Shown here: one piece after another, positions 1 through 64,000 of the stretch | Position numbering within the stretch: the first letter of the stretch is position 1 | How the letters are laid out: each line of letters starts with the position of its first letter | Source of the DNA: Bryoerythrophyllum caledonicum | Taxonomy: Eukaryota > Streptophyta > Bryopsida > Pottiales > Pottiaceae | Assembly (NCBI GenBank): GCA_963971425.1 | Contig: OZ020517.1 | Coordinates: 6,698,501 to 6,762,500, forward strand | Length of the DNA: 64,000 nt | Direction of reading: 5' to 3' | Position numbers and translations under genes: made by a program | The notes under the pieces: model-generated | What the model was told of the DNA's origin: nothing | The model's input: the letters and a program-made list of their open reading frames with translations, nothing else | Databases searched by the model: none

Positions 1-780
1 AAAATTGAAAGCTGTGAATTAAAAAAATGGGAAATGGTTGAATTGCTAATGGGTTTAGGCATAAGTCTCAATATTATATAAAAAAAGGGAAAGTGTGTAG
101 ATGCTCATTGGGTGTTTTAAAACTGAAAACATTGAATAAAAATAAAGACAAAGGTTTAGGGAAAAATGGAGTGTTTATAAAGTTGAAATAGTAAATGCAG
201 AAGTTCTACATGAGTCTACTTAACCGAGGCAACATATTTTGCACTTCCATATCACAATGTTAATTTTCTTTGGCCTAGCCACTTCTTCATAGTTCCCCTT
301 TTCACTACAAACATTTCAAAATGCTTATGAATAGAGCTATGTATATTCCTCAATTACAAATTGGATAATATTAAAATAGATTCAAAGAGCGGCCAAGGAT
401 GCAACAACTTGAAGAGAATAGATAACCACACATGTTGTATTAAGGGCTTTCCTATACTATGGTCATATTCATTATTTTGAGACAATTTGAGAGTTTTGAG
501 ACTTTTTCCTATAATTTCAGCACCTATTTTGAGCTAATTCATACATTTTATTGACTTTCTAATTATAGAATATCCTTAAGTCGAGGATCAACTTCCTAAT
601 TATAATAAAAAATTCAATTAAAAATATATGAATAATCGAGAAATCGATTACAAATATAAGATCAACATTAAATTGAGACTGTGAAAAAGTTTCAATATAT
701 CGAATATGGCGTTTATTGCAAAATACACCATAATCAATAATATACAAATCATTTGCTTACAACTTAAAGTTTGTCAACTA
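1..780. other. AT-rich sequence, no gene seen
   Basis: Very AT-rich with short homopolymer runs. The only open frames are short, AT-driven and without recognisable domains. No terminal repeats were identified. Confidence 0.5.
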
Positions 781-1545
781 CAGTTGCCGTTACAATTGCC
801 ATAATTTAAGAGTGGACATCATCGAAGATGTCACCAAATATGTGTATGAAAACGTCATTACAAACATGTAGGGAGTATCCAGAATGACGTCGCCCATGAC
901 ATTGGTGTCGACATCCTAAACAGAACTACGCCATCCTCAACGGAACTACATCATCCCCAACGGAGTTGTTGTAGAAGACCGCCTAGAGGAGAAGTTTTTG
1001 AACAAAATGATGAACAACATCAAAGGCCGGATCACCTATCATCCATAGTGGATGAAGTGTGTCGTAGGGAAGGAAGAGCCGAAGGGCGATTTATACAAAA
1101 GCAACCTCCACATCACCCACACTTTACTTTTGGAAGTGTGGGTGAGAGCAAACTGAATTTAGGTGATAGCAATGGCAGGTTGGGAGCGGCAAAGGTCACT
1201 ACAACGCTAAGAGGAGGGAGATTAGGAGAACAACAAGGAGTAGAGAGAGGTGACTTGAAGGTGTTGGAGCGAAGCAATGGCGGCTATGGCGGCGGCTATG
1301 GCTGAAGCCATAGAGCGGTGAGGACGGAGCTAGCTGGGAGCAAGGAAGGGAATCTGCGGCAGATCAAGATGGCATGGAGGAGCTCAAAGGGAAGAAGAAC
1401 GAGGGCAGGAGGAGGTTTGGCCATAGCCGGCTAACCCAGCCATAGCTGACCTCAGCCATGGCTAGGAAACCCTAGCCATAGCCGAGTTTAGTGTTCGCCA
1501 CCACGGAGAGGCTGCAACTGCAACAAGGGCGAGCTCAAGAATTTT
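781..1545. other. GC-shifted segment, no recognised gene
   Basis: Composition rises sharply in G and purines. The phrase agccatagc and its variants recur between about 1270 and 1500, giving low-complexity Gly/Arg-rich frames (85 codons at 1048-1305) with no recognisable domain. It could be the internal part of a transposon whose end lies near 3203, but I see no direct proof. Confidence 0.35.
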
Positions 1546-1648
1546 TAAGTTTACACGTTAGTACCTCCTTCTCCCGTATTTTTTTTATGCTCACAAAAGA
1601 GTTATTGACGTCCTTCCTTGATGTAAATGTGTGCGCTTTGTCATGTAG

Positions 1649-2172
1649 ACCATGGTGCTAGGGAGGCTTTCATTCGACCCCGAGGTAGATGCGGAAGTGG
1701 CAAAGGAGTACTAGCGGCAATAAGAGGACAAGCGCAAGGTCCATCCCGATTATGCAAGAGAGATTAAGAAGTTACATAGTCGTATCGCCGAGATGGAGTA
1801 TCTAGCTGTGGATACTAGCAATGAAGTGGTGGGTGAACAGAACATAAAGGAGCGAGAGGGGGTTGAATCCCTTTCTAGCAATCAGGCAGACCTACAGGTA
1901 CGTACAAAGTCTATGAATCCATTCTTTGGAAATTCCTTGAATCCTCTTGCTGTTGAAGATGATGTACTTTGCGACTTGACCACGGTAGACATGACATCTT
2001 TACGTCAGTTGTGACGTTTTGGTTGACATCACAAATAACATATTGTTATGTCATTGAAGACAAGGGCAGTTCCTCTAATTTACATACAACGTCGTTGTAG
2101 AATTGTAGATTGTCATTTGCACTTTAATATGTCATCCCTATGAACTCTTGCAGGAAGAGAGTGAAGCACAAG
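1649..2172 (+). pseudogene. Unrecognised multi-exon gene remnant
   Basis: A plausible exon runs from an AG acceptor before 1649 to a CAG|GTACGT donor at 1897/1898. It encodes a charged, helical peptide containing HPDYAREIKKLHSRIAEMEY. Two in-frame stops (a TAG and a TAA about two codons later) lie upstream of that peptide. A second tiny exon fits at 2154-2172 (CAG acceptor, AAG|GTGAGC donor). The charged helical character resembles the C-terminal parts of plant transposon-encoded proteins, but I do not recognise the family. Good splice signals together with stops suggest a decayed gene. Confidence 0.35.
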
Positions 2173-3203
2173 GTGAGCCATCAACCTGACCGCGACGTAC
2201 TATGAAGACAGCATAGCAGACGGCTACTGCGGTAGGAAGCAATGGCCCAACACCAAAGCGAGCCAATCTCCCCAAGCCTCTATACTACATGTACTTGAAA
2301 CATCTCCTATTTTTTATTGCCTTAGATGAGACATGCTTTATATGTCATAGTTGGAATTAGTAGAACATCAGGATGTATTGCTTGTCGTTGTTATAGACGA
2401 CGAATGCAACAATGGTATTGCCAGGTTCACCACCATGCATGTTGCTGGAAATGTCAAAGCCAACAACCAATGTTGATGGCATGTTCATCTTTCACATCAG
2501 CGCTAACATCCTCGTTTGTCTATACTCATGTTTAGTCCATGCTAAAGTGGACACCACATATTTAGCCATACTTGTTGTGCATGTTACAACAAACGTTGAA
2601 ATAAACAAAGAGAATGTGCAAGTGAACATGGACTCGAGCATGGCAAATGTGGATGTAAACACATTGTCGGACGGGTTGTTGACGTTCAGCACTAGGCCTC
2701 CATGTTAGTTGTGGTGTCGTAAATAACGCGCCATCATCAAAGAAAACGTCTTCCATAACATGGACATGTTCAACATAACGTCAATTCTAACAACCCTAGG
2801 TGGGGATAAAATGGCCCAAATGGATGACGTCAGCTGACGTGGACTATACATGTCATCAATGGGGAATCCACGTCAGCAAAATTACAAATTTCACGCCACT
2901 GCCCGGTCAAATTGGTGTTGGATGAAAAAAAGTCCCGCGTGGCAATACCTAACAAAATCATTGCTTATGTGGACATGTACATCCGTCCACGTCGAGCCTT
3001 TTCCAAAGCAATTCAGACCTTGTTCTTTTAGACGTCATGACGTTGACAACCCCAAATCACCCCTGTCACGTAAAATTTGGCATGTTTTTTGCCTGTCTAG
3101 ATAGACGGATTTTAGGTGACATCAACATTAACGCCAGAGCATGTTTTTTCTGACGTTCATACATGTTTCTGGACGCGTTACATAAAACGCGGGTTTCTTA
3201 TAG
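2010..3203. mobile_element. Terminal region of a CACTA-like element
   Basis: Read on the minus strand from 3203, the sequence starts CACTATAAGAAACCCGCG, the classic CACTA-type transposon end. Going inward (towards 2010) the motif TGACGT/ACGTCA recurs many times in both orientations, as expected of CACTA subterminal repeats. The other end was not found, so the element may start anywhere to the left. It overlaps the stop codon of the hAT transposase that follows, so it probably inserted into the 3' end of that gene. No transposase was recognised inside. Confidence 0.5.
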
Positions 3204-5300
3204 TGCGGGGTTGTTGTCACCGGCAAGGTCTTCCCAATCGCCGCCCATCCAGTTATAACCCTCATCATCCGACTCCAAACCCTCGTCCTCTGTGTTTGAA
3301 GGAAGTCCCCCAATTGGATCAGACTCCTCCGAATGCACATTCTCCTCGTACCATCGAATCGGGTCTGGACGAGCACGTTCTCGGAGCAATCGACTATTCG
3401 TGTAGATGTAAACCAAATCTTCCGCTTTCTGCACTCCCAAGCGATTTCGGCTCTTATTATGCACGAATGAATACATGCTCCAATTACGCTCACATGATGA
3501 GGCCGAGCAGGTTTGTGCTAGTATACGCTTCACAATGATAGGCAATGATTGCCCGCCCACGCGGTTCCACCATTGGTGAGGCAATAGGTTGCTGTTAACA
3601 ATTTCCCCAGCTTCCTCTGGTGAATATGGGCCTCGCAATTCTTCATACTCCGTGATTATGAGCATTAGTGCCGAAAAAGACACTCCGAGAGGACCACAGA
3701 GCGTCATAACAACCTTGTTTAGGGCCCTTTTGGCCTCACCATTGTTTTGAATTTGCAAGTTATTGGCTAGATAAGGATTCAATAAAGCCCCTACATAATG
3801 GAGATGTGTTGTCATCATCTCCCAATGCCGTAGGAATGATCCTTCAAGGCGAGTTGCAATTCCGTCAAGCATGTTGAATGGCGCATTGCGCAGCTTGAAC
3901 ACGTGCTCCTTTAGCTTGTTCATGGTCACCCAAGCAATTCTCATTGCCAGAGTGTCACCATCAAAAGTCCGCAATGCCTTTAATACTGGTGCCACTACAA
4001 ATTCAAAGTTACTGCACCGATGCCAGAAAGTCTCGTCTAGAACAGTGGCTCGCACTTGCGATGCCTTCGCATGGGCAAGGTGCCCGTTTTGCCTATCTAA
4101 AAGAGAGGATACGTAGGATATCCATGCTGGATCTATCAGAACGATCTCCAGGGCATTCTTCACTTCCAACAGACGATGGATCATTATGTAATTGCATACA
4201 AACCTTGTTGCTGCTCGCCACAACAGAGACAATTTTGGCGAAAATCGACGAAAAAGGGCCATGGGCACATGGTGGTTCCGGATATACAATGCAATCTGTT
4301 TCGCCTTCTGGACAAGGTTTGCAAACATGTCTTCCTTCCCCTAGTCCTCGAGGAGGCGGTCCAAAATATGTGCACAACACCCTTGAGTATATATGTGCGG
4401 GTACTCAAGGTTGACCTTCTTCATTGCCCCCAACATGTTTGAAGCATTATCGGTGCACACTTGGACCACATTCAATGGTCCAACCTTACGGATAAATTTT
4501 TTCAATTGGTCCCCTATATATGCCGTAGATTTCTTCATACCCGTGGTGTCTATAGACCCCAAGAAGATATCACCCATTGGACATACGAGCATGATATTCA
4601 TGAGAGGGCGATGTGACATAACATTGTCCCACCCGTCCGAGCATATTGTTGCGCCATACTTGGCAATATCTACGCCGGTCTTCTTGTCCACAAGGTCTTT
4701 CACTTTTTTTTAGAGGCTCAATGTATGTCGTCCTCATGGCATTGTACGATGGCAGTGTATAATCAAAACTCGCCTTTGACATTGCGAGTGTGACCTTGAT
4801 GAAGGCCGGATGTCTAACCACGTTGAATGCAATGTTTGCTTCATTAAAAAATTATGCCCATAATTCGTCCAATTCTTTTCGTTTTTCTATTTGGTAAGTC
4901 TCTCGGAAGCTTCGTTGTCGTACAGATCTTCGTGTTGATGATGCTGCTTGGCTTAGAGGATTTGTGGACTGCGTGTTCTCCTCATTTCGAGTTTCCAAGA
5001 AACTACCTTGTTGGATAGATTGGCTAGAACAAGGTTTAGTGGAACATGTTGCTGGTGCGCTAGGAAGGCCAACGATCTCCGCCTCGGTCATCCTAGTAGG
5101 AATAATATTCCCGCATCTTTTAAAACGGGCCTTAACAGCTGCTGGGGCCTAAGTGCACGAAGTCTTTGTCCATTGTGGATACCCAGAGTGTGACATGCAC
5201 CTCCCAGGTAACACGTTTGTATGCAAACGTGTAATTGCTCCTTCTTGCTAAATGTGAACCATGGAGCCCACTCCTTTATTGAGATGACATCACAATACAA
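3198..5300 (-). pseudogene. hAT-family transposase (decayed)
   Basis: Read 5' to 3' on the minus strand there is a degenerate BED-type zinc-finger region (about 5290-5150, with GAITRL), then a Ser/Thr/Arg-rich linker (5091-4852). Next is a DUF659-type catalytic segment (about 4703-4341; ATICSDGWDNVMSHRPLMNI, VCTDNASNM, GCCAHILD), then a long C-terminal part (4328-3198). That part carries the hAT dimerisation motif, with LPHQWWNRVGG, SASSCERNWS and NRLGVQKAEDLVY. The segments lie in different frames, so at least two frameshifts and one or more stops separate them. The family normally cuts and pastes DNA with 8-bp target duplications; no terminal repeats were located. The natural C-terminus is replaced by the CACTA-like end at 3203. 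Confidence 0.85.
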
Positions 5301-5489
5301 TTGGCGCGCAATGTTGTGCCAAAGAGAATTCACCAAAAGTAATAGGAAATTGTGTGCTAATAGAAAATGTTGACCCAAAGTTCACTCACAAACTTGTAGA
5401 TTCATGCAAGGAGCCCAATAAGGAGTTCCAGGAGACGAAGCCAAGGATGTGAGGTGAGTCAAGCACATCGCATATGGTTCTTATATAGT

Positions 5490-5860
5490 GCTAGAGCAGG
5501 AGCATCTGGGGTCGGGCGCGCACAAGGGGGACCGCGCGCATACTCTATGTAGCCGGGCGCTCACGCTGTGCGGCCGGGCGCATACTCCATGTGACCGGGC
5601 GTGCACGCTTCCAGCCAAAAGCGCACGCTGTGGGCCGAACGTGCACGCTTCCATCCGAAAGCGCACGCTGTGGGCCGGACGCGTACGCTCTAGGGCCGGA
5701 TGCGCACAATGTGGGGGCGTGAGCGTACTTTATGTGGCCGGTTTCGCACGCTTAGGGGCCGGGCGCATTCAATGTGTGGCCGAGCGCGCAGATTTGGGGC
5801 CGGGCGTGCGCATTGTGCAGTCGGGCGCGCACTCTAAGGGTCGGGTTGGCGGTTTAGATT
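5490..5860. repeat. CpG-rich 21-bp minisatellite, array 1
   Basis: The phrase ccgggcg recurs at 21-bp spacing (for example 5553, 5574, 5595), followed by a variable c/gtacgc(t) segment. Because 21 is a multiple of three, it yields long stop-poor frames that are not genes. The same repeat makes arrays at 11790-12040 and 25395-26290. It contrasts strongly with the AT-rich surroundings. Confidence 0.8.
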
Positions 5861-6036
5861 CTTCTTAAACATCTCATAAAAATCCACTAAATATACATGA
5901 TGCCACTCAATTTACAAGGTTTTATTAAATATACAAAATATCGCTCAATATTAAATGGCAGTACAAAATTGTCGAAAGCTCTTGTTCCAAAACATTTCAA
6001 CATTGTTCTATGTACATTTCTAGCACTGTTGTAGTT
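5861..6036. other. AT-rich 3' flank of RING-family copy 1
   Basis: AT-rich spacer directly downstream of the minus-strand gene copy ending at 6037. Nothing else is seen in it. Confidence 0.4.
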
Positions 6037-6969
6037 CTAAACTCCACTATAGCCAGTAAAAATTGAAAGAAGATGGTCTTTCTCCCGAACTTGTTCCTTC
6101 AAGTCTTGAATTTCTTCGCGGCATTCCGCAACTTCATTTTCCTTCTCATCGAGATCTTCTCCTAGATCCTCAATTATCTTCAAGCTTTCATTTAGTCGAT
6201 TCACAACTCGAATATAATCGTCACGACTCACCCAGTTGGCAATCACCCTGCGTAGACTTTTTTTGATATCCACGCCCTCCTCAGGTACCGCATCCGTTTT
6301 CGTGGCATCTCCCTCTTTTTGTGAAACCAACAATATTGGGTTCAAGCCTGATTTGAAGGACAATTCTTGTTGCCTACGGTCAAACTGATGACATCGAGTA
6401 TCCGAGTCGTCAGATGAAGACGCGGACCACTCGATTTTTTGATCCAAAGGTTCAACTTCCATGGTTCTCCTGAGACCTTCTCCTCGAAACTTCTGCACAA
6501 ACGGTATTGTTAATCCAATGACTAGCGCCATCTTGGAGTGTGTTTGGATTTCCATTGTCCTCCAATCAACCGGTACGCCAAGTACCACCTGCGCGTAAAC
6601 CTTCTGCAAAATTGAAATATTTACTGAGTTGCGGCACACTTTCGCCTCGTCATAAATGTGATGATACGCTTAAATGCAACGCACCTTGAAGAACTCATTG
6701 GTGCAGTACCCCAAGTTGGCCCTATTTGTACGTTGCATTAGAGAATACCGCGAATATGGCCAGAGGTGCCCCAAATGACACCATCCAATGTATTTTGCAC
6801 ATTGTGCAAATGTCCATGGAATTGGACCCGCCTCCCAACCAGAAAATGCCTTCATATTTTCATCCATCAACACGTAAAGGCGCTTCTTCTGCTTTGAGCG
6901 TGCGTGATGTTTATCATGTTGTCGTTTTCCGTGGGAACTGCTAGTGATAGATGGTTGTCCAGAATCCAT
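6037..6969 (-). pseudogene. YIEWCH/RING-family copy 1 (N-terminal plus coiled coil)
   Basis: Starts at an ATG (6969-6967) giving MDSGQPS, followed by a basic stretch and the family N-terminal domain: FSGWEAGPIPWTFAQCAKYI, GWCHLGHLWPYSRYS, NLGYCTNEFFKVRCI. A TAA at about 6672 interrupts the frame exactly where copy 2 (11130-11600) has a CAA codon (RCIQAY), so it is a C-to-T nonsense change. The frame then continues: QKVYAQVVLGVPVDWRTMEI, an acidic region, and a Glu/Lys coiled coil near the end (DLGEDLDEKENEVAECREEI). It stops at 6037 with no RING finger. Function unknown; judged a member only by alignment to the other copies here. Confidence 0.6.
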
Positions 6970-8000
6970 GGTGACAAGGTGGAGGAATACGAAGGTGGCA
7001 AAATACAAAGGTGTCAATAGACACCGTAAAAAACTTCCCAAAAGTGCTAAGCAAGGAGTCGCCACGTGGCAGTTGCAGGCCAAAGCGCCTAGGAAGTGGG
7101 ACCCGTAACTTTGAAATCTAATATTTATGATAAATTAGTGACCTATGGCGGGCGCATATGACCAAGAGGCGCGCGTTCACAAGAGGGCTGCATGCGTACG
7201 CGAGAGGGGTGTGCCTTGAACTTGTGCCTTGAACTTGACATACAATACTTATACTTACTTATAACCTAGTGCCTTGAACTTATACTTAATTATACAATAC
7301 TTATACTTATACATACAATACTTAATATTTATACTTACTTAGGCACACAATACTTATACTTAATGATTTTTTGGGAAGAATTAGTACCTTCAAATAGCAT
7401 GGCAAATGATTTGTATGGCAAACTTATATTCATATTAAGATATAATATGGATAATTTGTATAATAATGAATAATATGAATAATAATGTTGCATTAATATT
7501 GGAGATTTTGTTACATCCCAAATCATTTATTATGCAAGAAAGTAACATGATTTTTATTGTTTAGTCTTATGATTTACATGTTTGAGACAAAAATTTAAGT
7601 TTTATTCTTCAACACATGATATAAATTCCACTACAAAAAAATTCTTGATGATACTATAGACTATTGTAGTCGGTTATCAAATATTAGACAAAAGTGAATT
7701 TAATTTATTGACTAGGGTGCATGAAGTTGTACAATCATGGAAGATCATAACACATTCATCAAATATATAAATTAAACGTATACAAGACTGTATAGAACAT
7801 TCACTTTATTACATTGTACAAATTCAAAAACATGCTGAACCATACAAACTTGATTAACGTCAGAGATAAACAATATTGTTTCGAACTAAAGCCAATTACA
7901 AATGAAGTGCAATTTACAAAATTCACAAGGTCTATGATTTCAAAATGTTACAAAATTGCCCGTTTATCATTCATGGCACTACTTCCATTGCTATCAAATT
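6970..8000. other. Spacer: short GC segment then AT-rich DNA
   Basis: About 7137-7210 holds a few degenerate units like the 21-bp CpG-rich minisatellite, just upstream of copy 1. From 7230 the sequence is AT-rich with repeated tacttatactta phrases (7240-7360). At 7633 a CACTACAAAAAAATTC string resembles a plant MITE or CACTA end, without a partner seen. No gene found. Confidence 0.4.
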
Positions 8001-8475
8001 CTACGACTTTAAAGTAAACACCAACTTTGCATATTCCTGGATTTGATTGTCCTTTTCTTGGAGTACAGCGCGTAATTTTTGAAGTTCTTCTTTGTTGCGG
8101 TTGGCTTCTTCTACCAGATTCTTGTTTTCCTGTAAACTCTGCTGATATTTAGCAAGAAGTTGAAGATGAGCCTCTCGTCCAATTGGAACATTATCAGAAG
8201 ACTCTAGGTTTTCATTGATGTTCTCATATGCAACCGCGTCCATCTGAGTTGGATCTTCTTCCTTGCCGAAATCTTCTCCAATTGTCGGTGTTTCTTGGAG
8301 GGCAGAATCTAGCCAATGGCATTTAATAAAGCCTTCAATCTCCTTGCGAATAGTTGAGTCACACCCAGTATCCGAGTCGTCACTGGAAGTGTCTGACCAC
8401 ACGACTTCCTCGTTTGGAACTTCAATCTCCTTGGCCTTTTTTCCTAGAGCTTCCCCGGAAACTTGCGCTCTATTG
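8001..8475 (-). pseudogene. RING-family fragment (acidic linker plus coiled coil)
   Basis: An open minus-strand frame of about 155 codons, with homology starting near 8475 and no obvious start codon there. It contains the linker motif WSDTSSDDSDTGCD, matching WSASSSDDSDTRC in copy 1, then a C-terminal coiled coil (KYQQSLQENKNLVEEANRNK and following). It lacks the YIEWCH domain and the RING finger. Upstream of 8475 the homology stops abruptly, so this is a 5'-truncated copy, possibly duplicated with copy 1. Confidence 0.5.
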
Positions 8476-9000
8476 GTAGTGACGCTGTCGCGTTGTAAAT
8501 TAATATATTGTGTGAAAATATTAAAGATGTTGCCTTAGACATCGGATAGAATATGAGGAGAAGGATACAAAAGGTTGGAGTCGTGGAGAAATCCACGGTT
8601 TGGTTCAATGGGGGGTAACCGGAGCTTGTTAGCATAACTTGGAAGCCTGCATCTTGTCACTGTAGCTCAGGGAAGCGTAGGTGGCCGGTTGGCTGCTTAT
8701 TTCCTGCTTTCACTAGCAAGTACCAAGTTGCAACTATCCAGGCCGTTCAACGAGTTTGATAAAGCTCGAACCCGGAACCGGCAGGCAACAATCGACGGAC
8801 CTTGACAGCCAACCAAGTCCGCAACTTGGCGACCATTAGTGGACTCAAGGTGGCTTTATACAACTGTTGAGGGACTGTACAATGTCGCGACCTTGTCCTT
8901 TAGCCAGATCTTTTGATGCGGACTACTTTTAGTTAAAATAGAATTATTTATGGCTATTTGAGTAATTCAGTGAAGGCAAGCTTCTTAAAGAAGTTACTGA
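8476..9000. other. No gene recognised
   Basis: Intermediate composition, no coding frame with a recognisable domain. It precedes the small plus-strand gene at 9082 and may hold its upstream regulatory sequence. Confidence 0.35.
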
Positions 9001-9004
9001 GAGA

Positions 9005-9014
9005 TATAAAAAGG
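9005..9014 (+). promoter_or_regulatory. Candidate TATA box
   Basis: TATAAAAAGG lies about 68 bp upstream of the ATG at 9082, leaving room for a short leader. It is a good match to the plant TATA consensus, but the surrounding DNA is AT-rich, so a chance match is possible. Confidence 0.35.
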
Positions 9015-9081
9015 AAGATAGTTTCTTTGCCTCACATGATTTGCTTCAAGCCAATAGCTTGGATAGCTTAGAGTTGATAGT

Positions 9082-9504
9082 ATGGATTCTCAAGACCCAG
9101 ATGAGTGGGAGTTGTCGTTATCGCAATTACCGGAGGATCCGTTTCAATCTTCTCAGCCATCAACTTCTAGACGGCGAGTGCGAGATGAAGCGGGGCCTTC
9201 CGAGCGTCGTGTTCAACCACGTCCAGATCCAAGTCTACGGCAACTTGCATTTGTGAATCTACAACCGGACGCGAAAGTTCTAGTGATTGTATTGGAAGCT
9301 GAAGCTACATTGACGGGTGGCCGTCAGATGGTGTTTGAAGGGTGTTTTGAAAATACCAATGAAGGCCAAATGGTGAGTCGCTTTTCTAATGAGATGGGCC
9401 ACCGTCTTTGGCTTCGAGGGCCGCTGACCTTTTTAAGCGATGAACGGAGAGCAAGTTATGTTTCAGCGGTACTCCGTCAAATTCTAGAGTTTTTATATGG
9501 TTAG
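9082..9504 (+). CDS. Small hypothetical protein, 140 aa
   Basis: One of the few undisrupted frames in the left part of the window: ATG at 9082, stop at 9504. The N-terminal third is acidic and Ser/Pro-rich (MDSQDPDEWELSLSQLPEDP), then a basic RRRVRDE segment. The C-terminal half looks globular, with alternating hydrophobic residues (LQPDAKVLVIVLEAE, TLTGGRQMVF) and a helical end (YVSAVLRQILEFLYG). No signal peptide or membrane segment is seen. I do not recognise the family. A TATA-like box lies upstream. It could be a host gene or a transposon-encoded small protein; the many repeats around make the latter reasonable. Confidence 0.45.
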   Translation: MDSQDPDEWELSLSQLPEDPFQSSQPSTSRRRVRDEAGPSERRVQPRPDPSLRQLAFVNLQPDAKVLVIVLEAEATLTGGRQMVFEGCFENTNEGQMVSRFSNEMGHRLWLRGPLTFLSDERRASYVSAVLRQILEFLYG

Positions 9505-10084
9505 ATGAAGGTAGAATCCATTTAGTTGTTAATATAGGAGTTTGTTATATGTTTATGTTTACATTAGATCAAGATCCAAGAAAGAAAAAGAAAAGAAACT
9601 AAGAAAAAGTTTGACCGTCTTAGAATTCTTTTGGAACCACACCTTTTGAAGGCCAATGGTTGGGGTTTCTTTCCTATCTTATCTTGATAGACTTTAGAGT
9701 GCTTTTGGAGGTTAACCAATAGGCTTTAGATGCCCATGTGGCTTAAGCATGGGCTGATGTGGAAGGATAAGGGGCGACTCTCCTTTCCTCTTGGTGTGTG
9801 TTTTTGGTGTGTAGAGAGTGCTGTGAGAAAATTCCCGAGAAGGAGATCGGGCGGTGTGTACTCGTTTTTCATGAGAATGTTATGAAAGTTTGTGAAGTTG
9901 TTCCTTGTGAAGTTGCGCTTCTTTGAGCGGTGTTTTTGTTCAATTTGGAGTTCATACGCAAAAGTTGTGAGAGATTGAGTAAGGAGTAGTTGGCCGCTAC
10001 CCAATTAGAGGAGCAGCAACTTCGGGCCTTCACCACGGCTTCGATACTTTGTGTTCGGACTTGAAATTTGAGAGAAGCATTCCT
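9505..10084. other. No gene recognised
   Basis: Downstream of the 140-aa frame, including an A-rich stretch at 9580-9610. No further frame with recognisable domains. Confidence 0.35.
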
Positions 10085-10510
10085 CATTGTATTAGCTTTC
10101 TAAGAAGCTATGACTCGACTCATTTAGATGCGCTATGAAAAAGTTATAGCCATCTAAGTAGAGGAGAGTTCTGCCGTCTTGGAAGTGGGGAGGCGTGAGT
10201 TTTAAGCTTACACAACTTTTAGTGAGTAGATTAGTTTGAAGTGAAATTTAGAGGAGTTGTAGCTTATTAAATTAGCTTTCTATAAAGCTATTATACGGCT
10301 CATTTAGAATAGTAATATAGAAGTTATAGCCGCCGAAGTTGGAGAGGGTTTGCTGCCATCGACATAAGAAGGCACAAACTTTGAACCTCCATAACTTTTA
10401 GAAGGTAGTTTAGAATAACCTGAGATTTTGGAGGGTATTAGCTTATTGCACCAGCTTTCCAAAAAGCTATAGCACTTGGCATTTGGCGGCTCAAATCATC
10501 TGTGGCATCG
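10085..10510. repeat. Diverged tandem repeat, about 181-bp period
   Basis: The phrase TTAGCTTTCTAAGAAGCTAT, with variants, recurs near 10091, 10272 and 10453, each followed by a ctcatttaga-like string and a gaagttatagccgcc-like string. That gives about 2.3 copies at a 181-bp spacing. Each unit starts with a small palindrome (AGCTTTCT.AGAAGCT). No coding content. Confidence 0.65.
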
Positions 10511-11060
10511 ATCGGAAGCTCGCAGCTAGTGTGGACAAGAACTTTGGGAGGTCTTTTGTGTTTTTGAACACTTCAAGACTTGAAGATAAGAAGACATGAA
10601 GACTTGAAGATAAGAAGACTAGAAGACTCGCGTGTTGCTTGTTATTCCTAGCCGGCTTTGGAGGCTCGTTGTTTTTATTTGTTATTCCCAGCCGGTTTTG
10701 GAGGCTAGTTGTTTTTCAATTCTGCTTCGTAAACTTTGTTGCGGCGAAGTGGGGTTAATGGCCCACACGGTCGTGTTTATGTTGTTCCCACCGGTGAGGC
10801 GCGATTGCTGGTCACCGTGGGTTTGAAGTTTAGGAGCCAATCATTCGGACGGTCAGCTCGTGGTTTGGCCGTCCCGTTTTACCCGTCCGAGGCCGTGGTT
10901 TCTTATCACCTACCCTTACCCTTAACCCTTTAGAGCCACCACAGGATAGGCCAACGGGGAGGAGTTTGAAGATTGAAGATTGAAGAATGAAGATTAAAAA
11001 TTTGAAGACAAGAAGATCTGGTGGTCAAGACTAGAGATTTATTTGGAGACAATCTTTGTT
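10511..11060. other. Short GAAGACTTGAAGA-type repeats and a GC-rich patch
   Basis: Clusters of gaagacttgaagataagaag phrases occur at 10565-10630 and again at 10965-11020. Between them are two near-identical copies of ttattcccagccggttttgg (10640 and 10685) and a GTCCG-rich patch (10840-10900) like the GC modules elsewhere. No gene recognised. Confidence 0.4.
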
Positions 11061-11129
11061 CTCAAACAATTTCTAGCAGCAGCTAGGATCTCCGCGATTT
11101 CCCAAAGAAAAACTCTCGCTACTCGACAA

Positions 11130-11600
11130 CGCCGTGGATACTGGTGTCATCTTGGAGTTTGGTTGTATTTCCATCGTCCTCCAATCGACTACTACTCCGA
11201 GTATAATCTCAGCATACACCATACGTAAAATGGATAGATTCACCTCGTTCCGGTGAACATTTGCCGTGTTGTAGATGTGCTGGTACGCTTGGATGCACCG
11301 TTCTTTCAATACTTCATTGGTGCAGTAATTTAAATTACCCTTGTCGTATTTTCGTAGTTGTGAATACCGCGAGTGCGGCCACATTCGTCCCAAATGACAC
11401 CAGGCAATGTACTTTGTAGACTTTGTAAATGTCCACGGGTTTGGTACATCTCCCCAGCCTCGAAATGCCTTCAGCTCACCATCGATGAATATGTGAATGC
11501 ATTTCTTCTGCTTGTGGTTGCGTACTTGTCCCGCAACACGCTGTCGTTTCTTCATTTTCTTCTCAGAAGCCCGAATCTCAGAAGGCCCACTTGAGTCCAT
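11130..11600 (-). pseudogene. YIEWCH/RING-family copy 2 (N-terminal domain only)
   Basis: ATG at 11600 gives MDSSGPSEIRASEKK, a Lys/Arg-rich stretch, then the family domain: FRGWGDVPNPWTFTKSTKYI, AWCHLGRMWPHSRYSQLR, NLNYCTNEVLKERCIQAYQ, EVNLSILRMVYAEIILGVVV, DWRTMEIQPNSKM. It is the closest relative of copy 1 and shows what copy 1 read before its nonsense change. The family alignment ends near 11130; the frame runs on into unrelated sequence and stops at 11073. The coiled coil and RING parts are missing. No stop lies within the homologous part, so a short protein could be made, but it is probably a truncated copy. Confidence 0.55.
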
Positions 11601-11789
11601 GCTTGAAACCAGAGTGAATGGGAGCCGGGAGTAATAGGGTGTCAATAGACACCGGGAGCAAATGGGTGTCAATAGACACCGGAGCCCACTTCCCAATAGT
11701 GCTTAGCAAGCAGCCGCCACGTGGCAGTTGCAGGCTTAAGCGCCTGGGAAGTAGGCCCATTGTGCCACGATTTCCAAACTTATAGTGAG
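11601..11789. other. Upstream region of copy 2 with a short direct repeat
   Basis: The phrase gggtgtcaatagacaccgg occurs twice (11637 and 11664). A closely similar gtgtcaatagacaccg sits at the same place upstream of copy 1 (7012), as does a shared gccacgtggcagttgcaggc string (7060 and 11717). This looks like a conserved upstream region for copies 1 and 2. Confidence 0.5.
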
Positions 11790-12045
11790 GTGTGCATGCC
11801 CCCCGTACGCCGCGCGCGTACGAGAAGGGACGAGTGCGTACCAATCATGGCTCGCGCGTACGAGCATAGTGGCCGGGCGCGAGCGAATGGGGGCCGGGCG
11901 TGTGCGAATGGGGCCGGGCGCGTACGCTTTGGGGCCGGGCGCCTGCGCTTTGGAGCTGGGCGCATGTGTTTTGAGGCCGTGTGCGCGCGAATGGGGGTCG
12001 GGCACGTGCGCTTTGAGGCCGGGCGCGCGCGAACAGGGACCATGG
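11790..12045. repeat. CpG-rich 21-bp minisatellite, array 2
   Basis: Units start ccgggcg or a variant at 11873, 11894, 11914, 11935, 11956, 11977, 11998 and 12019, a 21-bp period. It lies upstream of copy 2 in the same relative position as array 3 upstream of copy 5. Confidence 0.85.
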
Positions 12046-12304
12046 AAAGTTCAGTTCTTGCAAATTGGATTATCCTAAATGTTACAAAATCATTTCAATG
12101 TTTCAAAGGAGTTGCCGAAAATGGGTCAATGTTTTAAAGATGTCGTTATATTTATATTGTACATGCAAATGCCGCAACATACAAAATGGTTATAAATGCT
12201 ACGCTTTCATCTTGCATTCTATTTGCCTATACTCCACTTCATCTCGCATCAGCTCTACTTGCTTCACCACTTCCTCCAGCCCCATCATCCAGCAATCTAC
12301 AAGC

Positions 12305-12800
12305 CGCTCACGTCCTCCGGTGAGGCCCATCCGAGTTTACCAGAGCACGTAACATTTCGGAGTTCCGAATTGCTTTGAGAGTCTTCATAGTCGCCGGACT
12401 ATGTTCCTCAAGAAGGAAGTCAATAGCTTCCTCCTTCCAAATTTCCTTCCATTGCGATTCTTCCCATTGCAATGCATTGCGAAGGTCAAGATCTGTGGCC
12501 TCTCCCAATTCTGACACGACACGTCCCTGGTGATTCCATAGTTTCCCATCTGGACGTCGCCCGAATTGAAATAGCTTCCGTCTAGCATCCCAATATCCAC
12601 CCATGACTTGGTAGAAGAAGTTTCGTTTACCAACATGGTCTGCGGTGGTTCCCGATATGAGTTTCTTGGCCACTCGTACAATTTCTTCGTGGTCATTTTT
12701 CCAACCAAATTGCGAGCTTGCAGTGGACTTATGTAGCTGGTGGCACTGCGCACGCCAATTCCACACCAAATCTTCTGCTCACTTTTGAGCATAGGCATCC
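12305..12800 (-). pseudogene. RING-family C-terminal domain fragment
   Basis: Minus-strand frame matching the region after the RING finger in the fullest copy (18629-20914). Shared anchors are EDLVWNWR / NDLVWSWK, EEIVRVAKKLI / EQIVRVCKNLI, GKRNFFYQVMGGYWD / GKRNFFYQCFNGHWD, ESQWKEIWKEEAIDFLLEEH / ESEWKEIFQNDGMNFLLDVH, and LRALVNSDGPHRRT / LRAVLDEDGPAKRT. A TGA lies just before EDLVW (AQK-stop-AEDLVW). The homology begins at almost the residue where copy 5 breaks off, and both breaks abut a GTCCG-rich segment. Function of the domain unknown. Confidence 0.6.
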
Positions 12801-12804
12801 CCAG

Positions 12805-13070
12805 GCCGGGGTTGTCATAACGGACGGGTTGAGGTGATCGGACGGGACAACCGGACGGGCGGCCCGGATCGGACGGACGGACGGATCGGACGGATTGCCT
12901 GAAGTGCGCCCAATAATTTTTTGCAAGTAAGAAATTTTTACTGTGATGGCCACGTCACATTCGGACGTGTCACGCCACCGTGGCACTAGGGCGGGGACGT
13001 CTCCATGAGGGGCGAGGAGGTCTGCGCCCAAGGGCGTAGATGTCCCCGCCCCTCATGTAGGCGTCCCTGT
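12805..13070. repeat. GC-rich module A (GTCCG and GGGGCGGGGACGT repeats)
   Basis: Starts with ggttgtcataacggacggg, followed by many (g/c)ggacgg units, then an AT-rich centre, then ggcggggacgtctcc and cccgcccctcatg segments. The module at 23290-23585 has the same parts in inverted order and orientation, ending ccagtatgacaacc. Both sit at the same break point in the RING-family gene, which suggests a mobile element with GTTGTCATA-type ends. Confidence 0.5.
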
Positions 13071-13292
13071 CCCTGCATCAGTGAGCGGAGAGATCTTAAT
13101 GTCTGGAAGCAAAATATGTTTATTACATTAAATCGTTTCACGATATAACAACAATTCCCTAATTTTATATTTCCAAACGAAGTAATATCGGCGCTCGTTA
13201 TCTAAGAAACCTTTTTCTCTCCTAGCTTCTTCTATGAATTATCACAACTCTCTTGATTTCGCATACATATACGTAGTTACTTTTCTTGTCCT
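13071..13292. other. AT-rich spacer, no gene
   Basis: AT-rich sequence between GC module A and the minus-strand acidic ORF. Nothing recognised. Confidence 0.4.
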
Positions 13293-13661
13293 TTAATTAT
13301 TCAAACGGCCCGATCTGCGCACTCCTTCGGTGGACGGGCCACCCATAACCGCATCTCGAAGGACGATATCATCATCATCTGGTGCCTCATCGCAATCTGG
13401 ACGGTTGTCATCATCAGCTCCTTCATCGCTCTCATCTTCGAATTCTCCATTGCTACCATCCGTAGTCCAAAAGCCCTCTATTTCACAGTTGTCATTACGA
13501 AGCTCTACAACTGTTTCACCATCGCAACGCGAACGTCTTGTGAGCCGCAAAAATGGCTCACGGTGACGAATGGACCACGCATCACACGTGTTAAGGTCAA
13601 CAAGTAGTAAAAATGGGTTATCCAATTGGATTAGCTCATGATTTTTGATCAAAATGGCCAA
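13293..13661 (-). CDS. Hypothetical acidic protein fragment, 122 aa
   Basis: An uninterrupted minus-strand frame of 122 codons. The first half looks globular (HELIQLDNPFLLLVDLNTCD, HREPFLRLTRRSRCDGETVV). The second half is strongly acidic (DESDEGADDDNRPDCDEAPD) and it ends GVRRSGRLNN. An acidic tract followed by a basic R-R-S-G-R-L tail is common at the C-termini of plant transposon proteins, but I do not recognise a specific family. The true start may lie in an upstream exon. Confidence 0.35.
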   Translation of the reverse strand: MAILIKNHELIQLDNPFLLLVDLNTCDAWSIRHREPFLRLTRRSRCDGETVVELRNDNCEIEGFWTTDGSNGEFEDESDEGADDDNRPDCDEAPDDDDIVLRDAVMGGPSTEGVRRSGRLNN

Positions 13662-13689
13662 ATAGCCTTTTCATACACTAATTCTTAAA

Positions 13690-14435
13690 AGTGGCATGTG
13701 GCAACCAAGATTTTTATGGAGTTAACCAAAAAATAAATAGAAAGAAAAAAAATAAAGAAAAGGTTAAGAAAATAAAAAACAATAGAAAAGATAGAAATAG
13801 AAGGAGTGGAGAAGAATTTACCTCCTACCAAGTCGGGGACCGCAAAGTGGCCACGGTGAGGAAACTATGGAAAAAATAGGAGAGGAGGAAGAATGATGGT
13901 GAGGAGAAAGAAAAAATAATGAGGCTTTAAAAGCCATTAAAAAAATAGACAAAAGGGGTCAAAAAGACTTGGGCAAAACCCTCACCAATCACTAGGTAAA
14001 CTAGTCATAACCTCACGCAAGGGGAATTCAAGCTAGGTGGAGTAGTTCGATTTAGCATCCTTGAATTAGCTAGATAGCTCACTTATTGGTGATCATGCGC
14101 ATACCATGTGGCATAAGGTTAAATTATGAGATTTAAGTATTCCTTGGTTAGTGGTGACACCCACTTTTGTTAGTGCAAGGGTGGCGCGGAATTAATTAGT
14201 TATAGGTTAAGGATTTTTTATGAAGAAGGTCATTTATAGAGGAAGGAAAAGGCGGCAGGGAACGACCTTCGGAACGCAAGGGGAGCAAAGGGCTTGGGGG
14301 TTACCCCCTGGGAGACGCTTATTCGAAGCAGGGACTGTAGGAATGTAGAGAGTGGACTAAAGGACGAGGGACTGAGGGGAAGAGAGCCGGAAGCCCCGGC
14401 CAGAAGAGAGATTGAATTAGGTTAGCGAGGAGAAC
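13690..14435. other. Purine-rich then GC-richer spacer; no recognised gene
   Basis: 13720-13930 is a purine-rich, Lys/Arg-coding low-complexity stretch. 14240-14420 is G-rich and holds gggggttaccccctgg. It could be the leader of a retroelement, but no LTR pair, primer binding site or polymerase was identified. Confidence 0.35.
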
Positions 14436-15010
14436 ATGATCAGGAGCACCAGACCAAGGCGAGGAAGAACACGATCAAGAGCACCAGACCAGGACGAGGA
14501 AGAACACGTTCAAGAGCATCAGACCACGGCGAGGATGAACACGATTACGAAGCACCAGCAAGGTGAGGAAGAACACGATCACGAAGCACCAGCAGAGCGA
14601 GGAAGAACACGATCAAGAGCACCAGACCAGGGCGAGGAAGAACACGATCAAGAGCAGCAGACTAGGGCGAGGAAGAACACGATCACGAAGCACCAGCAGG
14701 GCGAGGAAGAACACGATCAAGAGCACCAGACTAGGGCAAGGAAGAACACGATCACGAGCACCAGTAAGGCGAGGAAGAACACGATCAAGAGCACCAGACC
14801 ATGGCGAGGAAGAACACGTTCAAGAGCATCAGACCAGGGCGAGGATGAATACGATCAAGAGCACCAGACTAGGGCAAGGAAGAACACGATCACGAAGCAC
14901 CAGCAGAGCGAGGAAGAACACGATCAAGAGCACCAGACCATGGCGAGGAAGAACACGATCACGAGCACCAACAGGACGAGGAAGAACACGATCAAGAGCA
15001 CCAGAGGGTA
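14436..15010. repeat. Minisatellite, units of about 32-35 bp
   Basis: About 17 units of the form gaggaagaacacgatcaaga gcaccagaccagggc (35 bp), with shorter variants lacking part of the second half (for example the 34-bp unit at 14531). Two overlapping frames are open through the array (191 and 176 codons, Arg/Lys/Thr-rich with KNTIKSTR-like repeats). That follows from the absence of stop triplets in the unit and is not evidence of a protein. Confidence 0.85.
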
Positions 15011-15795
15011 AATTGAGCGGGATCAGGGAGCCCCTCCTCTCTCTCAAAAATATTCACCATTCCCTTGTTGCACATGGTAGGAAGGAACCCTAATTTTGCT
15101 ATCTACAATTATCATGCAGAAGCGCTGCCCAAATTACAATAGAATTAGGGTTTTATAACCTAAATACTGAGTTCAAATGAATAATAGGAATTAAATGCAA
15201 CTGAAGGGATATGTGCGACTTGGTGCATAGTGAGATTCTGGAATGTGAAGGTGCATGATTCATGCATGTGATGTATGGTGCATGATTAAACAAATGTATG
15301 GATTGAGTATTGCACTATTGGTTGTATGATTGTGAGTTTGGGGTTAATCTCAATGGATAATTGAACATTGTCATTGCGTTAGGCACAAAAAAATAGCAGG
15401 GAAGGAAGAAAAGAACATAAAAAACGAAGTAGTAACCAAGAAGATAATGGAGATATAAATTTTGGAATAAAGAAAAGAAAAAATTTGTCTGTCGTCCACT
15501 ATTGTTAGGGTCGTACCTTGGTCTAAACTGGATTTGTTGGGGTCTAATCAAGTTCAGAAGGACAAGCTGAACCTATTTAACCCAAAAAACGTTGAAAACG
15601 GAGCCCTAAGGCAAAACTTATGCATGTTTGAAGGTTGGACGTGAGTTAAGACTGAATTCAGACATAACAACGTCAATTGTTCATTAAAATCTCAAGTAAC
15701 CACACCCTAACCCCCAATGTTCCGCGCGTGGCATGTATGGTTAGTTTCAATGGTGGTTGTATACGGGGTTGTATCCCGGTTTTAGGGTCTTGTGT
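15011..15795. other. No gene recognised
   Basis: AT-rich intergenic sequence with tgcatgattcatgcatgtgatg-like phrases near 15250. No coding frame with recognisable domains. Confidence 0.4.
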
Positions 15796-16551
15796 TCAAG
15801 ATAATCCACCCGCTAGAGGGTGGTTTATTTGGCTCACACGTTTGAATCTTTTTTGCCGATGTGCGTGAGGATCATCGCCGTCGGAATTTATGGTCGGGTC
15901 GCTGGTAGGACGAATTGCTCGATTCAGAACAACAAACGCCGGAGTTGTTGAAGAGCGTCCTAGAACATACGTGTCCAAAAACGGTTGTACAACCACGTTC
16001 GGATCTCGTGCTTCTATTCCAAGGAGGGGACGTCTACGAAGCCTTGAGGATGATGCTTCGCCGTTGTTTCTTCCTTCACGGCCTCTAGCCGCTCCACAGC
16101 CTTTAGACCCTCCACGAGCATTAGTCCTTCCACTGGGTTGTTGATATTGACCCATTGGATGAAGAGGCCTTCTTGTAGCGGCCAATGGGGGTCTTCTATT
16201 TCTGGTAGTAGTAGCGGAAGTGTTTAGATCCATTCTCTCAACGCCTACACGTCGTTGAAAAGGTCCATACATGGCATTCGCCGTTCTAGGAGAAGAGGAA
16301 TCCTGGGAAGGCGGCGTTGGTACATTCTGGTCATTGATAACACTAGGCAACACCACAACCGGAGATGGTTGTGGCTCAAGGTCCTCTGTGAATGCAAAAG
16401 CATCAGAGGGGTCTAAATATTCCGGGTCAAAATGCTTTCGCTGATTAACAACCCTTTCATTTCTTGGAGTCGTCCCTACAATTGTTGTGTTTACAACATT
16501 TGCGTTAGAGTCTCCTTGAACGACTCCAGTGCTATGAAATGATGCACCCAT
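15796..16551 (-). CDS. Hypothetical protein, 251 aa, low complexity
   Basis: An uninterrupted frame of 251 codons. The N-terminal half is Ser/Thr/Pro/Asn-rich, with an acidic patch (LDPSDAFAFTEDLEPQPSP). The middle is Arg/Gly-rich (RTNARGGSKGCGAARGREGR). The C-terminal part contains RNRRPPLAATRRPLHP and QKRFKRVSQINHPLAGG. No catalytic motif, transmembrane helix or zinc finger is visible. It lies downstream of RING-family copy 3 on the same strand but in another frame, so it might be a shifted or divergent 3' part of that gene. I do not recognise it. Confidence 0.4.
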   Translation of the reverse strand: MGASFHSTGVVQGDSNANVVNTTIVGTTPRNERVVNQRKHFDPEYLDPSDAFAFTEDLEPQPSPVVVLPSVINDQNVPTPPSQDSSSPRTANAMYGPFQRRVGVERMDLNTSATTTRNRRPPLAATRRPLHPMGQYQQPSGRTNARGGSKGCGAARGREGRNNGEASSSRLRRRPLLGIEARDPNVVVQPFLDTYVLGRSSTTPAFVVLNRAIRPTSDPTINSDGDDPHAHRQKRFKRVSQINHPLAGGLS

Positions 16552-16622
16552 TCCAATAGGGCTCTCTTGGCCATACCGGTTTTCAACCGATCCTTGGTTG
16601 TTTCAAGTCGCAATATTTATTG

Positions 16623-17216
16623 CTATCTCTCCGGCTCCGTTGTTGTCGGCATCTCCATTTCCACCTCCATAGTCTGATGGGGAATTGTCATCGTCGCGAA
16701 CATTCCCGACATTGGCCCCCCCGTTTTAGGCTCTTCAAGGTTAGTCACATTTGAGATGTCGCTCTCTGAGGAAGTAGACAAAGGTTGCACTTCATAAATG
16801 CCCTCATTTTGAAGAAGATGAGGCGAAGGACTGCGACGAGGACTTTGATTCCAAGGTCCCCAACGACCTTGAGCCAATTCTTCTTCCACATCGTCATCAT
16901 CTCCGTAATAGTTCACCACTTGATAAACTTCGATGCATCGATTTTTAAACGCCTCTTCGACGCAATGTTTCAAGTTTGCCTTGTGGAAGTGCCGGTGATA
17001 GTTGTGTCGCTCCTCTGGGAAAGCCTTGTCGATGTGGCACCACTCGATGTAGTTTGCGCAATCATCAAAACTCCATGGCTCATGTACGTCTTCCCAACCT
17101 CGAAAAGCCAACTTTGCGGGATTACGAAGAACGTGCAACCGCTTCTAATGGGCGTTCCCCGCTCGTGCACGGGTCTTGTCTCGCTCCTCCTTCGCCAATT
17201 GTCCGGGTAAAGACAT
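16623..17216 (-). pseudogene. YIEWCH/RING-family copy 3 (N-terminal part)
   Basis: ATG at 17216 gives MSLPGQLAKEERDKTRARAG, matching the NKEERDKSR start of the fullest copy. A TAG near 17147 follows GNAH. The frame then continues KRLHVLRNPAKLAFRGWEDV, EPWSFDDCANYIEWCHIDKA, FPEERHNYHRHFHKANLKHC and EEAFKNRCIEVYQVV, after which it diverges into an acidic and Pro/Ser-rich tail and stops at 16623. The closest relative is the copy at 20914-18629 (EPWSFEDCANFIEWCHIDKV). The coiled coil and RING are absent or replaced. Confidence 0.6.
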
Positions 17217-17359
17217 GGTGTGCACGTGTTCTCGCAAAATTCTGGCGTGGATGGATGAATGAAGACCTCGCACGACGCCAACATCCAGCTCAATGAAGAG
17301 ATGGATGGATAGGAGTATGCGAGGCGGGGACAAATGAGGAGTTTCTCCATTAAAATAGT

Positions 17360-17480
17360 AATCTGGTAGGGGCGGAGACGTCTCCGCCCCTACTCGGGCA
17401 GGGGGGGAGACGTCCCCGCCCTCTACCGAGGTTGGGGCGGGGACGTTTGCTTGAAAATTTTGGGGGGGGTCGTCCCCACA
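17360..17480. promoter_or_regulatory. GC-rich module with a 28-bp perfect palindrome
   Basis: Positions 17366-17393 form a perfect palindrome centred on GACGTC, core GGGCGGAGACGTCTCCGCCC. Related cccgcc/ggggacgt repeats follow up to about 17480. Such sites resemble plant bZIP targets (ACGT core), or could simply be a hairpin-forming repeat. It lies about 150 bp upstream of copy 3's start codon; similar segments precede copy 4 (21085-21150). Confidence 0.5.
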
Positions 17481-17559
17481 AAACTCTTGAAGGAGGCGTT
17501 TGAGGCCATTGTTGCTTGGCCGAGGCACTCCTCATCTCCATGAGACGGGTGCACAATTA

Positions 17560-18620
17560 AATATAGAATGCATTATTTTTTGTTCCGACAAGATCCTAAT
17601 GCACTTAAAATAACACGCAGATTATGTCTTTCCCTAGTTCTAGGGAGGAAGGCGAAATGGAAAGTACAACTTTTGTACTTTGACGGCATGCTCTCCAATA
17701 AGGAACACCTTTATTAGCTCCCTATTAGTTTTGGAGCAAACATAAGAGTGTAGAAAATTAATTCCTTTCAAATTTTACAAAAAAATTCCTTGTCTTTAGT
17801 GGAAAATACCGCTTCAACTCTAGTCAAAGATTTTCACATATTGCCAAAAATAAAACGGGCAAGGTACCAAAAACAAAAACGTCTTACCACATAAAACTTA
17901 GAGATTTTAACTTTTTATACTTTTGATTTTTTCCACAACAATATGTGGTGTAGACCTTCATATTGACCGTTTGGATCATCAATCTAAAACATATCAAGTA
18001 TCTAAAAACTAAAACGTTAATTGTCCATTTTGAGCTTCCACTACTAGCATAGTTGACTTGAATAAGCTACACCCTTTTTCTACCTCTAACAATTGGTGTA
18101 TAAGGAACTAACATCATCCTAAACTACCATTAGTAATGGATTTAGGCCTTATGTAGTGCAAAAATTTGATACCAGGTAGTGAATAGTATGGGAGCTATGC
18201 AAGTCTTTCAATCCGTGCGGTTAAAATTTATGAAATTTTGTGGGGACATTAACAAAGAAGTATTTATTGAGATCCTACGGTTAGATGTAGAAATAAAAAG
18301 GTTTTGTCTCCCTTCTTAGGCATTATACTATAGCCGGGCAGTTTTGAAGTGTTTTTGGTGCAAAATTGCCTTGGTCTTTTAGGGATTAAAAATGTTTGGA
18401 GGTTTAAAAATTGGTCCACACCATTTTTGTCTATACAAACGCACAAATCCTTATGAGGCTTAAGTACATCCATAATCACACCACTATTATCAAGTAGAAT
18501 GTAGACACTACTATTCATATTTTTTTAGTATGCATAATGTAATACGAAAATGGAAAAATACATTAAACGCTAAAAGATGAAGCATTGGTAGAAAAATGTC
18601 TCTTGGTACCGCAAAAAGAA
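17560..18620. repeat. Degenerate copy of the TTAA-flanked repeat family
   Basis: The interval between about 17755 and 18384 matches, with many differences, the elements at 39848-40784 and 48781-49706. Shared phrases are cttgtctttagtg, gtcaaa-attttcacatattg, gggcaaggtaccaaaaa, ccacataaaacttagagat, gttttgtctcccttctt, and an end ggtcttttagggattaa. The rest of the stretch is AT-rich with no gene. Confidence 0.55.
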
Positions 18621-18628
18621 AAATACAC

Positions 18629-20914
18629 CTAGTCAATATTCATCGGGCTATTAGTAGTGCCACTCGCCCTTGCCTCGTTGTTGTGTGCCCCTACGTGCAT
18701 AGGGAGGTCTTCATCTGAGCCCAATACAAGTCTACGAGACGCCGATCGTGTTCTCTTCGCTGGTCCATCTTCATCCAACACGGCCCTTAGGATTTGGGAT
18801 TGCATGAGCTGGTCGAGCGCTTGCCGTGTCCCTAGACTGTGCACATCGAGCAAGAAGTTCATTCCGTCATTTTGGAAAATTTCTTTCCACTCTGATTCCA
18901 ATAATTGTCTTAGTTCTTGCGGGTCTGGTTGGTCAACGTCGTGAGAAATGCGATCCCCGTTGTCGTCTGTGATGCGAACTCCGTCAACGGCCCACAACCA
19001 TTGCCGTGGATGAAGTTCGAAATAAAATTGCTCCCTGTTCTCGTCCCAATGGCCATTAAAGCATTGGTAGAAGAAATTTCGTTTTCCTTGACCATATTTG
19101 TCCTTTAACGGGATCAAATTCTTGCACACCCGGACAATCTGCTCCGGGTCCCTTTCCCAACCCCACTCGTTTGAGAAGTGCATCTTATCCAACGAATGCA
19201 TCTTCAATTTCCAGCTCCACACCAAATCATTTCCCCACATCTTTGATTGATTAGGGGCGTTCGTCACATTGAACTTCCAATGCAGGGGCATGTATGGAAC
19301 TAATCCAAAAAGTTCGTACAATCGCTTGTGAAAAGGGGCCTTGCACAATGAGCACCGCCGGCGTACAACCATCAAGCTAATCAAGCAAAATGGATGGTAC
19401 AAGTGCTCACAAGTGCCTAGATGCATCCCACCTTCTAGACCAAATGGGTTTAGACAAATTGAGCAAGTCGTACCTTCGGATACAAAGCTCGAAGGTTGTG
19501 GCTACAATAACATGGGGTTGCCCCGATGGTCGAGGGTGGATGAAACCTCGTTTTTGAAATCCCAATTGTAATGGGACCAATTGATGGTTGTTTGCCCACC
19601 GGCGGTTTTCACCATCGCCATTTCATCCATCTTGAAAAGATCATCTACAAGGGCCCACGATGTCAAACCAAACACCCTCTCTTGGTTGTTTTCGGTATAG
19701 TTGTTGTCGATTTTCTGGAATTCCGCCACCAATTGTCGGGACCGATCGACCGTGAAGACGCATGCCAACTTCCATTGATAGTAATGTTCTATCAACACAT
19801 CCAAGCGACTTTGTAGTCTTGAATTCTCTTGAAGCGCTTTAGGGAGCTCTTTGCCGCCGTCACCCGCCGCACCCTCTTCTTTGTTGACCATACCTTTGTC
19901 TACGTTGGTAGGGGCTTCATCAAACGACAATGAATTATCTTGGTTTGACACATGTACAAGCCCTTCCTCCTCCCGTCGTGGATTCCGATCTTCTGTGGTC
20001 ATTGTACTAGCGTGTAGGGCAAGTCAGAGCTCCTCCATATCACGTTGTTGCTGGTTAATAACAATATTTTTGTCATTGATTTCAACTCTCAACTTGCAAA
20101 CCTCATCGCGCAATGACAATAGTTCTCTTGTCTTCTCTTCGAACTGGTTCAGCAAGGTTTGGATAGTGCTGGCAAAAATAGCTCCAGTAGTGGCTTCTAA
20201 CGTTCGATCAACAACCGCGGGGGATTGTACCTGAGCTACAACTTCATTGATGGTATTGTTAACAACTACATTAACCGTCTGTTCCACCGTCGTTCGTTTG
20301 GTGCGCGCTTGTATCCTTTGGCTCCTTGTGATTGGAACATGGGATCCGTCAAAGTCTGTATCCGTGTTTGAGGGATCGGTCTCGTACGTGTCGATTGGTT
20401 CAGTCTTCGCCATCAATTTTCCCAATCCGCCTTCAGGATACCTCCGTGTCCCCATTGGAATCAATCCATTTGTCGGAGAAGGAACTTTTATGCTATCTCC
20501 CATGGCTTTCAAGGTGGACCAATCTACCCTCTTGCCCAACTTTACCTCCGCGTGGACACCTCGCGCAAGGAAGAGATTTACTTCATTGCGTTTGATATAA
20601 GGGATGTCGTACAGGACCTGGTATACTTCAATGCACCAATTTTTGAACGCCTCGTCGGTGCACTTCCATAAATTTGCCTTGCAAAAGCGTCGGTAATAAT
20701 TGTGTCGCTCCTCTGGGAAAACCTTGTCGATATGGCACCACTCGATGAAGTTTGCGCAATCCTCGAAACTCCATGGCTCCAGAACTTCTTCCCGACCTTT
20801 AAAAGCCAGTTTGACAGGATTTCAAAGCACATGCAACCTCTCCCGCTGTTTGTTTCCCGATAGTAGTCGACTCTTGTCTCGTTCTTCTTTATTCATTTTT
20901 ACCGGCGTGGCCAT
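18629..20914 (-). pseudogene. YIEWCH-coiled-coil-RING-H2 protein, fullest copy (copy 4)
   Basis: One frame of about 760 codons runs from ATG 20914 to the stop at 18629, broken by three stops: TGA ~20824, TGA ~20026, TAG ~19504. In order: basic start (NKEERDKSR); the family domain (EPWSFEDCANFIEWCHIDKV, FPEERHNYYRRFCKANLWKC, EVNLFLARGVHAEVKLGKRV, DWSTLKAMGDS); a Val/Thr-rich linker; a coiled coil (FEEKTRELLSLRDEVCKLRV); a middle domain (LVEFQK-like AEFQKIDNNYTENNQERVFG, LTSWALVDDLFKMDEMAM). Then comes a RING-H2 finger (CSICLNPFGLEGGMHLGTCE, HLYHPFC, CSLCKAPFHKRLYELFGLVP), with spacing C-x2-C-x14-C-x-H-x2-H-x2-C...C-x2-C. A C-terminal domain ends near DGPAKRTRSASRR. RING-H2 proteins are usually E3 ubiquitin ligases; that role is inference. 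I do not recognise the other domains. Confidence 0.7.
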
Positions 20915-21356
20915 GGGTGGGGAAAATTTGAATATAATGTATGTGATGCGAATGGATGAAGTCCTCATACGACACCCACAACCAACTCAATTAAGAGGTG
21001 GATGGAGAGGGAGTATGTGAGGCGGGGACAATTAGGGGCGTGCACAATACTATATAGCCGATAGACGAAGCACTGGTCTAAGGTCCCCGGGCAGGGGCGG
21101 GGACGTCTCCACCGCTGCCCGTGTGGGGCAGTGACGTCTTCGCGAAAAGAACCCTAAACCACATAAATAGGGGACTTTTGTCCTTATTCTCTGCCAAGTC
21201 CACTCCCTAGGCTTCACGTGTCAGTTCGCTTTGCGGCCTGAAAGTGAGTTTGGTGGGTGGTCGGGCTTGGCCCATTTATTGCACCCAGACTCTTTGTGGT
21301 TTTTTTTAAACCATCAACTTGGAATTTCGACCACGGTAGGGAGTTGACTATTACAT
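20915..21356. promoter_or_regulatory. Shared upstream region between RING copy 4 and the kinase-like gene
   Basis: The two genes point away from each other across 442 bp. The middle (21085-21150) holds gcaggggcggggacgtctcc and gggcagtgacgtcttcgcg, the same GACGTC-centred GC module seen upstream of copy 3. A head-to-head layout with one GC module suggests co-regulation, but no TATA box or transcript evidence is available. Confidence 0.4.
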
Positions 21357-22976
21357 ATGGCGGGAGAAGGAAGTAGGTCGATGGAGAAGCGCCCTCAATT
21401 TATGGATTTGGATGATGTTGGTGAGATGGTGCTTTCGTCCACCAACACGGAGTTGACTTCGGGATCATTGAATCCGTCGTCATCGAGCGGGAAGAGGCGG
21501 AAGAAGTCACCAAATCCGGACATGCCCCCGCACGAATACATGGTTGAATGTAGAGGGATTGCCGTCGAGTTTTACAACCGCTGAACGAGAGGGGCGTTGA
21601 TGAGGAGCTATTTGGCGCACAACGAAGAGGTATACCACAAGTTGACCGTTGACATGCGACACGAATTAATGTCAAACCTTGATAAATCTGAGAAATTTAA
21701 TAACTTCTCAGATTATTGGTTGCATTCGGAGTGGTTGGACGCACAACTGACCGCACTAACCACCAATATTGTTGCAAACTGCTCTTACGTCACAGGGAAG
21801 AAGGAGGATGAAAGCAACTGGAACATGGAGGAGCACGCACTAGTGGCGAAGATGAGGATGATCCAGGGCTTTGTTCAACATTACTCTTCTTCCCGTAAAA
21901 AGAAACTGGCTCCTTGGAAAGCGACTTTTAAGGAGCAAATTTTGGCTCACTACGTCAGTGGAACTTTCAAGTGGCTTGAAAGTTGCGCTAAGGTGATTCC
22001 AATGCCAGGACAGAAAGCGGTGGGTGACTATGGGGCTGTACGGAAGGTGATGATAACCAAATTGGAAAACATTCCAAGTTGGATTTACTTCGCCAGAAAG
22101 ACTCTGACCAACACCAACGAGAGGAGGAAGCGCCGAGACATCATCAACAAGGCTGGAGGGTGTCCGGTAATGCATCCAGGGATCATTAGACTTGCGTACA
22201 TCCACCCGAAAACTATGGAAGGGTACACGCTCTGGTGGAATGGGGGATCTCCGGGGAGTTTTTGGTCCAAGTTTGACTCGAAAGTGGACGAAGCATTACC
22301 GTTTGAACGGATTGAGATGCATCCAAATACCGGGTTGTCGATCCAAGAGCTTCGGTGTGTAAAAACTTACCGCCAAAATCGAGTGAACCTCGCGCTATCG
22401 TTGCTTGTCATTGTGGAGAAATGCCACGACGCAAATTATATACACAATGACATCTCTCCATCGAATGTTTTGCTCCACTTTGATGAGTGGAAACCCGATA
22501 CGGTGTACATCGGAATTTGCGATTGAGGGCTTTCTAGTCGGGTTGTGGAGAATGAGCCATCAAGGTATGGTTATGAATTCAAGGAGCAAGTTCAACAAGA
22601 GAAAGAGCAGCGACGGTTTGTGGCATCAGAATTGTTCTATATTTTTGGGCCGCGGGACTCCACCAACTTGCTTGAAGTCATGCAACAGTCACACCTCTAC
22701 TCCAAGGCAACAGATGCATTTGCGGTGGGTTGGATTTGTGAAAAAATTTGGAAAGAAGATTAGGACACTTCGTATTTCACCGCCAAAAACACGGAGCAAT
22801 ATGTACACCTGAAGCTAAAATTTGCAGCGTTGCAAAAAGATGTGAAAGACCGGTCTTCTGTGCCAAATGTTATAGACACATTAATGAAACCCCCCACGGT
22901 TGAACTATGCCTCTATGTTGTTACCGACAATAGTTTTTTGTTGATTAGTTGCATTAGTTTCGCATGCGGTGGTTAA
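21357..22976 (+). pseudogene. Protein-kinase-like gene with DWG motif, copy 1
   Basis: One reading frame of about 540 codons from ATG 21357, broken by TGA ~21582, TGA ~22524 and TAG ~22761. The N-terminal 240 residues are unrecognised and helical. Kinase-like motifs follow: WIYFARKTL (possible VAIK-type lysine), HPGIIRLAYIHPKTMEGYTL (subdomains IV-V), YIHNDISPSNVLLHFDEW (catalytic loop, HND for HRD), GICD-stop-G, where the second copy reads GICDWG (DWG for DFG). Then FVASELFYIFGP (activation-segment end, APE-like), DAFAVGWICEKIW (subdomain IX), and VPNVIDTLM near the end. The second stop is TGG to TGA by comparison with the copy at 26472-26933. Non-seed plants do carry divergent kinases, but I do not recognise this family. 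Probably inactive. Confidence 0.7.
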
Positions 22977-23285
22977 GTAGGCAGTACGGCATCTTCGTAG
23001 AAGAGTATGTGTACTTGGCGTGTGCCATACGTCTCATTTAATCAGATTTGGATACGTCCAAATCTTAAATTTTCAGTATGAGATTTGCATTTCTTCAAAC
23101 ACAAATAATTGGGTATAAATATTTTCTTCACATATAACATGTCAATGCGAGGCTATTAACCTAGTGCACATGTGAACCGCTCTAATTCAAAGTAAAAAAA
23201 ATCTTGCAAGACTCTATTGATAGTTAAAGTTGTACACCCTTCAAACTCCACAGTCTCCACTACCAACATACTGTAGCTTTAAACA
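22977..23285. other. AT-rich spacer, no gene
   Basis: Lies between the kinase-like gene and GC module B. No features recognised. Confidence 0.4.
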
Positions 23286-23289
23286 CTAT

Positions 23290-23585
23290 AATCTAACTCA
23301 TGAAGGGGCGGGGACGTTCCCGCCCCTACACTAGTAGAGGCGGAGACGTCACCGCCCCTCCATGGCCAGGGGTCGGGATGTCTCCGTCCCACCTCCCTCT
23401 TGGCATTAGTCCCCGCCCCTACTCAAACATGTCCCTGTCCTACGTGGCAGCGATGTGGTGCCAACATGGCTGCCACGTCGCCTGTTTTTTACCTTGCGGA
23501 TAAGTCAACCCTTTGTTGACTGTATAGGACGGCCGAAAGCTCTACCGGACGGGGGAACTGGACGTCCGTCCAGTATGACAACCAT
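23290..23585. repeat. GC-rich module B (inverted relative of module A)
   Basis: Begins ggggcggggacgttcccgcc and repeats the motif in two further variants up to 23420, then an AT/GC mixed centre with cacgtcgcctg, then ggacggccg, accggacggg and ggacgtccgtccag, ending tatgacaacc at 23584. Same parts as 12805-13070 in the opposite orientation. It abuts RING copy 5 where its C-terminal domain is lost. Confidence 0.5.
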
Positions 23586-25141
23586 GTCCCAAGCGCAGTC
23601 TTCGGGTTCAACTCCCAACTAGGTGGCATGTAGGTGGTGAGGCCAAGTAATTCATACAAACGCTTATGAAATGGTGCTCTACACTTTGCGCAAAACCTAC
23701 GTGTCAAGATACCACTTAGGAGGCACATTGGATGGTATAAACACCGGCACGTGCCAAGAGCATATGCACCTTCTAGTCCGAAAGGATTTAAACAAACCGG
23801 GCAAGCATCTTCATTTTGCGTGAAGCTTGCTGGTGTTGGCCATAACTTGCGTGCTTCCACGTTTCCGCTTGGTTGAAGGGCATGAGAAGAAATAGCCTCT
23901 CCGTGGTCCCACTCCAACTTTGCCCAGTCAATAGATTTACCATTTGGCAATTGAGGCAATTCAGTTGGAAACATCTCATCGATGCATGCCCAGGATGTGA
24001 GTCCAAGTCACGACGCATATTATTCGTCAGGTATTCGTTGTCAATAACATTGTCGAGGATTGCGTCGTCCACACCTCGAGCAACACCGCCAATATTAGCC
24101 AGGCTTGCAACACGTTCTCGATGCAACTCTTCTATCTCGGCTGCTTGCTTGGTGATAATGTCACCCTTTTCATTGGATTGCAGCTTGAGGTTTTCAATCT
24201 CTCCTTGGAGACGTTGAATCATCTCATCCTTCGAGCTTATAGTTTCCAAAAATTCCTGGTGAGCATCGACGGTCATACTTCCAAACCCTGACGCTACATG
24301 CTTGGTGTTGGAAGTGGTGACTACGACATCCATCATTGACATTTCATCCACAACATGGATGGGTTCTTCATCTCCAACACCCTCAAGCCTCGCTATGGGT
24401 TCATCATCGCCAACAAGATTTACGATTGGTAAATCTACCTGGCCACCTCTTTGAACCAGTAGACGTCCTGCTTGATGGAGCTTCACTCGTTGCCGCTTTT
24501 TTTGTGACGCACGCGCCACTAGAGAATTCAACGAACGCCGACCTGCGCGACCATTTGAGTCCAAATCAGGTGATGAATCTGACTCTACTGGAGGTACTTC
24601 TTCTGGGTCATCCATTTTCTGTGGCCCTAGTGCCGTAAAATGAAACACTGGATGTTGCTCCGTAGGCACATCGGCATGCATCCACACCCTCGGCATTTTT
24701 GGAGTTTTCCGCACAGTCCTCCAATCCACTCGCTTATTGAGAACGACCTCCGTATATACCATGCGAGCAAAATAGAGGAGACAATCATTGCGGGGCATGA
24801 ATTTAAGCTCGTATAAGTATTGGTGCACTTGGAGGGCACGAGCTCGAAACTGCTCATTCAGGCAATACTTCAAATTTGCCTTGTTTGAGCAACGATTTAT
24901 TCAATGGCGATGTGGAGGAAACATCTTCAATAGGTGGCACCACTCAATATAATCCTCGCAAGTGACGGACGACCATGGTGATGGCTCATCTTGCCTGCCG
25001 ACGAATGCAATCTTCGCTAGATCGCTGAACACGTGCATCCGCTTCTGTTGGACCCGCCCTATCTCTCTCGTTCTCCCTCTTCCTTTGCGCAGTGGACATT
25101 GGTGGCTGTTGTTGGGCTTCAGGCTCACTTTCACTTTCCAT
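23586..25141 (-). pseudogene. YIEWCH-coiled-coil-RING-H2 protein, copy 5 (3'-truncated)
   Basis: ATG at 25141 (MESESEPEAQQQ), a basic stretch, a frameshift near 25040, then MHVFSDLAKIAFVGRQDEPS and SVTCEDYIEWCHLLKMFPPH. A TGA follows RH near 24902. The frame continues KANLKYCLNEQFRARALQVH, LLYFARMVYTEVVLNKRVDW and RTVRKTPKMPRVW, an acidic/basic linker, and a coiled coil (SSKDEMIQRLQGEIENLKLQ). A one-base frameshift near 23998 precedes LTSWACIDEMFPTELPQLPN. The RING-H2 finger follows: CPVCLNPFGLEGAYALGTCR, CLYHPMC, CAKCRAPFHKRLYELLGL. The second His-position residue differs from copy 4 (CRCLYH versus CEHLYH), so one zinc ligand may be altered. The C-terminal domain is cut off after ELNPKTALG by GC module B. 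Confidence 0.65.
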
Positions 25142-25394
25142 AGCGGAACACTGCAAAAAAATCTACCAAAATATCTGTTAATTATGCTAAGCTCTATCTA
25201 AAAAAAAACAAACAAAAATTACCACCTTGGATTTCAAAATAATCCAAGGTAGTGATGTTAATTAGTTTGAACGGTGAACAACAATACGAGTGAGTAATGT
25301 GTGCAAATCTGGAGCCCCAATCAAAGATCACACAATCAGCCACCTTAAAAAGATAGTTGAAGGCCACGATTTCCAATTGGAGTTTGTGAGATGG
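25142..25394. other. AT-rich spacer upstream of copy 5
   Basis: Contains a small inverted repeat (ttaccaccttggatttcaaa / ataatccaaggtagtgatg, about 25220-25257). No gene. Confidence 0.4.
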
Positions 25395-26290
25395 GTTGGG
25401 CGCGTGCGACCATTTATACTTGTGGGCCAAGCGCGCACGCGGCATGGGGAACGCGCACATGCAGTATGGGGACCGGGCGCGTACCCTGGAGTCTTGCGCG
25501 TACGATTCAGGTCGGGCGCGTGTAATGTTGGGTTGGGCGCTTGCGATAACGGGTTGGGCGCGTGCGGGAACGGGCGGACGCGTGCGGGAACATGCTCACT
25601 TCGTATGGGAACGAACCAGACGCGTGCAAGAACGGGTTGGGCGCGTGAGGTTTTGTGGCCGGGCGTGTACGGGAACAGGCCGGGCGCGAGCGGGAACGGC
25701 CAGGCGCGTGCGGGAACGGGTCGGGCGCCAGGATTGTTCGGCCGTCCGTCCGTCCGGTAGTGTCCGTCCGGTAGAGGCTGTTGTCCGTCCGATAAGGGTC
25801 AACCCTGGTTTGACGATGACTCGAGGTAAATCAATTTACCCACTGCCACGAAGGCGACTATGTGGCTGACACGTCATTACCAAGGTCGCGCGCGTGCAAA
25901 CACGGGGGCGGGCGCGTGAAGGGGGCGGACGCGTACGGAGATGGACCGGGCGCATACTGAAGAGGCCGGGCGCGTGCGGAGATAGGCCGGGCGCGCACTG
26001 AAGGGGTCAGGCGCATACAGGGGAGGACCGGGCACGTACCGTGTTGGGCCAGGCGCATACAGGGGTGGACCGGGCGCGTACCGTGAGGGGCCAGGCACGT
26101 GCATGGAGGACCGCGCGCGTACCGCAAGTGGCCGGGCGCGCGCGGTGAAGGGCCGGGTGCATACTTGGAGGGGCTGGCGCGTCCGACCAAGGTCGCACGC
26201 GTTTGTGGAGGGGCTGGGCGCGTTCGTGGAGGAGGCTGGGCCTGGCGCATGGCCTTTGAGGGCGCGCGCGTACGGGTATTGAAATCAGGG
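25395..26290. repeat. CpG-rich 21-bp minisatellite, array 3 (longest)
   Basis: About 0.9 kb of units such as tcgggcg (25512), ttgggcg (25533) and ttgggcg (25554) at 21-bp spacing, interrupted at about 25738-25865 by a GTCCG-rich segment like GC modules A and B. Open frames on both strands are artefacts of the stop-free unit. It lies between RING copy 5 and the kinase-like gene, both on the minus strand. Confidence 0.85.
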
Positions 26291-26471
26291 GTCGCACGTG
26301 CTTTCTCCTTTCTTAATATGCATGAGCTTCATGTCGCAATGTGTATGAAAAATGTTAATATTTTATTTATCACGAGATGGGCAAAAAGCACCGTTACATC
26401 ACAATGCTATTACATATTGCAAAATGATCAACAATTGAAACCTTCACAATCAATACGCTAAGTCAAAATTT
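26291..26471. other. 3' flank of kinase-like copy 2
   Basis: AT-rich spacer downstream of the minus-strand kinase-like gene; no further features recognised. Confidence 0.35.
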
Positions 26472-26933
26472 CTATATCTCATAGCGGAAGCAAGCGTCCG
26501 GAACTTCAAAGTTGAATGGTTTGGCCATTAGCTCGTCAACCACTTTGCAGAGTGTTGGACGTTTGAGGGGATCTCGCTCCAGTAATTTCTCGATCTTCAC
26601 TTGAAAAGTTGCGTAGTTGACGGTTGATTTGAAGAATGTTGAGTCAGATTCTTTCTCCCAAATTGCTCTAGCCATCCATCCAACAGAGTACGAATCGGCG
26701 AGCTGGATGTATTGGTGTCGCCGCTGCATTACATCCAATGCCGTTTCCGAATCTTGTAGGCCGAATTTGTAAAACAACTCTGGAGCTACCCAATGTCGTC
26801 TACGGCGTTGATTGTTAAGCTTCGTGTCCGTCCGGAATCCATATTTTGATGGCTCTTCATGTGATACTCGGCTCGCAATTCCCCAATCACAAATGCCAAG
26901 AAGTCGAACCCTGGTTTCTTTGGAGGAAAGTGG
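26472..26933 (-). pseudogene. Kinase-like copy 2, 3' part (split by the CACTA element)
   Basis: The minus-strand frame begins directly at the CACTA end with PLSSKETRVRLLGICDWG, then SRVSHEEPSKYGF, HWVAPELFYKFGLQDSETAL, ADSYSVGWMARAIW, LLERDPLKRPTLCKVVDELM, and ends DACFRYEI at 26472. It matches copy 1 closely and keeps the kinase landmarks: DWG for DFG, APE, D-x-W/G subdomain IX, and the R of subdomain XI. No internal stops are seen in this part. The upstream catalytic loop is missing here and lies 37 kb away at 63936-64000, so the gene is interrupted. Confidence 0.8.
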
Positions 26934-27015
26934 CACTAGTACAAAAGTGGGAAAAAAAAACCGCACTGGATTCAGCATTGCGGTTCTTTTGACCACGTTT
27001 TTGCTAGGTGGAAAT
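26934..27015 (+). repeat. Left terminal inverted repeat of the 37-kb element
   Basis: Starts CACTAGTACAAAAGTGG, then a 9-A tract, CCGCACTGGATTCAGCATTG, and TTTTTGCTAGGTGGAAAT at its inner end. Pairs with 63854-63935. Confidence 0.85.
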
Positions 27016-27099
27016 CGAGTGCCAAAATTTAGGATTTCTTGTGACAATGGGTTGGATATTTCCATTGTCGCATAATTTATTGCGCATTCTTGACTTATA

Positions 27100-28400
27100 A
27101 TTTCATTTTTATTGGAGGTAATAATTGATAAATATGAAACAAATATCTAGCAATTGGTTCTCAATATGTTGTAAAGCCTGTTACATTGTCGTATTGGAGG
27201 CATATTATTGCATGTGAGCATATTCTAACAACATGCATATATTATGAGTGACATATTGTGCATGCATCTAATTAATTACTTCAAGCCATATGGCTATACG
27301 TTGTCATTAAAAATTCATTGCAGTCGGACAACTTTATAAGATTCAAGCTATATCACATGAGATCCATATGAAATAATCATCTCAAATTGCATTTTCATCT
27401 CAAATTGATTGTCATGTAAGAACCATATATATTGCTACTTAATTGGATTCATTGTCAAAGAGAACTTCAGTGCCACTCGTTTTCTAGTGCCACTTGTTTT
27501 CCAGCACCTCTCGTTTTCTAGTATCACTCACAGGGTCATAGTCCAGTGTTTCTTGTTTTTTGGTGCCGCTCAAAATCCAAGGTCGCTCGTTTTCTAGTGC
27601 TACTCAAGATCTAGTGCCATTCAAAATCTAGTGCCACTCAAAATCCAATGCCACTCTTTTTTTAGCGGCACCCAAAATCTAGTACTCCTCGTTTACTAGT
27701 GCCACTAAAAATCCAGTGTACAATAGATTTGCAATATTCAACATTTATTTTTCAACAAATTGATCATCATCCACATTCAACTTTTCAAAATGTTAGGACG
27801 TCCAACATGAGTCATCATACCATCAATCAATCAACCTTACTCAAAGTCATTAACGATAGCATATTAGGTGGCATATGTTATACAACGTGTTACGTTGTTG
27901 TGTTGGAGGCATGTAGTATTATTGCATGTGAGCACCTAATTAACAACATGCGTATGAGTGACTTGCGCATGCATCTAATAATTAATAATTGATATCATAA
28001 CTTCAATGCATGTTGTCATTCAAAATTCACTGCAGTCGGACAGCTAAGATTCAAGTGTCACATGGAATCTATATGAAATCCTCTCAAATTGCATTTTCAT
28101 CCCAAATCATTGACTGTAATGTGGGAATCATTGCTACTTGGATCCATTGTCAAGCAAAACTTCAATGCCACTTGTTTTATATTGTCACACGTATTCTAGT
28201 GCCTCTTGCTTTCTTGTATCGCTAAAATTTCAATGTTGATCGTTTTCCAGTGCTACTCAAAATCCAAGGTTGCTCATATTCTAGTGCCACTCATAATCCA
28301 ATGCCACTCAAAATTCAATGGCAATGGAATTCCATGCTACTCATTTATGAGCGGCATCCAAAATCCAGTATTGCTCGTTCTCTAGTACCCCCCTTCTTGT
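27100..28400. repeat. Subterminal repeat region (duplicated)
   Basis: Two diverged direct copies (about 27170-27720 and 27880-28400) share phrases such as ttattgcatgtgagca, aacaacatgc, catgcatctaat, and a degenerate minisatellite of the form ctagtgccactcaaaatcca repeated many times. Short repeats just inside the ends are typical of CACTA elements, where the element-encoded proteins bind. Confidence 0.6.
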
Positions 28401-28410
28401 TTGTATAGAG

Positions 28411-28717
28411 TTGCGGTTGTTTTGTCCATGCTGTCGGAACAATGCTGAGTTGTTTCTAAACGGGCTGTCCCAGATTTTAGGCCATAACTCCCCCATTTTT
28501 GGGATTGTTTGGAGGGGTAATATACCGTTGGAAGCGTCTTAAAAACTTGCTTTCAACCGTATATTACACGACCAAAAAAATCCCAAAATGAGGGAGTTAT
28601 GGCCAATAAACCGAGACAACTCATTTTAGGAACAATTCAACATTGTTTCGACAGCGTGGTCAAAAGAACCGCAACTCAAATTCAAGTGCGGTTTTTTTTG
28701 CCACTTCTGTACTAGTG
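28411..28717. repeat. Hairpin-forming repeat with a CACTA-type end
   Basis: Two nested inverted repeats fold on each other: gttgcggttgttttgtccat with caaaagaaccgcaac, and ggccataactccc with gggagttatggcc. The right end (28701-28717) reads CACTAGTACAGAAGTGG on the minus strand, a diverged copy of the main element end. It may be a MITE derived from the same family, or a remnant of a nested terminal region. Confidence 0.65.
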
Positions 28718-28859
28718 ATAAGGCTTCATAGATTCACATTCTAGATAAGATAGGAAAGACACGTGACAAGTTCTTACACTTGAGATATACAAGAACGATC
28801 CTAATTTGGATAGAAGAGTACCTCTCTACCAACCAAATGAACTCATTGCGCATTATCTT

Positions 28860-29713
28860 GGAGAAACTAATTAACAACTTGCGATAGGCGACCTCCAAGA
28901 TCACTCCCTTGGTTGGATAGGAAATTGTGACCAAAGCAGCAAGGTGAACTCAGAAGTAGATCCAATAAATTATACGTTTGGTAGAATGGCACTTGTCTAT
29001 GATAACCAATCAAGTACTTGAAAATTTCTGCAACGTCCATCCCGTGGTCATGAGGATCGCAGTTGAGAAGTCCAAAGTCTATGTAGATGGACGTTGTCCG
29101 AGGATTGTAATTCCGAGTCCCTAAATGATAGATCAATAGTCGGAAGTCGAGTAGAAGAAGAGACAAACAGAATTATTCACAGGAAGTGAAGAGCTGTAGT
29201 ACAACCTTCCGTACTACCATGATGCATTTATAGTGTGTCTTGAGCCCCACCAATCCATAAGCAATGTTGCACCTAACATCCTACATGACCCAACAGTTAG
29301 CAAGTTCAATAATAAGATGTCAATGCGAGTCACCAGGATCGATCTAAGCAACTTAATTACTTCCAAATTTTGTGCAAATCCCATATTTCAAACCTCATCA
29401 ACTCAAACCTTCAACTCCACCAAAACATCCACTTGAAACCAAGAGTATGCAATTGTTAGATAAAGAGAACTCAAAAATCTCTAAATTTCTATATATAATA
29501 TCTTACACTTGAACTAACCTGCTTTCCAACTTCAGCAGCGTTCGCCAAAGCAGAGATGATTGGGCTATCAATGTTGGTACCATACAGAGTGGCCTTCATT
29601 GTTGCCACATGACATTCCAAGAAAACTTTCAGGAATTCAACACCAGATTGAAACCCAACCCCTTCTTTAATTAGCTCACGAAAGCAATGGATGAATTGAT
29701 ACCTTTGGGTCAT
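28860..29713 (-). pseudogene. Polyphosphate kinase 1 (PPK1) fragment
   Basis: Two minus-strand exon-like pieces. The first (29713-29520) reads VEFLKVFLECHVATMKATLY then GTNIDSPIISALANAAEVGK Q, followed by a GTTAGT donor. It corresponds to the conserved PPK1 block with the pattern K-x-TLYRT-x2-DSP-x4-AL-x3-AE-x-GKQV. The second (about 29130-28900) reads YHLGTRNYNPRTTSIYIDFG and DVAEIFKYLIGYHRQ, matching the PPK1 block HIGTGNYNP...YTD-GLL...D-x2-LF-x-LTGY. The segment that should lie between them is missing. The full enzyme makes long-chain polyphosphate from ATP; this piece cannot. The R of TLYRT is G here. Probably a captured host fragment. Confidence 0.75.
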
Positions 29714-31030
29714 TGGCCGTTGCTTCTACAAAGTGCTCGATATTTCTCACAAAATTGTGGTAAGCATGGTGAAGAAGAATATCCCTTTCTTTATGATTTC
29801 AAAAACATTAGCCTGCAAACAAGGATAAAATAGATGATGAAACCAAGATATTAAGATTTGACGATAATAAAGAAGAATTTTTGAAGTAGACTTAACCCTT
29901 GTAATCGAGGATGGATCTTTGCCGTCTATGGCATGTAAACAAGCAGCGAGTTCACCTCAAGCTTGAATGGTAATGAATCCAGCTCTGTTCATAGAAACAA
30001 GTCAAGGTATCATTATCAACGAGTTTATGTCAAGACACTTGTAAAGTCACCAAAAGTATCAATAAGAAACATAATTATACGTCTTAGTGAGAGCCAAGCT
30101 CTTCCATGTATAGCTCCAACCCGGGCATGTGTCAACTGGAGGTATTAGTTTCAAGTGCCCCTCATCAACGTCATCGTTGTGACGTCTGAAAATCTCATGA
30201 TCGTCTGATTTTGTGCAAATTAAATTAATTTATGTAATTTGAAAATATTTTTTTTCCTGAATATTTTATAAGTTTGCCATGGTTTAAGACAATTTGAATC
30301 ACTTCTGAACTGCGGAATGAGCTGTCTCTGCTCTGCATCTTTATTCACAACTTTTGTACGTAGAAACAAAAGGGTATTTATTTTGTTGTGGGATCAAATT
30401 TGGGAAAGGTCAAGCGCACAAACTCAGTAGTTAACAGCAAGAAGAATCCAAACATTATCCATTTGTCAATGCGGTGAACATCCATGTGACAACGATATTG
30501 GTGCAATAGAACCAACAAATCCTATCAACTCCAACCATGAATCGTGATAACACACAACACATGCCTTAAAAAAAGGAGTGCTACTTACAAGTAAAAGAAG
30601 CACCTCCATCCCAGAAACGTTGACGTTGTACTCCTGAAAACATCCAAGAAATTGGTTAATTCTCTACCTTAAACTTAGTCCATCAAACCTCTTCAATGCA
30701 ATGGCAACGTTCTAAAGAAAAGCAAGGGTATTGAGCACCATATCAAATCCAAGAATGATGAGCATCAAATTCAACAACTTCACCACAAGTAACACGATCT
30801 CTCTACATGAGAAAGAAAACCCTCCAAAGTTAAGATCACGCACCCTTATTAAAATTATTCTTTGGATGGTTTTCCTATGATACTATAGTACATTGGTTTG
30901 AGATAGAAATGCAAATTGAATCATTATAAGCACAAAGATCAACTTTTTTAATATTGACTTTCGGGCAAATAATTTACCAAAATTAATTGTTGGCGTCTTG
31001 GGCAAACTCATGAAAGATGTTGTTTGATGG
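29714..31030. other. No gene recognised
   Basis: AT-rich. Upstream exons of the PPK1 fragment might be expected here on the minus strand, but none is recognisable. Short frames are not convincing. Confidence 0.4.
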
Positions 31031-31041
31031 TTTTATCAACT

Positions 31042-34000
31042 TCAAACTCCGCGGCGTTGCCGACTCCCTCGACGACCCGGCCCCCTGCCCATACCATTGG
31101 CCGAAGGTCTCCTCCCATCAACAAGTGCATTTAGTCGTTGAATCTCTGTTGTAGGTACTGCCAAGCCAATGTCGACGAGGGGGGGTTGGAACTCCACTCC
31201 ATTCAGGTCTCCAGGCAAGTGCATTCCAGCAAGATCGCCACAAATTCCAAGTATTTGCTCGTCTGTTCCACCAACAATGCGTCTGGACCGCGGCTTCTTT
31301 TGTAGGACAATTCTAGTCCATTGAGGGTGTAGCGAGTCCTTGACAAAGAACACCTAGCAAGAATTTTTGAAGATCACCATTGTTATTAGAGAGGGTATTA
31401 TGTCACCAATTTGTTTTAAACTTGAGCTCCATGTCTACGTTAGCTCCCTAAACGGCCTTAGCTCCATGTCTACGTTCTGAGCACCCCGAGCCCGGACCAG
31501 GTTGGTTGTATAGGCATGCAACCATTCTATGAAGTCGGGCAATTCTTCACGCATGTTTTCTGGATAGCAAATTTGCTCCCTCCGTGGCAATCCCCGTGCC
31601 GCGGCGGCTGCCCGAAATTCAAGCGTCCGTGTCGAGCTCAAATTGAAGTCTTTGATATTGCCTGCGGGACAAATGATGAATACATTAGTGATTCTCATGT
31701 CTTGTCCGTGGCATATTGTAGCATTCTAGCTAGGTCATGTACAACAAGGTCCAATAAAAACTATGGCCATTGGCAATAGAAGACAGGTTTTTACGCTACT
31801 TGAAAATTAGCAACCTCGGCTTTTAATGCAAAATGTGAACGTTACCTCCATGGATCCGTTGTGGCTGCTGAGTTTTGAATTATCCATGAGTGGATGCCCC
31901 TCTGCTCTTCAACTGTAAGTTCACGCGGTGTTGACGTCCTTCCAAGACCTCCGAAGCATTTGCAAGTTCTTTGTCGTCATCCCACACGCGCCGCCTCGTG
32001 TGGGGATAGAGCTTGAAGTACTCCGTGCAAAATCCTAGCGATTCTTCATACAAGTATGTGTTGGCTATGGTCGCTTCTGGATTTGCACGTTTTCTAAGAT
32101 AAGCTTTGTATATGCTCATGTGTCTTTCCACCGGGTAACACCATGCGTTCGCAATAGGGCCACATTTCTTGATTTGTCTAACTAGGTGTATTGGTAGATG
32201 AAACATGATGTCAAATATTGATGGTGGAAACCAAATTTCCATTAAGCAAAGTGTCTCTGATGCATATGCATGGAGTAGATTAAGGTCAACAGGGTCAATA
32301 ATTGATTTGCACAACATTGTGAAGAACCTTCCCAAGCGAATGATGGCTTGGCGTGGTCCAGGGTGCATGAGATGTCTCAGGCATACAGGTAAGATGAATT
32401 GCAAAAAATATGGAAGTCATGAGATTTCATGTTACCAATTTTTTTGTTCAAAAGGTGCTTCTTCATTTCTCCGCAATAGCCGGTTGGTACCTTCATATTT
32501 TGCACTTGTTGAAGGAAAATTCTTTGTTCTTCCATTGTCAAGACGTATGGCGCTAGAGGCTTCATGTAATTGTTGTCGCTGGCATATTGGCCTCGACGAT
32601 GAATCCACAAGTGCTCTCTAATACCCTCTTCCTCCATGTCCCTCCTAGATGCCGCAGTGTCTTTTCTTCCAAATAGAAGCTTGAGAAGACTTTTGCAAAT
32701 GTTCCTCTCGATGTGCATAACATCCAAAAGATTCCTGATTGGCAATTGCTGTTCTTCAACAAGTATATACGTCAATGTGTTAGGAACAATATTATACGTG
32801 ATTGCAGCAACATCTAGCACTACAAACAATGTCATGAAACCACATTATATTGAGGCTTGATGTATTGAAACAACATGTTATTGATTTGGTACTTCTCACC
32901 CGCCAGTAAGGTAGTTGAGAAAGGGCCGACACACGCTTCACACCATGGCGCTTTGCCGGATTGTTGGGATCTCTCCATGTCCCACCAGCATCCATGTGAG
33001 CCTCCGTCTCCCGACCTCCTCGAATGGTCTGGTTTCTAGTAAGTGGTTGTGGCTCGCCCTCGTGGTCTGATTCGTTGTTGAAGGCTGCATGGGCATTCCT
33101 AAAATAATGGTTTCGTTGAAGATACCTTCTATGGCAATTGCAATATATAGTTTTCCTTAGCACCGTCGACCATCTTGATATAGTATGAGGCCCACAAATT
33201 GGACAGGCCTTTGATCCTTTGGTCATAAGGCCAGCAACCAACCCGTATCCGGGAAAGTCATGCAATGTCCACATAAGAACTGCACGGAGATTGAAGTTTC
33301 GGATTCCTCGAAAAGCCCTAGCATCCCTGGTTGGAACTCCTCCTCTTTGCCACAATACCTATAGCTCGTCAACCAGTGGTTGGAGGAATACGTCAAAATT
33401 TTTTCCCGTGACACTAACTTTTGTAGGAATTAGCAACGACAACATCACAAAATATCTCTTTGACACAAGCCATGGAGGTAAGTTGTAATTGAATAGCATA
33501 ATCGGCCAGAGAGAGTCAATGCTCCGTTTTGTGACCAAGGGTTCATGCCATCCGCTGCAAGACCCAAGTGTATGTGTCGGGGATCTGACGAACCAAACAT
33601 TTCTTCACCAGCCTCTGGTTCCAATTGCGTGTCGACAAATTTCCATTGAGGAGAGTGTGCAGTGTGTCGCATCTTTCCATCGTTGCTCCTATGGAAGTAG
33701 TGCCATAAGTTCAAAGAATGTTTAGCTCAAGGAAGCTATCTCGATTGAAGTCTTGGGATCAAGGGAAAATGGCGAAGCACTAGAGCTGGGACCCTTGACC
33801 GACCCACCTGAATGCATTTGATACTCCATGCCTACGGCAACAATTTATTATAAGTAAGGTTGCAGAAAGCATTGACAATTCAGAATTCTCGTATACCGGG
33901 AATGTTGATGCCAAATGAATTGCTGGATTTTGCTCTGTGCGGTCGTTTGGGATTTCACCAAGCATCTCTTCGAGGTCTTCATCCTCGCCCTCATCCTCAA

Positions 34001-35106
34001 ACGAGTCATCGTCATCTAAGGAAGAATCATGAAACGAATCGCTGCCGTCACTTGGATCGCCATTTTCTCTAGAATCAAAAAATTGCTCTTCATCGTCAAC
34101 TTCTCGAGTGTCGCCCCTGCCCAGGTGCATTTCATCAACGCCATTGTCAGCACCCATTTCATTGTCGCTTTGATCAGCATCTGCATCGTTGTTATCCATC
34201 TCCATGTCACTTTCGCGCTTTGGGTCATGGTCCGTATCATCGCTATTTCTGGATGCCTCAACCGTTGCTCTAAATGCGGCGCAATGTATGATGTCAGCTT
34301 CGGCTAATGCAGTCCTTACCATCCTTGCAATGCCAACTCCACGATCTAAAGGGATCTCTTGAATGGGCTCCTATAGTCCAAGGAAAGATCGTGCATTTGG
34401 ACCAACATGTGCCTCCCACTCCTCGTCCGACAAGTCAAAATCATCGCCCTGTAAAGCTAGAGTTAGAGGAACCATATGCTTTGAATACAATAATTTTCAT
34501 GTAAAGATGGAAAAGTTGGAATATTGTGAGAAATTACGCAAGGGTGTTGAAATTTGACAATTACCTCTGTCCAACCGCGAAGCGCTCCATGCTTGCCTTG
34601 GTGTGTATAATGCTTGAATATTGTATTTCTTTTATATGGTCTCCTTCTGCCACCACAGAGATTACATGGACATCGGTACTTTTGGAGTTCAGCCCTATCA
34701 TGAATAGTTTTAAGTCACGGGCTTTGATGCGGTTCGGGTGATTGAGTGGGAAGCGAGCTTGCCGACCATGCTCCATGTTGGTCAAATATGGTTTCTTTCT
34801 ATGCAAGAATTGGTAGATGCTCACGCACCTTAAAAAGGCCTTGCACCAAGTGGGAGTGCCTGACACAAGGCACAAAACAGAAGTATTGACGGAATTGAGG
34901 ACACTTTACGCAACATAGTCTAGTGATTGACATACAAACTTTGCAAGGTTTCCTACAATGTGACTAGATAAGCGTGTGTCTATCCATGTACCTTCAATCC
35001 TTTTTGAATTGTCGTTTGCTTCTCCACACATGCATGTTGTTGCATTGCAGCTAATAAAACCTCCTGCGTACATCCAAGAGTCAACAATATGCAATCCATT
35101 CAACAA
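31042..35106 (-). pseudogene. CACTA transposase, TNP2 type (decayed)
   Basis: Read on the minus strand. N-terminal transposase-associated domain: GTWIDTRLSSHIVGNLAKFV near 35000, then YRCPCNLCGG...FKHYTHQGKHG ending at a WTE|GTAATT donor near 34563. An acidic linker follows (34460-33800, with a TAG near 34370). The Transposase_21/TNP2 catalytic region is spread over several frames: LWHYFHRSNDGKMRHTAHS, DPRHIHLGLAADGMNPW (33714-33450), VLMWTLHDFPGYGLVAGLM and KGSKACPICG (about 33280-33190), NLLDVMHIERNICKSLLKLL, KSHDFHIF (32835-32400). Then a DUF4218-like part (LPVCLRHLMHPGPRQAIIRL, 32404-31880) and a C-terminal piece with VKDSLHPQWTRIVLQKKP (31353-31042). The protein would cut the element ends, but stops, frame changes or introns split it, so it is probably inactive. 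Confidence 0.85.
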
Positions 35107-35962
35107 AAGTTAAAACACGCAACAATCATTCTAGCATTGTTAGACATGAAAGATATATGACTCATATTTCTATCGCAAGTTCTATATATTTACGTCCACT
35201 GAAGGAAAAAAAGGGTGGAAAGCAAATAATGTTGCACATGGTTTGAGTCGGCCAAAAGTTCTACTACCTCTTGGAAGGCTCAAAAGCCATACATGATTAC
35301 GCGTTTTGTCGGTTTCCAAACTTGACACTCATTGTGTGAACTACTGCACTCCACTGTGCGTGAAATCCTACTATTCCTCTCCAATTACAAAAGGCTTCGG
35401 CCATGCAAACTCTTCTAGAATCGCCAATGACTTGTACTACATTGGGGTTACTCTTAAGATGAAGTGCTTAGTGTGGATACAAAGGCAGGAGATGTCCTCA
35501 AAAGGTAGGACCACTGCAGTTGGTAGCAAGAGTTTAACTGTGAGTTGCAAGAACAATGAGGATGTTCAGTCATGAAAATTAAGTATTGACTAAAGTCTTA
35601 CAGTGACTGTCTTTTGTGATAATTCATGGTCATGGTCAGGGTTAGCAAACACCATTAATGCCTAACCACGCTCAATAGACACGATGCAATTATACGGCGT
35701 GGTGTCCTAAGCTATTTACTATGCTTTCTTGAAGACTGGTCACCCGCCAATAATGGCCTGAAATTGCCATTAATATGGCGGTCGAAGCTTTAATGATATA
35801 GAGGCGACTAACCCTTTTATTAGGTGGCAGTGCAATCCATGCCATGTTCTTGAGCCGCACTCTACACTTCTAGGGCAATGCTATGCATTTATTGTAACTC
35901 CGTCATGCCCATTAGATTTTAGTTGCCATACATGCCATTGAGGATTTCATACATGCATTCAT
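35107..35962. promoter_or_regulatory. Divergent intergenic region of the CACTA genes
   Basis: Separates the minus-strand TNP2-type and the plus-strand TNP1-type genes, so it should hold both promoters. No clear TATA box could be assigned. A short plus-strand frame at 35306-35575 has no recognisable domain and may be leader sequence. Confidence 0.35.
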
Positions 35963-38900
35963 ATGGAGCAGTTTTCTTCGCCAATGAGACTAAATTTACA
36001 AGCCACAGAAGGCCACTCTCACTACACAGTTCAATCCACTCCTATATTTGGATATTTCAAGATGGATGCGAATGCTGAAGCTGTGAATCTTGCAGATCCG
36101 GATGTAGTGAAAAGCACGCAGTTTAGTCATGAGCGTATCAATCCTCCAATTCACCCTGAGGTATATAATTTTCTACAACTTAGTTTATCTTGTTCAATGG
36201 ACCAAAATTTTCATTTCATGCAGGAAGTGTTCAAATCTTGTACTGACTTCATGTGTGCTTTTTTGTGCGTCCCTCGTAGGGATTCCCAATTGGATTGTCA
36301 CTACATTCTCAATATGAGCAGTCTGAGGTGTGTTGACCGCCATCTCTTCTAAAAATGTTGTGCATGTACGATAGTGTTCTTATGTAATGTTCTCTTCTGT
36401 AGTTTGTCGGAGCGCATCAAGTGCACGGGGGTATGCCTTCCTTGCATTATGGACCACGTCAACAACAATGGCCCAACTATGCGACACGTTTTGAGCATGC
36501 ATATGGCATGCTCGGGGTGGGATATTCAGCACCTTACGCTCGCGGCAACTATGTCCCCATGCATCTTCAACAACAAGGTGCAATGCTGGAACAATATCCT
36601 CCGCACCAGCTCCCATTGCATGGGGCACAGGGGCGTGGAATTCATTCAATGTCCAGCCCAATTGTCAAGCCCAATTGCACCCAAGCTTGTGGGGGGCATG
36701 TTAACCCAAATGCCACTTCTGTCCCAGAAGATGTTTCCGACATACATGATCATATACCAAACATCAATGCGACATTGTCAAGTCTTCCTTTGTCCTCTAC
36801 TCCGGCTGGATCACCGAACAGTCCTGGTGGAAGCCATATGAGCAAGGGGCTCACAGGTGATGGCGATAGTGCTAGCACGGAGGAAGAGAGGGGTCCATGT
36901 AAGGACAAGAACGCTCGATCAATACATGGTAAGCTTACTGCCAGTAAGTTAAACACTCCATATGGTACATCCCGTAGGAAGGCTATGAGGATGGATGGAA
37001 AGTTGTATTTGCGTGAAGTTAAAATGGCATTGTCGGAGAATAGGGTCCCCCAGGTCGCACTTTTACAAGATGAGAATGGACGTATTTTGCAATACTCTTC
37101 GCAGTTCAAAAATGCTCTCAAATTGGCTGCGTTATCATTGGTCCAAAGTGCTTATATAGACGTAAAGGATGTGGAAGTAATGACGGACATAATGGATGAG
37201 GTCAAAAGGCAATTTACTATAAGCACACCTCTACCAGAAAAAATGGTTTCAACATATTTATTGGGTTTATTTAAACGAAACCGGTCAAAATATCATGAGC
37301 ACTGGATTATGCACAAGGGCCGAAAGAAACCTGATGATTGTCCTACCGCGACTTGGTTGAAATTGATAGAATATTGGAACTCCGAGGCAGGTGACAAGGA
37401 ATGCAAGCTGAATCAGAAGAATGCATCTGGCCGTGCAAAACGTGAGGTATGTCAAGTGAGATGATTATGGCTCATGCATGATTGTATTTATTGTCTGTGT
37501 GTATTATTGCCACATTTCATGTTGTTCTGCAAACGGGGATATCACTAGGCTTGACTTGTGCAGGATAAGGGCATGTCCAGTGAGTGCATTTCTGCAAGGA
37601 AGAAGGTGAAGACGAATGTTGTGCCTTTGGATGACATGGATCAACTATTTGCTGACTTCCTAGCAGAGAGTAATCTATATGCCCAACCTACATCCACTAC
37701 TCGGGGCTCAATTGCCAACAAGGCACGAGCCGAGGTTGACATCTCTAGCCAGCTTCAAGCTATGGTTTCTTTGTATGTGAAGAAGGCAATGGACGAGTAC
37801 ACATTGGACAATTTTGGAGCTCAATTACATGACGATCGTACGAAACGCAAGAAGGAAACCCCAATGGCGGATGCGTTACTGAAAAGGGGCCCGTTGCGGA
37901 CTCCACATCAAGTGATGAAGCGATCATGCAAGCCTTTTGTGGGTGATCCAAACCCTTCCACATTTCCCGGATCTTCAACGCCAGTTCATAAAGTAAATTA
38001 GCGACAGGCCCAAGTCGGACTAGATACAATTGTCATTACGCTTTTGTCGTCTGGAAAATCTGCAAGTGGTGAAGACGGATCACTTTCAGGGGATGGTAGG
38101 AAGATTGTTGGTGAATCAAATTACCAAATTCTTGATGGACCGGAAGAAATATCAAGCTTCATGGATGTAGAGCACTTACGCGCCGCTTCCTCTATGAAGC
38201 CAACCCTTGATTTGCGTACGCCTCTTACACCGTGGAATAAAGCCACACAAAATGCATCTCGTCTAAGCAAAAAAACTAGCCTTGGTGCATCAACATTAGT
38301 GGAGCATACGCCTGCAGGTGATGAATACGACTCGCATGGCAATGGTGGCGATGGCAACGACAGCGAGGGTGGTGTGGCTGATAAAGGATCTAGTGAAGAA
38401 GACAACCTTTGCAAGGGGCATGATGATCTTAAAGGTGTGGAAGACAGTGATGGCTCTAGAAACAATAGAAGATGTAGCAAAGACGATGAACCTCCAGTGT
38501 TTCCAAGGCAACCAAAGAAACTAGTCAAGGGCAAGGAGAAAGTGATTCCATCCACAAGGGCACCTGCGAGGTCAAAAGGAAAGAAGAATTTGTCCAAAAA
38601 AGTAGAAAAGAAGCATCGGGCGCCAACCATCGATGCTTCAATTATTACAAGACTAAAAGTTATACCAAGGCCTATGAATTCGGTAAGTGTTTACTGCTTT
38701 GCTTTTAATGATCCAAGCTCCTATCCTTGAGCTACCATATTCTTAGATCTTGTAGTGATGTTTGCATGATTTGATTTGGACTTAAGGTTGTGTATTGCAT
38801 TTCTTCTAGGAACCCATCAAGGCAAGGACCAAAGTATGGCTGCTACATAAGTGTGTGCCAGGTAGCGTGGTTGCTGAGGAATACGCTGGAGTCAACCGAA

Positions 38901-39343
38901 ATTTTAGAAGCCAAAGCGACCTCCACATGCAATGTAAATCGGGTACTCAGATGGTAAGCATTGTTCGTGTCTTCTTTGATGGCATACCGGTGATGTTGGA
39001 CAAAGAAAAAAGATTTCCCTCCCATGTGGATTTGGTGGATACGGTTGTTGGTATGCCCAACAATCCAATCTTGTGGGAAATCCCATATCTATGTCCAGTT
39101 CCCAACTTGCAAAGCCTCAGTGTCCTCACGGAGGATTGGGTACGTCCAAAGTTCAACGTCAATGCTAGCAATTCACAACCACCTCAAAGTGGGACTCGGA
39201 GTGGAAACAAGCGTTTTTCAGCGCCTGCATTGAAGGATCCAAAGGGGAAGGAGGCTCGACCTAATCATAGTTCTCAAGCATCAAAGGCTCAAGAAATAGG
39301 AGGCACTGGAAAGCTTGGAAGGGCGGCCTCAAGGCCAAAGTGA
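35963..39343 (+). CDS. CACTA second protein, TNP1/Ptta (En/Spm) type, five exons
   Basis: By-eye exons: 35963-36160 (CCTGAG|GTATAT), 36280-36327, 36403-37446, 37564-38682 and 38810-39343, all with GT/AG borders and matching phase. The N-terminus is Gln/His/Pro-rich. A conserved Ptta-type block follows (KQF-like VKRQFTISTPLPEKMVSTYL, FKRNRSKYHEHWIMHKGRKK, TATWLKLIEYWNS), with a helical stretch after it (VDISSQLQAMVSLYVKKAMD). The C-terminal TNP1-like domain reads KVWLLHKCVPGSVVAEEYAG, FFDGIPVM and DTVVGMPNNPILWEIPYL. One in-frame TAG at 37999-38001 (after HKVN) interrupts exon 4. In En/Spm the second protein binds subterminal repeats; that role is inferred. Better preserved than its TNP2 partner. 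Confidence 0.75.
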
Positions 39344-39847
39344 CGGCGTGGAATATAGTGACTATTTTGCCATTTTAAATCTCTATGTATGTTCTGAGGA
39401 GGTTTTTTCCTCTTCTATATAATATTTTAATTCTTACTTTGGTTTAAATTTCATGGTTGTTGGTGCATCAACTTAGTTAAGCTCATAAATGCCCTTGTCC
39501 TAAATTTAATGCATTCCACGTGCCTAAGTAGGATTGGATCTTCAGGACGGCACAAATTCATCGCATCTTCCACGTAATAGTTCTTTTATACCATGCATGC
39601 AACCAAGTGCACGACCTTGCCTCGAAGATACTTCGCATGCATAGAATATATATATTCAATAAAGATGGCATGTACAAATTTTGATACTTAAACCATGAAC
39701 ATCGCCGTCTTTCCACTTAATGCCCCAACTGCTACGCCACGCCGATAACGCCTTGTATGGTAAGAACCCAGGTGTGCAGACCGTGCGGTCTACTTTAGCT
39801 CTTCGAGTTTAGTGCATCATGACAGTTGTTTTGAGCCCTTGTTTTAA
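39344..39847. other. 3' flank of the TNP1-type gene
   Basis: AT-rich, with possible polyadenylation signals near 39420-39430 (atataatattttaattc). No gene. Confidence 0.4.
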
Positions 39848-40784
39848 CCCCTAAAGGACCAAGTGTCCAAAAAGGGCTTTTTGAAAAATCGGTCAGGTTC
39901 CTATGGTGTCAATTTCCAACATTCCTTTTTGAAAATTTTACTATAGAAAGACATTTCCAAGAGCTCAGTGGGAAAACAATTTTTTCCTAAATTGGACATT
40001 TGATGAAAAAGTTATAGGGTTTTGAATTTTAAATAGGAAGGGCGGGCACCTCGGGCACCTCCAAAAACTTTTGATAGGACACTCTATTGAAAGTGAGATT
40101 TTCAGTACTCGCAAGTAATATTATTTCCCTTCATGTTGTCAAAAAAAAGTTCTTGTCTTTAGTGAAAAATAGCCCAAGTCAAACATTTTCACACATTGTC
40201 ACTCATTGTTGGGCAAGGTACCAAAAAGACTTCTTCTTTTCCACATAAAACCTAGAGATCTTCATATTTTTCACTTTTTATTTTTTTCACAACAATATGT
40301 AATGTAAACCTTCTTATTAACCATTCGGATTATCAATCAAGAACATATTAAGTTCAAAAAAAATTAAAGTGTGAATTAACAAATTTTGAGCCTCCACTAC
40401 TTGCACACTTGTTTTGAATATGCTACACCCGGTCTCTACCTCTAAAAATTGGTGTGTAAGGAGCTAACATCATGCTTAACAAGATGGTAATAGATTTAGA
40501 CCTTGTATAGTGAAATTTTTTGACACCAACTGAAGTCAAAGTCTGCTGATCCACTAAACGCAGGGAAGAAAATGAACCATTTGCTTGACTTCAAACACTA
40601 TAATCTTTCAATCCGTGCGGTCAAAGTTTATGAAATTTTGAACATGTATTACTTAATAAGCCTTTATTGAGATCCTACGGTCAGAACTAAAAATCAAAGT
40701 TTTTGTTACCTTCTTTATTCTTTGCACTAGAATCCATTAATTTTGAAGTGTTTTTGGTGTAAAACTCTCTTGGTACCTTAGGGG
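39848..40784. mobile_element. piggyBac-like non-autonomous element, copy A (937 bp)
   Basis: Flanked on both sides by TTAA (39844-39847 and 40785-40788). The left end is CCCCTAAAGGACC and the right end, read inward, is CCCCTAAGGTACC. The interior has no coding frame. Copy B at 48781-49706 has the same ends and related interior sequence. TTAA duplications with CCC-type ends are the mark of piggyBac transposons. Confidence 0.65.
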
Positions 40785-41100
40785 TTAAAGAAGACACTGC
40801 AGTCGAGCCTTTAGTCTTCCTTTTTAGACTAAATCATGGAAAACTTCCACCACTACAATAGTTTTTGCTACTAATCCGTATGAGACTAATTTGAAAGTTC
40901 AAAAATTTACAACCAATCATTAATTTACACTAGGGACCGAATCCATCACAGACTAACACATAATTTAAGGACAAAGAATTCACTTTTCAATAATGGATGT
41001 GCACTATTGTCCCTCCTAGCATGCAAATAGCTTAAAATTGATCCAATAGCTAGATGCATGGATCATATTTGTTTGTTATACACGATGGGAGAGACAATAG
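40785..41100. other. No gene recognised
   Basis: AT-rich spacer with a ccactacaatagttttt string at about 40850 resembling a CACTA/MITE end. Confidence 0.35.
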
Positions 41101-41566
41101 AGTTTTCCTGAAAGTCGAAATTTCCCAAGGTGGCTGCCCTGTGTCAGGCAAAATGAGAGGGTGCAACACAATGTGCGAGCCTTGTGTCTTTTTCTAAACA
41201 CAAACTCGGTATGCCATCTATAAGTGGAAAATTTTGCAAGGTGAAAATTCTCACCTTGCATATTTCCCGGACCACTGGCTGGCATTCCTTGAATAGCTCT
41301 ACAGTCTCCTCAAGCTCCACCTTGCTCCTTCAATAGTACTACATCTATCCTCAAGCCTAGGCCCCACATGCACATGTGCATGATTTGCTATTCACTATTC
41401 ACTATTCACCATTCACTATTGCACTCTAAATTCAACCGGACATCCCCTGATCCACTCAATCTGTCTGGTTCCTCAATTTTGGCACTCCACATTCAGGGCA
41501 ACTAGTGAAATTCAAGATATAGGATCTAACTGTGGGTCTCCATGCCTAGTACTTTCAGGAAAACTC
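41101..41566. mobile_element. TA-flanked MITE, 466 bp
   Basis: Starts GAGTTTTCCTGAAAGT and ends with the exact inverted copy (ACTTTCAGGAAAACTC), each directly bordered by TA. A perfect 16-bp terminal repeat and TA duplication fit a Tc1/mariner-type miniature element. No transposase inside. Confidence 0.7.
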
Positions 41567-42304
41567 TAATGGGACACGCCCATTTCTCAACAATGGACCC
41601 TTTGTCCCAATGTGGGTTCGAGCTCATGTGGAAACAAGCCTCGGCTACTAAGAGCCCAATGTGTTTTGATTCTTTGGAGTAGAATTTTTGTTCAAGCGGG
41701 CCTTTCCCCTAAGGGCATCCTTGCGCGGCGCATTTAAGGCAACAAGGCCAAAAAATGGGCGGCATGATCTAAAGTCAGTGACCAAGTGTGGATCCCAAGC
41801 CGGCAAAATTTTGAGCAGGCTTTGGAAAATATAGGTCGGCCTCGAGGAAATGCGCGTCGTTTGGCGGGCTCAGCAAAGCATCTTTTCTCATTTATTTTTG
41901 GCTTCTTTGGCATTGGCCGGTAGTTGCATTGATGACCAGTGAATGGCGTTGCAACATGTGGCTTCCTCGATTTCTGGATATCATGACTAGACCTCTTTGG
42001 CATGGCATGCAGTTTAGGCAAACTTTCACAATGACTTAAGAAAAAAACTTGCCCGCACCCGCAAGCACCTTCAGAGTACGCCTTTTGAGGTTGCTTGAAG
42101 AGTGTGCATTGGAATATTCTAATCCTCAATTATGTGGATGATGAGCCCCACTGAAGATGGATGGTAGGAGAGCAGCTCGAGTTGATCAACAGTGGGGTTT
42201 GTGCCTAGCCAATTTTTATTAGGCATCATGGTTGGTCTATCCAAATAAATATGGATAGGCCTGCCAAGTTTGGCAATGCCATATGGACCCTGGTTGTTAT
42301 GTTC
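41567..42304. other. No recognised gene
   Basis: A minus-strand frame of 131 codons (42129-41734) is Lys/Arg/Pro-rich with no recognisable domain and was not accepted as a gene. Confidence 0.35.
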
Positions 42305-42312
42305 TATAAATA
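42305..42312 (+). promoter_or_regulatory. Candidate TATA box
   Basis: TATAAATA lies 178 bp upstream of the ATG at 42490. A consensus match, position plausible for a leader of about 150 nt. Confidence 0.35.
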
Positions 42313-42489
42313 TTGTACCCGGTTATCCTTAGGTTGCTCATAATTCATGGCGTGTAGTTCTAAGTTTTTTCATATGCTTTGTGTAATTTTGTAGAATTGC
42401 CTTCGATTTACACATAAGTGCTATTGAGATCTCAACTTGTATTCCGTGTGCTATATTGGTGTGCTTTCAAGTTAGTGTTCTCGTGTGCA

Positions 42490-42861
42490 ATGACTGATAG
42501 ACTAGGCGATAGCGAAGTAGAGACCACAGTCGCTCAATTCTTAGAAGACAATGGGGTGGTTTCTCCTCATACCAACCAAGCGGATGCTAGTGGCCCAAGA
42601 AATGGAGATAGATTGAAGAGAAGAGTTGGACTCACAAGTCCTCGTCCTCTCCGTGCAGCTCCTATCTTGTTTGGAGGAGATTTGCATTGATATCGGGAGC
42701 AGATGAAGGTGTCCAAGCAACGCTGCCAAGAACTCGGGAGCCAAATCCACACCAAGACTGCCACAATTGGTCATAAAGGTTATGAATTTGATGATGACTT
42801 TGTTGAGATGTTTTTGTCACTTTCTAGACCAAACGCCACCTCCTCTCATGCAAGGGCATAA
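42490..42861 (+). pseudogene. Unrecognised small gene, one in-frame stop
   Basis: ATG at 42490 gives MTDRLGDSEVETTVAQFLED, then a basic linker (RLKRRVGLTSPRPLRAAP) and a TGA at 42688. The same frame continues with YREQMKVSKQRCQELGSQIH and GYEFDDDFVEMFLSLSRPNA up to a stop near 42861. The continued acidic/helical coding character past the TGA suggests CGA to TGA decay. I do not recognise the family. It may be another captured host fragment. Confidence 0.35.
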
Positions 42862-45807
42862 TCTCTTATTGAGGTCATACTAAACACCTTCAACAAACTT
42901 TGACCACCTTCTGGGGCAACTTTTTGCAGTACGGGCTGTGAATTTATTATGTTAACTTGAAAAAGATCATGTTAGGCACATGTGCACCAAATTTTAGAAG
43001 TAGAAGAGGTGTAGAAGATGTCCTAAAAAATCATGCAATGCAACTACGTGCTGAGAATCAACAATACACTTTATATTTTGCATATATCATATCCTTCTAA
43101 GTTTTTTGAAACTCACAAATCCATACGGTAGATGCAAAGATCTCAATTTCCTTTTGAACAGGTCATTTTCTTTCTTTTGAATGGACAAAAACTCGAATTT
43201 AGAAGTTATTAAAGTTTAGTGACAGTATTTGTGATATGTCACAATAAACTGCTGCACTATTTGGATATGTAAGTGAAAATAAATTGTAACTTTTGAACCG
43301 TAAGTCGGAATTCTACGAAATTTGTGTCTACGCAGAGCTAATCAAAAGTTGTCCATTCATGAAAAAATCTCAGAAAATAATGCCTAGAATTGAGAACGTG
43401 GTATCTTACCCAAACTCAAAATGTCCCCCGAGGGGACTTTGGTCCTTTAGGGGTTAAATGAGGATCATTCCATCCACTTGCATATCATCCAATTAGTATA
43501 TCCACTTACTTATGTGTCCACTTTTATGCTAGTACACACGAGTGAGCTACAGAATACTTTGTTTTATTTTGAGTTTTTTTTTCAAGATTAGAGTCTTCTT
43601 ATGCTTGTTATGTCTTCAAATTGGCTTACATTTATAAATAGACTTCTAGTTTAGGTCACTTATACTTTCATTGTTGTAGTGAAGGTTTAATTCTTTTGAA
43701 TATATGACTAGTGTTCATATCTTTTTGATTGATATAAAGTAGATTTGATAAATAGATCTTTTTAAATGATATTGCCAAATCTGATATCTGATATCTTGTT
43801 ATATTATATCAAGACTATGTTTAGCACCAAGAATTTATCATTTTTTATTAATTAAAAAATTTCTTTGGAGCTTCCCTACAATTAAGAAGTAAGCATAAGT
43901 CTTTAGGATAGGGCTCAATAAACATCATGAATAGATAATGAAACTCGTCGCATGAGGAAAATGAAGAAATGTCCTTTTCTACATCTATTTTATACTAGAA
44001 TAACACTAAACCACTACAATATTAATCCATCAATTAATTGAAGATAAGATGGCGTGAAAATTACATTGAGATAACAGTTGTAAAAAAGGCATGCAAGTAA
44101 CCTCATCAAATTAGATATAAAGATGTCTACATGAGATTGGTATATATTAGAATGGCAAGAAATGACAATAAACTTTATTTATGATGGCAATGGTGAAATT
44201 AACATTTGATTAACATTAACATTACATTATAATGAAATGTTACTTCGCATGCTATTGAATAGATATCAATGTAGCATGTATAAGAATAACATTATGCAAA
44301 TGTTATATAAGTATCCAAAGATTGGATGAATTACAGAAATAACAAGGGTCATTGTAGTGATAAAACCATACACTAAATGCAAAGTAGTAGACTATAAAGT
44401 AATTGCTATAAAGATCGCATCTTTATTTTATTTTTTGACTTGTGGACGTTTAGTGTATCAAAAGTAGAAGACTGTCAAGGATGAAAAGTCGATGATTGTA
44501 ACCAAAATTTGGTTGGAATGAGGATGAGAAGTTAATGGGGGAGAATAAAGGCATAGCGGCCGGTAGCCGGTTGATTGAGGGTCACATTAATGACACTGGC
44601 GGAATCTTTAGTGTAGTTTTAACAAGGAAACTTTATTGTTCATGGTGTTGGCATAGTTGATAGTATTGGGGCAATTGACGCTAATTAATTGTCATGGACG
44701 GGTAGCTCGGATATTATTGAGGGTGACAGTGCATGGCAGAGTGTCACTTGTTGCAAAATCTTCACTGAGAAGCAACTACGCATGAAATGGTATGCATCTC
44801 GTATATTCTTTTGCCTTCATCCACTTCATCATTTATTATTTTGTCCTCTCACTTTTGCATAACTTTTATTGAGGTGTTAATTTTGAAAGTATGCTTGCCA
44901 TATTGGAAAATATGTGAGATTATACATACACTTACTTTCCAACATAGCATTCTAGTAATGATACGCATTTGAAATTAGTCCAACCATGCCTAAGAGCATG
45001 CATTTTTGCACTTACAATGTCAACTCGTAATGCACTTTAAGCACCTTCATGATAATAAAATTATATTTTCAAGTAAAAATGTAAGCACTCTAGGGGCATA
45101 TAAAGAGTCTTGGCTTAATCAAACATAGGATAAAAATATATTATAATGATGCCTCACTCTATAATTTTCAATGCTACTATTGTTGTCTACACAAATGACA
45201 TGTAAAAACTTGTTGGAAAAAATGATACAAATGTAGTAATCATTGTTCATGTCAGGAATATATAAAATCTTATGGTTGATAAAAAAAGAATAAGATACAT
45301 GGTTTATCATACTTCTATATGTAGCTACCATAATACTTCAAGCCTCAGCATATACAAATTCCACACTATATTTAGCTTATCATCCTATGATTTCAGTAAA
45401 TATTGTTATAACTTATTGGAATTACATATTATGAATTATTTCAATACATATATATATACTATTAATAGAACCTAGTAGATGTAGTATTCACCATGTTTGT
45501 ATTCATACATACTCAATAAATCCAACCCAACTTAAACTATTATAGCATTCCTCAATCTTCATGCTCTTATTCCACTACAAAATTTCAGTGTATTAACTCA
45601 TAGTTGCAAAATAAATAAATAAATTGGGTCTAGTACCTCTCAAACTCCTTGGTAAATTTCCACTCATAAATTTGGTAGCCATACATTCCAAGGAATACCA
45701 CTTTCCACAACATATTCTTCGAACCTTCATCCTTCTTTCAATATTCAAAGTACTATAAATTGTACTAAGATTGTTGGTGGACATAGCAATCTAGAACTTA
45801 ATATTAA
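42862..45807. other. AT-rich sequence with no gene; one TTAA-element end
   Basis: Mostly AT-rich with no convincing frame. At 43441-43457 the string ggtcctttaggggttaa matches the right end of the piggyBac-like family (GGGG 43450-43453, TTAA 43454-43457); the matching left end was not located. Confidence 0.4.
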
Positions 45808-46173
45808 CCCCTAAGGTTCCTTGATGATTTCTCAAAAAATCAAACACTTCAAAACTACTTATTCTAGTGCAAAGAGAAGGAACAAAAAATAAAAGTTTTT
45901 TTTAAAACTTTTAGACGCACGATCCTTATCTAGACTATTAGAAATACATGTTCTCCAAATTTCATGGAATTTGATTTTACGGATTGGGAGGTTACAGTGT
46001 TTGAAGAGAAAAACAAGGTCTTTTTCTTCCCTTTGTTCACATGAGCAGCAGAGTTTGACTTCTCTTATTGTCAAATTTTTGCATTGCACAAGGCCTAAAT
46101 TTTATACCATCATGTAGTAAATGATGCAAATTCTTTGTTCACCATTTTATACAGGTAAAAAAGCAGTGTAACA
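45808..46173. mobile_element. piggyBac-like element, copy D (truncated)
   Basis: Begins after TTAA (45804-45807) with CCCCTAAGGTTCC. It then follows the inverted right half of copy A: caaacacttcaaaactactt, tctagtgcaaagagaagg, caaatttttgcattgcacaa, aggcctaaattttata. Similarity fades near 46173 and no right end is seen. Confidence 0.55.
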
Positions 46174-46294
46174 TAATCAAGGAAATTGTAGAAGGGATAG
46201 AAATATAGTATTTGTGAAAACGTCACATGTGCATGTGACATTTTTTTTGGCAAGGCAACTTGATTTCTTAAAAATTGCAACAAATGAGATGTAC

Positions 46295-46321
46295 TTATAT
46301 ATATATATATATATATATATC
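46295..46321. repeat. (TA)n microsatellite
   Basis: About 13 uninterrupted TA units. Confidence 0.9.
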
Positions 46322-46760
46322 CTGATTTCATGATTAAAAATAAGTGATTTTGAAAGAAAAAATGAAAAAGAATCATGAAAGAAATTTGATGAAATATAAG
46401 TCACAAGTTTTTACATTTAGCGATAGATGATTACATGCTAAGATTTCATAAACAAGTACATGCGTTTCAAAAGGATTGCAACACTCTCTATACATATTCA
46501 ATCAAACTTGTATGTACATCCTTTACAGTATTTACATACACCAACTAAATTGTAGACCAAACAAAAACGTGAGTGATATTTAACTATATAACAAGCTTTA
46601 CATTAATTCCTAAATTCAAGCATAAGCAAACTTCAATGACCACATTGATATAAATATGATCACATAACTATCATCATGTAATGCTATGTCTATAGGCTTA
46701 TATTGAAATTATGGGCATTTTTTATTTTTCCCCTCTTTTTTTCAAAAAACACATCTTCTC
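46322..46760. other. AT-rich spacer, no gene
   Basis: Nothing recognised between the TA microsatellite and the 86-bp array. Confidence 0.4.
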
Positions 46761-47190
46761 TATTAATACACTTCTATATAGAAAAGTATGTATTTCTTCA
46801 ACATGTATATATTAAAAAATTGTGCATTTATTTGAAATGTACACCCTATTAATACACTTCCATATAGAAAAGTATGTATTTCTTCAACATGTATATATTA
46901 AAAAATCGTGCATTTATTTGAAATGTACACCCTATTAATACACTTCCATATAGAAAAGTATGTATTTCTTCAACATGTATATATTAAAAAATCGTGCATT
47001 TATTTGAAATGTACACCCTATTAATACACTTCCATATTGAAAAGTATGTATTTCTTCAACATGTATATATTAAAAAATCGTGCATTTATTTGAAATGTAC
47101 ACCCTATTAATACACTTCCATATAGAAAAGTATGTATTTCTTCAACATGTATATATTAAAAAATCGTGCATTTATTTGAAATGTACATAT
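46761..47190. repeat. 86-bp tandem repeat, five copies
   Basis: The phrase tattaatacacttc(c/t)atat recurs at 46761, 46847, 46933, 47019 and 47105, an exact 86-bp period. Copies 2 to 5 differ by only one or two bases; the first is slightly more divergent. High identity indicates recent expansion. Each unit contains gaaaagtatgtatttcttca and a short atgtatatat motif. Confidence 0.95.
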
Positions 47191-47735
47191 TTACATGAAT
47201 GCATCAAGCTTCCCATAATATGAAACTATTGGATGAACCAATACACCACCACAATGACATTTAATTACTTATATCAAACATCATCTATACTAAAAGTATT
47301 TCAGTCCTTGTCTATTGGAACTAGTCATTTTGAACATATGACATTTCTACTAGCTACAATAATCGTACACACTAATTTAATCTACATGGCCTACATTAAT
47401 CGTACGCACTAATTTAATCTACATGGCCTACATTAGATCTTGTATGATGTAAAAGTAATGGATGGCTCTCAAACTAAGCGCTATTCTTTTGAAAGAACAA
47501 TCTTCTTTTCTTGAAAAACAATCCTCTCTTCTTGAAAAACAATCTTCTCCATGGAATGCCCTTTCAATTCTTGAGAAAATGCTTTGCTCTGAAAACCAAT
47601 TTGGTGCAAAATGGTGAAGGACTCATGGAATTCATATAGCGCCAAATGTGCAGTGTTAGAGGGGATGAATGGTGCCACAAACTAGTCAGTGAAAATAGTG
47701 TGCATTATTCACAATGATCATTGAGGGCAACTTAA
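47191..47735. other. No gene; short duplication
   Basis: A 35-37 bp direct duplication (aatcgtac(a/g)cactaattta ... ctacatggcctacatta) occurs at about 47362 and 47398. 47490-47550 has repeated tcttgaaaaacaatc phrases. No coding frame of interest. Confidence 0.5.
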
Positions 47736-48165
47736 CCCCTAAGAGCCCAACTGTACATGGGGTGTACGTTTTGGATTTTGGGTAGGTTCTCCAAATTAAA
47801 AAAAAAACTTTTATTAAAATCTTTTACAAGATTGTCCCTGATAAGAGCTCCATGGAAATATTTGTATAATTTTTTTTGGATTCATGGTTTGAAAATTAGG
47901 ACCACTCAAAATTTGAATTAGGGACTCCGGGCAACTCCAAAATTTTGCTAGAAGTCCTATTGACATTGAGATTTTCCATACATGTAGATAATATTACATT
48001 CTTTGAAGATGTCAAAAAAATAAATTCTTGTCTTTAGTGTAAAAAAACATTTTAACTCAAATCAAACATTTTTATACATTTCGGGCAAGCGGGGAAAAAA
48101 CTTCATCTTTTCTACATAAAACCTAGAGATCTTCATATTTTTCAATTTTCATTTTTTCTCATCCC
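47736..48165. mobile_element. piggyBac-like element, copy C (left part only)
   Basis: Follows TTAA (47732-47735) with CCCCTAAGAGCCC. The interior matches copies A and B (gattttgggtaggttctcca, cttgtctttagtgtaaaa, cttcatcttttctacataaa, acctagagatcttcatattt) and ends abruptly near 48165, so the right half is missing. Confidence 0.55.
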
Positions 48166-48780
48166 ATTGGTCCCTCACGCATCAATTGCAACTAATGCCA
48201 AACCTGCATCAAACCCTAGCGCAATACACTACAAGAATCGGGACAAGGCACTAAATCGCATGAGTCAAGTCACGTCAAAACCAACATTGGAAGTAGAGCC
48301 AATGCTATGCCGATCTTCACGGTGACAACACAAAAACAAAATTCTTTAAAATCGACAAACATCCTTCGTGTGTTCAGATTTCCCTTGATCTCTTCCTGGC
48401 GTGCCTGAATCTGCTGAATTTGTAGATCTAGAGACAATGAAAAGGAGTCTAGACAATAAACGACCACTCTCATCCGTTTACTAAGGGATGAAATGGACGG
48501 TCCTTGTAGATTTACATGTAGAGAAAAAAAATTAAAGCAGTGTTACTGACAAAATTTTAATACAATTTAGTAGTAGATGATTTGAGATGTAACATTTTCG
48601 TCGTCCATGACGAGATGTTTGAGGCAGTTTATAACAAGGGCATTCACATGATGAGATCCGTATTGTAAAAAGTAGGGTCCATTGTTGCTAACAGGCACCT
48701 ACAACAGAAAAGATACATCCAAAAAACACTTGATAAATGCTTGGAAACATTCTAATATATTAATGACAGCAAAACATTAA
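48166..48780. other. No recognised gene
   Basis: A cactacaagaatcgggacaa string at 48228 resembles a CACTA/MITE end. A 67-codon minus-strand frame (48473-48270) has no recognisable domain. Confidence 0.35.
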
Positions 48781-49706
48781 CCCCTAAAGGACCACGACCA
48801 CTTTCGTTCTAAAACCAGTCCAAAACTGCCACTGCCAAAAAGAGACATGAAAATCACATTTTAAAGTGAATTTCGGATTTTCAACCGTAAGATCTTAAAA
48901 TAGACTTCTATATAAACATGCCATAAAATTTTGGTTGCAATCCACTGCACGGATTGATAGATTTTAGTGTTTAAAGTCAAAAAAATAGTTCATTTTCTTC
49001 CCTGCGTTGAGTAGATCAGCAGACTTTGACTTCACTTTGTATCAAATTTTTGCATTGTACAAGGTCTAAATCTTTTACCATTGTCTTGAGCATGATGTTA
49101 TTTCCCAGCACACCAATTTTAAGAGGTAAAAAAGGGGTGTAGCATATTCAAAACAAGTGTGCAAGGAGTGGAGGTTCAAAAATAGCCATTTCACATATTA
49201 TTTTTTTGTGAACTACGTATGTATTCAAATGATAATCCAAACGGTCAATAAGAAGGTTTTCACCACGTATTGCTGTTGAAAAAATAAAAAGTGAAAAATA
49301 TGAAGATCTCTAGGTTTTATGTAGAAAAGATGAAGTTTTTTTCCCCCGTTGCCCGACAATGTGTGAAATTGTTTGACTTGGAATAAAATGCCTTTTTACA
49401 CTAAAGACAAGATTTTTTTTTGAAAATTTCCCTAAAAAAGAAATATTCTTTATATGTGTGAAAAATCTCAATGTCAATAGAAACTTTTGTCAAAAATTTT
49501 GGAGGTGCCCGAAGTCCCCACTTTTGGCTTTGAGTGGTACTAACTTTCAAACCACAAATCCAAAAAAAATAAAAAAATATGTCCACAAAGCTCTTATCAG
49601 AGGCAATCTAGAATAAAAATTTCAAAGAAAAAGGATCTTTTTCCGAATTTTAGGAACCTGTCCAAAATCAGAAATCTCCTCAAAGGAGACTCTGGTCCTT
49701 TAGGGG
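48781..49706. mobile_element. piggyBac-like non-autonomous element, copy B (926 bp)
   Basis: Flanked by TTAA (48777-48780 and 49707-49710). The first and last 13 bp are perfect inverted repeats, CCCCTAAAGGACC. The interior is related to copy A. No coding frame of interest. The most intact member of the family here. Confidence 0.75.
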
Positions 49707-49710
49707 TTAA

Positions 49711-50139
49711 GAAGACTATATACCTCGTCCACGATGCGGTGACGTACAATTCAACCTCCAGAAACCCTTCCACCACCTACGAGAAGGGAAAAGATATTTT
49801 GATAAGAAATTAGATCATCTCTTATGTTCAAAATAAGTGTTTGCGGCGTTATATTTGTGGTCAAGATTAGTGTCTTGTAGATTGAGGCTTGCACTTGTTT
49901 TGTCTTTGTTGAAGTGCATCAAAATTAAACAAAGAATGAGTTCAGTACACCGTTCACTGAATATAGTGTGGAGGTATAGGTAATGTGGATGAAAATTGAG
50001 GTGGACCACATCAATTCTAGTTTTGGATGAAAATTGAGGTGGACCACATCAATTTTGGTTTTGGATACTTTTGCTCTCTGAAGCCCCTCCCACCATCACT
50101 TAGAATCTCTCCGTTCCTTGCAGAGATGAGGAAGTAGGC
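49711..50139. other. Spacer with a short direct duplication
   Basis: The string gatgaaaattgaggtggacc acatcaatt occurs twice in tandem (about 49989 and 50029) and a related one lies near 51200. No gene. Confidence 0.45.
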
Positions 50140-50290
50140 TTTGGAGGTGATAGAAGGTGCACAATAGGAAGTAGGGTTTGTTGGTGATAGAAGGTGCACA
50201 ATAGAAAGTAGGATTTGCACGTGATAGAAGGTACACAATAGAAAGAAAGGTTTGTAGGTGATAGAAGGTGCACAATAGGAAGTAGGGTTT
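50140..50290. repeat. 37-bp tandem repeat, four copies
   Basis: gtgatagaaggt(g/a)cacaata recurs at 50147, 50184, 50221 and 50258, an exact 37-bp period. Copies differ at a few positions. It immediately precedes the first exon of the coiled-coil gene fragment. Confidence 0.9.
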
Positions 50291-50938
50291 CATGTGTTTG
50301 AGGAGCTTGAGGAGCAATACAAGGAGCTTAGTGATCGCCTCCATGACTGCCTCCATGACGATCGAACTCTCTTGGAAGGTACCTGTGTCTGCAAAGTGGA
50401 AGAAAGGCACACTTGTATCTCAACAGGCATCATCATGTTTATACAGATTTTTGTGGAATTTGAATGTAACATTGTCTGACATTACCTGAACAGCTGAGCG
50501 AGAGCAGATGAAGGAGGAAAAATCAACCATGACTCTTGAGCTTGCGGCATCCAGAGGTGCCAATGAGTTGATTCAAGCGCTTCAATGTCGCCAGAGTGTG
50601 GGGGAAGATCAGCGTTTGAGCCTTGTCAAGAGCATCAGAGAGGTTGAGTACTACATTCGCTGCTCTGACCTATGGAAAAATCTTTTCTAGGGCTTTTACA
50701 CCAACGTTGATCTGCCTGCTGCAGCTGGAGGAGAAATTGAAGCAGCAAAGGGTGCCAGTTACTATTGCGGAGGCCACCCTATTCTAGAGCGTACAAACAT
50801 TGTTAGTGAATATTCTGGTTCGATTTCAGGTTGGAGGAACAGTTCTTGAACTTGCAGGCTGAGCTTGAGCAAGAACGACTACAACGACAAGCAAGTGAGA
50901 AAGAGAACAAGACACTTGAACGTGAATCACAACAGAAG
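50282..50938 (+). pseudogene. Coiled-coil protein gene fragment, four exons
   Basis: Exon-like pieces with intact GT/AG borders: up to 50378 (FEELEEQYKELSDRLHDCLH, donor AAG|GTACCT), 50494-50642 (EREQMKEEKSTMTLELAASR, GANELIQALQCRQSVGEDQR), 50725-about 50750 (LEEKLKQQR), and 50830-50938 (LEEQFLNLQAELEQERLQRQ, ASEKENKTLERESQQK|GTAGAA). All have heptad-like Leu/Glu/Lys patterns. It resembles a stalk segment of a plant motor or tethering protein, but the motif content is too generic to name one. Neither end of a normal gene is present, so I read it as a captured internal fragment. Confidence 0.5.
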
Positions 50939-52790
50939 GTAGAAACTGACTGAGCTGATTAGAAACCTCATATGGCACACCCCCGTGGTGGTGTAGTTTA
51001 GTTCACAACACATCTGGTGCACTCATGGCAAACAGGACAGAAACATATTTGAATGCAGTGTTTACGACAACTTAATATGACAATATTGTTTTGGTGTTTT
51101 CTCTTGCAGTGAGTACAACTTGTAAAAACTTATCCACATCAATTCCCGTGTCTTTTATTTTGAAACAAGCCACACTATTTCTAATGGACATGATTTGATG
51201 TGGATGGAAAATTCAAGTGGACCACTTTAATTTGTGTTTAATGAAATTACTGTAGGAAATTTCAAATAGTCTAGTCTACACTATATTCAGGGAACGGTGT
51301 AGTTGGAGGTACTTCTCCATATACATGCCACATGACAAATCTAGCCACCATGAATTTAATTTTAGGGGCCGCATGTCAGGTGCAAAGCGGCGAGTTGAAT
51401 GCTCGTGATAAACTAAAAAATTCAAAAACGGCTGTAAGTAACCAATCTTGCACTACTGTGAGAGGTCGTGGGCTGCCTCTGAAAAAAAAAGCTAGTCTTG
51501 TCGGGGAAAAGAAAAAAGAAGAAAAAAAAACCGGCCAGGCCGAATCTCTAGCGAGACTGAGCTGGGAGGCTCTCTGTGGGGAAGTGGGCTTTTTTCGGGG
51601 GAGGAAGGACGAGGTGTGAGCGGGAGGAAGTGCCGTTGGGCTCTTGCGATTTGGGGGAGCCTTGGTGTGGAGGGCTGTTGGAGAGTTCGTGTGTGCGTAG
51701 GCGAGTTTGGGGGTCTGTGGGTTTGTGTGGGGTTGGAGTTTTTTTTTTTTTTGTGTGAGGGGAGAACAGTGTTGGGAGGTCGGTCTGAGTTGAGTGAGAA
51801 TTTGTGTCTGTGAGGGGTGAATCAATGTGCGCGCAAGAGAGAGCGGTGTCTGCATTCTTGGTGGGAGCTTTATGCGCGGTTGCGGTGTGTGAAGAGAGTG
51901 TGTGAAGAGAAGAGCAATGACGAAGTTGGGGGCTCCGGAGTGCTGTGGAGCGAAGCGCGAGGGTTTTTGTGGTGCTCGGCGAACGCGCAAACGTGTGCCG
52001 AGCGAGGGGCGGCCTGCGCGCGAGCAGGGGACGTGCGTGTGTAACGAGGTCGTAGGCGATTACGGCGGAACGATCCGATTGGGTTCTATTCGGGTTGGAG
52101 GAGCAATCTGTGTATGCGCGCGGTGATGTTGTCAGAAGGAGGAGTTTGGTTCGGTTCGGAAGGGAGTGCCGTTGGGTGCGAGCTGGAGGACTTGGTTTTC
52201 AGTACTGGGGAGTGTTTGTGAACACACTTCGTGCAGGGTGTGAGTTGGAGGAGCCCCGACCAGTCTGGGAGTGCGATGGTGTAACACTGGACTTGTGTAG
52301 AGAGTGGCGATTTCGGTGGGAATGTGTGCATGGAGCGCGGAAGTGGAAGAGCGCGCGAGCACAGCGGCTGCGGTGGGATATGTTAGGGTTTTTCAGCTTG
52401 TTGGTGAACGCTCGATTGCGATTGAAGAATGTTTCAGTTTTTTTTTGTTGCTTGGAGTTTTCAATGTCCGTTGACATTGTGTAGAGAAGAGTGCTACTTT
52501 GGCGCGAATTTTAAGGGAAGTGCAGTAACTTAAGTTTTATCCTGTGAGATCAGGTTAGATGTGTGTTGGCTCGAATTGATCTCCAGATTTTCGCCATCAT
52601 GTCGATGTAGATGGCTGATTTGGTTCTCCGGTGATTGGAGGGTTGCAATGTTGATGACGTAGTGATTGTTGCTGGTGGTTTCGTACTGCAAGCGATAGGA
52701 GCTAATCATTAGGCTGGGGGCTGGTGTGAAGGCAGTGACGCCATCAACTTGCACTGCGGTCGGTGAATGAGGGTGTTGGTGTGCGGTTTG
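50939..52790. other. Spacer including a GC-rich, promoter-like stretch
   Basis: 51360-52500 is unusually G-rich with many CpG dinucleotides and T-runs, like a plant promoter plus untranslated leader. Several open frames on both strands are low-complexity (for example 51990-51376 minus) and lack domains. It may be captured together with the AP2/V-ATPase pieces that follow. Confidence 0.4.
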
Positions 52791-52799
52791 TGACGAGGT

Positions 52800-52992
52800 G
52801 CACTTCAGGGGCGCGGAGACAGGCTTCCTGGGCGTGCCGCACCGGTCGGAGCTGAACAAGTGGGTGACGGAGATCCGGCCCACAGTGCAGAAGCACAAGA
52901 TCTGGCTGGGGACGCACAAGACGTGGGAGGAGATCGCACCGTTCCTCAAGACGCAGGCTGTGACCGCCGCGAAGGGCCACCGAGGGTGGTGA
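52800..52992 (+). pseudogene. AP2/ERF DNA-binding domain fragment
   Basis: A 64-codon frame reads FRGAETGFLGVPHRSELNKW, VTEIRPTVQKHKIWLGTHKT and WEEIAPFLKTQAVTAAKGH. It fits the AP2/ERF pattern: YRGV...W-x-AEIR near the start, then (R/K)-x-WLGT(F)-x-T-x-EEAA. Kept residues include the W-x-x-EIR strand and the WLGT turn. The end (usually EEAARAYD-AA) is replaced by EEIAPFLKTQAV, and the initial YRGV is distorted, so DNA binding is unlikely. AP2/ERF proteins are plant transcription factors. It joins directly to a V-ATPase E fragment, which is not a natural arrangement. Confidence 0.6.
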
Positions 52993-53028
52993 GGACCAAG
53001 CGCGGAGGAGCAGCAGCCCTACGAGCTG

Positions 53029-53205
53029 GAGGTTTCGAAGCAGGTGCAGCAGATGGTGCAGTTCATCCACCAGGAATCGGAGGAGAAGGCTAACAAGATT
53101 TCGGTTTCTGCTGAAGAGGAATTCAAACATCGAGAAGCTGCAAATAGTGGCAGCTGAAAAGAAGAAGATCCGCCAAAAGTTCGAGTGCAAGTAGAAGCAA
53201 GTGTT
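53029..53205 (+). pseudogene. V-type ATPase subunit E, N-terminal fragment
   Basis: From 53029 the frame reads EVSKQVQQMVQFIHQESEEK and ANKISVSAEEEF. After a one-base insertion near 53126 the next frame reads NIEKLQIVAAEKKKIRQKFE followed by CK, a stop and KQV. This is the start of plant V-ATPase subunit E (VSKQIQQMV-RFIRQEAEEKA), a peripheral-stalk coiled coil of the proton pump. Beyond KQV the homology is lost. A frameshift, a TAG in place of a sense codon, and an abrupt end mark it as a dead fragment. It is fused behind the AP2-like piece. Confidence 0.85.
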
Positions 53206-53833
53206 GCGCGCGCGTCGTGTCCTCCTATGGAGTGAAGGCAAGGAGCTGCCCACGTGACTGCGGCTATGCAGTTCCTTGCTCGAGATCGTAAGCCCTGCTA
53301 ATGGTTACTTCCTTCATGCTACAGGTTTTTTTTAAAATTTGCGTTGGTCTGGCTAGAGCTGCGAATTCTCATGGGCTGGTCACTCCAGCTTGATGTAGAT
53401 GCTCGGTTGGATATTTTTGAATGCACCACTGTATAGAGCTTGAGAATTCAGTCGGGTTAGGCTCAAAAAACTCTGCATTCGGTCCTTGTATGCAAAAGTT
53501 ATGGATGGTTAACTCAACCTCGTATAATATCTTACTGTGGTGAATATTTTTGATTTGGAACGTAAGTCTGATGCATGCAACATGATAGTTGAGTAGGAAA
53601 GAAAAAGTTAATAAGATTAGGCTCAGAAAAGATGGAAATCTGACGTGGGGCGTGGGAGTTAAGAATTAGTGGCTTCTGGATAAAAATTAGTAGCAAATTA
53701 AAACAGTAGAATTAATAGTAACTAGTTTTAGGGTTATTTAATGAATGGGAGGTGAGAATTACTTACTCAATCGGTCGGATTAATCTAACTCATAATTACG
53801 GTGGAGAACACATAATTTAGGAAGGAATTTTTT

Positions 53834-53868
<35 letters not shown>

Positions 53869-54250
53869 TTATTTTTATTTTTAAATTTTAAAAAAATTAC
53901 TAGAAAATTAGAAAAAAATAAATTGAAGTAAAGAAACAAAAAAATTAATAATAATACAAGTAAGTAATAATAAATACTTAAATTTATTAGATTTATCAGG
54001 GTTAAATAATAGATTTAAACGTAATCCAAGTCAACTTAAATCAGGGGAAAATAATAATAATAGTATTAAATATATATATAGAAAAGAAAAGAAAAAATCC
54101 AAATACAATAAAAAATAGAAGTTACAGATCAATACATGGCATAGTTAAAAACATGCAGCAATAGGACCTTCTGGGTTTAGAATTTGTCCTCTTAGGAAGT
54201 GAATTTTTGGGCTTACACGGTTCAAGTATTGTCGTGATTGATCAGATACT
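53206..54250. other. AT-rich spacer with an (AAT)n microsatellite
   Basis: 53835-53868 is a run of about 11 AAT units. The rest is AT-rich with no gene. The short segment right after the V-ATPase piece (gtagaagcaagtgttgcgcg, 53189) is repeated at 54758. Confidence 0.6.
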
Positions 54251-54800
54251 AGCACGTTATGGGTTTCGAGATCTGGTTTCTAGGAAATATGTGGACGCGG
54301 TTCAAGGACTTCGTTACTTCTTTTGGCTTGTACGCTGAAGGATTTTTCGGCTTGAGAGTTGAAGGAATTTGTCAGTTTTCTAGGCCCGGTAGATGGTTTT
54401 TTTCGGCCTCAAAGCTAAGTGAATTTGTTAGTTGTTTGGGCTTGAGAGTTGAAATAGTTTGTTGGATTTTTCGGCTTGAGAGTTGAAATTGTTTGTTGGA
54501 CTTTTTGGCTGGAGAGCTGAAGGAGATTCTTAGTCCTTCCAACTCGGAAGTTGAAGCACTCAGGATAATCGCAGCAGTTGAGATCTGTTTTCTCTGGAAT
54601 CAGTGGTGTTTGTGTCATGAATCTTGAGGATTATCCTGTTTGAGCTGTGAGATGTCACTCAATCCAATCGCTACCTTGTGTCGTGAATCTCAGATCTGCG
54701 TGTGCTTTTGGTTTGGAATACTGGCGATCACGGAACTTGAGGTGTTTTCCATCTGAAGTAGAAGCAAGTGTTGCGCGCTTTGGTGTCTTACTATGGAGCG
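54251..54800. repeat. Diverged short repeats (ggcttgagagttgaa) and a duplicated segment
   Basis: The phrase gg(c/a)ttgagagttgaa recurs at about 54350, 54441, 54474 and, diverged, 54506, with tttgttgga between. At 54758-54795 the sequence gtagaagcaagtgttgcgcg, followed by a gtcttactatggagc-like string, repeats the region just after the V-ATPase fragment. A 75-codon frame across the repeats is not accepted as a gene. Confidence 0.5.
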
Positions 54801-55365
54801 GGATTAGATTATGTTAAATTACTATGCTACCTTGCAAGTATGTGTTAACTTAAGAATCATCAATTGGATCTTGTCAACGTGCAATTAGGGCTTGCCTACA
54901 TTTCATGTGAGTGGTTATGTGATTTTTTCTACAGTAAATTGCAGGAGCTTGATCTTCAGCATATCACTTGTGTACTATTCGTTTGTTTTCAGTAATAGCA
55001 TCGCCTTAGAAATACTTGTACTTGAATCTGATGTGTTGATTAAAATAATTTAGTTGGAGTTTTCTCATGTTGCAGGATGGATAAGACTTGAGCTGAAGGA
55101 GTGCATCGTGAACCAATTTTTAGAAATTTACCATCGACAATGTGATATTGAACTGGCTCAGTTAATCGCAATGTGATATATTTAAGCTTGTAGACTACTC
55201 ACTTTGATATGCAACAAGGTGGGCAAGTGATTGCAATAGGATTTGATTAGATTTTTTGTAAAAGCCATATGTGGATTAGATTTGAATAGAGGATTTGAGT
55301 AGAAGATTTCACTAGAAGTTCTGTCTAAATGATATGTCTAGAATATTTGGAGAACTTAGAAAGAT
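54801..55365. other. No recognised gene
   Basis: Moderately AT-rich. Upstream exons or the promoter of the zinc-finger dioxygenase-like gene could lie here, but none is identifiable. Confidence 0.35.
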
Positions 55366-56180
55366 AGATTTGGAGAACTTAGAAAGATAGATTTGGAGAC
55401 GAGGTTATTTGGAGACGAGGTTATTTGGAGATGAGGTTATTGGGAGACGAGGTTATTTGGAGGGAGCTTTCAATCTATGAAGATTTGTTGGATGAAATGA
55501 CAACAATTAAATGGTATGACATCTTTTGGCCATGTTTTTTCTTTGTCATGATTTTGTTTGGATTTCTACCGTCCTGTACTTTGCATACTTTGCTTCAGAG
55601 GGAGTATTTGTTTTCTTTGTCGTGATTTTGTTTGAATTATTAACGTCGTGTGCTTTGCACATGGCCTTGATACGAAGAACAATTTTGCTTCACAGGAAGT
55701 TATTGTTTTCTTTGTTGTGATTTTGTTTGAATTATTAACGTCGTGTGCTTTGCACATGGCCTTGATACGAAGAACAATTTTGCTTCACAGGAAGTTATTG
55801 TTTTCTTTGTTGTGATTTTGTTTGAATTATTAACGTCGTGTGCTTTGCATATGGCCTTAATATGAAGAACAATTTTGCTTCAAAGGGAGGGAGGGAGTTG
55901 TTGTTTTCTTTGTCGTGATTTTGTTTGGATTATTAACGTCATGTGCTTTGCACATGGCCTTGATATGAAGAGCAATTTTGCTTTAGAGAGTTGTTGTTTT
56001 CCTTGTAGTGATTTTTCTTGGATTATTAACGTCGTGTGCTTTGCACATGGCCTTGGTATGAAGAGTAATTTTGCTTCAAAGGGAGTTGTTGTTTTCTTTG
56101 TCGTGATTTTGCTTGGATTGTTAACGTCATGTGCTTTGCACTTGGCCTTGATATGAAGAGCAATTTTGCTTCAGGGAAAT
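55366..56180. repeat. Tandem repeats of 16 bp and about 95 bp
   Basis: gaggttatttggagac repeats about four times at 55396-55460. Next, a unit containing ttgttttctttg, gtgattttgtttgaattatt and aacgtcgtgtgctttgcaca recurs with taacgtc(g/a)tg at 55641, 55736, 55831, 55934, 56027 and 56122 (period 93-103, mostly 95), plus a diverged first unit near 55545. The array lies directly upstream of the dioxygenase-like gene and may be its intron or promoter. Confidence 0.85.
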
Positions 56181-56270
56181 GATTTTGTTTTATTACATAG
56201 ATTTCTTTTTATTGATAATTTTATTTCAGTGATTGATTATGTTTGGTGTTTCATTGTACAACAGGTGATT

Positions 56271-57838
56271 ATGGATCAGTCAAATATTCAAATGGACAAT
56301 TCTATGTATGAGTGTCAGATTTGTAAGTGCGGAGCAATGCCAAATAACGAGGCTCAAATCATTTGTCACAACGATGGACGTCGGTATCGCAGACTTGCAG
56401 AACTTGTCTTCAACCATTTGTTTCTGGAGTCATGTGGTGTGTCACATGATACTGTAAGTAATACGTACTCATGTACCATTTGTGATCTTGTACTTGATCG
56501 TAGTGTGGACAAGATTAAACATCATTTCAAATACCAGCATGAGAGGCGTGATGATGCGTCAACGGATGTTCTTACTGTGGAGGTGACAAAGGTTTTTAAA
56601 CCTAAATCTTTCTACTCGACTTTATACGATTTGTCCAAAGACGTCGAGAATTTTCGATTGATTCAGACGCCGATAGCAATGATTGAAGACATGGAAAATT
56701 GTGTGGGTGTCTTGCGATTTAACGTTATACCTCAAGACGAGAGTCCACGACTTTATTGTATGGCGTCCATTTTGGAGAAGTATGGAAAGCCTACAGTACG
56801 AGGATCGAAAGTAGGAGGTAGCCGCATGGTAATGTATGGCCTTTTCGAGCATGGACAGATTGGATGGTAGGTACTTGTTTAAGCTTATTTTTTTATATTA
56901 TTGTGTTGTGTATTTTATATTAGTTGATGTCTAACAAAATGTTTTGCTCAAACATGTTCACCCACTCTCACTTTTGTTTGTATGATTTATCGGAGAGGTT
57001 TGCGGCCGAAATATCCAATTATTTCAAGCAAACGTTTCCAACGACGATGGAGCGATTGGAGAAAGTTCTAATCAATGAAGGATTACCAGCAGGGGAGTGC
57101 AGATTTGCAAGTACGCCGTTCACGTGTTTCTCGGTGATTCGAGATTATAGTTGTAGTCCACACATCGATCCTACCGATTATGGATTTGGGATGATTGTAT
57201 AGCTTTATCCAAGTAAATTTTAAACAAAACTTGTTAGAATATATTGTTGTATTTTTTCTTATTACCTCTATTGACACAAGTTATTGTTTGTATATTTTGT
57301 AGATGGTGGAGTGGAAGTCACTCAATTTCCATCGATTTGGTTACCACAGTATCATCTTCAGTTCAAACCACCGAATGGTACAGCGCTATTGACGAATTGT
57401 AATTCTACAGTCCATTGCACCACAAGAAGTTCACGTGTAAACGCATTGGGCATGGCGTTTGTCCAAAAGAGAAACGTGATAACGAAGTTGAAGACGGCTT
57501 TGGATCATCTCGATAGTGAGATTGCTATCAATTACAAAAAAACTAAAGAGAAATATGAATCAAATCGGATAAATGCCTCTCTTTCCATCATATTTTTTTG
57601 TTTTTGTTTTTGGCGATATGAAATATAATTGATATTTGTCAAGTTGTAATTGTCTAATAATGCCTTTTCAAATATTTTGTTTTAGATTGGTTGTTGATGA
57701 ATTTATTGTGGGTGCAGGTTGATTGTCGTGGCCACCACGTTGCTGCTTCATTCTATTCGCAAGAAAATACATGGCCATGTGATACAACAGAGCCATCAAG
57801 GTCTTCAAAGGTTTTGAAGAAGAGGGCTCGATCTTGAT
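56271..57838 (+). pseudogene. Zinc-finger protein with TET/JBP-like 2OG-Fe(II) dioxygenase domain
   Basis: Exon 56271-56866 encodes a Cys-rich start (YECQICKCGAMPNNEAQIIC) and a zinc-finger-like YSCTICDLVLDRSVDKIKHH FKYQH (C-x2-C-x12-H-x4-H). Splicing TG|GTAGGT to AG|G at 56998 keeps phase. Exon 56998-57212 ends with the iron motif HID (57161-57169, in CSPHIDPTDYGFGMIV), then an in-frame TAG (57200-57202), then LYP. Splicing AA|GTAAAT to AG|AT at 57303 again keeps phase: NGGVEVTQFPSIWLP, FKPPNGTALL, NCNSTVHCTTRSSRVNALGM AFVQKRNV. The distal His is at 57413 and a candidate 2OG-binding Arg seven residues later, as in TET/JBP (HATT...RISLVFYQHKN). A last exon (57719-57838) ends KVLKKRARS. TET/JBP enzymes oxidise 5-methylcytosine or thymine; that activity here is inference. 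The TAG would block it unless read through. Confidence 0.6.
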
Positions 57839-58249
57839 TATGAATAGTTGTGATATGATGTTAGTAATGTTTGGGAAATGATTCTGCTACCTCACGTTTT
57901 ATGTATCTATAAGGTTTTTTAGATAGGGCTTTAATATATTTGTCTTCACATCCTATCATAATAGCATTCCATTGTCTACATTCTTGTGGTGCACATAAAT
58001 TTTCCACTATTGTTTTATGAATTCCTGTGTGACATCAAAGCTATTACACCAACTCTCATTATAACTTTGAAGTTTAGCTCCTTTCGGCCAAAATAGTTCT
58101 ATAATGGATAACCTCCGCAATGTCTTGGGAGGGCATCATTTTTGTTTATTTTTTAATAAAAATTTCTCTTTTCCAAGTTACGTTCATCCAACTCCCAAAA
58201 ACTTTGCATTCAAAAAACATTCAAGTTCTAAAATTTGTCTCGATTCTAG
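57839..58249. other. 3' flank, AT-rich, no gene
   Basis: Probable untranslated tail of the preceding gene then AT-rich spacer. Confidence 0.4.
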
Positions 58250-59000
58250 CTGACTCAACAAGACATAAATATAACAATGGAAGAGGAATCATTTGAAACA
58301 AATTTTCTTTTATTTCTTTCTTAGTCAATATTAAATGATTAAAGGAAAAAGAATATTCAAACCTACGAGTCGTATGCCACGTAGGATAGGTGCCATCTCC
58401 ATTTTATTTTCATTTATTTTTTATAAATAAATCTTGCTTTCAATAAGGGTCATACAAATCACTAGAGGAGGAACACAAGTGATAAAACTGGATATGGAAT
58501 CCGAAGAAGAATCCAAGATAAAAAAATTAGTTTAAAAAGTCAAAATAATAGGGGTAGAGTGAGAGAGGGACATTCAAAAACAAAAATATTCAATCAAGAT
58601 AAAAGAAAAAGAAAGAGATGGAAAGGAAGAATAAAAAAATTAAAATAAAAAAAGGTCATCCCAATCAATGGAAGAGGACTGAAGTCATAAAACTAAATAC
58701 AGAATGTGAGGATTTAGTGGAATTTAAGAAGAACTACTTTTGTTTAAAATAAATTTAAAATAATAGTGGCAAATGCGAGAAAGGAACTTCCAAAAATAAA
58801 AAATTCAATCAAGATAACGGAAGAGGAGAAAGAAGGAGATGGAGAGGGACAATTAAAAAATTAAAATTTACAAAGTATCAAATCTATCAATGGAGGAGGA
58901 GCGCAAGTCATATGACTGAATTAAAAAAACCAAAGAAGAATCCAAAGAAAATTCTTTTGTTTATAAAAATCATAACAAGAGGGGCAAAACAGGGAGAGGG
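58250..59000. repeat. Diverged tandem repeat, about 215-bp period
   Basis: About 2.5 copies of a purine-rich unit. Shared phrases are aggaggaacacaagtgataa (58464), aggactgaagtcataaaact (58672) and aggagcgcaagtcatatgac (58896), each followed by a gaatcca/caagata block and ttcaatcaagataa. Spacing is 208-224 bp. Confidence 0.65.
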
Positions 59001-59600
59001 AGAACTCTCTAGATTTCTCCAAAAAATGCACTTATGTACTTTATAGAGAAATAGTATATTAACCCGAGTCAAACATGTACCTATTGTCTTCTTGCATCTT
59101 TGTAGAAAATTCCAAGAATTGTAAATATATATCACAACCATGATGGGAACATGCCGGAGATTTGCAAAAGGGATTATTTAGGGATTAAGTACAAGATAAT
59201 ATTTGACAACACAAAAATCCCTTGGTCATGTAGGAATTACTTTAACATTAAATTAACGTAGTGGATGTAAATTTTATAAGAATATAAGGAGGACGATAAA
59301 TTTCCATAAAAATGACTATAAGCGTGAAGAACTATGTAGGGCTATAGTAAGGATTTTAAGAGTCGACTGAAGATATTAGTGAAGGCAGTAGGGGTCCGGC
59401 ACAAGCACCTAGACATAGGCCGCCACGTCAACCCCCCTCCACCATGTTCAATGTGTAATGGGTAATTTCAAAATTGTAGAGCGTTGTCTTCTTCTTTATA
59501 GCCTACCTCGATCTATTCTACAATCGATATGGGACTAAGTGCAAAAGATCCCAATTCCTTCCAGCAAGTTTGCACCTGAATGAAGCCAGTAGTTCTTGAA
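59001..59600. other. No recognised gene
   Basis: AT-rich to 59380, then more GC. No convincing frame. Confidence 0.35.
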
Positions 59601-59629
59601 GGTGGAAGAAGCTGTGGTGCCGTGGACAA

Positions 59630-62026
59630 AAATGCGTGGAGGAGCTAGTTCAAATAAAAGAGGGGCGACCTACTGCCCCCTTCTTGCATTCTCGCTCCGT
59701 GCTGACCTGGTTCGGCAATGCATCGCAAGCTCCCGCAACCTTTCTAAACTTTTGTAGGCTTTCGCAGACACTGCTTTCCTTCATTGCCCGAGAAGCCGAG
59801 CTCGCAAACTCGGTCCACAGGATCCTCCTCGCCATCGACTTCGTTTGCACTCAGGTATTAAATTGCCATATGCTCTTTCTTTGATCTGAATCCTAGCTCT
59901 CTCTATTCCTAACCCTTGCTCTCTATATTTCCTAACCCTAGCTTCGAATATTGGCCGCTTTTCTCTTCTTTGAGCTCAGTTCATATAAATACAGAACTAT
60001 CTTGAGGTGATTTCAAGGGGTAAAAAGAGGGTGTATCGTATTGTAATAACCTAACAAATACACGAGGTTGGTTTATTCTCAGCTCACAAGCAGTAGCTCC
60101 GAATTGCTATTAACAGACATAAAATGTGACTGATGTGTTTCTGTGTATATTGTGTGTCATGTGTTCTCCTTGTTTTGACATGTACTTCCAATATTAAAAG
60201 CACTTCTTGTATTCTCTGCAGAGTGGACTGGCTTTTGTAACGGTGGGGAAGGGTTCCAACATCAAATTCTTCTCATGATTCTCTAAAGGAGCAGATACCT
60301 GAGGAACAGGTCACTTCAGTCAACTTCTCGCTCATGGCAGCAACCGATAATTGAGCACCCTGATGATGATGTAAGACTAGGTTTGTGTTTCGTCCCATCT
60401 CTTTTTGGCAGTATGTATTAAGTTCTCTGAATACTCCGTAGTGTGCTTTACTCCGCGGCCTGGCATATGGGTCCAGGCTTAGTGAGTCTTCCTCACTATT
60501 GTTTTTTTTTAAATTTGTCTTCAAGCATCTTTCTTGTCGTCATATATTTATCTAGCAACGTGCTTGCTACTTACATGTTCGAGGAATCTTGGCTGTTAGA
60601 ATATGTTATGTGGATTAGATAATAGAGGAAAAGTTTCAAGAAAAGGACTCTTCATTCTGCCATGAACTAAAACGCGTTTCGAGAGGACTTCGTGTGAAGG
60701 TACATATATGAATTTTCTTGTCGCCACTTGAAGTGGTGCCTCCTCTCGACATAAGTCAAGCTGGTCCTGTTTTTATGGAGGTATCATTTGTAGGTTCCTT
60801 CTGAGCATTGGTTTGAAAAATTGCCGCTCATTGTAAAACACTTGTCGATATACCAGATTAACCTCATAATACCGGATTTTTTTATACTAGGTTGAGCACG
60901 AAGGGAGACCTAGCAACACAATGGTTGTGTTAGTCGGGAATGGAGAATTCTGCAACGAGGTAGAGAGCCTGGAGTTGAATGAGACCACTTTCAATTTGCA
61001 TGTTTTAACTCAACGACTTCAATCGCTGCTTTCTTACGCAAACGTGAAAGGGTGGAAACGAGTCGCCTAACGCATCTCTGAAGCAGCCGACAAAAAAGGT
61101 GTTTCGCAGAAACTTGTGGGAGCTGCTGACATTTACTCTTTGGATTGGAGCAACATCGAAGTTGGAAGCATTGGATATGAACACCAATCCTACAAACCTC
61201 TATCATTCGCAGCTCCAGAGTGGAGCCAAAGTCATCTTATTCCATCTTCAGCTCAAAGAGAGGTTTGTCACTTGCCAATCTCGTCGAGTTCATTTTGGTC
61301 TGAGAAAAAACAGGCTTCTCGCAGTTCTTGTTGGCTAATGATTCATATCAATGCCTCGGTTTCCAACTTCCTATTCCTCGTAATTGAGTAACCAGTTGCA
61401 AAACCTTTCAATTCTGAGCTCGTGTTCTCTGTGGGTGCTTTTTTGGACCAGACAAATGAGGACAAGCATACACATATAATAACTTGCAGCAGCAGCCACG
61501 ATTTAATGACAGCCTCTCTGTTGCCACAACAAGGCATGAGAACAGGCCGTCGCTCTCCATGGGTCGGGCAATGAATTCAAAGAAGTTAATAATGTTGCCC
61601 TCGTCTTGGAAACAACTTCCTAAGTTTACTTTATGGACTGAAGGTGGACTTCAACGTCAATATCCCATGGCAACGTTCACAATTGATCCACGTCAGGTAC
61701 ATTTATCCACATTTTCTGTGTAGCTGTGTTCTCTTTCTTTTATTTTTTATCGTTTATAAATTATTGATATGTCATTTCTTGTAAGGTGGATGGTTGCATC
61801 TCTCGATGTGTTGAGGTTTTGGGAGCGGTTGACACCTTTGGGAGTTCCGTGACCTCGACCTTCATGGCCCAAGAACTCGTTCTTGTGAGATCGGCATTCT
61901 GTTCTTTGAGGTGGCCAACATCATATGTCCGGGGGTGTAACTACACAAACTTGCTCAAGGAAGAGGAGATGAAGGTGCTAGTAGAGAAGTGGACAGTGTG
62001 CAGCTCTTTATTTCTTGATTTCCACT
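59630..62026 (+). pseudogene. Unrecognised multi-exon gene remnant
   Basis: Several exon-like pieces with good borders. 59636-59854 (ends TTCGTTTGCACTCAG|GTATTA) encodes VLTWFGNASQAPATFLNFCR and LLSFIAREAELANSVHRILL. A piece follows an acceptor at 60221. A longer piece (about 60890-61260) includes NLHVLTQRLQSLLSYANVKG W, a TAA, then RISEAADKKGVSQKLVGAAD and IYSLDWSNIEVGSIGYEHQS. 61484-61695 includes KLIMLPSSWKQLPKFTLWTE and ends DPRQ|GTACAT. The last (about 61786-62026) reads VDGCISRCVEVLGAVDTFGS and ends SSLFLDFH. At least one in-frame stop. I cannot name the family; the pieces may not belong to one gene. Likely another captured fragment. Confidence 0.35.
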
Positions 62027-62601
62027 GATTATGGATATGCGCATGCATGTGATAAGCCATGTGAGCTCAAAGGGCTTAAGGGACTAGGTCTGTCAAGTTC
62101 TTTACTTGAAATGATTTGTGTGGGCCATGTGGGGTGACCATGTGCATGTTGAGGACCTCAGTGTAGGTAGAGAAGTTAGATGGTAGAGCTCAGTGTAGGT
62201 TGAGAAGGTAGATGGCGATACGACATTGTGTTCTGCAGAAACAATGAATATTGTATATTGTTTCCAAGAATAAAAAGAATGTGCCACCTGAATGGTACAG
62301 AGTATTTCATTGAAAAAGAGCCTATTTCATGGTTTGAAAATACCAGTTTTTCAAGAGAACTATGGAAGTTCATACACCAGAAAAATCAAATTTTTCACCT
62401 GTGAAAATCTACAACTTTCAAGCCTTGCAGAGTGGTTGTCTACACTTGAAATCTGGCGGATTTCTACACTAGAAATTTGGTGGTTTTCTATGAATAGGCC
62501 CATTTTCGGTTGCCATTTTTCAAGACTTGAAAGTGTCGAACTTTGAACTGTTGGACCCTTGAAATTCAAGCGTTTTCCAGGGTCGATTTTTAGTTGTGGA
62601 G
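62027..62601. other. Spacer with repeated acttgaaa phrases
   Basis: 62110-62230 holds two copies of gtgtaggt(a/t)gagaag(t/g)tagatgg. 62380-62560 has repeated acttgaaa and ttctacact phrases. No gene. Confidence 0.4.
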
Positions 62602-62667
62602 ATGGTAGACCTGAAGTCGCTGGTGACGAAGACGGTGGAGAAGAGGGGCGTGCTCGCTAGGATTCGA
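62602..62667 (+). pseudogene. TONNEAU1 (TON1)-like first exon fragment
   Basis: A 22-codon open stretch from ATG 62602, MVDLKSLVTKTVEKRGVLAR then IR, followed directly by a GTATGT splice donor. It closely matches the start of plant TON1 proteins (MMDLKTLVTRTLEKKGVLAK then IRAELRA). TON1 is a centrosome-protein-related factor needed for cortical microtubule arrays and the preprophase band. No downstream TON1 exon is recognised in the following 1.2 kb, so only the first coding exon was captured. Confidence 0.7.
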
Positions 62668-63853
62668 GTATGTTTCTTTCCTTGACTTTCTGTGCTAGTT
62701 CAGGGAAACTGGTTTTACGAGCGGTGATGCAATGCGGCATAGGTTCGGCAGTGGTGCACGGAGGCTAGATTGTAAGGAGGTTTTTGGTGTGACGTAGCAT
62801 ACGGGATTGTGTGAACACGAGCATACTGTTCCACAGCAAGTCAATTCTTTGTTGGTTTGATGGTGTGCTGGTCTACTGGGGCCCTATCATTGTAGGGAAA
62901 GTTTTCATCGTGTCACTACGGATGGCGGAAGTGTATGTGGTTGTAGAGCAGTTTGGATTGTGTTGCATGTTCAGAATGAGGTGGATATGAGGCCGTGCAT
63001 GTTGAGGTTTGTTGGGGAGAGTATTCTCTTATGCTGGCAGTGTTGGATGGGGCTTGTGTGATTGAGGTGTTGATGATGTGCAGGTAAGTTACTGATGGCA
63101 TTGATGTGCGAGTATCTAGAGTGGTGCGAGTTGGAGCACACATTGAAGATTTATATGCCGGAGCTGAACCATGTATAGTTGTTAAGTAGGGGAATAGGGT
63201 TGCGAGGAACATGCTGCGGTAGTGGCGCGATTGGACTTTGTGCATTTGCTGCCGAGTGAGAGTTTTGGTGCACAGGCCAGTGCGTACAACAGAGCCAAAC
63301 TGGTGGACATTTTGGGACTGGTGGATGAGGCGAAGGCAGAGAGTCAGGAATCTTGACCTCTACTGCTGAGCATCGTGGAATCTTTTGTGAATGAGGTAGG
63401 TAAAGCAATTGGAGGTAGCTACTGTCTGTACGGTGTTGGTCAATCATGGACGGGGAGGGTGGTGTTGAGGGAGGGAGCATGCTTGATTTGCTAGAAGGTG
63501 AACTGAGAAGCCGCCGCCACAGAGTTGCCCTGAATCGCTTGGAATACAAGAATTGGAAGAGGCTCCCCATATCTTTGAGTGGAGACCATAGAGAAGTGAA
63601 GGAAGATAATATTGACATTGACTGCTGAGTAGAAATCTTGTACAAGTTAAATCATTCTAATATGACCTCGCGATATGATGTCCAATGTTGTTTGAGACTA
63701 ACTAGCTTGTTGTTAACGCCAAGGACATCAACTCACAGTAGTCATCTCGGTATATTGTCTAGAACACGCGTTTTTTTGCTTCACTACATAAATTGCCCCA
63801 CTTTCCATTGTCAGTCACTTAAATTCCACAATTTTGGTCATCTTGGACACACA
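62668..63853. other. Intron-like or captured non-coding sequence
   Basis: GC-moderate sequence rich in gtgtg and ggtggtg phrases, following the TON1 donor. It could be captured TON1 intron. Frames here, such as 63446-63628 plus and 63645-63151 minus, are low complexity with no recognisable domain. Confidence 0.35.
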
Positions 63854-63935
63854 ATTTCCACCTAGCAAAAATGTGGTCAAAAGAACTGCAATGCTGAATC
63901 CAGTGCGGTTTTTTTTTTCCACTTTTGTACTAGTG
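63854..63935 (-). repeat. Right terminal inverted repeat of the 37-kb element
   Basis: Read on the minus strand from 63935 it starts CACTAGTACAAAAGTGG, then a 10-A tract and CCGCACTGGATTCAGCATTG. It matches 26934-27015 in inverted orientation with about three differences. Confidence 0.85.
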
Positions 63936-64000
63936 TACAGAAGCACAATTGTGGGAACGATGTCATTGTAAATGACATTTGCCTTGTGGACTTGGGCCAT
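63936..64000 (-). pseudogene. Kinase-like copy 2, catalytic-loop part (window edge)
   Basis: The minus-strand frame entering from the window edge reads AQVHKANVIYNDIVPTIVLL Y and then runs into the transposon end. It aligns with KCHDANYIHNDISPSNVLLH in the kinase-like gene at 21357-22976. The continuation (GICDWG and the C-lobe) is at 26933-26472. The HRD-equivalent is YND here against HND in copy 1. More of the 5' part should lie beyond the window. Confidence 0.75.

What the first reader, a model, noticed from the sequence alone, without database searches (positions are those of the whole stretch)
26934..63935. A 37-kb composite CACTA transposon splits a kinase-like gene
82-bp inverted ends (about three mismatches) bound 37,002 bp. 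The two halves of one kinase-like gene abut the two outer ends, in the same orientation and in an order that matches the paralog at 21357-22976. The interior contains both canonical CACTA genes plus several host gene fragments. CACTA elements of this size are unusual, and one mobilising so many pieces is a striking case of gene capture.
Basis: partly seen in the sequence, partly recalled or inferred. Interest (0 to 1): 0.9.

Follow-up and report, generated by a model that had tools for sequence, protein, structure and literature searches.

The report
Giant CACTA transposon carrying a dioxygenase
This is one copy of a family of unusually long plant (probably moss) jumping genes that carries its own gene resembling the enzymes that oxidise methyl marks on DNA, a possible way for a transposon to escape silencing.

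Summary
Window 26934-63935 (37,002 bp) has 82-bp inverted ends (79/82 identical) flanked by two pieces of one kinase-like sequence. In the window's 437-Mb genome, 14 complete elements of 31.6-59.9 kb share these ends; 12 of 14 have perfect 3-bp target duplications. Four copies read in full share 22.4-36.9 kb of this one. So this is a family of giant CACTA elements, not chance pairing or tiling.

Corrections: the split 'gene' belongs to a high-copy repeat. Uninterrupted copies show exactly three extra bases at the insertion, with one duplicate diverged. The cargo is family-wide, not captured by this copy: a broken PPK1 fragment and a four-exon gene for a TET/JBP-like dioxygenase, seen at least in part in 12 of 14 copies, open in 3, broken here, with a homolog in the moss Ceratodon.

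TET/JBP assignment is weak: PF12851 matches stay below the curated cut-off, the PDB sequence search found no relative and structure prediction failed. Copies carry a CG/CHG C-to-T signature, suggesting host methylation. An anti-silencing role is inference.

The parts
26934..63935 (.). whole giant CACTA element, 37,002 bp
   Evidence: inverted ends, empty-site comparison, family of 14 paired copies
26934..27015 (+). left terminal inverted repeat, 82 bp, starts CACTA
63854..63935 (-). right terminal inverted repeat, 82 bp
26931..26933 (.). target duplication copy, TGG on + strand (CCA in gene sense), same as 10 of 11 empty sites
63936..63938 (.). second target duplication copy, TAC on + strand (GTA in gene sense), differs at 2 of 3 bases
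27164..28386 (.). left subterminal repeat region (motif AGTGCCACTC); no counterpart of this motif in the last 1.8 kb
28408..28717 (-). imperfect hairpin ending in a third CACTA end: probably an old nested miniature CACTA element, left end truncated
   Evidence: two short paired-end copies (351 and 154 bp) elsewhere in the genome
28718..29850 (-). captured genomic fragment of PPK1 with frame breaks (Pfam pieces 29804-29697, 29617-29504, 29130-28996)
   Evidence: PF17941; present in the four other full copies (in C1a only the first ~615 bp)
31880..34714 (-). tnp2 transposase gene remnant (PF02992, PF13960; weak PF13963)
   Evidence: copy C11a has 637- and 335-aa open frames here
36403..38727 (+). 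second open-frame region conserved among copies, possible TNPA/TNP1-type gene, unproven
   Evidence: ORFs; no Pfam match
56271..56866 (+). TET/JBP-like gene, exon 1 (Cys/His-rich N-terminal part)
   Evidence: sequence; model from copies C11a and C3
56998..57212 (+). TET/JBP-like gene, exon 2 (H-x-D); one premature stop in this copy
57303..57568 (+). TET/JBP-like gene, exon 3 (distal His); the following splice donor is not GT in this copy
57718..57837 (+). TET/JBP-like gene, exon 4 (basic tail KKRARS) with stop
26472..26933 (-). flank: C-terminal half of the interrupted kinase-like repeat
63936..64000 (-). flank: start of the N-terminal half of the interrupted kinase-like repeat; continues beyond the window

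Best explanation
26934-63935 is a decayed copy of a family of giant CACTA (EnSpm) DNA transposons that move as units of about 31-60 kb by cut-and-paste with 3-bp target duplications, and this copy landed in a member of a high-copy kinase-like repeat. Shown: shared ends, paired copies, duplications, empty sites, shared interior. The family carries tnp2 transposase, a second long open-frame region, an inert captured PPK1 fragment and a four-exon TET/JBP-like 2-oxoglutarate/Fe(II) dioxygenase gene. Inferred: movement is driven by tnp2 from intact copies acting on the ends; the dioxygenase, when intact, oxidises methylcytosine on the element's own DNA and so counters host silencing. I put the first part at about 0.95 and the dioxygenase's DNA-directed role at about 0.45; the confidence below is for the first part together with the presence of the dioxygenase-like gene as a family component.
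For: Ends 79/82. 14 facing pairs of the same ends, 31,551-59,940 bp; 12 of 14 with identical 3-bp flanks (C7 scored after allowing for a changed first base at its left end). Interior shared with C12 36,889, C11a 34,105, C3 33,330 and C1a 22,397 of 37,002 bp. Empty sites with exactly 3 bases fewer. tnp2 PF02992 E 1.4e-61 in copy C11a. Dioxygenase-like gene: canonical GT-AG introns in C11a and C3; found at least in part in 12 of 14 copies, all four exons open in 3 (C11a, C3, C11c); Ceratodon protein P0018 45% identical over 88%; H-x-D and the distal His kept in the homologs that cover them; 5 of 7 family members match PF12851 at E <= 0.1, best 6e-4. Pooled nonsynonymous/synonymous ratio 0.49 against 0.58 for tnp2 and 0.80 for the second open-frame region (my pooling). 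Singleton C>T changes 14.7% at CG, 14.9% at CHG, 4.3% at CHH, against 1.3% for A/T transitions: a methylation signature.
Against: This copy and C12 lack identical target duplications. Six left ends found no partner. Ungapped comparison of the ends of C871 and C861 gives 37 and 39 mismatches in 82, probably an indel shift, not re-checked with gaps. PF12851 scores (best 19.5 bits) are below the curated 34.9; the spliced C11a protein alone gives only E 0.038; a PDB sequence search found no 2OG enzyme, only two unrelated hits at E 0.46 and 1.2; NCBIfam gave nothing; both AlphaFold models were poor, pLDDT 48.7 and 42.7. The gene was not found in the stretches fetched from C8 and C861 and is broken in this copy and several others. 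The methylation signature shows resident copies are not protected. Some length in other copies is private insertion (C12: 4.8 and 7.2 kb).
Confidence: 0.9

Rival explanations
1. Two unrelated CACTA ends happen to lie 37 kb apart, with several independent elements tiling the interval.
For: A third end at 28717, nested repeats and a missing identical target duplication in this copy.
Against: 14 paired copies, 12 with perfect duplications; up to 36,889 of 37,002 bp shared with another copy at a different locus; empty sites.
Confidence: 0.02
2. This copy is a recombinant: its two outer ends come from two giant elements inserted at the same site in two members of the kinase-like repeat, which would explain the differing 3-bp flanks.
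For: Flanks CCA and GTA differ at 2 of 3 bases while the ends differ at 3 of 82; the target repeat is high-copy.
Against: The length arithmetic fits one 3-bp duplication exactly, and it needs two insertions at one position; simple mutation of one duplicate is simpler.
Confidence: 0.15
3. The four-exon gene is an ordinary host gene of unrelated function caught and carried along like the PPK1 fragment, with no role in transposition or DNA modification.
For: A homolog sits in Ceratodon with unknown context; the TET/JBP match is weak; most copies examined are broken or only partly seen.
Against: It keeps open exons and canonical introns in some copies while the PPK1 fragment is broken in the window copy, and its pooled substitution ratio is no looser than that of tnp2. 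The ratio has no significance test.
Confidence: 0.35

Closest known systems
Plant CACTA/EnSpm elements (for example soybean TgmR* 13 kb and Tgmt/Tgm9 20.5 kb, passages of PMC4219821)
   Same: CACTA ends, 3-bp target duplication, tnp2 transposase, subterminal repeats at the left end, captured gene fragments known in the group (passages of PMC8978399)
   Different: 31.6-59.9 kb instead of 13-20.5 kb; 82-bp ends; a TET/JBP-like gene; no matching subterminal motif found at the right end
Enlarged En/Spm families of the red alga Chondrus crispus, 16-20 kb with 4-5 ORFs (passage of PMC6431247)
   Same: Oversized CACTA with extra genes
   Different: Half the size or less; no TET/JBP gene is mentioned in the passage seen
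TET+ EnSpm transposons of rust fungi and other TET/JBP-bearing fungal DNA transposons (passages and section 4.2 of PMC12730594)
   Same: EnSpm element with CAC..GTG ends and 3-bp duplications that encodes a TET/JBP-type dioxygenase; same anti-silencing hypothesis, also untested there
   Different: Different kingdom; a divergent dioxygenase found here only with moss and metagenome homologs; far larger element; plant tnp2 type
Pack-CACTA / gene-capturing CACTA elements
   Same: Carries a host gene fragment (PPK1)
   Different: Keeps transposase genes and is of autonomous type; the cargo is fixed in the family (recalled definition of Pack-TYPE as non-autonomous, also stated in the abstract start listed for PMC8903248)

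Membership tests
CACTA/EnSpm DNA transposon | Terminal inverted repeats starting 5'-CACTA | tested here: met
   79 of 82 identical in this copy
CACTA/EnSpm DNA transposon | 3-bp target-site duplication | tested here: met
   12 of 14 paired copies perfect; in this copy the length is right but the two triplets differ at 2 of 3 bases; C12 also differs
CACTA/EnSpm DNA transposon | tnp2-type transposase | tested here: met
   PF02992 E 2e-23 in this copy, 1.4e-61 in C11a; DUF4218 E 4.3e-29
CACTA/EnSpm DNA transposon | Second gene of TNPA/TNP1 type | tested here: inconclusive
   Long conserved open frames but no Pfam match
CACTA/EnSpm DNA transposon | Subterminal repeats at both ends | tested here: inconclusive
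   10 one-mismatch matches to AGTGCCACTC in the first 1.8 kb, 0 in the last 1.8 kb; another right-end motif was not excluded
TET/JBP dioxygenase | Significant match to the family profile (PF12851) | tested here: not met
   5 of 7 members match at E <= 0.1, best 6e-4, 19.5 bits, below the curated 34.9; so described as TET/JBP-like and not filed as a member
TET/JBP dioxygenase | H-x-D and distal His of the Fe(II) site | tested here: met
   H254, D256 and H308 of the C11a model, kept in the homologs covering them; P0022 ends before the distal His
TET/JBP dioxygenase | Double-stranded beta-helix fold | tested here: inconclusive
   Two AlphaFold models too poor to search with
TET/JBP dioxygenase | Oxidation of 5-methylpyrimidines in DNA | not testable with these tools
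   needs biochemistry
PPK1 polyphosphate kinase (captured fragment) | PP_kinase_C_1 domain | tested here: met
   PF17941 in three ordered pieces, up to 40.8 bits against a cut-off of 25.7; frame breaks show it is not functional

The most novel reading that the evidence does not exclude
A land-plant DNA transposon family encodes its own methylcytosine oxidase: giant moss CACTA elements carry a divergent TET/JBP-type enzyme that oxidises methylated element DNA to resist silencing, parallel to the TET-bearing EnSpm elements of rust fungi and in a lineage (plants) where TET homologues have been called unidentified (PMC11233409, passage).
Probability: 0.4. Interest if true: 0.9.

Novelty: new variant of a known kind. 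Interest (0 to 1): 0.74.

Why it matters
The elements are well above the CACTA sizes given in the papers I saw (13-20.5 kb), and they recur with clean target duplications, so size did not stop transposition. [quoted passage not shown] A TET/JBP-like gene carried by a moss DNA transposon would make both questions directly testable: whether plants have enzymatic methylcytosine oxidation, and whether transposons bring it. It also provides a plant counterpart to the fungal TET-bearing transposons (PMC12730594), suggesting that an anti-methylation gene may be a recurrent transposon strategy.

Tried and rejected
Considered and rejected: a 1.8-kb element 26934-28717 as the true insertion (its ends match at 86% against 96% for 26934/63935, its outer triplets differ, and the kinase N-half is not beyond 28717). 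The 28717 end is better read as the end of an old nested miniature element. Led nowhere: Rfam scan of the window at gathering thresholds, 0 matches; plasmid-collection searches with the left end plus kinase flank and with tnp2, no match; NCBIfam, none; PDB sequence search, no relevant hit; two AlphaFold models, unusable, so no fold search was made. The Pfam scan at E <= 0.01 of all six frames of 40000-55000 gave nothing; 55001-63902 gave Tet_JBP and a weak LisH_2 on the + strand and nothing on the - strand. Of 34700-40003 only one frame per strand was read whole, plus single ORFs, so a domain in other frames there could be missed. A genome-wide count of the dioxygenase gene, and a search for an intact host PPK1, did not complete: the genome search was reported busy. 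So whether a TET-like gene exists outside these elements is open. No species name was found; a recalled guess (Calohypnum, notebook entry) was not tested and is not claimed, and Ptychostomum knowltonii (408.8 Mb, abstract of PMC11704416) does not match in size.
Full report
Observation. The claimed ends are there: 26934-27015 and the reverse complement of 63854-63935 agree at 79 of 82 positions without a gap, all three differences being G/A. The best of 200,000 random inverted 82-bp pairs from the window reached 44 of 82. A fuzzy search of the window (up to 7 substitutions in 26 bp) found only three such ends: 26934, 63935 and an inner one at 28717. The kinase-like flanks are real. Homologs of about 520 residues align to 26951..26484 on the minus strand and, in the genome beyond the window, to L009 649..35, in the correct order and orientation.

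Genome evidence. The window is G000:C4:6698501-6762500 of a 437-Mb assembly in 894 contigs. The first 200 bp of the element returned 42 matches (40 of 252 first-look candidates scored, so a lower bound): 20 left ends, 14 right ends and 8 short matches to the terminal region only. The 14 right ends all pair with a left end in facing orientation, giving elements of 31,551 to 59,940 bp; six left ends stay unpaired. Twelve of the 14 have identical 3-bp flanks on both sides (CCT, CAA, ACC, CAC, CTC, TGG, GTA, CTT, TGT, AGA, CAT, TTG); for C7 the left end was read with its first base changed. This copy (TGG/TAC) and the C12 copy (TGA/TTT) do not match. At 1/64 per copy, 12 of 14 is far beyond chance. 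End-to-end differences are 0-6 of 82 in 12 copies; ungapped counts of 37 and 39 in C871 and C861 probably reflect an indel and were not re-checked.

Shared interior. Aligned blocks cover 36,889 (C12), 34,105 (C11a), 33,330 (C3) and 22,397 (C1a) of this copy's 37,002 bp, mostly at 93-98% identity with some lower blocks in C1a. Some copies hold private insertions, for example 4.8 and 7.2 kb in C12, the former with a 1,495-aa open frame. The family ancestor was therefore itself giant, at least about 33 kb by this comparison.

Insertion site. The interrupted sequence is not a single-copy gene: the 462-bp C-half has 40 scored matches, itself and 39 others at 94-96%, with 429 first-look candidates. 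This gave empty sites. All 11 fetched copies run straight through the insertion point; 10 of 11 have CCA there and one CCC. Ours has GTA on one side of the element and CCA on the other. The insertion therefore added exactly 3 bp beyond the element, as a CACTA insertion should, and one duplicate has since changed at two of three bases, or the two outer ends come from two insertions.

Anatomy. From the left: end; subterminal repeats built on AGTGCCACTC (10 one-mismatch matches in the first 1.8 kb, none in the last 1.8 kb); an imperfect hairpin 28408-28717 ending in the third CACTA end, probably an old nested miniature element (two short paired-end copies of 351 and 154 bp occur elsewhere); a PPK1 fragment in three ordered Pfam pieces between 29804 and 28996, with frame breaks, found in the four other full copies, in C1a only in part; tnp2 on the minus strand with DUF4218, decayed here but with 637- and 335-aa open frames in C11a; a second conserved open-frame region 36403-38727 with no Pfam match; 15 kb without any Pfam match in six frames, containing dispersed and tandem repeats; and the dioxygenase-like gene at 56271-57837. 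PPK1 of bacterial type is known from a limited set of eukaryotes including the moss Physcomitrella patens, where it has 21 and 22 introns (passages of PMC3680246).

The dioxygenase-like gene. A weak Tet_JBP match (PF12851, E 0.046) led to a four-exon model with canonical GT-AG introns in copies C11a and C3. Exons were found at least in part in 12 of 14 copies; in C8 and C861 the 2.4-kb stretch that I fetched held none; four other stretches (C1c, C871, C1b, C7) showed only the 5' exons and C4b only the 3' end. All four exons are complete and free of stops in three copies, C11a, C3 and C11c. This copy has a premature stop in exon 2 and lacks GT after exon 3. The protein has a Cys/His-rich N-terminal part, H-x-D and a distal His 54 residues later, and a basic tail. 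A profile search found six proteins; the longest is KC19_7G040900 of the moss Ceratodon purpureus, 45% identical over 88%. With the PPK1 fragment this points to a moss host, but no species is established.

How strong is TET/JBP? Five of seven family members match PF12851 at E <= 0.1, best 6e-4, all below the curated cut-off of 34.9 bits. No relevant PDB sequence match, no NCBIfam match, and two poor AlphaFold models. I therefore call it TET/JBP-like and do not file it as a member. For comparison, a passage of PMC12730594 reports that the divergent TET/JBP-like proteins of some fungal transposons were linked to CMD1 only at an HHpred e-value of 1.4.

Selection and methylation. Counting distinct changes against C11a over five copies and pooling by hand, the nonsynonymous to synonymous ratio per site is 0.49 for the dioxygenase exons (59/936 over 33/258), 0.58 for tnp2 (119/2826 over 57/783) and 0.80 for the second region (102/1742 over 37/505). 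No tree and no test were used, tnp2 has large gaps in some rows, and decaying copies are included. Singleton C-to-T changes occur at 14.7% of CG and 14.9% of CHG sites against 4.3% of CHH, and A/T transitions at 1.3%, the pattern expected of DNA methylated in the plant manner. So the host has probably methylated resident copies; this supplies a reason for an anti-methylation gene but also shows that the gene does not protect copies for long.

Literature. Passages seen: EnSpm families with TET/JBP genes, CAC..GTG ends and 3-bp duplications in rust fungi, function untested (PMC12730594, and section 4.2); [quoted passage not shown] 16-20 kb En/Spm of Chondrus called significantly enlarged (PMC6431247); 13- and 20.5-kb soybean CACTA elements (PMC4219821); gene capture in Chenopodium CACTA (PMC8978399). 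Searches for a plant CACTA with TET or for giant CACTA returned no such report; the library lacks most subscription papers, and longer CACTA elements may well be in print. No size record is claimed.

Verdict.

Noticed in passing
window 26472-26933 and loci L048-L058: The kinase-like sequence is a high-copy repeat (40 scored matches including itself, 429 first-look candidates) about 2.45 kb or longer, ending near GGACGGCCGAACAACCCTG and with an open kinase-like frame in L049; it may be a mobile element that carries a kinase-like gene.
   Followed up: partly
window 6037-7134, 11073-11702, 16623-17144, 18629-20821, 23489-24900: Recurrent minus-strand gene-like modules with a shared N-terminal motif (KAFxGW...YIxWCH), some with RING-like domains, interspersed with the intact-looking kinase paralog at 21357-22916: possibly one repeated multi-gene unit.
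   Followed up: no
window 3198-4709: hAT-type transposase remnant (Dimer_Tnp_hAT, DUF659).
   Followed up: no
window 17754-18390, 40052-40789, 45804-46180, 47817-48161, 48944-49622: A dispersed repeat of about 0.3-0.7 kb at 71-82% identity, in both orientations, inside and outside the element.
   Followed up: no
window 63101-63169 (+): Weak LisH-like match (PF16045, 23.8 bits, cut-off 27) near the right end of the element.
   Followed up: no
G000:C11:4866283-4866633 and G000:C10:7711351-7711504: Short sequences with both CACTA ends of this family, 351 and 154 bp: candidate miniature derivatives.
   Followed up: no
copy C12 (L023, element position 12187-17029): A private 4.8-kb insertion holding a 1,495-aa open frame, probably a nested retrotransposon; not identified by any search.
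   Followed up: no
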